From Nonlabens sp. (GTDB taxonomy: Bacteria > Bacteroidota > Bacteroidia > Flavobacteriales > Flavobacteriaceae), in NCBI GenBank assembly GCA_020630715.1, contig JAHDIQ010000012.1, positions 1 through 43,573 of the forward strand: a stretch of DNA of 43,573 nt, written 5' to 3'. This document shows positions 1 through 43,573 of this stretch, piece by piece; the stretch's first letter is position 1, and the number at the start of each line of letters is the position of its first letter. The notes below the pieces were generated by a model that did not search any database, was not told where the DNA came from, and saw only the letters and a program-made list of their open reading frames with translations. A program made the position numbers and the translations under genes.

Positions 1-60
1 GTTGGTTAGAGCATCTGACTGTTAATCAGAGGGTCCTTGGTTCGAGCCCAAGAGGAGGAG
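1..60 (+). tRNA. tRNA-Asn (GTT), 5' end cut off by the window
   Basis: The sequence starts inside the D arm. The anticodon stem TCTGA/TCAGA (14-18, 26-30) encloses loop CTGTTAA with anticodon GTT at 21-23. The T stem CTTGG/CCAAG (36-40, 48-52) encloses TTCGAGC. The 3' acceptor strand AGGAGGA (53-59) is followed by discriminator G60. The 5' acceptor strand lies outside the window. CCA is not encoded. The gene is followed directly by a terminator. Confidence 0.93.
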
Positions 61-63
61 CAA

Positions 64-96
64 AAAGCCGTTCAGCAATGAACGGCTTTATTGTTT
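64..96 (+). terminator. Rho-independent terminator after tRNA-Asn
   Basis: A perfect 11-bp stem, AAAGCCGTTCA (64-74) with TGAACGGCTTT (79-89), has a 4-base loop and is followed by a T-rich stretch (TTATTGTTTT). It starts 4 bases after the tRNA. Confidence 0.85.
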
Positions 97-178
97 TATG
101 GAGTCTCTTAAATAAAGCTTAGTTGGTTAAATTTGGACTAATACAAGCTCTTTCTCAACACGCATCTAAATAGAATTA

Positions 179-640
179 ATGAATAGAGTTAAAGCAACTT
201 CGATTTATATAATATTATTAATATTAAACTTTCATTGTAATGAAATAGTTGGTACTGCTAGAAGCGTTTCAGAATTTAATTATCCGGAAATTGAAAATTT
301 AAAACTGGAAGCAACTGTTTCGGATACTGATAGGTTGATTAATTGTCAATGCCATGGATGGGGTATAGTTTATTTAGATGTTTTGGAATCTAATGTCGGG
401 TATTATATGCCCAATGATTCATTAGAAAATTATTTTTTAAAAATTAATTATAAGAAAGCTGAATTATATACTTACGTTGGGGATATGGAAATTGGTGATA
501 CTGTTAAAGTTAATATGCGGGCAGAAAGAGAGCTTTGGATTTATAATCTACGTAAGAATAAAGTTAGAAATTACTCACCTAGAATTTATGGAAAACGGTT
601 TTACGAATATGTTAAATCAAATAATTATGGAAAACTTTAG
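179..640 (+). CDS. Hypothetical secreted or lipid-anchored protein, 153 aa
   Basis: I do not recognise this family. The N terminus is a short basic stretch followed by a hydrophobic segment (about residues 8-17) that ends in FHCNE, so Cys20 could be lipidated, although the -3/-1 residues are not a canonical lipobox. A CQCHGWG patch near residues 56-62 may bind metal or form disulfides. The gene is AT-rich compared with neighbours, with runs of ATT/TTA/AAA codons. It lies alone between the tRNA-Asn terminator and the convergent PLP-enzyme gene, a common position for acquired genes. The start was chosen because it gives the longest reading frame with a plausible signal sequence. Confidence 0.6.
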   Translation: MNRVKATSIYIILLILNFHCNEIVGTARSVSEFNYPEIENLKLEATVSDTDRLINCQCHGWGIVYLDVLESNVGYYMPNDSLENYFLKINYKKAELYTYVGDMEIGDTVKVNMRAERELWIYNLRKNKVRNYSPRIYGKRFYEYVKSNNYGKL

Positions 641-709
641 AAACTCTTCAATCGTCTCGAATATAATGTTAACTGCTTGTTTGTTTTAAAGAGTATTCTA
701 CACTTGAAT

Positions 710-2551
710 TCACATCCCATCCACAAACTCCTGAAAAACTTGTTTGTGTTTATCCAGATCTAAATCTGGTGAAATGGATACTCTAGCGATATAATCCTTA
801 TCACTTTCTTTAGTGGTTCCTTGTGTTGAGGTAGCTGGAATGGTCCAATAACAACCTTTTAATTGCCCATAACTCACACAATACTTACTTTCATCAGGAA
901 TTTGTGTGATCATCATGTTGATCAGTTTTAAATTTTGCTCTTGTTTGTAGGTTTCTCGTTCTTCTGGAGTGTTTCCTTTTGTAGGTAAATCTAGCGAAAA
1001 CACAGATGGTGTAAAACCTTGTGATGCTAGCTCTTCTGAAACAAAATTGATTTTTGCATCGGGTAAAACAGCTTCTATAAAAGTTACAAATTCTCTTGTG
1101 TTGACGTAAGCGTCAGCGATGCGCTGGTTCATAGACGGTAACTGCTCTGCTAGGATTTCATACTGCTGTGCGGTTGCCTCGTTATCGCAAGCAACTAAAT
1201 GTTTTTCAATTACTGGAACTAATGTTGCTGCTTTTTTATTCATTACGGCATATCCAGCGGTGCATTTTCCACCACTTGGGAATTTAGAACCACTAGCATA
1301 AGCAATGGCTTTAACGCTAGACAGGATATTCTCTTCTCCTAAAAAGTGCACATTAGGACAAAAAGTTTGATCCAGAATAAAAACGGGTGGCACAGCCATA
1401 GCACCAGATGGCGTTTTACGTTTTTTTGATAATGCTTCTTTTAAAGCGACCAATTCTGGAACTTCTACTCTAGGATTTGTAGGAATCTCTGCAAGAATAT
1501 AAGGAATTGCATCTTCCTGTGCGATTTGATCTAGCACCTGGTGCGTACTTTGCACCATATCATTATCACCATCTACTGGTAAATCAACGATTTGAATATT
1601 TTGATGTGCTTTAGCTATACGTCTTGCTTGATCATTAGTACCGCCATAGCAATTAGGTGGCACAACAAATTTGATCGCTTTCTCAGGATGTCTAGTTTGC
1701 GCATCATCTATCAATCCCATCATGATCGCATACTGCATGGATAAACCACTAGAAGCAAAAAGCGGTTGAGCACTGGTATTTGTTATGGAATTAATTAGTT
1801 TTTGGATGGCATTTTTATGTTGCGCTACGGCTATTCCATGCGGTGTAACTGTTTGTTGATGTATGATAGAATGTAAAACCGCATAAGCATTTGCCGGCGT
1901 CATGGCCACAGTTTCCCTGCGTCGCACATGCTGTATTGCAGGTACATAATCTTTTTGCTCATCATTAATAATGACGATGCTACCTAAATGTTGGTACGTA
2001 TAAATGTGGAAGTCGTTGTTTCGCTTTCGCGAAAGCGTAATCATTCCATCCTGTTGCTCTACATAAACGTTACTACCTTCAAAATCATTTGAGTCGTTCA
2101 CACTTGAAGCTTCAACAAGCTCAAAGTCATATCCATAAACTTCTTTTAATAGATGAACATCCATAGATTCTGGAAGTGTGTTTTTATAAATGATTCTAGT
2201 GGAAGTGCCGGCTAGTAAATTAGTACGTAATATGGCGTGAATAGGCATGGTTTGAGAGCCAAAACTAATTACTTGACTAGCGTCCAGATTCATTTCCTGT
2301 GCAATCATCCATTCTAACACACTAGATAGCGGATGTCCTAAACGGATGTAATCGTATGCTGTAGGTAATGCTTGTAGCGCAACGGTATCATAAATATCCT
2401 GACGGTATAAATTATCAAATTGGGATAAGAATTCTGACTTTGCTTGATTCTCATTATATATATCTAGACGGTGCGTGGTAAGTCGCAACCAGTCTGATGG
2501 CATGTGATTTAATACATTTTTTATATAAGTATGAAGGTGTTCACTATTCAT
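710..2551 (-). CDS. PLP-dependent enzyme of the Cys/Met metabolism type (long form, 613 aa)
   Basis: This is a fold-type I PLP enzyme. The motif YASGSKFPSGGKCTAGYAV (near residues 418-436) resembles the SxTK PLP-lysine region of cystathionine synthases/lyases, and an upstream ILDQTFCPN segment could supply the cofactor-binding Asp. At 613 residues it is much longer than the roughly 390-residue cystathionine gamma-synthase/lyase family, with about 200 extra N-terminal residues, so substrate and reaction cannot be assigned. It is monocistronic on the minus strand, preceded by the terminator of the stress-protein gene. Residues 172-177 (LSRKRN) are encoded by a copy of the palindromic repeat, in what looks like a variable loop. 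It could also be a decarboxylase-like or transferase paralogue. Confidence 0.8.
   Translation of the reverse strand: MNSEHLHTYIKNVLNHMPSDWLRLTTHRLDIYNENQAKSEFLSQFDNLYRQDIYDTVALQALPTAYDYIRLGHPLSSVLEWMIAQEMNLDASQVISFGSQTMPIHAILRTNLLAGTSTRIIYKNTLPESMDVHLLKEVYGYDFELVEASSVNDSNDFEGSNVYVEQQDGMITLSRKRNNDFHIYTYQHLGSIVIINDEQKDYVPAIQHVRRRETVAMTPANAYAVLHSIIHQQTVTPHGIAVAQHKNAIQKLINSITNTSAQPLFASSGLSMQYAIMMGLIDDAQTRHPEKAIKFVVPPNCYGGTNDQARRIAKAHQNIQIVDLPVDGDNDMVQSTHQVLDQIAQEDAIPYILAEIPTNPRVEVPELVALKEALSKKRKTPSGAMAVPPVFILDQTFCPNVHFLGEENILSSVKAIAYASGSKFPSGGKCTAGYAVMNKKAATLVPVIEKHLVACDNEATAQQYEILAEQLPSMNQRIADAYVNTREFVTFIEAVLPDAKINFVSEELASQGFTPSVFSLDLPTKGNTPEERETYKQEQNLKLINMMITQIPDESKYCVSYGQLKGCYWTIPATSTQGTTKESDKDYIARVSISPDLDLDKHKQVFQEFVDGM
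2022..2037. repeat. Iterated palindrome, copy 1 (inside PLP-enzyme gene)
   Basis: The perfect 16-bp palindrome CGCTTTCGCGAAAGCG is continued on the right by TAA. On the coding (minus) strand it is read as ACG CTT TCG CGA AAG CGA, giving TLSRKR. Confidence 0.9.
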
Positions 2552-2660
2552 ATTAAGAGCGTTCAGATTTTTGATTAAACAAAGATACTTGTTAGTTTAA
2601 GGAAATATAGTAGTCTATCGTTAAACTAGCGTTATACTGGTATAGAGCATTCGTATCACT

Positions 2661-2693
2661 AAAAAAGCCTCTACAAGAAATGTAGAGGCTTTT
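2661..2693 (-). terminator. Rho-independent terminator for the universal stress protein gene
   Basis: A 13-bp perfect stem, AAAAGCCTCTACA (2663-2675) with TGTAGAGGCTTTT (2681-2693), has a 5-base loop. On the minus strand the stem is followed by a T tract (complement of the A run from 2661). It lies 26 bp after the stop of the gene at 2719-3474. Confidence 0.85.
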
Positions 2694-2718
2694 AGAAAAT
2701 AAATCAGAGTATAAATAA

Positions 2719-3474
2719 TTACTCGCGTTCTTTTAAAATTAACAATGGCTTAGTAGAGAAGAATTCCTCTTTATAAACCTCGTCGTGCTGCCATATTTTT
2801 TCAAACATGTTTTGCTTTTTACGACGCAATAAACAGATCATATCTGGATTAATGTTTCTGTAGTGTTCTAAAACACCTTGAAATACGGTGGCATTATCAC
2901 TTTTTACAAGACTAGAACTTCTATCTAATAATCCTTTTGAAATTTCTTTTGCTTCCTCAGGTGAATCTGGTGTATTCACATGCAATAAATGCAACTCTGA
3001 ATTAAAAATGTTTAAGAAATCTTCCAGCATTAAGAAGTTGTCGTTATTCTTATAATTTGCATTTTTAAATGCCATCAATACCTTATTTAATTTTCTAAAT
3101 AGAAAATTTGCAGGAACGATCAATAAAGGAATATCACTTTGCTTAACAATTTTACCCGTTACTTTTCCTAGGTATAATTTCTCACTAATATCAACACTTT
3201 TAGGCGATAAAATCATTAAATCAATTTTCAATGATCTAGATAATTCTTGAATTCCGTCAAAAATATCACCAGAAAGCACCTTGCTCACTACTTGCACATT
3301 CTTCACAGTAGGAACAGCATCTAGCACGTCTCTCAAAACAGCCTCTGCAGTACCATCAGAATTGATACAGGTGACATAAACTCTAGCTTGCGTAATAGAC
3401 GCAAAATTTACAGCATACGTCAGGTTATTAATACCTTTTTCTCGAGTCGCTATAGGAACTAAAATATTCTTCAT
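2719..3474 (-). CDS. Universal stress protein (UspA family), tandem-domain, 251 aa
   Basis: The start MKNILVPIATREKGINNLTY is the classic first beta strand of a Usp domain (normally ILVPxD). The first domain ends with DLMILSPKS...GKVTGKIVKQSDIPLLIVP (to about residue 122), which matches the family's G-x2-G-x9-[ST]-like nucleotide-loop region. A second, more degenerate Usp half (about 130-250: KVLMAFKN...HLLHVN...PLLILKE) follows. Such double-domain Usp proteins are common in Bacteroidetes and act as cytoplasmic stress or nucleotide-binding factors; the precise role is unknown. The gene is monocistronic, with its own promoter (3522-3554) and terminator (2661-2693). Confidence 0.87.
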   Translation of the reverse strand: MKNILVPIATREKGINNLTYAVNFASITQARVYVTCINSDGTAEAVLRDVLDAVPTVKNVQVVSKVLSGDIFDGIQELSRSLKIDLMILSPKSVDISEKLYLGKVTGKIVKQSDIPLLIVPANFLFRKLNKVLMAFKNANYKNNDNFLMLEDFLNIFNSELHLLHVNTPDSPEEAKEISKGLLDRSSSLVKSDNATVFQGVLEHYRNINPDMICLLRRKKQNMFEKIWQHDEVYKEEFFSTKPLLILKERE

Positions 3475-3521
3475 ATGGGTTAGTTAAAGACCTAATTCTT
3501 AAACAGGTCTATTTCAGCGCA

Positions 3522-3554
3522 CAAAAATACTTTAAAATAGAAGTTTAAAACAAA
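3522..3554 (-). promoter_or_regulatory. Bacteroidetes-type promoter of the universal stress protein gene
   Basis: On the minus strand a TTTG box (complement of CAAA at 3551-3554) is followed after 21 bases by TATTTTTG (complement of 3522-3529). This fits the Bacteroidetes sigma-A consensus TTTG-N19-21-TAnnTTTG. The start codon lies 48 bp downstream. Confidence 0.7.
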
Positions 3555-3729
3555 TTATAACGTTTTATTAAACCTTTGTATTTGAATGAAGTAGAGGCGT
3601 ATTTTAATATTGAAAGCAGGAAGCTCAAAAGGAGCTTAAATCGCTCTACTTAAATTCCTATATTTACGTTTATAATAAATGATCAATCTTACAGTAAAAC
3701 TGTAAAGATTTCAATATATACAAATAGAA

Positions 3730-5007
3730 ATGAGCTGTAGCAGTTGTGGAACTGGCGGTAGCACGCCAGGTGGATGTAAAAATAACGGTACTTGTGGTAC
3801 TGATGGATGTAATAAGTTAACGGTTTTTGACTGGCTGTCTAATATGGAATTACCAGATGGACAGCAACTATTTAATTACGTAGAAGTACGTTTTAAAAAC
3901 AGTAGGAAAGAGTATTATAAAAATACTGAAAACCTTCAACTTAAAATAGGTGATATTGTTGCCACTCAGGCAGAAACCGGCCACGATATAGGAATGGTAA
4001 CGCTTACGGGTGAACTAGTACGCATCCAACTCAAAAAAAGAAAAATCAAATACGATGTAGATGATTTTCCTAAAATTTATCGCATTGCATCCCAGACTGA
4101 TGTCGATAAATGGAAGAATGCACGTGAGAAGGAGGAACCTATGAAGGTGCGCGCAAGACAAATCGCTATACGATTAGATTTACAGATGAAAATATCTGAT
4201 ATTGAATTTCAAGGCGACGCTTCTAAAGCGACTTTTTACTATACCGCAGAACAGCGCGTGGACTTTCGTCAATTGATCAGAGAATACGCTACAGAATTTA
4301 AGACTCGTATAGAAATGCGCCAGATAGGACTGCGACAAGAAGCCGCTAGATTAGGTGGAATAGGTTCATGTGGTAGGGAATTATGCTGTTCTACCTGGTT
4401 AACAGATTTTAGATCTGTAACTACCAGTGCTGCTAGATATCAGAATTTATCTTTAAATCCTCAAAAACTAGCTGGACAATGCGGTAAACTAAAGTGTTGT
4501 CTTAATTATGAGCTGGACTCGTACATGGATGCGCTTAAAGATTTCCCAAAACAAAACCAAAAACTGTACACGGATAAAGGAACTGCGGTATGCCAAAAGA
4601 TCGATATTTTTAAAGGCATCATGTGGTATTGCTATGAAGGTGAATGGATGAACTGGCATACGTTAACGACTGCGCAAGTTCACGAAATTGTTGCAAAAAA
4701 TAAGGCAAAAGAAAACGTAGCTAGTATAGAAGAATACGCTGCAGAACATATTGTTGAAGAGAAAGTAAACTTTGAAAACGTGGTAGGTCAGGACAGTTTA
4801 ACCAGATTTGACCAGCCAGTCACAAAAAATAAAAAGCGTAAAAAACGACGTAATAATAACCGTTCTGGTAAACCACAATCAAAAGGAAATTCAAATAACA
4901 ATAATCAAAACAAAAAACCAGCACAGGCAACAAGTGGATCAAAACCACAGCGCAACAAACGCAGGAATAACAATAACAATAACAAACCACCTAAAAAGAA
5001 CGACTAG
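3730..5007 (+). CDS. PSP1-domain protein, RicT/YaaT-like, 425 aa
   Basis: The Cys-rich N terminus (MSCSSCGTGG, Cys at about 3, 6, 16, 22, 26) precedes a PSP1 domain with paired cysteine motifs GSCGRELCCSTW (about 213-224) and QCGKLKCCLNYELD (about 250-263). In Bacillus RicT these motifs belong to the Fe-S-bearing RicA/F/T complex involved in RNA maturation. The last 70 residues are a K/N/R-rich low-complexity tail, likely disordered and possibly nucleic-acid binding. It heads a run in which gldH starts on its last stop-codon base (TAGTG), so translation is probably coupled. That placement suggests co-expression with envelope genes. Its role in this organism is not established by the sequence. 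Confidence 0.88.
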   Translation: MSCSSCGTGGSTPGGCKNNGTCGTDGCNKLTVFDWLSNMELPDGQQLFNYVEVRFKNSRKEYYKNTENLQLKIGDIVATQAETGHDIGMVTLTGELVRIQLKKRKIKYDVDDFPKIYRIASQTDVDKWKNAREKEEPMKVRARQIAIRLDLQMKISDIEFQGDASKATFYYTAEQRVDFRQLIREYATEFKTRIEMRQIGLRQEAARLGGIGSCGRELCCSTWLTDFRSVTTSAARYQNLSLNPQKLAGQCGKLKCCLNYELDSYMDALKDFPKQNQKLYTDKGTAVCQKIDIFKGIMWYCYEGEWMNWHTLTTAQVHEIVAKNKAKENVASIEEYAAEHIVEEKVNFENVVGQDSLTRFDQPVTKNKKRKKRRNNNRSGKPQSKGNSNNNNQNKKPAQATSGSKPQRNKRRNNNNNNKPPKKND

Positions 5008-5501
5008 TGAGAACAGTACTCATGCTCTTTTTAATGATCGTCCTAGTTTCTTGTGATCAGAATCTGGTAGACTCGCAAAGCTTTGAATTTAGCAATGCAA
5101 AGTGGCCTATAGATACAGCACCGATTTTTGAAATCACGCCACCAGACACCTTGAATTCCTATGATTTATTTTTGAATTTGCGCAATTCAAAGGAATATGC
5201 TTATAGTAACCTATTTTTAATCAGCGAGATAAAATTTCCACAAGGAAAAATCGTTACAGATACATTGGAGTATAAAATGGCAACACCACAAGGAAATTAT
5301 CTAGGAAGTTCTAGAGGCAGTGTGGTAGAAAATAAATTATGGTTGAAAGAAGGAGTACGCTTTCGCGAAAGCGGCACCTATCAACTTACCGTAAGACACA
5401 TCATGAGAGATGCACGATCTGTAAAAGGAATGACGTATTTAAATGGTGTGCTAGACATAGGATATAGCATTGAAAAACCCATGAATAATGGCGACGAATA
5501 A
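5007..5501 (+). CDS. gldH: Gliding motility lipoprotein GldH
   Basis: The 164-residue lipoprotein has a signal peptide ending in the lipobox LVSC (Cys16). The body (FSNAKWPIDTAPIFEITPPDTLNSYDLFLNLRN) and the C-terminal TYQLTVRHIMRDARSVKGMTYLNGVLDIG match my recollection of GldH, a lipoprotein required for gliding and the associated T9SS in Flavobacterium. The start is a GTG that overlaps the preceding TAG by one base; an in-frame ATG at 5022 would leave a very short signal peptide. It overlaps the PBP1A gene by 14 bp. Residues 118-122 (RFRES) come from a copy of the palindromic repeat. Confidence 0.88.
   Translation: MRTVLMLFLMIVLVSCDQNLVDSQSFEFSNAKWPIDTAPIFEITPPDTLNSYDLFLNLRNSKEYAYSNLFLISEIKFPQGKIVTDTLEYKMATPQGNYLGSSRGSVVENKLWLKEGVRFRESGTYQLTVRHIMRDARSVKGMTYLNGVLDIGYSIEKPMNNGDE
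5358..5373. repeat. Iterated palindrome, copy 2 (inside gldH)
   Basis: Perfect CGCTTTCGCGAAAGCG, read in frame as CGC TTT CGC GAA AGC (RFRES). Confidence 0.9.
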
Positions 5502-7860
5502 AACAAAAACAAGAACGGCGCAACGCGTTTCGCCGAATAAAAAATCACCAGATGATGGTCTTAAAAAGAACATCAAACTATGGTGGAAACTGGTTTTTAC
5601 GGGAATAGGATTACTAGTATTACTGTTCTTATTTGCAGCATGGGGAATCTTTGGTAGTTTGCCAGATCACACCATTTTAGAAAACCCGCAAACTGATCTT
5701 GCTACAGAGATTGTTACAGAAGATGGTAAGACACTAGGTAAAATTTATAGACCAGGTGGTAATAGAACACCTGTATCTTATGAGGATTTGCCTCAAAATT
5801 TAATTGACGCGTTAATCTCTACAGAGGATGAACGCTTTATCGAACATAGTGGTATTGATGGTTATGGTACTGCAAGAGCAGTTGCTTTTTTAGGTCAAAA
5901 AGGTGGAGCTAGTACGATCACTCAACAGCTGGCTAAACTGTACTTCACAGATCAACGTAGTTCAAATACTCTTGAGCGAGGTATCCAGAAAGTAAAAGAA
6001 TGGATTATTGCTACACGTCTAGAAAAGCAGTACACTAAAGAAGAAATCATAACTCAATATCTCAACCAGTTTGACTTTTTAAAACAAGCTATTGGAATAC
6101 GATCTGCGTCGAATATTTACTTTGGCAAAGAACCTGAAAGTTTAAAAGTAGAAGAAAGTGCTGTTTTTGTAGCAATGCTTAAAAACCCAAGGCAGTATAA
6201 TCCTGCCCGGGAAATAAGCAAGAAAAAGTCATTATTAAGGCGTAATCAGGTATTTGTTCAAATGGTGCGCAATGGTAAAATGACAGAAGCTATGAAGGAT
6301 AGTTTGAGAGAGCAGCCTATCAAATTAAATTTTAGTCCACAGGGACATAATGATGGTACAGGAACCTATTTTAGAGAATATCTACGTGACTGGTTAAAAC
6401 ACTGGGCATCGGAAAAAATAAATCCTGACACTGGTGAAAATTACAATCTTTACAATGACGGCTTAAAAGTGAATGTGACTATAGACAGTCGTATGCAACG
6501 CTATGCCGAAGATGCTGTAATAGCGCACATGGCAAAACTTCAAAAAGAACTGGACTATCAGAATAAGAAATTAAAAACAGCACCTTTCCGTGATCTGACA
6601 GAAAAGGAAATTCAACGTACTCTAGAACTAGCCATGAAACGATCTGATCGCTGGCGACAAATGAAAAAAGAAGGTAAATCTGAGGACGAAATTGTCGCTA
6701 GTTTTAAGAAAAAAACAAACATGACAGTTTTTGACTGGAATGCACCACGTAAGGAGCGTGATACGGTAATGACACCTATGGATTCCATACGTTATTATAA
6801 AAAATTCATGCAGGCTGGTATGATGTCCATGGATCCACAAACAGGTCATGTAAAAGCATGGGTAGGTGGTATTAATCACAAGCATTTTAAATATGATCAC
6901 GTTAAAAAAGGAAGACGTCAGGCAGGTTCTACCTTTAAACCATTTTTATATGCAACAGCAATTGATTTATTAAAATATTCTCCTTGTAAAGAATTTCCTG
7001 ATGGAGAATATACCATACCAGCTGGGAAGCACGGAAATACCTTAGACTGGACTCCAAAAAATTCTGATGGGAATTATGGTAAAATGCGAACTTTAAAAGG
7101 AGCGCTAGCAAATTCTGTAAATACTATTTCTGCGCGATTGATGGATGAAGTAGGACCACAACCTGTCATTGATCTAGTAGGAAGAATAGGAATAGATACG
7201 TCTACTATAGATCCAGTACCATCACTAGCACTGGGAACGGCAGATGTAAGCCTATTTGAAATGATAGGTGCTTATGGCGTGTTCCCTAATAAAGGGATCT
7301 ATAACGAGCCTGTTTTAGTAACCAGTATTGAGGATAAGAATGGAACTATTCTATATCAATACATGCCAGAGACTAAAGATGTCATGAATCCAGAAACGGC
7401 TTATGTAACTCTTAAATTAATGGAAGGTGTTACTACAGATGGTAGTGGTAAACGACTACGTCACAGCTGGGCAAAAAACAATAGTTTTTATAAAGAAATG
7501 ATGACCGGTTATCCTTATGAATTCACTAATCCTATTGCTGGTAAAACAGGAACCACTCAAAATAATAGTGATGGATGGTTTATGGGAATTGTTCCTAATC
7601 TAGTTTCTGGAGTTTGGGTAGGTGGCGAGGATCGTTCGGTACGATTTAGAACTACTCGATATGGACAAGGTGCTAGTATGGCATTACCTATTTGGGGTAG
7701 TTATATGAAGGCAGTTTATGAGGATGAATCTCTTGAAGTCTCAAAAGGGAAATTTGAAAAGCCTGATAATCTATCTATTGAAGTGGATTGTGACGATTAT
7801 AAAAAGGAGCAAGAGGAAAATGGCGATTTAGATAGTGATGCTAATGAATTAGATATGTAG
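5488..7860 (+). CDS. mrcA: Penicillin-binding protein 1A (bifunctional transglycosylase/transpeptidase)
   Basis: A class A PBP of 790 aa that polymerises and cross-links peptidoglycan at the inner membrane. A cytoplasmic basic head is followed by one membrane helix (about 33-52). The GT51 transglycosylase domain contains EDERFIEHSGID (catalytic Glu) and GGASTITQQLAKLYF. The transpeptidase domain has the SxxK motif in AGSTFKPF (near residue 480), SVN (near 549) and KTGTTQ (near 685). The C terminus is acidic (EEENGDLDSDANELDM). All catalytic motifs appear intact. It overlaps gldH by 14 bp and is followed 3 bp later by the exonuclease gene, so the run is probably one transcript. Confidence 0.95.
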   Translation: MATNKTKTRTAQRVSPNKKSPDDGLKKNIKLWWKLVFTGIGLLVLLFLFAAWGIFGSLPDHTILENPQTDLATEIVTEDGKTLGKIYRPGGNRTPVSYEDLPQNLIDALISTEDERFIEHSGIDGYGTARAVAFLGQKGGASTITQQLAKLYFTDQRSSNTLERGIQKVKEWIIATRLEKQYTKEEIITQYLNQFDFLKQAIGIRSASNIYFGKEPESLKVEESAVFVAMLKNPRQYNPAREISKKKSLLRRNQVFVQMVRNGKMTEAMKDSLREQPIKLNFSPQGHNDGTGTYFREYLRDWLKHWASEKINPDTGENYNLYNDGLKVNVTIDSRMQRYAEDAVIAHMAKLQKELDYQNKKLKTAPFRDLTEKEIQRTLELAMKRSDRWRQMKKEGKSEDEIVASFKKKTNMTVFDWNAPRKERDTVMTPMDSIRYYKKFMQAGMMSMDPQTGHVKAWVGGINHKHFKYDHVKKGRRQAGSTFKPFLYATAIDLLKYSPCKEFPDGEYTIPAGKHGNTLDWTPKNSDGNYGKMRTLKGALANSVNTISARLMDEVGPQPVIDLVGRIGIDTSTIDPVPSLALGTADVSLFEMIGAYGVFPNKGIYNEPVLVTSIEDKNGTILYQYMPETKDVMNPETAYVTLKLMEGVTTDGSGKRLRHSWAKNNSFYKEMMTGYPYEFTNPIAGKTGTTQNNSDGWFMGIVPNLVSGVWVGGEDRSVRFRTTRYGQGASMALPIWGSYMKAVYEDESLEVSKGKFEKPDNLSIEVDCDDYKKEQEENGDLDSDANELDM

Positions 7861-7863
7861 GCT

Positions 7864-8574
7864 ATGATAAGTAGGTTGCAATTAGATCATATTCTTTTTC
7901 TAGATATAGAAACCGTTCCACAACAGGAGCAGTTTACAGATCTAGAAGATCTAGATCAACAATTGTATGCAGATAAAACAAAATACCAGCGTAAAGATGA
8001 TTTCACTCCAGCAGCGTTTTATGATCGTGCAGGCATTTGGGCCGAGTTTGGTAAAATCGTATGTATTAGTGTAGGTTATTTTGTAGATCGTTCTCAACGA
8101 CAGTTTAGAGTAACCAGTTTTACAGGTGATGAGGTACAATTACTCACTGATTTTGCTACCTTACTGGATGAACATTTTTCAAAACGATCGCATCTGTTGT
8201 GTGCTCATAATGGAAAGGAATTTGACTTTCCTTATATCGCTAGACGCATGATTATTCTAGGTTTAGATCTTCCAGTGAAACTAAATTTATTTGGTAAAAA
8301 GCCTTGGGAAATTCCACATTTAGATACCATGGAGTTGTGGAAGTTTGGAGATTATAAACACTTTACCTCACTTAAATTAATGACGCGCATCTTGAACATT
8401 CCGTCGCCTAAAGATGATATCGATGGATCTCAAGTGCGTGATGTATATTATATGGAAAATGACATAGAACGTATCGCGCGCTATTGCGAGAAAGATGTCA
8501 TTGCAGTTGCCCAGATCATGTTGCGTTTGCGCAATGAAGACTTACTTACTGATGAGCATATCGTCTACAAATAA
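7864..8574 (+). CDS. DnaQ-like 3'-5' exonuclease (PolB-type exo2 family), 236 aa
   Basis: The stand-alone DEDD exonuclease shows Exo I FLDIETVP (Asp and Glu ligands, near residues 14-17), Exo II HNGKEFDFPYIARRM (Asp near 121) and Exo III YCEKDVIAVAQIML (Tyr-x3-Asp, the DEDDy subtype). The length and motif layout fit the family often annotated as predicted 3'-5' exonuclease related to the exonuclease domain of PolB. It starts 3 bp after the PBP1A stop, and its 3' end overlaps the ABC transporter start by about 23 bp. A DNA or RNA proofreading/repair role is inferred from the family only. Confidence 0.87.
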   Translation: MISRLQLDHILFLDIETVPQQEQFTDLEDLDQQLYADKTKYQRKDDFTPAAFYDRAGIWAEFGKIVCISVGYFVDRSQRQFRVTSFTGDEVQLLTDFATLLDEHFSKRSHLLCAHNGKEFDFPYIARRMIILGLDLPVKLNLFGKKPWEIPHLDTMELWKFGDYKHFTSLKLMTRILNIPSPKDDIDGSQVRDVYYMENDIERIARYCEKDVIAVAQIMLRLRNEDLLTDEHIVYK

Positions 8575-10246
8575 TTATCTAGTTACTGTAAGAAACCTAT
8601 CGGTATCTTTTAAAAATGGTGCGTCTGTTTCTCAAGTATTACGCGATGTTTCTTACCATATTCAACCTAATGAACTCCTAGCCGTAGTAGGTGAATCGGG
8701 TAGTGGCAAATCTGTCACTGCAAAAGTATTGATGGGATTATTACCAGATAGCGCACAGATCACAGCAAATGAGTTATTAGTAATAGATCAGTCAATTTTA
8801 AAGTATGATGGTGGTGAGTGGTCTCGCTTTCGCGGAAGCGAAATAGCCATGATCTTTCAAGAACCTATGAGCTCTTTAAATCCTACCATCACTTGTGGTG
8901 ATCAAGTAGCTGAAATCCTGAAGCAACATACAGTATTAAGTTCAAAAGAAATTCACAAGGAAGTTTTAGCGCTATTTGAAAAGGTAAAATTACCTACTCC
9001 AGACATTACTTATGACAAGTATCCTCACGAGATCAGCGGTGGACAAATGCAACGTGTAATGATTTCGATGGCTGTGGCTTGTAAACCTAAACTACTGATC
9101 GCAGATGAACCTACTACAGCGCTAGACGTAACGGTACAACAAGAGATTATTTTACTGTTAAAAGAATTACAGGAAGAATATGGAATGAGCGTGTTGTTTA
9201 TCTCTCATGACCTATCGTTAGTGCGTTCTATGGCAAATCGTGTACTGGTCATGTATCAAGGTAGGATTGTAGAACAGGGAAGACCAGATGATTTATTTAA
9301 TCATCCTAAAGAACAGTATACTAAAGCACTGATAGCCGCGCGACCAGATACTGCTGTTAGACTAAAGGAATTACCTACCATTAAAGATTTTATGGAGGAT
9401 ATGCCTAGTGCAGCGGTTGTTACCGCTCAAGATCGTGCGATTGCTCATGAAAAAATTTATAGTAAACCGCCTATTTTAGAGGTGCAACATGTAATCAAAG
9501 ATTATCCTTTAAAAAAATCACTTTTTAAACCACAGGAATATTTTAGAGCATTAGATGATGTGAGTTTAAACATCTATCCACAAGAGTCTTTAGGACTAGT
9601 AGGTGAAAGTGGATGCGGTAAAAGCACCTTGGGTAATTGTATTCTAGGACTTAAAAGAGTTACTAGTGGTCGCATTCTATATAAAGGTCAAAATATCACA
9701 AATTTAAAAGGCAGCACGATGCGTTCCTTACGTAAAGAATTACAAATCATATTTCAAGATCCGTTTGCGAGTTTAAATCCTCGTATTACTATAGGTGAAG
9801 CGATTACAGAACCTATGAAATGGCATGGAATAGGAAGTAGTGATGCAGATCGTAAAGAAAAAGTTTTTGAACTTCTAGAACGTGTAGGATTATCTAGAGA
9901 TCAATACAATCGATATCCGCATGAGTTTAGTGGTGGACAGCGACAGCGTATAGGAATTGCACGTACGGTGGCATTAGAACCACGATTAATTGTATGCGAT
10001 GAATCTGTTAGCGCATTAGATATTTCTGTACAAGCACAGGTGCTCAATCTACTTAACGAATTAAAATCAGTGTATCATTTTTCTTATTTATTCATTAGCC
10101 ATGACCTAGCAGTGGTAAAATATTTTTGTGATCGGGTGGTTGTAATGAACAAAGGTCGCATTGAAGAATACGGTGAGGCTGATTCGGTTTATGAAAATCC
10201 GCAGAGTGATTATACTAAGAAGTTGATAGCGGCGATACCTGGTTAA
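8552..10246 (+). CDS. Fused oligopeptide/dipeptide-type ABC transporter ATPase (DppD-DppF arrangement)
   Basis: Two complete ATPase domains lie in one chain. Domain 1 has Walker A GESGSGKS, signature ISGGQMQRV and Walker B LLIADEPTTALD. Domain 2 has GESGCGKS, FSGGQRQRI and LIVCDESVSALD. Each carries the extended C-terminal region typical of Opp/Dpp ATPases (YTKALIAARPD; YTKKLIAAIPG). I chose ATG 8552 (MSISSTNNYLVTVRNLSVSF) because upstream in-frame codons (from 8495) give residues unlike the family. The start lies inside the end of the exonuclease gene. No permease or binding-protein genes are adjacent, so the partners are elsewhere and the substrate is unknown. Confidence 0.92.
   Translation: MSISSTNNYLVTVRNLSVSFKNGASVSQVLRDVSYHIQPNELLAVVGESGSGKSVTAKVLMGLLPDSAQITANELLVIDQSILKYDGGEWSRFRGSEIAMIFQEPMSSLNPTITCGDQVAEILKQHTVLSSKEIHKEVLALFEKVKLPTPDITYDKYPHEISGGQMQRVMISMAVACKPKLLIADEPTTALDVTVQQEIILLLKELQEEYGMSVLFISHDLSLVRSMANRVLVMYQGRIVEQGRPDDLFNHPKEQYTKALIAARPDTAVRLKELPTIKDFMEDMPSAAVVTAQDRAIAHEKIYSKPPILEVQHVIKDYPLKKSLFKPQEYFRALDDVSLNIYPQESLGLVGESGCGKSTLGNCILGLKRVTSGRILYKGQNITNLKGSTMRSLRKELQIIFQDPFASLNPRITIGEAITEPMKWHGIGSSDADRKEKVFELLERVGLSRDQYNRYPHEFSGGQRQRIGIARTVALEPRLIVCDESVSALDISVQAQVLNLLNELKSVYHFSYLFISHDLAVVKYFCDRVVVMNKGRIEEYGEADSVYENPQSDYTKKLIAAIPG
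8825..8840. repeat. Iterated palindrome, copy 3, one mismatch (inside ABC ATPase gene)
   Basis: CGCTTTCGCGGAAGCG differs by one base (A to G) from the other copies and encodes RFRGS, in the same frame as in gldH. It lies in the variable segment after the first Walker A. Confidence 0.75.
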
Positions 10247-10454
10247 AAATCAAAACTAAGTCCTCAATTTTTAGTAATTACAGCATCACAATCCACTTCA
10301 ACAGACTGCCACGCTGTGCTCGCAGTATGCGGTTAGATTTAGAACTAAAAACAACACATTCTGACTAAACATCTATAAGGTTTGTAAGAGCGTTTTGCCT
10401 TTGAAGGGAAATGCCCGATAGGGTAAAGGGATGTTTTCTAAAATGCTACTTGAG

Positions 10455-11441
10455 CTACTTTTCTAACTGTCCGGTAAGTAACCAGGCACCAGAATAGCCT
10501 AACTTACGTAAGCGATATAATTCATTGATCGCATCGTTGCGTTCTACAAAACTGCCAAAAGCCACATTATGAAGCCCATATTTATTCACGCCTATACGGC
10601 TAGCATCAATTCCTATTTTTTGCAGTTGTGCTACTTTTTTATCTGCATTTGATGCGTCTCTAAAAGCGCCAGCAACGATATGGTAATTCTTTATTTGTGG
10701 AGCAACTTCTAACTCTATCGCCGGTAGCGGACTAGGTATCGCAATACTTGCTTCTTGAATTTGTGCTTCTAATTTTTCTTTGGCTAGTTCTTCAACTGCA
10801 ATCTGGTGATCAGTTTGTACGCGATCATACTGTGTTTTTCCACCATAACCTAAGGCAGCAACGGCAAGCAGTCCTACTGCGGCATAACCTAACCATGCTC
10901 TGCGTCTAGGTTGCGGTTCTTCATCTTCTCTAGTAAGTGGAATCACTGGTGTTTCTTCTGCTGTAACAGACTCTTCCATAGCAACAACTGCAGGAACTTC
11001 TAGTGGTTGCTCTATAACAGCTCTATCTACCGCAAAGGTCTCATGCGCTGTAAGACCAAAAGCCTCTGGCAAATAATTCACCACATACATAGGTGTGAAC
11101 TGCAAGGATTGTTCTTCATTACGTGTAAAACGACCTACTTTATGAATGGTAACCTGACCTTTTTTGTCTATTTCGCTATCCAGAAAGCGCACATAATTAC
11201 GGATTTGCTGTACTGCATCTGCATAAGGGATTTTTTCTACACTAGCGACGTATTGTGCTAACAAACCGTCATTTTGCTGGATTTGAGCATTAAAACTCAA
11301 TCCTTTTTTAGGCGGATAAATCGTATGACTGCTCTCAAAATGTTGTGCAGGCACACGTCTAGAAAGTAGTGCTCCATAACCTGGAATAACTACACAATCG
11401 TGACGATACAATAAATCTGATATGTACTGACTTATAAGCAT
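10455..11441 (-). CDS. Envelope protein with bacterial CCDC81-type HU-like N-terminal domains and a C-terminal SPOR domain
   Basis: The 328-aa protein starts MLISQYISDLLYRHDCVVIPGYGALL, then PPKKGLSFNAQIQQNDGLLAQYVA and GQVTIHKVGRFTRNEE. These resemble the paired HU-like domains of the bacterial CCDC81 family, which precede SPOR in many Bacteroidetes proteins. A membrane helix (about 186-203, YAAVGLLAVAALGYGG) separates them from a periplasmic linker and a SPOR domain (about 253-325, NYHIVAGAFRDASNADKKV...VAFGSFVERNDAINEL). SPOR domains bind denuded glycan strands at the septum. The topology would place the HU-like part in the cytoplasm, so it could link a DNA- or protein-binding domain to the division site (inference). 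Confidence 0.88.
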   Translation of the reverse strand: MLISQYISDLLYRHDCVVIPGYGALLSRRVPAQHFESSHTIYPPKKGLSFNAQIQQNDGLLAQYVASVEKIPYADAVQQIRNYVRFLDSEIDKKGQVTIHKVGRFTRNEEQSLQFTPMYVVNYLPEAFGLTAHETFAVDRAVIEQPLEVPAVVAMEESVTAEETPVIPLTREDEEPQPRRRAWLGYAAVGLLAVAALGYGGKTQYDRVQTDHQIAVEELAKEKLEAQIQEASIAIPSPLPAIELEVAPQIKNYHIVAGAFRDASNADKKVAQLQKIGIDASRIGVNKYGLHNVAFGSFVERNDAINELYRLRKLGYSGAWLLTGQLEK

Positions 11442-11552
11442 AAAACAAACCTAAAAAAAATCTTGAAACCATCAAGCACATTAGTGCAGTAGTTATTAAG
11501 AAATCAAATAAAAATAGTATTTTTAAAAAGCTAACCTTTAATTATCAGACTT

Positions 11553-11654
11553 ATGGAAACTGTAAGATATGTGATCATAGGAATCGTTGTACTTGCGATT
11601 CTACTACTTGCCTACACATTTCAAAAAAATAAAAAGAAAAGAAGACGCCGGTAA
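11553..11654 (+). CDS. 33-residue single-pass membrane peptide with a basic tail
   Basis: The ATG at 11553 opens METVRYVIIGIVVLAILLLA, followed by YTFQKNKKKRRRR and TAA at 11652-11654. There is one hydrophobic helix (about residues 6-21) and then nine Lys/Arg residues. By the positive-inside rule the C-terminal tail would be cytoplasmic. It lies alone between the divergent SPOR gene and the aminopeptidase gene. The clean helix-plus-basic-tail design supports a real gene, but there is no homologue I can name and coding evidence is otherwise limited by length. Confidence 0.6.
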   Translation: METVRYVIIGIVVLAILLLAYTFQKNKKKRRRR

Positions 11655-11808
11655 AACCCATTCTCCAGTCCTTAGTTTACAATATATAACCGCAAATTAC
11701 GAGCGCATCGTAGTAATCTGTCATGTTCATCTTCTCTGTTCCGCGTTAAAAAATTCTAGTAAGCTTGGTCAGGTGAGTAGGCTGGTCTTATATTGTGATG
11801 CTGTATAA

Positions 11809-11830
11809 TTACGCTTTCGCGAAAGCGTAA
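11809..11830. repeat. Iterated palindrome, copy 4, full 22-bp form (intergenic)
   Basis: A perfect 22-bp palindrome: arm TTACGCTTTCG followed by its exact reverse complement. It lies 29 bp before the aminopeptidase start codon. Confidence 0.92.
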
Positions 11831-11859
11831 TAACCAAAACCACTAAACTATCATAATAC

Positions 11860-13152
11860 ATGAAATACAATCCTATTAATCCAGCACTTTTTATTAAAAA
11901 CCGAAGCAATTTTATGGCGCAAATGAAGCCGTCTAGTCTTGCTGTTTTTAATTCAAACGATATTTTTAAAACAGGTGCAGATAGTACGATGCCGTTTAAA
12001 CAACATCGCGATATTTTTTATTTAAGTGGCGCAGATCAAGAAGATACGATTCTAGTATTGTTTCCAGACTGTCCAGATCCTGCGCATCGTGAAGTGCTTT
12101 TTGTGACAGAGACTAATGAGCATATCGCGATCTGGGAAGGCGAGAAACTGACCAAAGAAAAAGCGACAGAAGTTTCTGGAATCCAGACGATTTACTGGTT
12201 AAAGGATTTTGACAAGAAGTTTTTTGAGATGATGACGCAGTGTGATACGGTGTATTTTAATACAAATGAGCATTACCGTCAGGCTGTAGAAATGGAAACT
12301 CGTGAAGATCGTTTTATCAAAAAATGTAAAGCGCAATATCCGGCGCATTCTTATGCTAAAAGTGCACCTATTTTACAACGACTACGTGCGGTAAAAGATC
12401 CTATAGAAATTGATTTATTACAGCAGGCTTGTGATATTACAAATGCTGGTTTCCGTAGAGTATTGAATTTTGTGAAACCTGGTGTGCAGGAATATGAAAT
12501 AGAGGCAGAATACTTACATGAGTTTATACGTAGACGCAGTGATGGATTTGCTTACACTCCTATTATTGCTAGTGGTGGCAATGCAAATGTGTTACATTAT
12601 ATAGAAAACAACCAGCCATGTCATGATGGTGATTTAATCCTGATGGATGTAGGCGCGCAGTATGCAAATTATGCTAGTGATATGTCGCGTACCATACCTG
12701 TAAACGGCCGTTTTACAGACCGCCAAAAAGCAGTTTACAATGCGGTGTTACGAGTGAAAAACGAAGCCACAAAAATGCTAGTTCCAGGAACATTGTGGAA
12801 AGAATATCACGTTGAGGTAGGGAAATTAATGACTAGTGAATTACTAGGATTAGGCCTACTAGATCAAGCCGATGTTCAACATGAGAATCCAGACTGGCCA
12901 GCGTATAAAAAATATTTTATGCACGGTACATCGCACCACATGGGATTAGACACGCATGATTATGGGATTTTATGGGAACCTATGCAAGCTGGAAATGTCT
13001 TTACCGTTGAACCTGGGATTTACTTACCGGATGAAGGTTTTGGCATACGACTAGAAGATGATGTGGTGATTCAGGAATCTGGTGAACCGTTCAATCTAAT
13101 GCGTGATATTCCTATAGAAGTAGATGAGATTGAGACGTTGATGAATAGTTAA
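11860..13152 (+). CDS. pepP: Xaa-Pro aminopeptidase (aminopeptidase P, M24B family)
   Basis: At 430 aa this has the usual length of PepP. The N-terminal non-catalytic domain (about 1-170) is followed by a pita-bread domain with the metal ligands in order: LILMDVGAQYANYASDMSRT (two Asp), HGTSHHMGLDTHD (His), FTVEPGIYL (Glu) and GFGIRLEDDVVI (Glu). It hydrolyses the N-terminal residue of peptides when proline is second, in the cytoplasm, with two Mn ions. The gene is probably monocistronic; a full-length palindromic repeat lies in its leader or promoter region. Confidence 0.93.
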   Translation: MKYNPINPALFIKNRSNFMAQMKPSSLAVFNSNDIFKTGADSTMPFKQHRDIFYLSGADQEDTILVLFPDCPDPAHREVLFVTETNEHIAIWEGEKLTKEKATEVSGIQTIYWLKDFDKKFFEMMTQCDTVYFNTNEHYRQAVEMETREDRFIKKCKAQYPAHSYAKSAPILQRLRAVKDPIEIDLLQQACDITNAGFRRVLNFVKPGVQEYEIEAEYLHEFIRRRSDGFAYTPIIASGGNANVLHYIENNQPCHDGDLILMDVGAQYANYASDMSRTIPVNGRFTDRQKAVYNAVLRVKNEATKMLVPGTLWKEYHVEVGKLMTSELLGLGLLDQADVQHENPDWPAYKKYFMHGTSHHMGLDTHDYGILWEPMQAGNVFTVEPGIYLPDEGFGIRLEDDVVIQESGEPFNLMRDIPIEVDEIETLMNS

Positions 13153-13254
13153 CCTAGACCTTAATATTTGTAAACTTTCAGTAAATCAAGTGACTATCTC
13201 ATAGTACAATTCTCTACTTACCTAAGTTATTGTATAAATCAAACAAGTGATGTA

Positions 13255-14838
13255 ATGAAGAAAGCACCAGAAAGAGTACAGTTAGAATCAATTACCTATG
13301 AGCATTATCTAGTAAACGGAGAGCTTGTGAAATGGGATGGTGCTATGGCATCTGTAACCTCGCAAATTTTTTCTTCTGCAACTAATGATTTTACGCCTAC
13401 TGTTTTAGGTAGTGTTCCAGATCTAGACGCTACCGTTGCTCTAGAAGCACTGGAAGCGGCAGAAAATGCTTTTGATAAAGGAAAAGGAGTATGGCCTACC
13501 ATGAAGGTAAGTGAGCGCATTTCTTGTATTGAGAAATTTGTGGAATTAATGAAGCCACAGCGTGAATTAGTTTCAAAATTACTGATGTGGGAAATAGGTA
13601 AGACAGAAAATGATGCTTACAGGGAATTTGATAGAACGGTTCAATATATTGAGGATACCGTTGAAGCTTACAAACAACTAGATAGAAAAAGTGCTCGTTT
13701 TGAAAAAGAAGCAAATATTCATGCGCATATAAGAAGAAGTCCGCTAGGAGTTGTGTTGTGTTTAGGACCTTATAACTATCCTTTAAATGAAACCTTTTGT
13801 TTGTTGATTCCTGCGCTCATCATGGGAAACACTTCCATTTTTAAACCAGCAAAATTAGGAGTGCTATTGATTACTCCATTGTTAGAAGCTTTTAAGCAAA
13901 GTTTTCCTGCTGGCGTGGTGAATATTGTTTTTGGTAGAGGTCGTGCTATTGCATCTCCTATCATGCAAACGGGAAAAGTAGATGTGCTGGCGCTTATAGG
14001 TCATAGTGAGAGTGCTGTTGCGTTGCAAGATCAGCATCCTAAAAAGAATAGGTTGCGATTAGTTCTAGGATTAGAAGCAAAAAATCCAGCAATTATTTTA
14101 CCAGACGCAAACCTAGATAATGCAATTAAAGAATGCATAAGTGGTACTCTTTCTTATAATGGGCAACGCTGCACGGCGTTAAAAATGTTATACGTCCATA
14201 AAGATTTTCTAGAAGAATTCAACACCAAATTTGCGGCTGCTGTGGATGCGTTGCAGTATGGATTGCCATGGGAAGAAGGTGTTTTTCTCACACCATTACC
14301 AGAAAAAGATAAACCAGACTATATCAAAGGATTAATTGATGATGCAATAGGAAAAGGCGCAAAGGTGCTGAATAAAAAAGGTGGAGCGATGTCACCTAAC
14401 TATTGTTTTCCAGCAGTATTATTTCCAGTAGATCCATCAATGAATGTATTTCATGAGGAGCAATTCGGTCCGGTGATTCCTATTATCCCATTTAGTGATA
14501 TTGATGAACCATTAACGCAAATGGCAAATTCTGATTACGGTCAACAGGTAAGTGTTTTTGGTTCTGAGTCTGAAGTTTTAGGTAGGCTTATTGATATTCT
14601 TGCAAATCTAGTATGTAGAATTAACCTGAATAGCGCCTGCCAGCGTGGACCAGATATTTATCCTTTTACAGGAAGAAAAAACAGTGCTGTAGGAACTTTA
14701 AGTGTCTATGATGCGTTGAGAAGTTTTTCTATTAGAACTTTTGTTGCTTCAAAAGATACTCCAGAGAATAATGCGATTTTAGAACAGTTGTTAGATTCAG
14801 ATTATTCTAATTTTATATCTACTAATTACTTGTTGTAG
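13255..14838 (+). CDS. gapN: Aldehyde dehydrogenase, probable NADP-dependent non-phosphorylating glyceraldehyde-3-phosphate dehydrogenase
   Basis: The 527-aa ALDH superfamily enzyme has [11 protein letters not shown] (cofactor region), the active-site segment NGQRCTALK with catalytic Cys (near residue 306), and [26 protein letters not shown]. The catalytic Glu region is [19 protein letters not shown]. The tail [20 protein letters not shown] and [19 protein letters not shown] resemble GapN-type enzymes, which oxidise glyceraldehyde-3-phosphate directly to 3-phosphoglycerate while making NADPH. It is somewhat longer than typical GapN (about 475-500). The substrate assignment rests on remembered motif similarity and is less certain than the superfamily. 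The gene stands alone, 102 bp after pepP. Confidence 0.78.
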
Positions 14839-14896
14839 TTTCTGTTTTATGGTGATTTCAAATTCAATTGATACGTATCATTAACGCAATATCTAG

Positions 14897-15568
14897 ATGA
14901 AAAATATCTTAATCACACTGTTAAGCACATTAGTTTTCACTTCATGTACACCTACCTTAAAATTACTTACTGGTGTACGCAATCCTAAAGTACGTAGTGA
15001 CCAGAAAGCAGATGAATTTTTGCAACGTTTGCCGGATACCCTAAACGTATATGATGCTCGTTTCAAAAAGATAGATGATAAAACAGATATTTTATTAAAC
15101 CTCATGAAAGGAATGGGAAGTGAGGCGCATGTTTATGATAAGGAACAGGATTTATTATGCTATCAAGGCGATAGCTTCTGTAGTGGAGTAGTGTTAACAG
15201 AGGCAGAGAATAATCAAATTGAAGATATTTATCAAAAATGCTCTCCAGAAGAAACAAACCTAGGTAGTGCTCCTATAAAATTAAATACTTTATTTGAAAA
15301 TCTAGCCTTTGAAGATGAAGTCCCTGAAAAAGCAACTTATACAGTAGTTTTTTTCTGGAGCTATGATTTGGCTCGTAAATTCCATGAGGAAAATTGGCTT
15401 GACGTATATGAGTCTTTTAAAAGTAAAGAAGATGTCGAATTCATAAGAGTCAATACAGATCTAAGAAGCTCGTGGAATTTACCCGAAGGAAAAAAAGGGA
15501 AAATTAAGTTCAAGCGTGATGGTGATGAGGTGGATATGACTTTAGTAATGCCTTTTATTGAAGACTGA
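14897..15568 (+). CDS. Lipoprotein with a C-terminal thioredoxin-like-looking domain
   Basis: The signal peptide ends in the lipobox FTSC (Cys16), so this 223-aa protein should be lipid-anchored. The first half has no recognisable family. From about residue 148, TYTVVFFWSYDLARKFHEENWLDVYESF and EFIRVNTDLRSSWNL read like a thioredoxin-fold beta-alpha-beta unit, but there is no CxxC, so a redox role is unlikely. It is + strand and converges on lpxD with 37 bp between stops. The fold suggestion is an inference from pattern only. Confidence 0.72.
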   Translation: MKNILITLLSTLVFTSCTPTLKLLTGVRNPKVRSDQKADEFLQRLPDTLNVYDARFKKIDDKTDILLNLMKGMGSEAHVYDKEQDLLCYQGDSFCSGVVLTEAENNQIEDIYQKCSPEETNLGSAPIKLNTLFENLAFEDEVPEKATYTVVFFWSYDLARKFHEENWLDVYESFKSKEDVEFIRVNTDLRSSWNLPEGKKGKIKFKRDGDEVDMTLVMPFIED

Positions 15569-15605
15569 TTTCAAAAATAGTGATTGATCATCGCAACGAT
15601 TTTAT

Positions 15606-16601
15606 TTATTGTTGTTTTACAAGTCGTTTTACAGTAACCCATTGTTTGAGCATATCTCTGGCATCTTGTGCAGGATATCCTAATACGGTTTTTCCAGCTG
15701 GTACGTCATTCATTACACCAGATCCTGCGCCTACAGTAGCTCCAGAATGTATGGTTGTGTGATCTTTAATAGAAGCACTTCCACCTATAATGACGCCATC
15801 ACCTAAGGTTACAGATCCTGCTAATCCACTATGTCCAGCCATAATACAGGAACGTCCCATAACGCTGTTATGAGCGATTTGAACTAGGTTATCAATCTTA
15901 CAGCCATCGCCTACAATGGTTGCACTAAATTTTGCTCGATCTACACAAGAGTTAGCTCCTATTTCTACATAATGCCCTATGATGACATTTCCTATATGCG
16001 GAATTTTAACAAGTCCTCTACCGTCATCACTAGGTCTGTACCCGAATCCATCTGCGCCTATACTTACATTAGTATGAAAGATACAATGGCTACCTATAAT
16101 GCAACGCTCACGTATCACAGTTCCTGACCATACCGTAGTGTGATCGCCTATGATGGTTTCATCAAAAACACAAACATTAGGATATAATACTACGCCAGTT
16201 CCTAATTCTACGTCTTTACCTACATAACAATGAGCACCTATTTTACAACCATCGCCTATCACAGCGGTTTCATGAATCACCGCGGTAGGATGGATGTCTG
16301 ATTCCATAACTGGCGCTGGCGGATTGAACAGTTCTAGAATTTTTGCCATTGCTAGATCTACATTAGGTACCTTAATGAATACACGGTTATCGCCTGGATC
16401 TATTGTAACATTATTTGCAATAAGCGCTGCACTTGCATTTGAATCATTCCATAGTTTTGCGTATTTAGAGCTGCCTATAAATGTGATTTGGTGCTTGTTT
16501 GCTTTTTCTAAAGCTTCTGGGCCGTCGATACGATGTGTTGTTGCTCCTATTAATTCTCCTTGTAGGATATTATTTAGTTCTAGTATGCTGTACGATCCCA
16601 T
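15606..16601 (-). CDS. lpxD: UDP-3-O-(3-hydroxyacyl)glucosamine N-acyltransferase (LpxD)
   Basis: This third step of lipid A synthesis transfers a 3-hydroxyacyl chain from ACP to the glucosamine 2-amine. The 331-aa protein has the LpxD N-terminal uridine-binding domain (to about residue 100, including QITFIGSSKYAKLW) and a left-handed beta-helix built from hexapeptide repeats ([IV]GxxxxI-like, about 105-300). The catalytic histidine lies in IDNLVQIAHNSVMG (near residue 242), preceded by GYRPSDDGRGLVKIPHIGNV. Length is near the E. coli protein (341). No other lipid A gene is adjacent, so this may be one of two LpxD-like paralogues that Bacteroidetes often carry (inference). Confidence 0.93.
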   Translation of the reverse strand: MGSYSILELNNILQGELIGATTHRIDGPEALEKANKHQITFIGSSKYAKLWNDSNASAALIANNVTIDPGDNRVFIKVPNVDLAMAKILELFNPPAPVMESDIHPTAVIHETAVIGDGCKIGAHCYVGKDVELGTGVVLYPNVCVFDETIIGDHTTVWSGTVIRERCIIGSHCIFHTNVSIGADGFGYRPSDDGRGLVKIPHIGNVIIGHYVEIGANSCVDRAKFSATIVGDGCKIDNLVQIAHNSVMGRSCIMAGHSGLAGSVTLGDGVIIGGSASIKDHTTIHSGATVGAGSGVMNDVPAGKTVLGYPAQDARDMLKQWVTVKRLVKQQ

Positions 16602-16796
16602 GAGTAATTTTGCTTATAGATTGATTACCGTAAATCTAAGTGGAAAAAATTTAAGTCGGAATAGCAAGTAAAAAACTAGCCTTAATAGCTGTAGCAAACA
16701 AGCTTTTGAAACAATGTTTTGCTATAGCATAATCAGGTAGGCCGTATGATGAAATTTAGGTTTCTGTACTGCCAAAATAAATAGTGTGAAATAGAA

Positions 16797-16838
16797 ACAA
16801 AAAAGGCTCCAGAATCAAACAAATGAATCTATGAGCCT
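16797..16838 (-). terminator. Possible terminator for the hypothetical gene at 16881-17600
   Basis: An imperfect stem with AGGCTC (16804-16809) pairing GAGCCT (16833-16838) and further interrupted pairs inside is followed, in the minus direction, by a T-rich run (complement of AAAAAA at about 16799-16804). It lies just after the stop of the minus-strand gene. Confidence 0.5.
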
Positions 16839-16880
16839 AGAATAATAGTGTCTCAAATTAATGAAAGAAATTGTTGTTTT

Positions 16881-17600
16881 TTACCTCAGTTCTTTGTTGT
16901 ACCCAGTTTTTTCTCTCATTGTTTTGATAATTTCATTTGGAATATCTTCTTTTATATTAGAAATGTTAATTACTTGAGAGATAAGTGGAAAAGACCAACT
17001 AGTATTCTTATTAGATTTTGGTAAAGGATTGAAGTTGCACCACTTTTTTGAAATAAACCACCATTTTTCTGATTCCGATTCACGAATAGCTAAAATTCTT
17101 TCATGATGAGCATATAAACCCGTTCTTTTGTTTTCATCAAATGTTAATGATTGTACTGATTTATCTCTTCTCGAAGAAACATTGCAATCGAATCTTTGCT
17201 CATTAATCTTACTAATTGAATCTTCTTTTTTAGAGTTTTGATAAAAATCATTTTTAAATTCAACTTCTCTGATTATTATATAATCTATAATTCGATATTC
17301 ATTGTTTTTTTTAAGAGTTGGTTCTGTTATGTTCTTTATAACTATTAATTGGTTTTTTTTAGAAACTTGACTTGTGTCTTTCTTTGATTGAGTTTTGCTA
17401 TATTCTATATTAATTTCTTCTCTTGAGTGATTTTTAAATAATGCTGGATACATTAATTCCAATTCACATTCTAAGTTATTACTAATAATTGCAGTAGTGT
17501 AGTCTTTAAAATAATCTTCTAAGTTTTTGTTCAATTTAGATTCTTGACAAAAGGAACTATACGTAGTTAATATCAATAAGTATGTAAGTAATGACTTCAT
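16881..17600 (-). CDS. Hypothetical secreted protein, 239 aa
   Basis: Family not recognised. I chose ATG 17600, giving MKSLLTYLLILTTYSSFCQ, a good signal peptide ending near Cys18-Gln19 (secreted or lipoprotein); an upstream in-frame start at 17657 would place a poor N terminus before it. The body is rich in Lys, Asn and Ser with many charged stretches, and includes NLEDYFKDYTTAIISNNLECELELMYP, reminiscent of small secreted proteins with a ketosteroid-isomerase-like start (weak). The segment is notably AT-rich compared with lpxD or ssb. Related repeat elements border this and the next gene, which suggests they arrived as accessory genes. Confidence 0.65.
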   Translation of the reverse strand: MKSLLTYLLILTTYSSFCQESKLNKNLEDYFKDYTTAIISNNLECELELMYPALFKNHSREEINIEYSKTQSKKDTSQVSKKNQLIVIKNITEPTLKKNNEYRIIDYIIIREVEFKNDFYQNSKKEDSISKINEQRFDCNVSSRRDKSVQSLTFDENKRTGLYAHHERILAIRESESEKWWFISKKWCNFNPLPKSNKNTSWSFPLISQVINISNIKEDIPNEIIKTMREKTGYNKELR

Positions 17601-17612
17601 TTTTCTCAAATT

Positions 17613-17650
17613 GGTGCTAACGTCTCGTATAAGAAACGTAGGGCAGGTGA
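17613..17650 (+). repeat. Flanking element A of the accessory gene pair
   Basis: Contains CGTATAAGAAACGTAGGGC (17626-17644). It closely resembles the reverse complement of element B (CGGTATAAAAAACATAGGGC), indicating a repeated family. It starts 13 bp outside the start of the gene at 16881-17600. Confidence 0.6.
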
Positions 17651-17782
17651 TAAGCACTTCCGTTTCGGTTTATTACCCAGCTAAATATAAATATTTTGCT
17701 TTTATCTTTTCTACTATAAACGCCAAATTTTATATTTAGCGGACTTCATTAATATTCACAGACTTTTCGGTTTAGCACAAAC

Positions 17783-17814
17783 GCCCTATGTTTTTTATAC
17801 CGTGTTGTAAACAG
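17783..17814 (-). repeat. Flanking element B of the accessory gene pair
   Basis: Read on the minus strand it runs TGTTTACAAC, CGGTATAAAAAACATAGGGC. TGTTTACAAC (complement of 17804-17813) recurs exactly in element C on the other side of the gene at 17826-18203, in inverted orientation. Confidence 0.65.
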
Positions 17815-17825
17815 TTTTTATTTTA

Positions 17826-18203
17826 TCAATTATAATTTGGTTCAGAATTTAGAATAATCCGATATCCAATTATTCCTTTGGGTAAATCATTTTTGCCGTC
17901 ATTCTCTAAATTCATTATAAAAAAAAGCGTTTTTGCTTTTACTGGTCCTTGGATTGTCCAATATTCTCCTATTCGATTCGCTTTTCTTAGTATTTCATAT
18001 ACAGCAGTCTTAAAATCCTTCTCCTTATATGAGAAATTAATTGCAAATGATTTAACTCCATTTGGTTCTGTTAATTCTGTTGTATAGTCATCACTACTTA
18101 AGTTAACTTCTTTTGATTTATCAAATAATTGCACAATTTTAAGAATTTGATTGTCAGGTCGTTCATCCTGATATCTTATGGTGATAATCAGATTTTGTTT
18201 CAT
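17826..18203 (-). CDS. Hypothetical protein, 125 aa, between inverted flanking elements
   Basis: Family not recognised. It has no signal peptide or membrane segment and is probably cytoplasmic. It starts MKQNLIITIRYQDERPDNQI and has an alternating beta-type pattern (SFAINFSYKEKDFKTAVYEILRKANRIGEYWTI), suggesting a small alpha/beta domain, perhaps a binding or immunity-type protein (speculative). It is AT-rich. Inverted copies of TGTTTACAAC lie 12 bp beyond the stop (17804-17813) and 9 bp before the start (18213-18222), so the gene sits in a bracketed unit like a mobile cassette. Confidence 0.62.
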   Translation of the reverse strand: MKQNLIITIRYQDERPDNQILKIVQLFDKSKEVNLSSDDYTTELTEPNGVKSFAINFSYKEKDFKTAVYEILRKANRIGEYWTIQGPVKAKTLFFIMNLENDGKNDLPKGIIGYRIILNSEPNYN

Positions 18204-18513
18204 TTTGGTAATTGTTTACAACTAGCGTATAAACGCACTTTTTATACCAGCTAAAAATACTTAATAATAGTTATAACTTCATTAGTAGAAAGATCAAATC
18301 ATATCATTCTAGTGAAACACCAATCAATACTGCTATTATAATAGATATAAATAATTACAAACGTAAATAAACGTAAGCAAACGGTTAAAATACGTTTGCA
18401 GTTTTGATGCTGTATCATATTTGCACCGTCATCAATAAACAATGATGTCAGGTCGAGCGACAGTCGAGACCTAATTCTTTAAAACAAATTTTAACCACGT
18501 AAAATCAATTATT
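18204..18513. other. 310-bp gene-free stretch before ssb
   Basis: It holds flanking element C at its left end. A possible + strand promoter has TTTG at 18395-18398 and CATATTTG at 18416-18423, a near match to the Bacteroidetes consensus with 17-bp spacing. An imperfect hairpin AGGTC (18450-18454) with GACCT (18468-18472), with TCGA also repeated inside, lies between that promoter and the ssb start and would be in the mRNA leader. I see no reading frame worth calling. Confidence 0.5.
18212..18248 (+). repeat. Flanking element C of the accessory gene pair
   Basis: TTGTTTACAACTAGCGTATA begins at 18212 and continues AACGCACTTTTTATACC. It shares TGTTTACAAC and (C)GTATAAA with the inverted element B. 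Confidence 0.6.
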
Positions 18514-18852
18514 ATGAGCACGTTAAGAAACAAAGTACAATTAATCGGTAATCTAGGACAAGCGCCAGAAATTAAAAACCTAGATAATGGAAGCAAACTC
18601 GCCACATTCTCTATGGCAACGTCAGAATCGTATACAAATAAGCAAGGCGAGAAAGTGACAGATACCCAATGGCACAACATCGTATGCTGGGGAAAAACGG
18701 CAGACATCGTAGAGCGATTTGTAGAAAAGGGAAAACAAGTAGGTGTAGAGGGAAAACTGACGACTAGAGCATGGGAAGATAAGGACGGCAATAAACGCTA
18801 CACCACAGAGGTCGTTTGTAACGAATTGTTATTGTTAGGGTCTAAGAATTAA
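18514..18852 (+). CDS. ssb: Single-stranded DNA-binding protein paralogue lacking the acidic tail
   Basis: At 112 aa this is one OB-fold SSB domain: MSTLRNKVQLIGNLGQAPEIK, GSKLATFSMATSESY, TQWHNIVCWGKTADIVERFVEKGKQVGVEGKL, DKDGNKRYTTEVVCNELLLLG. It ends in GSKN right after the fold. The long linker and the D-D-x-x-P-F-type acidic tip used by housekeeping SSB to recruit repair and replication proteins are absent, as in many short SSB paralogues of Bacteroidetes. It is therefore probably an auxiliary SSB rather than the essential copy (inference). It is monocistronic and followed by the hairpin-repeat array. Confidence 0.92.
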   Translation: MSTLRNKVQLIGNLGQAPEIKNLDNGSKLATFSMATSESYTNKQGEKVTDTQWHNIVCWGKTADIVERFVEKGKQVGVEGKLTTRAWEDKDGNKRYTTEVVCNELLLLGSKN

Positions 18853-18873
18853 TTTATACTAACGCAACACCTT

Positions 18874-19022
18874 TGTCATTCTGAGCTTGCCGAAGAATCT
18901 CTTTCACAAATGTTGTAGATTCTTCACAAGTTCGGAATAACATTGAGTTTTCCTTGTCATTCTGAGCCTGCCGAAGAATCTCTTTCTCAATAGTTGAGAT
19001 TCCTCACAAGTTCGGAATGACA
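18874..19022. repeat. Two hairpin repeat units upstream of the GIY-YIG gene
   Basis: Unit 1 is 18874-18943 and unit 2 is 18955-19022, separated by 11 bp. Each begins TGTCATTCTGAGC, has GCCGAAGAATCTC as left inner arm, then a right arm (GATTC[CT]TCACAAGTTCGGAA) and ends with the complement of the start (GAATGACA in unit 2, GAATAACA in unit 1). Each unit is thus an imperfect palindrome of about 70 bp. Confidence 0.9.
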
Positions 19023-19050
19023 TTGTTGTTTAATTCAAAGCATCATCATT

Positions 19051-19359
19051 ATGAAAGTCAATGCAGATCACAACTACTATGTTTACATTCTGACCAACAA
19101 AACAAAGACGGTGTTATATACAGGAATGACTAATGATCTAAAAACACGAGTATATCAACATCAAAACCCAGACGCTTTATCTAGATCTTTTACTACTAGA
19201 TATAGATGCTATTATCTCATCTACCATGAAAATTACAGAGATGTTCACACAAGCATCAAAAGAGAAAAACAAATAAAGGGATGGAGTAGGATTAAAAAAG
19301 AAGCTTTAATCAGTAAAATTAATCCTGACTGGATGTTTATAGATGCCACAAGAATATAA
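19051..19359 (+). CDS. GIY-YIG nuclease-family protein, 102 aa
   Basis: A single-domain GIY-YIG endonuclease-like protein of the short UPF0213/SLX1-like type. Tyr-Val-Tyr (10-12) with YTG (23-25) forms the GIY...YIG signature, Arg33 (KTRVYQH) is the conserved catalytic Arg, and Glu72 in REKQIKGWSR is the metal-binding Glu. All key residues are therefore present, so it may be an active nuclease. Family members cut DNA in varied contexts; this subgroup has no agreed function that I know of. It is framed by six full and one half copy of a hairpin repeat, two before and the rest after, with nothing else in the interval. Confidence 0.9.
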   Translation: MKVNADHNYYVYILTNKTKTVLYTGMTNDLKTRVYQHQNPDALSRSFTTRYRCYYLIYHENYRDVHTSIKREKQIKGWSRIKKEALISKINPDWMFIDATRI

Positions 19360-19370
19360 TAATCAGTAAT

Positions 19371-19717
19371 AGGATTCCTTACAAGTTCGAAATGACATTG
19401 AGCTTTCCTTGTCATTCTGAGCCTAGCGAAGAATCTCTTTCTCAATAGTTGAGATTCCTCATGGTATTCGGAATGACAATTGAGGTTTTGTCATTCTGAG
19501 CTTGCCGAAGAATCTCATTCTTCGATAGTTGAGATTCCTCATGGTATTCGGAATGACAATTGAGTTTTTGTCATTCTGAGCCTAGCGAAGAATCTCTTTC
19601 TCAATAGTTGAGATTCCTCATGGTATTCGGAATGACAATTGAGGTTTTGTCATTCTGAGCTTGCCGAAGAATCTCTTTCACAAATGTTGTGGATTCCTCA
19701 TTGCATTCGGAATGACA
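19371..19717. repeat. Hairpin repeat array downstream of the GIY-YIG gene (half unit plus four full units)
   Basis: A right half-unit (19371-19396, AGGATTCCTTACAAGTTCG then AAATGACA) is followed by full units at 19410-19478, 19489-19558, 19569-19637 and 19648-19717. The last three spacers are exactly 10 bp, giving a period of 79-80 bp. Units 4-6 share the right arm CCTCATGGTATTCGGAATGA, while unit 7 has CCTCATTGCATTCGGAATGA. Left arms alternate between GAGCCTAGCGAAG and GAGCTTGCCGAAG. A further truncated start (TTTGTC) lies at 19729-19733. Confidence 0.9.
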
Positions 19718-19760
19718 TTGAGTTTTCTTTGTCTTATCATTAATAATTAATCACATACTA

Positions 19761-20555
19761 TTATTTTAATTCATAACCACATCTGCTGCAGTATTTTGTA
19801 TCAGATCTATTGTTGAAATCACAGTTGTTACAAATTTTAAAAGTTGGTTTTGATGGTGCAACTGGTTCTTTTTGAGTCTTTTTTTTAGTGTTTCTTTTTT
19901 TAAAAATGAAGTACAGAATCACAATTAGAATAATGAGTAATGCTAGTGCGGCGACAATTTGCCCTATTAAGTATCCATAGTTATAGGAAGATGTAGTAGT
20001 TTCAACGTTAGGGTCTTCAAATTCCTCATTAATATTAGTAGTGCTTTTTTGAAAGGATAAGGAGTTAAAAAATGATGTCTTTCTGGTTATACTTTCTGCA
20101 TTATCTTCTTCAATTAACCAGAAACTACTCGTGATTAAGCTCTTCTCTATAAAGACAATTCTAGCAAATCTTTGAACAGGTAGATTTGAATTTGAGGACG
20201 CACTATACTCAATTTCTAAAGCTGGATAGCCATCGATTGTGATATCCTTCTTTGAAATTAACGCTCCGCCAGCGGCATTTACCATGCCATTTGTTGCACC
20301 TCTATATATCTCTGGAATATCATTATCACTAAAATTACGACTTTGTTGATCTGTTAACGTTCTAACGCTAACGACATAATAGGCATAATCATCCTGAGAA
20401 AAGTAAACAGTCTCTTGACCAGTTTCGGTAATTTCTGCTTGATCAGGAAAATCAATCGACGCAAATTCTGTTACTTCAGTATTGATCCAGTTTTGACCAA
20501 AGGATAGATATCCTAAAATTAAAAATAACAAGGTTAATTTAAAGGTTAGCTTCAT
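19761..20555 (-). CDS. Membrane protein with signal peptide, one helix and a C-terminal zinc ribbon
   Basis: The 264-aa protein has signal peptide MKLTFKLTLLFLILGYLSFG and then an exported domain (about 22-180) resembling secreted proteins that evaluate an oxidative or surfactant-like beta sheet (WINTEVTEFASIDFPDQAEI); I do not know the family. A transmembrane helix (about 196-220, IVAALALLIILIVILYFIF) leads to a basic cytoplasmic segment. The C terminus CNNCDFNNRSDTKYCSRCGYEL is a CxxC-x12-CxxC zinc ribbon. Exported domain plus cytoplasmic zinc ribbon suggests transmembrane signalling or assembly (inference). It is divergent from the gene at 20940. Confidence 0.75.
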   Translation of the reverse strand: MKLTFKLTLLFLILGYLSFGQNWINTEVTEFASIDFPDQAEITETGQETVYFSQDDYAYYVVSVRTLTDQQSRNFSDNDIPEIYRGATNGMVNAAGGALISKKDITIDGYPALEIEYSASSNSNLPVQRFARIVFIEKSLITSSFWLIEEDNAESITRKTSFFNSLSFQKSTTNINEEFEDPNVETTTSSYNYGYLIGQIVAALALLIILIVILYFIFKKRNTKKKTQKEPVAPSKPTFKICNNCDFNNRSDTKYCSRCGYELK

Positions 20556-20927
20556 TGTTTATAGTTTAAAAAAGAGGCGTTTTATCTGACGAAAGATATA
20601 TAATGTTATGATTTATGACATGCTTTTTTTAATTCTTATTATAATCAGCGATGTGGTTTGTAGCTTTATGATGATGTTAATCAAAACCTCACAGGTTTCG
20701 TTTTTAAGAAATTCAGATAATGAAATCAATATCTTTTAGGAATTAACTAGTGAAAATTGCCAAACCTGTGAGGTTTGATATCAATAGCAACATCTGTATT
20801 TCAATTCTAAATTTTATAAGAATCAACATGCCAAGTTTTCGTCTTGGCATGTTTGATTTCTGGTTTTTATAATTATTATTTGCTCAAACAGCCTGATTTT
20901 TACTACCAGCATTTAATAGCTAAATCC
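20556..20927. other. Divergent intergenic region with nested inverted repeats and an orphan hairpin
   Basis: AAACCTCACAGGTTT (20684-20698) and its exact reverse complement AAACCTGTGAGGTTT (20762-20776) each form a small palindrome and together form a 15-bp stem around 63 bp. A separate perfect 11-bp hairpin, AACATGCCAAG (20825-20835) with CTTGGCATGTT (20843-20853), is followed by TTTGATTT and could act as a terminator. It ends no annotated gene, because the flanking genes point away from this region. Confidence 0.6.
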
Positions 20928-20935
20928 TACCTTTG
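20928..20935 (+). promoter_or_regulatory. -7 promoter box TACCTTTG just before the gene at 20940
   Basis: An exact TAnnTTTG ends 4 bases before the ATG, so the transcript would be leaderless or nearly so. This box also argues against the upstream in-frame start at 20844. Confidence 0.65.
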
Positions 20936-20939
20936 CATT

Positions 20940-21296
20940 ATGACTAGAGATGAGGAATTAAAACGACGCTGGAATGAAGTGCTAGAGTTTTTCAAAGGGA
21001 AATTCAGCGATGGCGAGGCAATGGATCTGGATGCCATTTTGTTCATTATAGGTGTGCAGGAATTAGGCCAGTTGCACCGTAGTTTTAAAAAGGACGAAAA
21101 ACTCCAACTCATGCATATCGCAATTTGTCGCGTGCTAGAACCGTATGGATATTATGAATTCTCTCATTTTGACGAGGATAAATGGCCACATTATATTGTA
21201 AAAGAACAATTACCACCATTAAAAGCTGGTGAGCAATCGCTCCTCATGAAAGAAGCCATTGTACAATACATGTTAGAATCGCAGGTGATCCAGTAA
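20940..21296 (+). CDS. Conserved-looking hypothetical cytoplasmic protein, 118 aa
   Basis: No family name can be given. ATG 20940 (MTRDEELKRRWNEVLEFFKG) was chosen because a TAnnTTTG box ends four bases upstream and the 32 residues of the longer frame look non-coding. The protein is mostly helical and acidic, with no signal or membrane segment: FSDGEAMDLDAILFIIGVQELGQLHRSFKKDEKLQLMHIAICRVLEPYGYYE then a C-terminal helix. It was possibly a small adaptor. The next gene follows 83 bp later with its own weak promoter, so it may be transcribed alone. Confidence 0.75.
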   Translation: MTRDEELKRRWNEVLEFFKGKFSDGEAMDLDAILFIIGVQELGQLHRSFKKDEKLQLMHIAICRVLEPYGYYEFSHFDEDKWPHYIVKEQLPPLKAGEQSLLMKEAIVQYMLESQVIQ

Positions 21297-21379
21297 TCTG
21301 GGAATTATCTACCTTTTTTAAGGTAAAGCGTCCACCAGTAGTTCATCCTGATCTGCTTACATTTGTCCAAATTTGCACC

Positions 21380-22168
21380 ATGAAATTTTATCTATACGCC
21401 ATCGCATTAGTAGCTTTAGTATCTTGTAAACAACAGGATAACAATGAGAAAATCGCACCGCCACCACCGCCTACTTATGAGCAAGTAGATACATCTGTCT
21501 ATCCTGAATCATTACAAAAAGTACTTACCGCACATGGTGGATTACAAGCATGGAGCGAGATGCGCAGTATGACCTATGCCATGGGAGAAGAATCTCACAC
21601 TACAGATTTAAAGTCTCGTAATATAATCGTAGAACAAGAAAAAACATCCATAGGATCCATTGATGGTAAGGTGTGGATTGCCCAAGACAGTGCTTATTTC
21701 CCACCGCAACGTGCGCGTTTTTATCATAATTTGATGTTCTATTTCTATGCAATGCCGTTCCTGCTGGCAGACGATGGAATCGTTTACAGCGATGCACCAG
21801 CATTAGAAATGGATGGCACGACCTATCCAGCGATTAAGGTAGGTTATGAGCCAAATGTAGGCGACTCACCAGATGATGAATACATTTTATATTACCATCC
21901 AGACACGCACAAAATGGAATGGCTGGCCTATACGGTTACTTATGGTAAGAATGAAAAATCACCCGTTTTTAAGTACATTAAATACAATAAATGGCAGGAA
22001 GTAAATGGACTGCTGTTACCAGAGGAATTGACCTGGTACACCGTTGAAAATAATCAACCTGTAGAAGCTCGTGGTGAGCCTAGAGTCTTCTCAAAAGTGG
22101 CTGTTGACCGCGCGTTTCTAGATATTACGATGTTTGAAAAACCAGAAAACGGCGTTTTTGTGGACTAG
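21380..22168 (+). CDS. Lipoprotein of the DUF6503-like type, 262 aa
   Basis: Signal peptide with lipobox LVSC (Cys16), then a proline-rich linker (APPPPPTYEQ). The segment SLQKVLTAHGGLQAWSEMRSMTYAMG is typical of a flavobacterial lipoprotein family I remember as DUF6503. The rest is beta-rich (DEYILYYHPDTHKMEWLAYTVTYG, NGLLLPEELTWYTVENNQPV) and suggests a lipid- or outer-membrane-associated beta sheet like LolA-type folds (inference). The function is unknown. It converges on hemC and the two stop codons overlap in the shared tetranucleotide CTAG (22165-22168). Confidence 0.75.
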   Translation: MKFYLYAIALVALVSCKQQDNNEKIAPPPPPTYEQVDTSVYPESLQKVLTAHGGLQAWSEMRSMTYAMGEESHTTDLKSRNIIVEQEKTSIGSIDGKVWIAQDSAYFPPQRARFYHNLMFYFYAMPFLLADDGIVYSDAPALEMDGTTYPAIKVGYEPNVGDSPDDEYILYYHPDTHKMEWLAYTVTYGKNEKSPVFKYIKYNKWQEVNGLLLPEELTWYTVENNQPVEARGEPRVFSKVAVDRAFLDITMFEKPENGVFVD

Positions 22169-23121
22169 TTGAGTTGGCTTTTGATCTCTTTCATTAACTC
22201 ATGCCCGTTGTGATCTAGAATGTATTGTGATTGCGCTTTCGCGAAAGCGAAATCAACATCATCCTTAATACGATCTACGGCAACCGTACTTGTAACCTCA
22301 ATACGTTCCTTACCATCGATGCTTAACAAGCAACCTGTGAAATGAATCTCATCACCATGAAGCTGAGCTAACGCACCTATAGGAGCTGTACAGCCACCTT
22401 CTAGTGCACGCAGGAATTGTCGTTCTATATCCACGCACCACTGGGTAGGTTCATGATTCAGCTGTCTTACGGCATCTACTACAGCAGTTTCTTTTTCCAT
22501 CGCGGCGATCATCATTGCGCCTTGTGCTGGTGCTGGAATAAAACTATCCAGATCAGAATATTCAAAACCATAACCGGTTTTCAATTGTGCTAAAATACCG
22601 ATGCGTTCCAGACCAGCTCTAGCAAAAATAGCGGCGTTCCAGTTCTTATGAGACTGCAATTTTGCTAGTCTCGTATTCACATTACCGCGTATATCCACAA
22701 TCTCGTGATGAGCATACATATTAAGCCATTGTGATTTACGGCGTAAACTACCAGTAGCAACGGTCATCGCCTCATCAGGATTAAAATCGCTTTTATAAAC
22801 TAGAATGTCCTTATGAGAAGCTCGCTCTAGAATAGCGGCTTGTATCATGCCTTTGGGCATTTGAGTAGGAACATCTTTTGAGCTATGCACGGCTATATCT
22901 ATAGTTCCTTTTACTAGGGCAACATCCAGTGTTTTTGTAAAAATCCCTGTAATTCCCATTTCATACAACGGTTCATTTAGGTTGAGGTCACCTTGTGATT
23001 TTACAGGAACTAGTTCCGTTTGATAACCTAAGGCTTCTAATTTAGATTGCACCGTTGTTGCTTGCCATAGAGCAAGTTGCGAGTCTCTAGTACCTATACG
23101 TATGGGACGATCTAAAGCCAT
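22165..23121 (-). CDS. hemC: Porphobilinogen deaminase (hydroxymethylbilane synthase)
   Basis: At 318 aa, the normal length. It begins RPIRIGTRDSQLALWQATTVQ and has SSKDVPTQMPKGM (substrate-binding region), GSLRRKSQWLNM and DIRGNVNTRLAKL, then the cofactor-attachment cysteine in LRALEGGCTAPIGALA (near residue 243). The enzyme joins four porphobilinogen units into hydroxymethylbilane using the covalent dipyrromethane cofactor. It starts 2 bp after hemA ends, so the two are a transcription unit (hemA-hemC). Near the C terminus the residues AFAKA come from a palindromic repeat copy. Confidence 0.96.
   Translation of the reverse strand: MALDRPIRIGTRDSQLALWQATTVQSKLEALGYQTELVPVKSQGDLNLNEPLYEMGITGIFTKTLDVALVKGTIDIAVHSSKDVPTQMPKGMIQAAILERASHKDILVYKSDFNPDEAMTVATGSLRRKSQWLNMYAHHEIVDIRGNVNTRLAKLQSHKNWNAAIFARAGLERIGILAQLKTGYGFEYSDLDSFIPAPAQGAMMIAAMEKETAVVDAVRQLNHEPTQWCVDIERQFLRALEGGCTAPIGALAQLHGDEIHFTGCLLSIDGKERIEVTSTVAVDRIKDDVDFAFAKAQSQYILDHNGHELMKEIKSQLN
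22234..22249. repeat. Iterated palindrome, copy 5 (inside hemC)
   Basis: Perfect CGCTTTCGCGAAAGCG. On the coding strand it is read GCT TTC GCG AAA GCG, giving AFAKA within VDFAFAKAQSQY in the last helix. Confidence 0.9.
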
Positions 23122-23123
23122 GT

Positions 23124-24392
23124 TTAGTAATTATGCTCTTCTAGCTTGAAGACTTTGTTAAGCATGGTGATGGCTTCATCTGTACTTTCATCTTCATTGC
23201 GCAGGTGATTTGCAAAATGCCCAGCAATTTTCTGGATAATACGATCTGCGATGACATCTGCTTGCTCCTGATTAAAATCATCAAACTTTGTGCGATTGCT
23301 TTTAATCTCTGCGTCCTTTAAGGTTGCTAGTTTTGTCTTTAACGCTTGCATGGTAGGTGCAAATCTGCGAGAATCCATCCACTGTTTAAAGTCGGCATAG
23401 ATTTCTGTAATGATTTGTTCTGCCTGTGGAATATGGTTTTCTCTACTAGATATATTTTTATGGGTAATCTGTGATAATTCATCCAGGTGAATTAAAGTCA
23501 CATTAGGTAAATCCTTAACGTTATCATCTACGTTTTTAGGAATAGAAAGATCTAGAATTAAAAGCGGTTGCGTGGTGCAGATTATATCTTTTGAAACCGT
23601 AGGACGTTGAGCTCCTGTAGCAACGATAAGAATATCAGATTGACATATTTGCTCTTCTAATTGTGCATAGTCTTTTACTACTAGGTCAAATTTTCCTGCA
23701 ATACGTTCTGCCTTATCCTTAGTACGATTGATAAGAGTAATCGACTTATTTGTAGTGTGTTTTACCAGATTTTCACAGGTATTGCGACCTATTTTACCAG
23801 TACCAAAAAGCAGGATGTTTTTCTCTGGTCCACCAGCTGGAAAGTTATCTAGAATATACTGCGCACTGGCAAAACTTACAGACGTTGCACCGCTACTTAA
23901 GTTGGTTTCTGTCTTGATACGCTTACTAGCCTGAATTACATTATTCATTAATCGCTCCATATAAGGATTGATCATATCCAGATTTTTAGAACGTTTAAAA
24001 GCGAGTTTAAGCTGTCCTATAATTTCAAAATCACCTAAAATCTGACTGTCCAGTCCAGTACCTACCTTAAAAAGGTGTTTACAGGCAGCTTCATTTTTAT
24101 AGACATAAGAAATGTCTTGAAACTCTTCTACGGTTCCATGAGAATGCTCGCACAGTAATTTGATCAACTGGAAAGGATGCTGGGCAAAGCCGTAAAACTC
24201 TGTACGGTTGCAGGTACTAATTACAGCGAGTGATGGAATACCATCTGTTTTAGCTTCTTCAAGTACATTTAGGATGGCGTCTTCACTTAAAGAAAAACGA
24301 CCACGCATCGCTGCATCAGCTTTTTGATAACTGATACCGATACTGTAAAATGAAAAATGTCTAGGTTGCGCTGCCGCCATATAAATACTCAT
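23124..24392 (-). CDS. hemA: Glutamyl-tRNA reductase
   Basis: First step of the C5 haem pathway: reduction of glutamyl-tRNA(Glu) to glutamate-1-semialdehyde. The motif ISTCNRTEFYGF carries the catalytic Cys, GLDSQILGDFEIIGQLK is the GluTR signature, LLFGTGKIGRNTCENL is the NADPH-binding fold, and a C-terminal dimerisation helix ends the chain. I chose ATG 24392 (MSIYMAAAQPRHFSFYS, about 422 aa) rather than 24419, because a promoter -7 box (TAAATTTG) lies within the extra nine codons. It heads the hemA-hemC unit and is divergent from the AraC regulator, an arrangement that I recall from other Bacteroidetes. Confidence 0.93.
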   Translation of the reverse strand: MSIYMAAAQPRHFSFYSIGISYQKADAAMRGRFSLSEDAILNVLEEAKTDGIPSLAVISTCNRTEFYGFAQHPFQLIKLLCEHSHGTVEEFQDISYVYKNEAACKHLFKVGTGLDSQILGDFEIIGQLKLAFKRSKNLDMINPYMERLMNNVIQASKRIKTETNLSSGATSVSFASAQYILDNFPAGGPEKNILLFGTGKIGRNTCENLVKHTTNKSITLINRTKDKAERIAGKFDLVVKDYAQLEEQICQSDILIVATGAQRPTVSKDIICTTQPLLILDLSIPKNVDDNVKDLPNVTLIHLDELSQITHKNISSRENHIPQAEQIITEIYADFKQWMDSRRFAPTMQALKTKLATLKDAEIKSNRTKFDDFNQEQADVIADRIIQKIAGHFANHLRNEDESTDEAITMLNKVFKLEEHNY

Positions 24393-24406
24393 ACCTTGCT
24401 TGATCA

Positions 24407-24414
24407 CAAATTTA
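24407..24414 (-). promoter_or_regulatory. -7 promoter box (TAAATTTG) for hemA
   Basis: Complement of CAAATTTA. It ends 15 bases before ATG 24392 and overlaps the codons of the alternative upstream start, so it decides the hemA start. The -33 box is not clear. Confidence 0.55.
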
Positions 24415-24447
24415 AGCACGACTCAATCGTTAAAATGTCGCTAGAAG

Positions 24448-24463
24448 TTCGTTTTTAAACGAA
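24448..24463. promoter_or_regulatory. Inverted repeat between hemA and the AraC-family gene, candidate operator
   Basis: TTCGTTT (24448-24454), TT, AAACGAA (24457-24463): 7-bp arms, perfect. It lies between the -33 and -7 regions of the regulator promoter (TATTTTTG at 24470-24477) and about 35 bp before the hemA promoter box. Confidence 0.5.
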
Positions 24464-24469
24464 TTGAGT

Positions 24470-24477
24470 TATTTTTG
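24470..24477 (+). promoter_or_regulatory. -7 promoter box (TATTTTTG) for the AraC-family gene
   Basis: Exact TAnnTTTG match. A leader of about 90 bases would contain the 22-bp palindrome at 24516-24537, able to fold into an RNA hairpin. Confidence 0.55.
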
Positions 24478-24515
24478 TGTAAACAATGTTAAAATAGCCT
24501 CTACAAAGGTGTTTA

Positions 24516-24537
24516 TTACGCTTTCGCGAAAGCGTAA
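24516..24537. repeat. Iterated palindrome, copy 6, full 22-bp form (leader of AraC-family gene)
   Basis: Perfect 22-bp palindrome with arms TTACGCTTTCG, identical to copies at 11809 and 42697. It ends 37 bp before the start codon. Confidence 0.92.
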
Positions 24538-24574
24538 CACTATTATTTAGAGTGATTATAAATAGTAATCGTAT

Positions 24575-25450
24575 ATGGAAAATATCGCTATAGGTGCTGC
24601 AGAAGTAACCTTAATCGAAAAAGGATTTCAAGTAGTTAGATTAAAGAACGATACGGATGAAGTAGCGCATTTTGAACACCATGTGGATCGTAGTTTTATT
24701 CAATTTCATTTTTGTTTAAAAGGAACAACTGGGCTTGCTTTTAATGAAGGTTCGTATCGATTAAATCTCAGTGAGCAAAGTAGTTACTTGCTGTATAACC
24801 CTTCAAAAGATTTACCGCTTAATCTAGAAATACAAGCAAATACCTGGTTTATTGCGGTACTGGTATCGATTAAAAAATTCCATTCACTATTCTCACCTGA
24901 TGCAACACATGTGAGTTTTTTAAGTGATGAGAATAAGGATAAAAAATACTATGTAGATGGAAGCATTTCTCCATCCATGGCGGTAGCGTTGCACCAGTTA
25001 ATGAATTACAATTTAAACGATGCGATTAAACGTTTGTACTTTAAAGGCAAGGCTTACGAGCTCATGTCTCTATATTTTCATCAACCAGAAGATGCAGATG
25101 TGGAAGCCTGCCCATTTCTAGTAGACGAGCAAAATATGCGCAAGATTAAAGAGGCAAAAGAGATTATCATTAACCGCATGATAGATCCACCATCATTAAA
25201 TGATCTCGCACTAGAAATAGGATTATCACTTAAAAAGTTAAAGGAAGGTTTTAAAGAAGTGTATGGCGATACCGTTTACGGATTTTTACTAGATCATAAA
25301 ATGGAATACGCACGTCAATTACTAGATAGTGGCCAGCACAATGTTAATGAAGTAGGATCTCTAGTAGGCTACAGCACGGCCAGTCATTTTATTAGTGCCT
25401 TTAAAAAGAAATATGGCACCACGCCTAAGAAGTATTTGATGGGAAGTTGA
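24575..25450 (+). CDS. AraC-family transcriptional regulator
   Basis: The 291-aa protein has a cupin-like N-terminal sensing part (about 1-180, including RSFIQFHFCLKGTTGLAFNEG and YRLNLSEQSSYLLYNPSKDLPL). The C-terminal double HTH (about 195-291) reads MIDPPSLNDLALEIGLSLKKLKEGFKEVYGDTVYGFLLDHKMEYARQLL and VNEVGSLVGYSTASHFISAFKKKYGTTPKKYL, the AraC consensus. It is divergent from hemA-hemC, with a 16-bp inverted repeat in between, so control of haem synthesis by this regulator is a reasonable hypothesis. The effector is unknown. Confidence 0.92.
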   Translation: MENIAIGAAEVTLIEKGFQVVRLKNDTDEVAHFEHHVDRSFIQFHFCLKGTTGLAFNEGSYRLNLSEQSSYLLYNPSKDLPLNLEIQANTWFIAVLVSIKKFHSLFSPDATHVSFLSDENKDKKYYVDGSISPSMAVALHQLMNYNLNDAIKRLYFKGKAYELMSLYFHQPEDADVEACPFLVDEQNMRKIKEAKEIIINRMIDPPSLNDLALEIGLSLKKLKEGFKEVYGDTVYGFLLDHKMEYARQLLDSGQHNVNEVGSLVGYSTASHFISAFKKKYGTTPKKYLMGS

Positions 25451-25694
25451 TGGTTAGTTTACGATTGCAGTTAACAGTTGTTAGTGAATTAGTTAACGTG
25501 GATTAGTTTACCGTTTTAAGTCGACGTACGATGCTTTATTAAACTAGATGAAGTTTGTTTATATCCAGTTGTCTATTAAAATCATAACGAGAAACAAAGT
25601 CTCCAAACAACCGCATATTGCGAACGAAGCTTGCGCAGTGAAGTAATCTGTTGATTAGGAGTAAAAGGCCTTAACCTAGTGATGAAGTTAAAAA

Positions 25695-26213
25695 TTATCC
25701 CTTAATCTCTTCCAGAATCTCCTTATAAGTTTTGGTATTTTCAGGATGATCCATAAGGTAATTAGCCACTTTTTCAATAATGTCGCGAGACGCACCTAAG
25801 TCTTCAAAAAGCATCTTGTCCTGAGCCCAGCTTTGCAATTTACCTACGCGTTCTCCTAATGCTTCACTTGCCAATGTTAGTTGACGTATTTCTTTGTAGA
25901 CATCGGCTTTTTTGAATTTCTCTATTTCTGTGAATAAATCTTTAAAAGTCATTTGCTCTACGTTCTTGCTTTTAATCATACGCGATGCCATTGCAGAAAA
26001 CACATCCATATTCCCAAAAAAGTTCACATCAAAATCGTCTAAACCACAGTCTCGCAGTTTACTGATTTCATCCACTAATATTTTTTGATTAGTGAGCGAT
26101 CCGTCCAGCATGAAGTCCATTTTTTGAGTCAATTGTTGCTCACATGGATCTTGAGCCGTTGCCCATAAACCAGTTACGATCAATAAAAAGCTAAAAAGAG
26201 TATTCAATTTCAT
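25695..26213 (-). CDS. Hypothetical secreted protein, 172 aa
   Basis: Signal peptide MKLNTLFSFLLIVTGLWATAQ with predicted cleavage after ATA-Q. The longer frame to 26228 adds only MRYGT and was rejected because it would precede the basic start. The mature part is helical and charged, with Cys at the N terminus (DPCEQQL) and in KLRDCGLDDFDVNFFGNMDV. I do not recognise the family. It follows the Cys/Met PLP gene with 63 bp between the two genes, so it could share its transcript. Confidence 0.75.
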   Translation of the reverse strand: MKLNTLFSFLLIVTGLWATAQDPCEQQLTQKMDFMLDGSLTNQKILVDEISKLRDCGLDDFDVNFFGNMDVFSAMASRMIKSKNVEQMTFKDLFTEIEKFKKADVYKEIRQLTLASEALGERVGKLQSWAQDKMLFEDLGASRDIIEKVANYLMDHPENTKTYKEILEEIKG

Positions 26214-26276
26214 AGTTCCATAACGCAATTGTATAGCGTCTTAGTACGCTAGACAAATAAGATGCCACAAAGGTAA

Positions 26277-27548
26277 CTATGCCATGGCATTTTCTGGAAT
26301 AGTAACTGCATCTAATGCTTGTGAAATATCCCAAATTAAATCTTCGTGATGTTCTACGCCTATAGATAACCGTACTAAAGCATCTGTAACGCCTATATGT
26401 TCTAAATGTTCATCATCTACACCAGCATGTGTCATGCTTTTAGGATGTTCTGCAAGGCTTTCTGTTCCACCTAGGCTTACCGCAAGTTTTACGAGTTGCA
26501 ATGAGTTTAAAAATTTAAAAGCCTCTGGCTCGCCACCTTTAATTAAAAAGCTTACCATGGCACCTGGACCAGCACATTGTCTTTTATAAATATCGTAATT
26601 ACGAGTTCCTTCTTCAATAAGACCTAGATATTTAATAGATGCTACTTTAGGATGATCGTTTAAAAAGGCTGCTACTTTTTGAGCATTTGCTTGCATAGCT
26701 TCCATTCTAATTTTAAGTGTTTCTAGACTACGTAATAGCATCCATCCTGTATGTGGTGATGCCATATTTCCTAAGAATGTACGTAGTGTTTTAACACGTA
26801 GCATTAAATCTGCATTCCCTAAAACCGCACCAGCGATTAGATCACTGTGTCCGCCTATGTATTTTGTCGCGCTGTACATTACTAAATCTGCACCGTGTTT
26901 TAAAGGATGCTGCCATAATGGTCCCATATAGGTATTATCTACAGCAACGGTTACTGGTTCATCTGCTCTTGAAAATTGATCTACCACACTACGTACCATT
27001 TCAATATCGATAAGTGAATTAGTAGGATTTGCAGGTGTTTCTAAATGTACATGCTGTAATCGATCTGCATGACCGGTTGCTTTAATGGCATCTGTTATTT
27101 CTTGTGCATCCATTTCAGAGGTAAAGCCTACGGTATGAACACCTATTTTAGGTAAAAAGTGATTGATAAAATGATCTGTACCACCATAGGTAGGTGAACT
27201 GTATAATAATAAATCGCCTGGCTTTAAAAATTCTAAAAGCACTGTTGAAATGGCACTCATACCACTTTCAAAAACCGCACAGTCATCTGCGCCGTCCCAT
27301 AATCGCAATCTATTTTCTAGAATTTCAAGATCTGGATTGTTGATACGACTATAAATCAGTCCCATTTCTTCTCCAGGAAGTTTCTCGCGCTTTCCATAAG
27401 CCAGTTCAAAGTATGCTTTACCTTCTTCGGCACTTTTAAAGACAAAAGTTGAGGTTAAAAATATAGGGCATTTAATGGCGCCTTCTGATAGTTCAGGCTT
27501 GTAACCATAGGACATCATTAAACTTTCTGGCTTCATGGACTTTTTCAT
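26277..27548 (-). CDS. Cystathionine gamma-synthase/methionine gamma-lyase family PLP enzyme
   Basis: A 423-aa fold-type I enzyme of the Cys/Met metabolism family: FESGMSAISTVLLEFLKPGDLLLYSSPTYGGT (phosphate-binding and active-site Tyr region), VAVDNTYMGPLWQHPL (Asp), and YSATKYIGGHSDLIAGAVLG with the PLP lysine. The tail SLGGTESLAEHPKSMTHAGV is the conserved C-terminal substrate-binding motif. The insert KAYFELAYGKREKLPGEE before YSR is typical of the subgroup annotated cystathionine gamma-synthase family protein/methionine gamma-lyase. Whether it makes cystathionine or cleaves methionine or homocysteine cannot be told from sequence alone. Confidence 0.9.
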   Translation of the reverse strand: MKKSMKPESLMMSYGYKPELSEGAIKCPIFLTSTFVFKSAEEGKAYFELAYGKREKLPGEEMGLIYSRINNPDLEILENRLRLWDGADDCAVFESGMSAISTVLLEFLKPGDLLLYSSPTYGGTDHFINHFLPKIGVHTVGFTSEMDAQEITDAIKATGHADRLQHVHLETPANPTNSLIDIEMVRSVVDQFSRADEPVTVAVDNTYMGPLWQHPLKHGADLVMYSATKYIGGHSDLIAGAVLGNADLMLRVKTLRTFLGNMASPHTGWMLLRSLETLKIRMEAMQANAQKVAAFLNDHPKVASIKYLGLIEEGTRNYDIYKRQCAGPGAMVSFLIKGGEPEAFKFLNSLQLVKLAVSLGGTESLAEHPKSMTHAGVDDEHLEHIGVTDALVRLSIGVEHHEDLIWDISQALDAVTIPENAMA

Positions 27549-27732
27549 AGTATACGTGTTTTAAGCGTGGCACAATTTAATGGATTTTGCGAATTTAATT
27601 TAAGAAAACGATTTAGAATTTGATAGTTGTTTGATTATGAATTGATTTACTAAGAATACCGTAATAAAACTCGTACAATTAGTGTTTTATATTTTTATTA
27701 TTTTTAGGGAACTAACCTAAACACAAATTACA

Positions 27733-28161
27733 ATGAATTATTCTACTAAGCCTCAAAAATGGTTTTGGATCCTTTCTATTATTTTTCTTTTGTGGAATTT
27801 GATGGGATTAGGAGCATGGTCTGCTCAATTTGCAGATTCTGAAGCCATGACAGAAGGTTATTCCCAAGAACAATTGGATTTCTTCTATGCATATCCAGAC
27901 TGGTATCAATGGATTTTTGGAATTGCCGTTTTTACTGGTGTTATCGCCTGCGTGTTGTTGCTATTTAAAAAGAGTAAAGCAGTAGTTTTCTCTCTTATCT
28001 CAATGATTACCGTGTTTATTTGTAAAGGCTATGACGTCTATGCTGGCGCGCTTGATATTTTTAACACTTCAGATAAAGTGTTTTTAGTTGTCGTTCCGGT
28101 TCTGGCAGTATTACTATGGATGTTTACACGTAGTGCAAATCATCGCAACTGGATTAGATAA
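27733..28161 (+). CDS. Four-helix integral membrane protein, 142 aa
   Basis: Hydrophobic segments at about 11-31, 55-77, 84-101 and 111-131, with a loop after the first (AQFADSEAMTEGYSQEQLDFFYAYPDWYQW). The family name is not recalled, though similar short proteins with Y-x-P-x-W in the first loop are common in Flavobacteriaceae. There are no catalytic motifs, so it may be a small sensor or envelope protein. It converges on the histone-deacetylase-like gene with only 2 bp between stops. Confidence 0.82.
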   Translation: MNYSTKPQKWFWILSIIFLLWNLMGLGAWSAQFADSEAMTEGYSQEQLDFFYAYPDWYQWIFGIAVFTGVIACVLLLFKKSKAVVFSLISMITVFICKGYDVYAGALDIFNTSDKVFLVVVPVLAVLLWMFTRSANHRNWIR

Positions 28162-28163
28162 TT

Positions 28164-29087
28164 TTAAAAGAAGATATCTCGTGCTACGCGATAGGTATTT
28201 GCATGTGCTTCAATGATCAATTTGATTTCTGGAGAATAACCACCGCCCATGCTTACTTGCACAGGTATGCGGTGATGTTGTTTTGATTTTGCTTTCGCGA
28301 AAGCGGATAAAGCATGCGCATCACGTTTTTTACAACCTTCTTGGGTTAGCCCTAGTTTACCTAATTTATCTGTTGCGACTACATCCACACCAGCTAGATA
28401 AAAGATAAAATCAGGTTGTTCTTGCGCAATTAGATCTGGAAGCACATGATCTAATTCCTGTAAGTATTCCTGATCTGTAGTGCCATCAGGCATCGCGATA
28501 TCTAGATCAGATTGTTCTTTTTTAAACGGATAGTTACTAGCTCCATGCATGGAAAAGGTGAAAACGCTATCATCGTTTTGAAAAATTGATGCCGTTCCGT
28601 TGCCTTGGTGTACATCCAGATCTACGATAAGGATTTTTTCTGCTAGTCTATGATGTTGTAAGTATCGCGCAGCGATCGCTTGATCATTTAATAGACAAAA
28701 CGCTTCGCCATGATCTGTATAGGCATGATGAGTTCCACCAGCTATGTTCATGGCAATACCATGATCTAGAGCTTTTACACAGCCTTCAATCGTTCCCTGA
28801 GCAATTCTTAATTCACGTTCTACCAGTTGATCACTAATTGGGAATCCTAGTTTTCTTGCAGCACGACGTTCTAGGGATAGTGTCTTTAAATCCTTAAGAT
28901 ACTGATCAGTATGCACGCGTAATACATCCACATCATCACATAATTTACTAGGTTCAAAAAAGTCAGATGGACTAGCGGTACCGTCTAAAAGTAACTGTTG
29001 TGGCAGCAGTTCATACTTTATCATCGGGAATCGATGTCCGTCTGGTAATGGATGTTTATAAATGGGATGAAATGCGATAGGGAACAA
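28164..29087 (-). CDS. Histone deacetylase superfamily (acetoin utilisation/acetylpolyamine amidohydrolase-like) protein
   Basis: The 307-aa protein has the core zinc hydrolase motifs: AGGTHHAYTDHGEAFCLLND (His-His dyad region), ILIVDLDVHQGNGTASIF (D-x-H ligands) and FYLAGVDVVATDKLGKL (third Asp ligand and active-site loop), then MGGGYSPEI near the end. Bacterial members deacetylate small molecules or proteins; the substrate is not deducible. Residues AFAKA (near 263-267) are encoded by a palindromic repeat copy. The start MFPIAFHPIYKHPLP fits the family's first beta strand. Confidence 0.93.
   Translation of the reverse strand: MFPIAFHPIYKHPLPDGHRFPMIKYELLPQQLLLDGTASPSDFFEPSKLCDDVDVLRVHTDQYLKDLKTLSLERRAARKLGFPISDQLVERELRIAQGTIEGCVKALDHGIAMNIAGGTHHAYTDHGEAFCLLNDQAIAARYLQHHRLAEKILIVDLDVHQGNGTASIFQNDDSVFTFSMHGASNYPFKKEQSDLDIAMPDGTTDQEYLQELDHVLPDLIAQEQPDFIFYLAGVDVVATDKLGKLGLTQEGCKKRDAHALSAFAKAKSKQHHRIPVQVSMGGGYSPEIKLIIEAHANTYRVARDIFF
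28291..28304. repeat. Iterated palindrome, copy 7, 14-bp core (inside HDAC-like gene)
   Basis: Perfect core GCTTTCGCGAAAGC; the outer left base is T not C. It is read GCT TTC GCG AAA GCA on the coding strand (AFAKA), like hemC and the hydrolase. Confidence 0.88.
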
Positions 29088-29170
29088 AAACTATTTTTTT
29101 AAAATCTAAATATAGGTAGAACAAAATCATAAACTCTTACATCTTTAGGGATGTAATCTACAAGCACGAC

Positions 29171-29178
29171 TATATTTG
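29171..29178 (+). promoter_or_regulatory. -7 promoter box TATATTTG for the lipoprotein at 29205
   Basis: Exact TAnnTTTG match, 26 bp before the ATG. The -33 box is not clear. Confidence 0.55.
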
Positions 29179-29204
29179 TAAACCGAATTAAAAAATATCA
29201 AATC

Positions 29205-29627
29205 ATGAAAAAATTAATCCTAATAATTGCCTCGGTACTACTACTGTTTTCTTGTAACGAGCAAGTTGCTAATAGAAAAGAAGAGTTCAATAATCTTAAA
29301 CAACAGGCTATGGATTCTCATGATGTCATCATGCCTAAAATGGATGAGTTGATGCAATTAAGTAGTCGATTAACCGCTATTAAGGATTCAACAAACGTGG
29401 ATACGGTGATGAAAACAAAAGGACAGTTAGAAAAAGCAAACGAAGACATGATGGTCTGGATGCGTGACTACTCTGATAAATTCCCTTATGGATATGAGCT
29501 ACCAGATGATGAAAAGGAAGCAACGGAGAAGCTACAACTGATGCAGGAAGAGTTTGAAGAAATCGAGGAGCTTAAAGTGCGAACACTTAAAACCATCGAG
29601 GAAGCAAAACAAATGCTACAACAATAA
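29205..29627 (+). CDS. Small lipoprotein with coiled-coil character, 140 aa
   Basis: Signal peptide MKKLILIIASVLLLFSC gives lipobox LFSC (Cys17). The rest is highly charged and helical (REEFNNLKQQAMDSHDVIMPKMDELMQL..., EKLQLMQEEFEEIEELKVRTLKTIEEAKQML) with heptad-like Leu/Met spacing, so it may be a coiled-coil envelope protein. The motif HDxxMPKM suggests a family of flavobacterial lipoproteins whose role is unknown. It is terminated at 29647-29680. Confidence 0.8.
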   Translation: MKKLILIIASVLLLFSCNEQVANRKEEFNNLKQQAMDSHDVIMPKMDELMQLSSRLTAIKDSTNVDTVMKTKGQLEKANEDMMVWMRDYSDKFPYGYELPDDEKEATEKLQLMQEEFEEIEELKVRTLKTIEEAKQMLQQ

Positions 29628-29646
29628 TTCTTTACAAATTATTTTA

Positions 29647-29680
29647 AGAGCCACTTGATTTTTTTGAGTGGCTTTTTTAA
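29647..29680. terminator. Bidirectional terminator between convergent genes
   Basis: Stem AGCCACT (29649-29655) with AGTGGCT (29667-29673), T run on the + strand (TTTTTT). The short A run on the left would give a weak U tract in the minus direction. It serves the lipoprotein gene (+) and overlaps the 3' end of the TetR-family gene (-). Confidence 0.75.
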
Positions 29681-30258
29681 TGGTACATCTTTCTAAGAAA
29701 CGTCACAGCAGCATCTAGTGCATTTGAATTACGCTCTAATTTACTAATCATAATTGCGCCTTCTAGCGTTGCGATGATCTGGTAAACTGCGGCATCGATA
29801 TCCTTAGGTTTTTTTAATTCCTTTTCTTTAACCGCTTTATTCAGAATTTTTTTTATTAACGCTTTAAAATTCACCAGCATCCCAAATGATTGTTGCCTTA
29901 GTGCGGCATCTGTATCATCACTTTCACAAGCACTATTCATTAAAGGACAACCACCTTCATAAGCTGCGGTTTCTAAATAGTTTTCAAAGAATGAATATAC
30001 CGCAGTCATACGCTCCATAAAGTTAGAGGCCTTTTTCACGTCATGATTTAAGACTTCAAACATCTGTTTATTTAAGTAACGTAATGCTTGTTGTTCTAGA
30101 TCTTCTTTGTTTTTAAAATGCTTATAAATAGCACCTTTAGTAAAACCGGTCGCTGTGGTGATATCACTTAAAGACGTGGCTTTGTAACCTTTTGTATTAA
30201 AAAGATTAGCACTTTCTTTAATAATAACAGCTTTAGTATGTGTGGGATTGCGCATCAT
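29677..30258 (-). CDS. TetR/AcrR-family transcriptional regulator
   Basis: The 193-aa protein has the TetR N-terminal HTH: IIKESANLFNTKGYKATSLSDITTATGFTKGAIYKHFKNKEDLEQQAL (residues about 13-60). The C-terminal ligand-binding domain carries CPLMNSACESDDTDAALRQ, a feature of regulators that sense small organic ligands, though the ligand cannot be named. A palindrome overlapping its own -7 box argues for autoregulation, and a similar site precedes the divergent alpha/beta hydrolase, so it likely controls both. Confidence 0.93.
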   Translation of the reverse strand: MMRNPTHTKAVIIKESANLFNTKGYKATSLSDITTATGFTKGAIYKHFKNKEDLEQQALRYLNKQMFEVLNHDVKKASNFMERMTAVYSFFENYLETAAYEGGCPLMNSACESDDTDAALRQQSFGMLVNFKALIKKILNKAVKEKELKKPKDIDAAVYQIIATLEGAIMISKLERNSNALDAAVTFLRKMYH

Positions 30259-30262
30259 AATT

Positions 30263-30281
30263 CAAAGATACCAATAGGTAT
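30263..30281 (-). promoter_or_regulatory. tetR promoter -7 box overlapped by a palindromic operator
   Basis: TATCTTTG (complement of 30263-30270) ends 4 bases before the ATG, implying a near-leaderless mRNA. The palindrome ATACC-AATA-GGTAT (30268-30281) overlaps three bases of this box, an ideal position for TetR-type repression. Confidence 0.68.
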
Positions 30282-30350
30282 ATTATGTAAATAGCTTAGT
30301 TGTTTTTTGATATCCACGTTTTATTCACAAAACTATTTTAGATCATCAGG

Positions 30351-30374
30351 ATAGGTACTGCCTATTGTATCTTG
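30351..30374 (+). promoter_or_regulatory. Promoter and putative TetR site of the alpha/beta hydrolase
   Basis: ATAGG-TACTG-CCTAT (30351-30365) is an inverted repeat. CCTATTGTATCTT (30361-30373) repeats the tetR-promoter sequence CCTATTGGTATCTT (complement strand, 30266-30279) with one deletion. TATCTTGC (30368-30375) takes the place of the -7 box, six bases before ATG 30380. Confidence 0.5.
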
Positions 30375-30379
30375 CGCAA

Positions 30380-31129
30380 ATGAAACGTATGCATTATACA
30401 TTTGAAAACTCAGGTAAGCCTGTAGTTTTATTGCTTCACGGCTTTTTAGGAAGTAGGAATCAATGGGATGTGATGTTGCCTTATTTTCATGGATATGATG
30501 TGTTACAATTAGAGCTGCCTGGTCATGGTGATAGTCCTAGTTGTGATCATTATTCCATCGATGATTTGGCTCATGAAATTCATCAATTACTTACTAGTAT
30601 TGAGGTTGACAAAGTCCATTTTGTAAGTCATAGTATGGGTGGTTATGTAGGTTGCGCTTTCGCGAAAGCGTATCCACATCAACTTCACAGTCTTACCTTG
30701 ATCAATAGCATTGCAGGAGCAGATACAGTGGCAAAAAAGCAATTGCGTAATCGTGCTATTCAATTAATAGATCGTTTTCAAGAAACCTATGTTTCCATGG
30801 CGATTTCTAATTTATTTGCTAAAAAGGAACACGAGCTTTATAACTCACAAATCGCTGTAATGAAGCAACAGGCTAAAATAATTTCACTTGCATCAGTGCT
30901 AGCTGCGTTGCGAGCTATGCGCGATAGACGATCAACACTAGATGATGTTAGAGAATTAAATCTTCCTATTACTTATATCTACGGAAGCCTAGACACAGTT
31001 ATTGATCCTCAAATCATTGAAAAAGAGATTTTTAAATTAAAAGCAACTGGCATTAATGTTGAAGCTGGACACATGTTATTAATCACGCACCCGTTAAAAG
31101 TAATTCAAAACATGCATTTCATCGAATAA
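30380..31129 (+). CDS. Alpha/beta hydrolase (MenH/esterase-like)
   Basis: The 249-aa protein begins MKRMHYTFENSGKPVVLLLHGFLGS, with the oxyanion motif HGFLGS. SHSMGG holds nucleophile Ser85, the acid is in YIYGSLDTVIDP, and the His lies in VEAGHMLLITHP. It resembles small hydrolases such as MenH-type or carboxylesterases; the substrate is unknown. ATG 30380 was chosen over an upstream TTG (30365) because the promoter box lies there. Residues AFAKA after the nucleophile elbow (GGYVGCAFAKAYPHQL) come from a palindromic repeat copy. It is divergent from tetR and probably its target. Confidence 0.88.
   Translation: MKRMHYTFENSGKPVVLLLHGFLGSRNQWDVMLPYFHGYDVLQLELPGHGDSPSCDHYSIDDLAHEIHQLLTSIEVDKVHFVSHSMGGYVGCAFAKAYPHQLHSLTLINSIAGADTVAKKQLRNRAIQLIDRFQETYVSMAISNLFAKKEHELYNSQIAVMKQQAKIISLASVLAALRAMRDRRSTLDDVRELNLPITYIYGSLDTVIDPQIIEKEIFKLKATGINVEAGHMLLITHPLKVIQNMHFIE
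30655..30670. repeat. Iterated palindrome, copy 8 (inside hydrolase gene)
   Basis: Perfect CGCTTTCGCGAAAGCG, read GCT TTC GCG AAA GCG (AFAKA) in the helix behind the nucleophile. Confidence 0.9.
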
Positions 31130-31209
31130 ATTAAGTTTTAATCGATTCAATTATTTTTCATTTTTATCTTTCCTATTAGGAAAAGAGTTTTTATTAATAT
31201 TAATGAATT

Positions 31210-31458
31210 ATGAAAAATAGCTACTCAAAATTTAAGGCTACAGTCGTTTGTAACTTTACAGGACATGATTTACAGGTAAGTCATACTGTGAATAGTAAGG
31301 TAAAAGAATATTGCTGTTCTAAATGTGGCAAACAAATGACCAAAACTATCTATGGTAATCTTGTACCATTAACAGATACCTATGCCAGAATTAATAGTGC
31401 GCTCACTGATTTAGCCATTAAAAAATCTATGCGCGATAGTAATACTTTATACTCTTAA
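31210..31458 (+). CDS. Small zinc-ribbon-like protein with CCSKC motif, 82 aa
   Basis: It has VVCNFTGHDL (Cys-x3-Gly-His, residues about 13-20) and YCCSKCGKQM (Cys-x2-Cys), which together look like a small zinc-binding knuckle reminiscent of short phage-type or DUF1660-like proteins (tentative). No signal peptide, likely cytoplasmic. It is followed 252 bp downstream by a shorter relative; from CCSKC, both have exactly 20 residues to an Arg-Ile pair. Function unknown; the pair may be a duplication. Confidence 0.7.
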   Translation: MKNSYSKFKATVVCNFTGHDLQVSHTVNSKVKEYCCSKCGKQMTKTIYGNLVPLTDTYARINSALTDLAIKKSMRDSNTLYS

Positions 31459-31710
31459 CTGTAGCAGTTCAATTTGTTATTCACTGATTTGCTGAACATA
31501 AATAATATTTTATACAGCAGATAAAACCGCGACAATTAGTCGATTCCTCATTGATCTATAATGATGTGGTTGTTCATTTTAAGAAGTCTAATCAACTATT
31601 ATATCGTTTAGGTGATTATTATAACGTTTAAAAACATCTATTAAAGACTTGAAAATCTTTAGTTTACCATTTTAGGTCTAAACAATAAGCTTTGTTAAAA
31701 TTGTGCTACC

Positions 31711-31920
31711 ATGAAAAATATATTAATAGAAAATTCAATAAATCAAGTAGAAGGTTTTAGTGAAAAGAGCTTGTCTTTAAGTGGTCGATTACAATCGATT
31801 GTAAAACAACATTGTTGTTCTAAATGTGAACAAGAATCTGTTCATTTAACCCATGAAAGTTTTTATGTTGCTACGGATTTATCTTGTCGTATCCATCATA
31901 AACTTAGGGAGATTAATTAG
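31711..31920 (+). CDS. Small CCSKC protein, paralogue of the preceding gene, 69 aa
   Basis: KQHCCSKCEQESVHLTHESF aligns without gaps with the 31210-31458 protein (CCSKC, 20 residues, then RI). The N-terminal Cys-x3-Gly-His part of the relative is missing, leaving only half of the possible metal site; His residues (LTHES, RIHHK) may substitute (inference). Low-GC, no signal peptide. It ends 8 bp before the convergent thiL gene. Confidence 0.62.
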   Translation: MKNILIENSINQVEGFSEKSLSLSGRLQSIVKQHCCSKCEQESVHLTHESFYVATDLSCRIHHKLREIN

Positions 31921-31928
31921 TAGCTCAC

Positions 31929-32972
31929 CTATTCCTTAAAACTATTCCATCCCATAGCTTTGATAGGAATTTGCTCGCCAGCTCTTGTGATTAGGTGAAT
32001 ACCTTCATTTTCTGGAACTGCGTGTCCTATGATACTTAAGCTAGGATTTGCTTTAATCTTTGGAAAATCTTCTTGCTTTACGGTAAACAATAATTCATAG
32101 TCCTCGCCACCGCTAAGTGCAATTGTAGTGCTATCAAGATTAAACTCTTCACAAGATGTGATTACGGTAGGATCAAGAGGTAATTTATCCTCATAAATTT
32201 TCATTCCTACGTTAGAGTTTTTACATAAGTGAATCACCTCAGAACTTAAACCATCAGAGATATCAATCATACTAGTAGGTGTCACCTCTAATTGTTCTAG
32301 TAATTCTGGAATATCCTTACGAGCTTCTGGTTTTAGCTGTCTTTCTAACAGGTAACTATATGATTCTATGTCCGGTTGATTATTAGGATTTGCTTGATAA
32401 ACCGCTTTTTCTCGTTCTAGGATTTGTAAACCCATATAGGCAGCGCCTATATCACCAGAAACGACTAGTAAATCGCCATCACTAGCGCCATCACGTTTAA
32501 TAATCTTTTCTTCCTTTTGATGACCTATTGCAGTAACACTTATGATTAAACCACTAGTAGAAGAAGTTGTGTCGCCACCTATTAAATCCACACTATAAGT
32601 TTTACAAGCAAGGTGAATCCCATCATATAACTCTTTAACTGCTTCAACAGGAAAACGACTAGAAATAGCAATACTCACTGTTATCTGACTAGCTATGGCA
32701 TTCATCGCATAAACATCAGATAAATTTACCATGACCGCTTTGTAGCCTAAATGCTTTAATGGGACATAACTTAAATCAAAATGCACACCTTCTACCAGCA
32801 TGTCTGTAGTGATTACGGTATGATCTTTACTATGGATTATTGCTGCATCATCACCTATTCCTAGAATACTAGACTCATGTTGTAACGCTACTTGTGAGGT
32901 TAAAAAGTCTATTAGGCCAAACTCGCCTAATTGTTCTACTGGTGTGCGCTGTGGATTTTTATCTTCAATCAT
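31929..32972 (-). CDS. thiL: Thiamine-monophosphate kinase
   Basis: The 347-aa protein has the ThiL/PurM fold: SSILGIGDDAAIIH (ATP/Mg Asp pair), TTDMLVEGVHFDLSYVPLKHLGYKAVMVNLSDVYAMNA (core motif), VDLIGGDTTSS, VSGDIGAAYMGL and SMIDISDGLSSEVIHLCKNS. It phosphorylates thiamine monophosphate to thiamine diphosphate, the last step of cofactor synthesis. It is isolated from other thi genes. A TAATTTTG box ends four bases before the ATG, implying a leaderless mRNA. Confidence 0.95.
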   Translation of the reverse strand: MIEDKNPQRTPVEQLGEFGLIDFLTSQVALQHESSILGIGDDAAIIHSKDHTVITTDMLVEGVHFDLSYVPLKHLGYKAVMVNLSDVYAMNAIASQITVSIAISSRFPVEAVKELYDGIHLACKTYSVDLIGGDTTSSTSGLIISVTAIGHQKEEKIIKRDGASDGDLLVVSGDIGAAYMGLQILEREKAVYQANPNNQPDIESYSYLLERQLKPEARKDIPELLEQLEVTPTSMIDISDGLSSEVIHLCKNSNVGMKIYEDKLPLDPTVITSCEEFNLDSTTIALSGGEDYELLFTVKQEDFPKIKANPSLSIIGHAVPENEGIHLITRAGEQIPIKAMGWNSFKE

Positions 32973-32976
32973 GTTG

Positions 32977-32984
32977 CAAAATTA
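32977..32984 (-). promoter_or_regulatory. -7 promoter box TAATTTTG for thiL
   Basis: Complement of CAAAATTA, exact TAnnTTTG, ends 4 bases from the start codon. Confidence 0.6.
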
Positions 32985-33122
32985 CACGGATTTACTAGAT
33001 ATGATTCCTTAAAATGTTGAAGATCTTAGCTCAACTTATAATTATCTGTTAAACTATAGGGTTTTGCGATGGTTTGATGCGTTTTAGCAATAGGATTTTA
33101 CATTCCTGTTTAAGTCCTATCG

Positions 33123-33130
33123 TATATTTG
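33123..33130 (+). promoter_or_regulatory. -7 promoter box TATATTTG of the suf region
   Basis: Exact TAnnTTTG, 27 bp before the start of the IscA/SufA-like gene. Confidence 0.6.
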
Positions 33131-33157
33131 TAAACATTATAAATAAGAGTTTTAAAA

Positions 33158-33487
33158 ATGATAAGTGTTTCAGAAACAGCAAAAAGTAAACTTGCCATTT
33201 TAATGAGTGAGGAAGGATTTGCGATTGAAAAAGATTACGTGCGCGTAGGTGTGAAAAGTGGTGGATGCAGCGGTCTTTCTTATGAATTGAAATTTGACGA
33301 TAAAACCGTAGAGACTGATAAAGTCTTTGAGGCAAATGATGTTAAAATCGCTGTAGATAAAAAGAGTTTATTATACCTAGTAGGAACAACGCTGGAATTT
33401 AGTGGTGGTCTTAATGGTAAAGGATTTGTTTTTAATAATCCTAATGCACAACGCACATGTGGATGTGGTGAGAGTTTCTCACTGTAA
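33158..33487 (+). CDS. sufA: Iron-sulfur assembly A-type carrier (HesB/IscA/SufA family)
   Basis: The 109-aa protein has the three conserved Cys of A-type carriers: SGGCSGLSYELKFD (Cys near 37) and the C-terminal RTCGCGESF. These hold Fe or a [2Fe-2S]/[4Fe-4S] cluster for delivery to apoproteins. It precedes sufB by 193 bp on the same strand, and I see no strong terminator between them. The sufA name is by context; the family does not separate IscA and SufA by sequence alone. Confidence 0.92.
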   Translation: MISVSETAKSKLAILMSEEGFAIEKDYVRVGVKSGGCSGLSYELKFDDKTVETDKVFEANDVKIAVDKKSLLYLVGTTLEFSGGLNGKGFVFNNPNAQRTCGCGESFSL

Positions 33488-33680
33488 ATGCAGGTTTAAG
33501 GTTTGTTATTTAAAGCCATAAACTAATAAGTGTATCACTTTAAGTAAAAGAACTAAAGCATTTATGAATTACTTAAAACAAAGTGATTTAAAAGGAAAAA
33601 AATTTAAATAAGAAGTAGAAGTTTAATGGATTAAGAAAAAACCTTGAGTATTAAACCTTGAACTTTATAAACCATATTGT

Positions 33681-35129
33681 ATGTCAAAATATACAGAGGA
33701 AGAATTAGAGAAAGAACTCCAAAATAAGGAGTACGAGTATGGATTCTATACAGATATTGAATCAGATACCATTCCTATAGGGTTGAGTGAAGACGTGATA
33801 CGCATTATTTCTGCAAAGAAAAATGAGCCACAATGGATGCTGGACTGGAGATTACAGGCATATCGCACCTTTATAGAAATGGAAGAGCCAGAATGGGCAA
33901 ACGTAACTTATGAAAAGCCCGATTTACAGGCTATTTCTTATTACAGCGCACCTAATTCAAAACCTAAATACGACAGTCTAGATGAAGTTGATCCAGAATT
34001 ACTAGAGACTTTTAAGAAACTAGGAATTTCTCTAGATGAGCAAAAGAAACTTGCTGGTGTGGCCATGGATATTGTAGTAGATTCAGTTTCTGTTGCTACG
34101 ACTTTCAAGAAAACCTTAGGTGAGAAAGGAATTATTTTCTGTCCTATTTCTGAGGCGATTCAGGAACATCCGGAACTAGTGAAAAAATACTTAGGAACTG
34201 TAATACCTCAAAAGGATAACTACTACGCAGCATTAAATAGCGCAGTGTTTTCTGACGGTTCTTTTTGCTACATTCCTAAAGGTGTAAAATGCCCTATGGA
34301 ATTGTCTACCTACTTCCGTATCAATGAAGGTGGAACAGGACAATTTGAAAGAACCCTAGTAATTGCAGATGAAGGTAGTTACGTTTCTTATTTAGAAGGT
34401 TGTACAGCACCTAGCCGTGATGAAAATCAGTTGCACGCTGCCTGTGTAGAGTTAATAGCTCTAGATGATGCTGAAATTAAATATTCCACAGTTCAAAACT
34501 GGTATCCTGGAAATGCCGAAGGTAAAGGTGGTGTTTTCAACTTTGTGACAAAACGTGGATTGTGCGAGAAAAACGCAAAAATTTCATGGACCCAAGTAGA
34601 AACTGGAAGTGCCGTAACGTGGAAATATCCTAGTTGTGTGCTTAAAGGTGACAACTCAGTAGGAGAATTTTATTCCATTGCGGTGACTAACAATTTCCAG
34701 CAAGCAGATACTGGTACAAAGATGATTCACTTAGGTAAGAATACTAAGTCTACCATTATTTCAAAAGGTATTAGCGCCGGAAAATCTCAGAATTCGTATC
34801 GCGGTCTTGTGAAGATCAACTCGCGTGCGTCAAATGCTCGTAACTTTTCGCAGTGTGATAGCTTATTAATGGGTAATGAATGTGGTGCACACACATTCCC
34901 ATATATTGAGAACAGCAACAGTACTTCAAAGATTGAGCATGAAGCGACTACCAGTAAAATAGGTGAAGACCAGATTTTTTACTGTAACCAGCGTGGTATT
35001 GATACAGAAAAAGCAATTGCACTTATCGTGAATGGTTTCTCAAAAGAGGTATTGAATAAACTACCTATGGAATTTGCTGTAGAAGCTCAAAAGTTATTAG
35101 AAATAAGTTTAGAAGGATCAGTAGGATAA
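33681..35129 (+). CDS. sufB: Fe-S cluster scaffold subunit SufB
   Basis: At 482 aa, typical length. It has the SufBD core with [43 protein letters not shown] (conserved Cys), [10 protein letters not shown], and NGSKEV-type C-terminal segment [30 protein letters not shown]. SufB with SufC and SufD forms the SufBC2D complex that builds [4Fe-4S] clusters. It is followed by a lipoprotein gene 11 bp later, then sufC. Confidence 0.97.
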
Positions 35130-35140
35130 AAGTAATTAAA

Positions 35141-35587
35141 ATGAGAACCATACTTTCAATCATTCTTATTGCAATGGTAGCAGTTTCTTGTAAAAACCAA
35201 GAAACAACAACTCCAGAACAAGAAGCAACAACACCAGTTGTAGAAAAAAAAGAACCCATCATTATAGATAATGTAACCACTTTTAAAGGTGAATTTATTT
35301 ACTCTGTTGATGCAGCAGTACTGACTACAAAAAATGACATGTATGCAGTACGTATTGATGAAAAAATGCAAGAGTTGCAAGAGCTAGCTCTACCGCTTAA
35401 GAAATCTCAATATGATATGGTAAACGTAATTCTTAAAGGTGAATTAGTACCTAATCCATTAAAAATCGAAACAGGTGAAGGATGGGATCAAATGCTTATC
35501 ATAGAAGAAATACTAGAAATCACGCCTGCAACTAGTATCACTACCATAAATAGTGGGCAAACTATAAAATTAGAAGAAGTTAAATAA
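35141..35587 (+). CDS. Lipoprotein inserted between sufB and sufC, 148 aa
   Basis: Signal peptide MRTILSIILIAMVAVSC with lipobox AVSC (Cys17), then a Thr/Glu-rich linker (QETTTPEQEATTPVVEKKE). The folded part, GEFIYSVDAAVLTTKNDMYAVRIDEKMQELQELA and NVILKGELVPNPLKIETGEGWDQMLIIEEIL, resembles small beta-barrel lipoproteins of the NlpE type (weak). Its neighbours sit at 11 bp and 5 bp, so it must be co-transcribed with suf genes. A surface-anchored protein inside an Fe-S operon is unusual. Function unknown. Confidence 0.8.
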   Translation: MRTILSIILIAMVAVSCKNQETTTPEQEATTPVVEKKEPIIIDNVTTFKGEFIYSVDAAVLTTKNDMYAVRIDEKMQELQELALPLKKSQYDMVNVILKGELVPNPLKIETGEGWDQMLIIEEILEITPATSITTINSGQTIKLEEVK

Positions 35588-35592
35588 CAGCT

Positions 35593-36345
35593 ATGTTACA
35601 AATTAATAACCTACAGGCATCTGTAGAAGATAAAGAGATTCTTAAAGGAATTAACCTACAGGTAAAGCCAGGCGAGGTTCACGCTATTATGGGACCTAAC
35701 GGTTCTGGTAAATCTACCCTTGCAAATGTGATCGCTGGACGTGAAGAATATGAAATGACTGGCGGTAGCATCGTACTAGATAATGAAGACATCGCAGATC
35801 TGGATCCAGAAGAAAGAGCGCATAAAGGTGTTTTTTTATCTTTTCAGTATCCTATAGAAATTCCTGGAGTTAGCGTGACTAACTTTATGAAAACTGCGAT
35901 TAACGAGACTCGTAAAGCACAAGGAAAAGAAGAAATGAAAGCCAGTGATATGTTAAAGATGATTCGTGAGAAATCAGAATTGTTAGAGATAGATCGCAAG
36001 TTCTTATCACGTTCTTTAAATGAAGGTTTTTCTGGTGGAGAGAAAAAGCGTAACGAGATTTTCCAGATGGCTATGTTAGAGCCTAAACTTGCCATTCTCG
36101 ACGAGACAGATTCTGGACTGGATATCGATGCCTTACGTATCGTGGCAAATGGTGTGAATAAATTACGCAGTAAGGATAATGCTACCATCGTAATCACGCA
36201 TTACCAGCGTTTACTAGATTATATCGTTCCTGATTTTGTTCACGTATTATATAAAGGGCGCATCGTTAAAACTGGTGGTAAAGAGCTTGCTCTAGAATTA
36301 GAAGAGCGCGGTTACGACTGGATTAAGGAAGAAATAGAAGCTTAG
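35593..36345 (+). CDS. sufC: Fe-S assembly ATPase SufC
   Basis: The 250-aa ABC-type ATPase has Walker A GPNGSGKS, the SufC-typical EGFSGGEKKRNEIFQM signature and LAILDETDSGLDIDAL (Walker B and D-loop). It ends with the H-loop VITHYQRLLDYI and VLYKGRIVKTGGKELA. It drives the conformational cycle of the SufBCD scaffold. It is 58 bp upstream of sufD. Confidence 0.97.
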   Translation: MLQINNLQASVEDKEILKGINLQVKPGEVHAIMGPNGSGKSTLANVIAGREEYEMTGGSIVLDNEDIADLDPEERAHKGVFLSFQYPIEIPGVSVTNFMKTAINETRKAQGKEEMKASDMLKMIREKSELLEIDRKFLSRSLNEGFSGGEKKRNEIFQMAMLEPKLAILDETDSGLDIDALRIVANGVNKLRSKDNATIVITHYQRLLDYIVPDFVHVLYKGRIVKTGGKELALELEERGYDWIKEEIEA

Positions 36346-36371
36346 TCTGAGTAACTAGGTAGGTATAATTT

Positions 36372-36387
36372 CGCTTTCGCGAAAGCG
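36372..36387. repeat. Iterated palindrome, copy 9 (between sufC and sufD)
   Basis: Perfect 16-bp CGCTTTCGCGAAAGCG. The 22-bp form has a single arm mismatch (TTT on the left instead of TTA). It occupies the only long gap inside the suf run and would form a hairpin between sufC and sufD. Confidence 0.9.
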
Positions 36388-36403
36388 TAATAAAAAGACC
36401 ATT

Positions 36404-37717
36404 ATGAGTTTTAAAGATAAAATACTTTCTTCTTTCATCGCCTTAGAAAATGAGGTAGATACAGAAACCTATGCACATAGCCTGCGTAACGAGGCTTTGG
36501 GTAATTTTGAGAAATTAGGTGTTCCACAGCGTAAAGAAGAAGCATATAAATACACGTCATTAAAATCTGTTTTTAATAAAGATTATAGCTTGTTTCCTAA
36601 AAAGGACACAGCCATTGAGTATTCTGATATAAAGCGTTTTTTAATCCATGAAATTGATGCATATCGCGTGATATTTGTAGATGGAATTTACAGCTCGCAC
36701 TTATCACAAACTACACATGATAAATTTGATGTGTGTTTAATGAGTAGTGCGCTTAATAATCCTAAATATAATAGTGTTATTGAAACCTATTATAACAAAT
36801 TAGCTTCTCAAGACGGATTAAGTTCCTTAAACACAGCATTTGCTCGTGAAGGAGCCTACATCCATATAGGTAAAAACATCGCTGTTGAAAAACCTATTGA
36901 GATCGTTTATTTCTCTACAGGAAATGAAAGAGCGTTGATGACACAACCACGTAATCTGGTAGTAGTAGGAGAGAATTCTCAAGTACAAATCATAGAACGC
37001 CATCAAAGTTTAAGCGATAACGAGGTGCTTACAAACGCGGTAACAGAGATTTTTGCAGCGCAACGCGCTATGGTGGATTACTATAAAATCCAGAACGATA
37101 AATTAAATGCCAGTTTACTAGATCATACTAGTGTAGATCAACGTACGTCTAGTGAGGTACGATTACATACGTTCTCTTTTGGAGGTAGTTTAACGCGTAA
37201 TAATCTAAACTTTTATCAGAATGGAGAACACTGTAATTCTTTACTTAATGGTGTTACCATTATTGAAGGAAAACAGCATGTAGATCATTCTACACTCGTG
37301 CACCATTCACAACCTAATTGCGAGAGTTATCAGGAATACAAACAGATTTTTGATGATCGTGCGGTAGGTGTATTTAATGGTAAAGTACTGGTGGATAAAA
37401 TTGCACAAAAGATCAATGCATTCCAGCAAAATAATAATATTCTAGTTAGTGATAAAGCAACTATTAATGCAAAGCCACAATTAGAAATTTTTGCAGATGA
37501 TGTAAGATGTTCCCATGGTTGTACTATAGGTCAACTAGATGAAGAAGCCTTGTTTTACATGCAATCTCGTGGAATAGGTAAAAAAGAAGCTCGAGCTTTA
37601 TTAATGTTTGCATTTGCAAATAGCGTATTAGAAAGCGTGAAAATTCCAGAAATCAAGTCTAGAATCACAAAGTTAATTGCAAAGAAGCTACAAGTAGACA
37701 TAGGATTTGATCTATAA
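36404..37717 (+). CDS. sufD: Fe-S cluster scaffold subunit SufD
   Basis: The 437-aa protein shares the SufBD fold: SFKDKILSSFIALENEVDTETYAHS at the start, PRNLVVVGENSQVQIIERHQS, and VDHSTLVHHSQPNCESYQEYKQIFDDRAVGVFNGKVLVD. The tail has VRCSHGCTIGQLDEEALFYMQSRGIGKKEAR. SufD pairs with SufB and SufC2. Transcription stops at a strong terminator (37740-37774), so sufS and sufE are not in this transcript. Confidence 0.96.
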   Translation: MSFKDKILSSFIALENEVDTETYAHSLRNEALGNFEKLGVPQRKEEAYKYTSLKSVFNKDYSLFPKKDTAIEYSDIKRFLIHEIDAYRVIFVDGIYSSHLSQTTHDKFDVCLMSSALNNPKYNSVIETYYNKLASQDGLSSLNTAFAREGAYIHIGKNIAVEKPIEIVYFSTGNERALMTQPRNLVVVGENSQVQIIERHQSLSDNEVLTNAVTEIFAAQRAMVDYYKIQNDKLNASLLDHTSVDQRTSSEVRLHTFSFGGSLTRNNLNFYQNGEHCNSLLNGVTIIEGKQHVDHSTLVHHSQPNCESYQEYKQIFDDRAVGVFNGKVLVDKIAQKINAFQQNNNILVSDKATINAKPQLEIFADDVRCSHGCTIGQLDEEALFYMQSRGIGKKEARALLMFAFANSVLESVKIPEIKSRITKLIAKKLQVDIGFDL

Positions 37718-37739
37718 GATTTGATCATTTTAAAATAAT

Positions 37740-37774
37740 AATCCCGATGAATGGTTTTTCATCGGGATTTTTTT
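37740..37774. terminator. Rho-independent terminator after sufD
   Basis: Perfect 11-bp stem AATCCCGATGA (37740-37750) and TCATCGGGATT (37759-37769) with T run on the + strand. It also lies just beyond the 3' end of the minus-strand tRNA-Ala, whose end it may serve through the A-rich left side. Confidence 0.85.
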
Positions 37775-37775
37775 G

Positions 37776-37849
37776 TGGAGTATATCGGAGTCGAACCGAT
37801 GACCTTTTGGCTGCCAGCCAAACGCTCTAGCCAGCTGAGCTAATACCCC
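37776..37849 (-). tRNA. tRNA-Ala (GGC)
   Basis: Read on the minus strand: acceptor GGGGTAT paired with ATACTCC, including the G3-U70 wobble pair that identifies alanine tRNA. D arm GCTC/GAGC, anticodon stem TTTGG/CCAAA, loop CTGGCAG with anticodon GGC, T arm ATCGG/CCGAT around TTCGACT, discriminator A. 74 nt, CCA not encoded. Confidence 0.94.
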
Positions 37850-37935
37850 AATTCTTTAGTGAATTGTAACAAGATGTTAAAAGTCTACAAATCAAAATTA
37901 TACAACGTAAATTTAAGAACAAATTAATTTGAATT

Positions 37936-40900
37936 ATGAAAAAAATTACGCTTTTAATTATCGCAATGATATCTTTCTATGGATTCTCTCAATGTGGAAC
38001 GATTCATAAATCCCTTAATGATCGTATACAAGAATCAGATCTTGTAGTAGAAGGTGAGTTAATCTCCAGTACTCCTTTTAGATCAGATCAACTAGATATT
38101 ATTCTTACTCGACACGATATTAAAGTCACTAAACTTTTTAAATCTGCTGATGGTAGCGCTCCTCAAACGGTTTCTCTTGTATCTAAAGGTGGTGTGTTAG
38201 GATTAGAGTTTAATCATGTAAGTGGTGAGTTAAACTTAAATTCTAATTCTAAAGGCGTTTTTACGCTTAAGAATTATGCGAGTAATATGTATGAAGCAGT
38301 AGGAAATGCACATGGATTTATATCGTATTCTGTTCTTGATGGTAAAGCGTATGACTTTCATAATAAATATGAAACCATATCAGAGGTTTATACTGATATC
38401 ACACAAATTACAGGAAGATCTTATCTTGAAATAGCACCTACATCTTTTAATGTTATGCCTGGTGACGTGCCAGAGATGGTCAGTATAACAAATATGACAC
38501 CTTTAAGTTTAGATGCAGGTGTTGAAGATGTCCTCACAATCAATGGATCAGGTTTTGGAAATACTCAAGGAAGTCAATTGATTTTCTTTCAAAATGCTGA
38601 TAATGGCGGTGGCTTTTCCCTAAATCCAGATGATACCCAAATATTGTTATGGAGTGACACGCAAATTCAAGTAGAGATACCATCAGGTGCAGGAAATGGT
38701 GGAGTAGCTCTAGCAGATGTAGTTAACGGTAGTCTTGTTGCTACAGCTTTTAGCGCACAAGACCTTGCCATAGGTTTTAATCATGTGAATTTTATTTTTC
38801 CGCCACAGCCTGGATTTACAACTACTAATTCAGTTTCTCAGGTGCGTTTATTTAGTGATAATGGCTCTGGTGGTTATGACTACAATTATACCACAGATGC
38901 TGCAAATGGTTTTACTAATGAACCTGATGCAGTTGCGACGATGGATGAATTGTTTGAAAAATGGAGATGCACTACTGGTGTTAATTTAAATAGAGGTACT
39001 GATTTATCACCTAGTGATCCAGCAAATACTGCTAACCCAGAAACGGCAGGAGCCGACACTATTAATGTTTTAAAATTTGATGGAAATGATTTCCCAGCAA
39101 ATTCGGGTACGCTTGCTTTTGTATTAACGCGAGGTTCTGGTTGTATCATCGGTACAGATGTTTTTGCTACTGCAGCAGAAATGGATGTGGTTATCAATGA
39201 TGCGATTAACTGGCATTTTAGAGATGGTGGTGCTAGTTCTGCAACTTTAGGACCTGGTGAGTTTGATTTTGAATCTGTGATGTTACATGAGTTAGGCCAT
39301 GCGCAACAATTAGGTCATGTGATAGATCCCACAAAAGTGATGCATTTTGCAATAGGAGATAATACGATGAGTAGAGATATTGATATCGCAGATGTAATAG
39401 GTGGAAGTTATGTGAATTCCATTAGTACGATCCCTAATCCTTGTGGTAATCCTTCCATGGTACTTGCGGGATGTAATTTTATCTATGAAAATACGGCATG
39501 GACTCCTATAGATCCTAGTGGTACTTTTAATCCTATTAGTACCATTGAAGTACGCAATGGAACATCTAGTGTTAATGAAACTTTAGGAACTAATGATATT
39601 ACAGTGAACAGTGGAGCTACATGGGATAGTAACATATCTACTCCTATTATATTATTAGGAGATTTGACTAACAACGGTTCTGCTAGTTTTGATTTTCTAG
39701 TTACTCAAGGTACTGGCACACAAAATTTTACTGGAAACACTTCTACATTTGACTTATTACAAATTGATGGCTCTGGTACTGTAAACATGAATGGGCCTGT
39801 GGATATTACGGGAGTTTTATTTCCTAATACCGGTACCTTAAATGCAAATGGAAATATCACTCTTAAAAGTGATGCTGTAGCAACAGCTTATGTGGATGAA
39901 GTAAATGGTACTATTAATGGTGATGTGATTGTAGAACACTATGTGCCATCTAGAAGAGCATTTAGGTTTGTAAGTAGTCCTGTTACTACTACCACAACAA
40001 TATTTGATAATTGGCAAGAAGGTGGTGCGTTTGTAATAGGTTTAGGAACGCATATCACAGGTAGCGCCGCTGGAGCAAATGGTTTCGATGCCTCTGGATC
40101 TGGAAATCCATCTATGTTTATTTATGATAATACGGGAACTACCGGATGGAACTCTGTATCCAGTACAAATGCCTCTGGAGATGTCTTGAATTCAGGTGTT
40201 CCTTATCGATTATTTGTAAGAGGTGATAGAGATCCTGCTTTGCTTACAGCAGTATTATCTAACAATACAACGCTTAGAACAACCGGTACGCTTAACGGTG
40301 CTGGTGTGAATGGACCAGCATTAAGTAATGATCAGGACGGATTTAGTTTTGTAGGTAATCCTTATCAAGCACCTATTGATATGGAAGAAGTACTTACCAC
40401 TAACAGTACTAACTTAAAACCATCGTACTACGTTTGGGATCCTAGATTAAATGATCGTGGTGCTTATGTAACGGTAAATACGGTATCTGGTGCGGTAAGT
40501 ACTAACTCAACTGATCCTACCGCTGCAAATAAATTTGCTCAACCTATGCAAGCATTCTTTGTGCAAACAGATCAAAATGGTGCTGCCAGTATCTCTTTTA
40601 ACCAAAGCAACAAAAATGTTTCTGAAGGGAATATTGATGTAAATAGATCATCTGTAAGTGGTTCAATAAGTGCACAACTTTTAGATCAGACACATAATGT
40701 TCTAGATGGATTCCTTATTCAGTTTGATGCTGCATTTGACAATGGTGTTACTTCTATGGACGCTTCTAAGCTTACCAACTTAGATGAAAATATTGCTGTA
40801 GAAAATACAGGAAGATTATTCAGTATTGAAGAAAGAGATCTACCTAATGCTGGTGATGTAATAATATTAAACACCACTAGGTATAAGAAAACGCAATACG

Positions 40901-41334
40901 AGTTTGAATTTACTCTGTCTGGAACGATCAGTCCTTATGTTTATCTAAAAGATAATTTTACTGGGGTGCTTAGATTGCTAGAAAATGATATGACTACGGT
41001 CGTAGATTTCTCAGTTGATCCAACAAATGCATTAACTATAGATCCTAATAGATTTGAAATTATATTCCAAAATCAGGTTTTATCTAATACAGATAATTCT
41101 GATTTAATCAATTCGATTTATCCTAATCCTAATAGCGGGAACTTTAATATAGTGCTTAACGATGTTGCACCAGCACAGGTTCTTATTTACAACTTATTAG
41201 GACAGCAAGTATGGAGTCAAGGAGTTGAGTCAACTACCATTACTCCTATTAGTACTAATTTAAGTAGTGGTACTTATCTAGTCCAAATCACCCAAAATGG
41301 TGCCAGACAAACCCAGAAAGTAGTAATTAAATAG
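37936..41334 (+). CDS. Large secreted metalloprotease-like protein with IPT/TIG domain and T9SS sorting domain
   Basis: The 1132-aa protein has signal peptide MKKITLLIIAMISFYGFSQ. An immunoglobulin-like IPT/TIG domain (about 185-270, ISNMTPLSL-type start) is followed by a metzincin-like region. HELGHAQQLGH (451-461) has HExxH plus a third His at the right spacing, and VMHF 5-8 residues later could be the Met-turn. The usual Gly at position 8 of HExxHxxGxxH is replaced by Gln. Repetitive beta-rich segments follow. The tail from about residue 1060 (SIYPNPNSGNF...LLGQQVW...GTYLVQI...KVVIK) is the T9SS type A sorting domain. Outer-membrane or extracellular protease is the inferred role. Confidence 0.85.
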   Translation: MKKITLLIIAMISFYGFSQCGTIHKSLNDRIQESDLVVEGELISSTPFRSDQLDIILTRHDIKVTKLFKSADGSAPQTVSLVSKGGVLGLEFNHVSGELNLNSNSKGVFTLKNYASNMYEAVGNAHGFISYSVLDGKAYDFHNKYETISEVYTDITQITGRSYLEIAPTSFNVMPGDVPEMVSITNMTPLSLDAGVEDVLTINGSGFGNTQGSQLIFFQNADNGGGFSLNPDDTQILLWSDTQIQVEIPSGAGNGGVALADVVNGSLVATAFSAQDLAIGFNHVNFIFPPQPGFTTTNSVSQVRLFSDNGSGGYDYNYTTDAANGFTNEPDAVATMDELFEKWRCTTGVNLNRGTDLSPSDPANTANPETAGADTINVLKFDGNDFPANSGTLAFVLTRGSGCIIGTDVFATAAEMDVVINDAINWHFRDGGASSATLGPGEFDFESVMLHELGHAQQLGHVIDPTKVMHFAIGDNTMSRDIDIADVIGGSYVNSISTIPNPCGNPSMVLAGCNFIYENTAWTPIDPSGTFNPISTIEVRNGTSSVNETLGTNDITVNSGATWDSNISTPIILLGDLTNNGSASFDFLVTQGTGTQNFTGNTSTFDLLQIDGSGTVNMNGPVDITGVLFPNTGTLNANGNITLKSDAVATAYVDEVNGTINGDVIVEHYVPSRRAFRFVSSPVTTTTTIFDNWQEGGAFVIGLGTHITGSAAGANGFDASGSGNPSMFIYDNTGTTGWNSVSSTNASGDVLNSGVPYRLFVRGDRDPALLTAVLSNNTTLRTTGTLNGAGVNGPALSNDQDGFSFVGNPYQAPIDMEEVLTTNSTNLKPSYYVWDPRLNDRGAYVTVNTVSGAVSTNSTDPTAANKFAQPMQAFFVQTDQNGAASISFNQSNKNVSEGNIDVNRSSVSGSISAQLLDQTHNVLDGFLIQFDAAFDNGVTSMDASKLTNLDENIAVENTGRLFSIEERDLPNAGDVIILNTTRYKKTQYEFEFTLSGTISPYVYLKDNFTGVLRLLENDMTTVVDFSVDPTNALTIDPNRFEIIFQNQVLSNTDNSDLINSIYPNPNSGNFNIVLNDVAPAQVLIYNLLGQQVWSQGVESTTITPISTNLSSGTYLVQITQNGARQTQKVVIK

Positions 41335-41347
41335 ATAAGTTTGTGCC

Positions 41348-42685
41348 GTGAAAAACGGCATCAATATTAACACAAAGGATATTTTAAAGCTCGCTTTTCC
41401 TGCAATCATTGCTGGAATTGCAGAGCCTTTAATTAGTCTTACAGATGTTGCTGTTATAGGTAACATGTATAATAACGCGGTTGAAGGATTACTAGCTGTA
41501 GGATTAGTAGGATCTTTTTTAAGTGCTATTATCTGGACACTAGCTCAAACTAAAACCTCTTTAAGTTCTATAGTTTCAAAAGCGGTAGGAGATCATACCA
41601 CTCAAAGTTTAAAACCTTTAATTCCACAAGCAATCTGGCTTAATATCGCCCTAGGAGTTCTAATTTATGCGGTTACAGCACCACTAGCTACTTATATTTT
41701 TACCTTATATAATGCGACAGATCATGTATTAGAATTATCAGTAGGATATTATCAAATACGTGCGATAGGATTTCCTATCACCTTGAGCGCTTTTGCTATT
41801 TTTGGAGTATTTAGAGGATTGCAAAACACTTCATGGGCTATGATCGCTAGTTTGTGTGGTGCGCTGGTGAATGTCGTTCTGGATTATGTTCTAGTTTACG
41901 GCGTTTCAGATTTAATTCCTTCTTATGGAGTTATGGGCGCTGCCTATGCAAGTCTAGTGGCTCAATTAGTGATGTTGTTAATTGCTGTGTTTTATCTCTA
42001 TCATAAAACACCATTCAGCCTTTCTTTAAGTAGTAAAGTAATCCATCCAAAACTTAAAAATCATATAGCATTAGCCGCAAATTTCTTTTTACGCACTGTA
42101 GCGATTAACCTTGCCATCTTTTTATCCTATCGTTATGCATCAGGATATGGAGAAACTTACGGCGCAGCTCATGCTATTATGATGAATATTTGGTTGTTTT
42201 TCTCCTTTTTTATTGACGGATTTGCAAATGCTGGTAACGCCATAGGTGGTAAATTACTAGGTTCTAGAGATGCTATTTCCCTTAGATATCTAGCTAAAAA
42301 AACCACTACCTATGGAGTCGTAGTTGCCATTACTTTAGCATTATTGTGCGCTGGATTATACACTTTCATAGGCAATCAGTTTACAGATGATGAGGTAGTT
42401 TTAGCCTTATTTCTCAACGTATTCTGGATGGTACTCGTGATGCAACCGGTAAATGCGGTAGCATTTGTTTTTGACGGAATTTTTAAAGGTTGGGGCGAGG
42501 CAAGTTACCTGCGTAATTTGCTGTTCGTACTTACGCTAGGTGTTTTCATTCCTACCTTATTACTTGCAGATTTTCTGGGATGGAAGTTACATGCGATTTG
42601 GCTTGCGTTCACCTTTTGGATGATCGGTAGGGCAGTGGTGCTTTATTTAAAGTTTCAGAATAGAGTGACTAGTATGGATCAGTAA
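41348..42685 (+). CDS. MATE-family efflux transporter (DinF-like)
   Basis: The 445-aa protein has about 12 hydrophobic segments and the two-fold MATE pattern: LAFPAIIAGIAEPLISLTDVAVIGN near the start and NFFLRTVAINLAIFLSYRYASGYGETYGAAHAI in the second half. MATE proteins expel drugs or metabolites using Na+ or H+. The start is a GTG 13 bp after the T9SS gene stop, and there is no terminator between, so the two may be transcribed together. Confidence 0.92.
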   Translation: MKNGININTKDILKLAFPAIIAGIAEPLISLTDVAVIGNMYNNAVEGLLAVGLVGSFLSAIIWTLAQTKTSLSSIVSKAVGDHTTQSLKPLIPQAIWLNIALGVLIYAVTAPLATYIFTLYNATDHVLELSVGYYQIRAIGFPITLSAFAIFGVFRGLQNTSWAMIASLCGALVNVVLDYVLVYGVSDLIPSYGVMGAAYASLVAQLVMLLIAVFYLYHKTPFSLSLSSKVIHPKLKNHIALAANFFLRTVAINLAIFLSYRYASGYGETYGAAHAIMMNIWLFFSFFIDGFANAGNAIGGKLLGSRDAISLRYLAKKTTTYGVVVAITLALLCAGLYTFIGNQFTDDEVVLALFLNVFWMVLVMQPVNAVAFVFDGIFKGWGEASYLRNLLFVLTLGVFIPTLLLADFLGWKLHAIWLAFTFWMIGRAVVLYLKFQNRVTSMDQ

Positions 42686-42696
42686 AATGGTGATAA

Positions 42697-42718
42697 TTAC
42701 GCTTTCGCGAAAGCGTAA
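42697..42718. repeat. Iterated palindrome, copy 10, full 22-bp form (intergenic)
   Basis: Perfect 22-bp palindrome with arms TTACGCTTTCG, 11 bp after the MATE gene stop. It might serve as a terminator-like hairpin, but no T run follows it. Confidence 0.92.
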
Positions 42719-42795
42719 CCTAAAAGAACTTGATCCCTTTGTAGAACAGGACGAAAGCCTCATTAAATTAATGCCATGCAATTCTATAAATCCAA

Positions 42796-42803
42796 TATCT
42801 TTG
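42796..42803 (+). promoter_or_regulatory. -7 promoter box TATCTTTG for the small membrane gene and PTPS
   Basis: Exact TAnnTTTG, 16 bp before ATG 42820. Confidence 0.6.
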
Positions 42804-42819
42804 CAACAAAATCATTCCA

Positions 42820-42945
42820 ATGGTATTAGTAGAAAACTGGTTTATTGAATTTTCTAGATTTATGGGTGGATCTGGTATCTTTCTTTTGATTGCACTTATC
42901 CTGGTAATAGTTGTGGTTTATAATAAATGGAAAGGCAGACGCTAA
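42820..42945 (+). CDS. 41-residue single-pass membrane protein coupled to the pterin gene
   Basis: MVLVENWFIEFSRFMGGSGI, a hydrophobic helix (FLLIALILVIVVVY, about 21-34), and a basic end NKWKGRR. Its stop TAA overlaps the next ATG (TAATG, 42943-42947), so translation is coupled. A TAnnTTTG box lies just upstream. It resembles the 33-residue peptide at 11553 in design (helix then basic tail), though not in sequence. Confidence 0.7.
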   Translation: MVLVENWFIEFSRFMGGSGIFLLIALILVIVVVYNKWKGRR

Positions 42946-43397
42946 TGAAAAAAGTACGTATTACAAAAGAATTTACATTTGAGACTGGTCATGCCTTATA
43001 CGGTTATGATGGTAAATGTCGCAATGTTCACGGTCACAGTTATAAACTTGCAGTTACCGTAATAGGAACGCCTATTGATGATATGGGAAATGTAAAGCAC
43101 GGTATGGTAATCGACTTTACAGATCTTAAGAAGATCGTTAAAGAAGAGATCGTAGATCCATTTGACCATGCTACAGTATTTAATAAAAACACACCTCACG
43201 TTGAACTGGCAAAAGAACTCTCTCAACGTGGTCATGAGGTCATTCTAGCTGACTACCAGCCTACTAGTGAGAATATGATCCTAGATTTTGCAGATAAAAT
43301 CAAGAATAGACTTCCTGAAAATATTAGTTTACACAGCTTAAGATTACGCGAGACAGAAACTAGCTATGCAGAATGGCATGCTAGTGATCAATATTAA
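42945..43397 (+). CDS. queD: 6-pyruvoyltetrahydropterin synthase/QueD-like enzyme
   Basis: The 150-aa protein carries the zinc His motif TGHALYGYDGKCRNVHGHSYKL (His, then Cys24 as catalytic base and HGH), DFTDLKKIVKEEIVDPFDHATVFN (active-site Asp/His) and the C-terminal ETETSYAEW, with the conserved Glu. It converts dihydroneopterin triphosphate toward tetrahydropterin or to 6-carboxy-tetrahydropterin, the first queuosine step. I chose ATG 42945, which overlaps the stop of the 41-residue gene, over an upstream in-frame start (42927). The QueD-versus-PTPS activity is not settled by the sequence. Confidence 0.92.
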   Translation: MKKVRITKEFTFETGHALYGYDGKCRNVHGHSYKLAVTVIGTPIDDMGNVKHGMVIDFTDLKKIVKEEIVDPFDHATVFNKNTPHVELAKELSQRGHEVILADYQPTSENMILDFADKIKNRLPENISLHSLRLRETETSYAEWHASDQY

Positions 43398-43554
43398 ACC
43401 TAAGTTTAAGCTTAAATATAAATCTAAAAGCAAACTGCCATCGCGAGAGTAGCACAACGATCTGCAGTCGTTTTAATGGAGTCACTTGTATTATTAGATC
43501 ATTCTAGGTCAACAACTAAGGTAAAAGTATATTCAATTCAACTTTGACATCATA

Positions 43555-43573
43555 ATGAAATTTATAGATTCTA
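43555..43573 (+). CDS. Possible start of a further gene, cut by the window end
   Basis: ATG at 43555 opens MKFIDS with no stop before the window ends. Too short to identify. Confidence 0.25.

Follow-up and report, generated by a model that had tools for sequence, protein, structure and literature searches.

The window analysed here (the whole stretch of DNA, 43,573 nt) carries ten copies of a palindrome with a 14-bp core, starting at positions 2023, 5359, 8826, 11813, 22235, 24520, 28291, 30656, 36373 and 42701. A mismatch-tolerant search returned exactly these ten matches at two or fewer mismatches, nine of them exact and one (at 8826) with a single mismatch, just as the initial annotation had counted them; the positions it listed are correct, being where the 16-bp form (CGC...GCG) starts or, at 28291, where the core starts. 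For comparison, 100 dinucleotide shuffles of the window gave a mean of 0.10 matches and a maximum of 2.

Overlap with open reading frames (ORFs) places six copies inside ORFs and four between them, and the earlier observation that genic copies are reduced to 14-16 bp holds, with the copy at 8826 broken at one core base (coordinates of copies are given without strand). The genic copies are read in the LSRK frame once, as RFRES or RFRGS twice and as AFAKA three times. The copy at 2022-2037 (perfect over 16 bp) lies in the LSRK frame of an ORF at 710-2551 (-), that at 5358-5373 (perfect over 16 bp) in the RFRES frame of an ORF at 5007-5501 (+), and the copy with one core mismatch (GCTTTCGCGGAAGC, 8826-8839) in an ABC transporter ATPase ORF (8495-10246, +). 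The three AFAKA copies are found in ORFs for porphobilinogen deaminase (22165-23121, -; copy at 22234-22249, perfect over 16 bp and exact in 5/7 aligned relatives), a histone-deacetylase-like protein (28164-29087, -; copy at 28291-28304, 14 bp, exact in 11/11) and an alpha/beta hydrolase (30365-31129, +; copy at 30655-30670, perfect over 16 bp, exact in 3/4). The intergenic copies have the longer arms that had been described for them. At 11808-11831, between divergent ORFs (10455-11441, - and 11860-13152, +), the palindrome is perfect over 24 bp; at 24516-24537, between hemA (23124-24419, -) and the divergently oriented gene of an AraC-type regulator (24575-25450, +), it is perfect over 22 bp and exact in 14/18 aligned relatives, and at 42697-42718, 3' of a MATE transporter ORF (41348-42685, +), it is again perfect over 22 bp. 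The copy at 36372-36387, in a 58-bp gap 5' of sufD (36404-37717, +), is perfect over 16 bp, and its 22-bp form contains one mismatch.

Genomic range and shape of the motif

The source genome (2.98 Mb) contains 609 exact cores and none of the reversed control, a genome-wide count that the initial annotation had proposed as a test for selection and that favours it. All 23 genomes of the genus that we examined are rich in the palindrome (288-857 copies each), at a density of one per 4-9 kb. In a sample of 397 genomes of the family, this richness is confined to the genus and to two further genomes, which belong to two different genera. Exact copies outnumber those with one mismatch by 46:8, 97:16, 42:11 and 42:9, indicating a strong consensus. 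Among named phage and plasmid records 6 and 3, respectively, contain the palindrome, each with an E of about 9-10, and these were taken as chance. Literature searches on the 14-mer core, the inner 10-mer or palindromes in Nonlabens gave no report of this palindrome in the extracts returned, and a search on highly iterated palindromes in Flavobacteri- likewise gave none. The flanks, even spacing, narrow distribution and uptake-sequence likeness described in this work are additions to the initial annotation.

The 14-mer is the core of a longer symmetric motif, consisting of a palindrome of ~24 bp and C-poor, T-rich flanks that reach to about 30-50 bp. T-rich blocks flank genic and intergenic copies alike, both strands are rich in G and T but poor in C on the 5' side of the site, and intergenic copies prefer T at every third base (-4, -7, -10 and -13). 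A 3-base periodicity of T across the far flanks, seen in mixed data, was abandoned, with strictly intergenic flanks keeping only the -14 to -4 portion. The flanks also show dialects at position -2, with T in 239/353 half-sites of genome G006 and A in 39/79 of G000 (chi-square p 1e-12, half-sites counted as independent), and the flank motif is weaker in genome G211, where C occupies -1 in only 49/84 half-sites. G211 and G227 are copy-rich, and g144, which groups as the sister of G211, is copy-poor. In 23/47 two-mismatch variants both mismatches fall in one arm, which is the chance share, and the variants are therefore uninformative on half-sites.

Conservation, origin and gene context

Conservation at orthologous sites in relatives, the other test put forward at the outset, also favours selection, as the palindrome is exactly conserved in 500/592 orthologous places vs 74/3343 for control 14-mers. 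Gaps near the site occur at similar frequency in relatives with the site (104/402) and without it (28/96), with no clear excess in the latter, and residues are substituted in place; copies arise by substitution in place, not insertion. Many near-identical copies could suggest that the palindrome is a mobile element (REP-, MITE- or RPE-like) spread through insertion, but the flanks form a graded motif rather than a copied unit, spacing is even, and the origin of sites by substitution led us to reject an insertion element (REP/MITE), so that this explanation is left with barely any probability. In proteins, 118 AFAKA peptides are observed vs 0.43 expected, and the exact core encodes 110/118 of them where codon usage predicts 0.9%. 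Selection or drive that acts on the DNA itself maintains the palindrome, and DNA-level drive has visibly altered the proteome, with AFAKA peptides gained through substitution.

Copies are more evenly spaced than chance, with coefficients of variation (CV) of 0.47, 0.47, 0.69 and 0.82 in four genomes vs about 0.92-0.97 in simulations; this is weakest in G006 (P 0.04 on CV), where copies counted in 37 stretches, each of 20 kb, have a dispersion index of 0.44. Over the same 37 G006 stretches, which cover about a quarter of a chromosome whose origin is unmapped, copy density has no regional trend. The two longest site-free gaps of a first 400-kb G006 sample contain an integrase or a defence-like cluster. 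About 4/10 copies are intergenic and the majority genic, and density is about six-fold higher in non-coding (0.81-1.17 per kb) than in coding DNA (0.145 per kb). Intergenic density per kb is similar between convergent (0.89), co-directional (0.81) and divergent genes (1.17), and an apparent scarcity between convergent genes (8/93 with the first gene calls) vanished with ATG-only gene calls and length normalisation. Close pairs of sites were considered as markers of regulator genes and discarded, as three pairs adjoin ordinary genes (translations judged by eye). Their neighbours, named by reading translations, include cysteine-synthase-like and glycine-dehydrogenase-like genes.

A role in transcription termination, in regulator binding or as an RNA hairpin would agree with the palindromic form and with the intergenic share of copies. 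However, the orientation-independent density and the genic majority led us to reject the terminator and regulator readings, and mirror-position mismatches are found in 6/47 two-mismatch sites where chance gives about 3.6, making stem compensation weak at best; we regard this family of explanations as highly improbable.

Methylation, recombination and chromosome organisation

The initial annotation had likened the palindrome to HIP1 and had also considered a binding site for a nucleoid, segregation or methylation protein. Similar to HIP1 of cyanobacteria (GCGATCGC) and the alternate HIPs, the palindrome is highly iterated, lies within and between genes and is confined to some lineages, and to this extent the comparison is apt, but the present motif is longer with flanks, rarer, strongly regular in spacing and without a matching PF00145 or PF01555 methylase, and the methylation side of the comparison is not supported. 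If the palindrome were an epiphenomenon of the HIP1 type, its sites would be made and maintained by an orphan methyltransferase together with methyl-directed repair, and besides the outward resemblance to HIP1 as excerpted from PMC4390886, some decayed copies carry symmetric C to T changes (GCTTTTGCAAAAGC). Against this, the C5-methylase family PF00145 and the amino-methylase family PF01555 do not track the palindrome, each occurring in 12/21 copy-rich vs 8/17 copy-poor genomes. Both are absent from copy-rich G009, G010 and G022 (a result for these two families, among methylases that also include PF02086, type I and Eco57I-type), which counts against a HIP1-like methylation model. Moreover, of 78 occurrences of the inner TCGCGA 46 lie in cores, and outside cores it is close to its iid expectation (26 expected); the constrained sequence of about 24 bp plus flanks goes far beyond a methylase site. 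We therefore consider a methylation origin very doubtful.

Phage-like contigs contain palindrome sites, while no exact copy was found in 385 kb from 22 relatives of one such contig; given sites on phage-like contigs, a function inside the cell fits too. One such function is a bidirectional Chi-like site, at which an AddAB-type end-processing enzyme would halt from either side of the palindrome, with the G/T-rich strand 5' of it as the would-be 3' tail favouring RecA loading. Chi sites are short, directional, lineage-specific sequences, and the palindrome resembles them in its lineage-specific sequence, its G/T-rich strand and a spacing near that of Chi in E. coli, but it is long and palindromic, with an extended motif that probably far exceeds the length an enzyme tunnel could read. 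The C-poor, G/T-rich strands with their periodic intergenic T, the preference of RecA for TGG repeats (in an excerpt of PMC3763553), a PF12705 protein of AddB-like size in 15/15 genomes tested, the lack of any match to the RecC family PF04257 in 38 genomes and the site-bearing phage-like contigs all agree with such a site. However, in a comparison of one ~770-aa AddB-like fragment from each of 15 genomes (deep-branch tree support being weak) the 7 copy-rich genomes did not group and 0 of 822 columns were diagnostic. On balance a Chi-like site seems improbable to us.

A further possibility, unlikely but with more in its favour, is a site for nucleoid organisation, segregation or topology, in which a cytoplasmic dimeric or DNA-wrapping protein (a NAP, an SMC-loading factor or a type II topoisomerase with a strong site) would need a station every few kb on resident DNA. 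The length and symmetry of the motif, flank preferences that extend to about 50 bp away from the core, the very even spacing and even density over the sampled G006 stretches, the indifference to gene orientation, and the presence of sites on phage-like contigs next to the lack of exact copies in the 22 relatives are all consistent with this. The parS, Noc-binding, SlmA and matS sites are palindromes for chromosome-organising proteins, present in tens of copies and regionally clustered. The present motif is likewise palindromic, as proposed for protein binding here, but occurs in hundreds of copies that are evenly spread, and the lack of a regional trend in G006 (origin unmapped) differs from the Noc, SlmA and MatP patterns. 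No candidate protein was found, and the narrow distribution of the site would require a narrowly distributed protein for a house-keeping role. The protein-binding part (nucleoid, segregation) of the initial proposal is plausible, and its methylation part is not supported. A recombination protein or one that organises the chromosome may bind the palindrome; should it prove to be a site of this type, it would reveal an unknown genome-wide DNA-binding system.

A putative self-DNA uptake signal

We tentatively propose that the palindrome forms the core of a label for self-DNA similar in kind to uptake signals, a function suggested by its pattern, which appears to be best matched among known systems by DNA uptake signal sequences. 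A surface or periplasmic receptor of the natural-transformation apparatus would bind the palindrome as a dimer or wrap it, the site reading identically from either strand, and site-bearing fragments would be preferentially imported and recombined. Because of this, alleles with the site would keep replacing alleles without it, and even spacing would follow if one site per several kb suffices per imported fragment and close extras gain little. ComEC is present in 39/39 genomes tested (22/22 copy-rich and 17 copy-poor) and therefore does not discriminate between them. The analysis found no such receptor. Riemerella, described as Flavobacteriaceae, is naturally competent with pilus homologues not detected, and R. 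columbina favours its own DNA, according to portions of PMC8459023 and PMC7965970, and no uptake signal sequences in Bacteroidota were reported in the literature searched.

Metal-resistance islands of copy-poor genera bear sites at orthologous places; these islands, the sites on phage-like contigs and the weaker flank motif of G211 count against an uptake signal. It is possible, and we say so with caution, that the palindrome is a further, separately evolved palindromic self-DNA uptake code, the first in Bacteroidota, and that mobile DNA is labelled by it as well; metal-resistance islands and phage-like DNA once resident in these hosts would then carry the label as a record of past hosts, and the label may trace gene flow between genera. 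If the palindrome is an uptake code, it would, to judge from the literature searched, have no precedent in Bacteroidota, and it would belong to a group for which competence without recognised pili and self-preference have been reported with no signal known. Such a code would allow the origin of uptake specificity to be tested in an independent lineage, with the motif as bait for the receptor.

In excerpts of PMC1626085, Haemophilus USS and Neisseria DUS are described as more regularly spaced than random, with an unusually strong consensus and a non-coding preference, and as common to members of a genus or family; individual USS are stable over long times, are not insertions and are flanked by AT-rich segments. 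Known uptake sequences are stated in part of PMC1939737 to be non-palindromic. The present motif differs from USS and DUS in that it is palindromic, about 24 bp long, T-rich on both flanks and found in another phylum, with a density of one per 4-9 kb rather than about one per kb. Uptake sequences are defined by the preferential uptake of fragments that bear them, and the palindrome is here likened to this class without being assigned to it. Similar to the USS of Pasteurellaceae and the DUS of Neisseriaceae, however, it occurs in hundreds of copies with a strong consensus, even spacing and a preference for non-coding DNA, originates by substitution, persists as long-lived orthologous copies and takes slightly different forms in related species, and with USS alone it shares T-rich flanks.

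Distribution of the palindrome in Nonlabens and its relatives

We recovered in the window the ten copies claimed by the initial annotation, nine exact matches to the 14-bp core GCTTTCGCGAAAGC and one with a single mismatch, compared with a mean of 0.10 copies and a maximum of 2 in 100 dinucleotide-shuffled windows. The coordinates it gave proved correct as starts of the 16-bp form, re-reading of the window sequence verified its arm lengths, and its division into six genic and four intergenic positions agreed with the ORFs. Counted genome-wide and in related species, as that annotation had proposed, the core occurs 609 times in the 17 contigs (2.98 Mb) of the window's genome versus 0 for the reversed control, and 288-857 times per genome in 23/23 genomes of the genus, the lowest count coming from a 78% complete genome. 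In a family sample (397 genomes, 237 genera) at least one copy was present in 80 genomes, and only the four sampled genus members and two genomes of other genera, G211 (408 copies) and G227 (857), were rich in it; the other 74 carried 1-19 copies each. A class sample of 396 genomes held the 16-mer in 7, with 448 copies in the window's own genome and 1-2 in the remaining six. Except for AT-only sequences in two, no other repeated palindromes of at least 12 bp were found in ~20-kb samples of 16 copy-poor genomes. An unrooted PBP1A and RicT tree clusters G227 with G211 and the copy-poor genome G165 (99% support), away from the genus, a grouping compatible with either gain or loss of the palindrome.

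Conservation and anatomy of the motif

Our comparisons show that selection or drive acts on a long symmetric DNA motif. When the surroundings of hemA (23124-24419, minus strand), a window gene beside an intergenic copy, were compared in 21 genomes (the window and 20 fetched regions), 568 of 673 pairs of aligned copies were exact; in alignments of at most 80% identity the figure was 500/592 versus 74/3343 for control 14-mers 30-60 bp away, counts that are not independent of one another and in which local alignment may bias exactness toward matched sites; the conservation at orthologous sites on which the initial annotation had made its case for selection depend is thus observed. Sorted by orthology, the 95 copies of this region make 30 groups, of which 17 contain one copy only, so that there is turnover too, although some singles may reflect region ends or missing alignment. 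AFAKA, the peptide encoded by the core in one reading frame, was counted 118 times across the 411,511 codons of a genus sample versus 0.43 expected from composition, and the exact core underlies 110 of these versus 0.9% from codon usage. Relatives without a site have residues substituted in place, and gaps near the site showed no clear excess (28/96 relatives without it, 104/402 with it, one further pair with its site beyond the alignment being left out). Base constraint outside the core was scored in 46 own-genome copies and 97 from the genome G006, where C stands at -1 in 79/92 and 184/194 half-sites (one arm plus flank), respectively, followed outward by A or T, by TT and next by A; on either strand the sequence 5' of the site is poor in C and rich in T and G out to ~30 bp. 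Among 185 strictly intergenic half-flanks from the genus and G227, the T fraction is 0.57 at -4, -7, -10 and -13 versus 0.34-0.38 at intervening positions, T is enriched again between about -24 and -34 and weakly so near -48, and genic flanks have T-rich blocks resembling these. The flank preference varies from species to species: among half-sites with C at -1, the base at -2 is T in 239/353 of G006, A in 39/79 of genome G000 and A or C in 59/70 of G227, and the G211 motif is looser (C at -1 in 49/84 half-sites). In 47 two-mismatch variants both mismatches lie in one arm in 23 and at mirror positions in 6, close to chance (~22 and 3.6), so that these variants speak neither for nor against a hairpin. 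Some copies, among them the orthologue of window 22235 in L181, a stretch of genome G003, have decayed to GCTTTTGCAAAAGC, two symmetric changes that leave it palindromic; the tally of variants has this form four times.

Spacing, site-free gaps and mobile DNA

Mean spacing was 4.1-6.7 kb in samples of G000, G227, G211 and G006, with coefficients of variation of 0.47, 0.47, 0.69 and 0.82 versus a simulated 0.92-0.97 (P <0.001, <0.001, 0.019 and 0.041), and spacings below 1.5 kb numbered 1, 2, 1 and 10 versus 10.9, 11.3, 7.4 and 28.9 in simulations. Over 37 G006 stretches of 20 kb the dispersion index of counts was 0.44 and no regional trend was obvious. Copies per kb were 0.145 in genes and 0.89, 0.81 and 1.17 in convergent, co-directional and divergent intergenic regions (simple ORF calls, regions of 20-1500 bp), so that transcription does not explain placement; of 223 copies assigned by an earlier gene call, 130 were genic and 93 intergenic. 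The 24-bp palindrome at 11808 of the window has as divergent neighbour an HU-CCDC81 and SPOR domain protein (10455-11441). In the first 400-kb sample of G006, we scanned 9 of the 35 ORFs that lie within its two longest gaps. One gap contains a phage-type integrase and an ORC-CDC6-like protein (L210:13094-14293 and L211:1928-3718), and the other (L218:9201-18810), likely a defence or mobile island, an Eco57I-type methylase, two DUF3800 proteins, a Piwi-domain (Argonaute-like) protein and a DUF3987/primase-like protein; these contents make it probable that both gaps are foreign DNA. We took 10 stretches with clustered copies from 7 of the 74 low-count genomes, 9 of which stretches (L143 being the exception) share parts mutually at 66-95% identity and four of which hold a copy pair 933 bp apart, and in two the proteins include a CopA-type ATPase, a copper-resistance multicopper oxidase, a CusA/CzcA pump and a Cd-type ATPase. 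Related metal-resistance islands with the palindrome (L137-L142, L144-L146) span several copy-poor genera. With a score above 1.7 (the 99th percentile for random positions in the own genome), 22/28 copies of the clustered stretches have the flank pattern of the host, and the islands look as if derived from copy-rich hosts. Among the IMG/VR matches listed (at least 120 stretches), 29/133 copies scored above 1.7, near-duplicates counted in, and 15 chosen records, several of them near-duplicates, carry 2-7 copies each. Of 20 proteins scanned against PHROG, drawn from nine of these records and eleven loci within them, 17 matched, including portal, capsid, tape-measure, terminase, baseplate, primase and transposase families; four loci (L059, L068, L098, L100) gave just unknown families or a methyltransferase. 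Relatives found for the portal protein were near-copies only, the search with the phage transposase returned only itself, and the primase-like protein had 22 relatives (37-48% identity) with 0 exact copies in their 385 kb. One 38-kb phage-like record (L060, L055, L038) has a phage transposase and a baseplate hub protein, and of the three copies that it carries one sits close to the centre (19822 of 38324). We read site-bearing mobile DNA as having acquired its label while in putative copy-rich hosts.

Candidate readers and comparison with known systems

We infer that a machine reads the palindrome. The C5-methylase family PF00145 was found in 12/21 copy-rich and 8/17 copy-poor genomes, as was PF01555, and neither was found in G009, G010 and G022, three of the copy-rich genomes searched. 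Among the possible readings, a site that organises the chromosome ranks second and is in our judgement rather unlikely, and a Chi-like site working in both directions ranks third and seems improbable. An AddB-like protein was present in 15/15 genomes tested, with no signature of copy-rich genomes among these 15, and the RecC family PF04257 had 0 matches in 38 genomes. ComEC was present in 39/39 genomes, which permits uptake and does not discriminate copy-rich from copy-poor. Riemerella, which the papers cited here place in the Flavobacteriaceae, is competent, and homologues of pilus proteins were not detected in it (PMC8459023); R. columbina favours its own DNA, its k-mers having been counted only up to 10 bp, with AT-rich ones ranking highest (PMC7965970). 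In H. influenzae, T-rich tracts adjoin the core of the consensus and copies lie ~1 kb apart (PMC1939737 and PMC7811141). From USS (Pasteurellaceae) and DUS (Neisseriaceae) the present motif differs in its palindromy, length and lower density. For both, Redfield and colleagues (PMC1626085) describe copies spaced more evenly than at random, an exceptionally strong consensus, a bias to non-coding DNA alongside numerous coding copies, and occurrence common to a genus or family, and for USS also stable single sites, AT-rich flanks and a non-insertional origin shown by a gap test of like kind to ours; the palindrome shares every feature listed there. Because of this match, while HIP1 differs from it in having a methylase link (PMC4390886), we tentatively rank first, at somewhat short of an even chance, that the palindrome may be an uptake-signal sequence.
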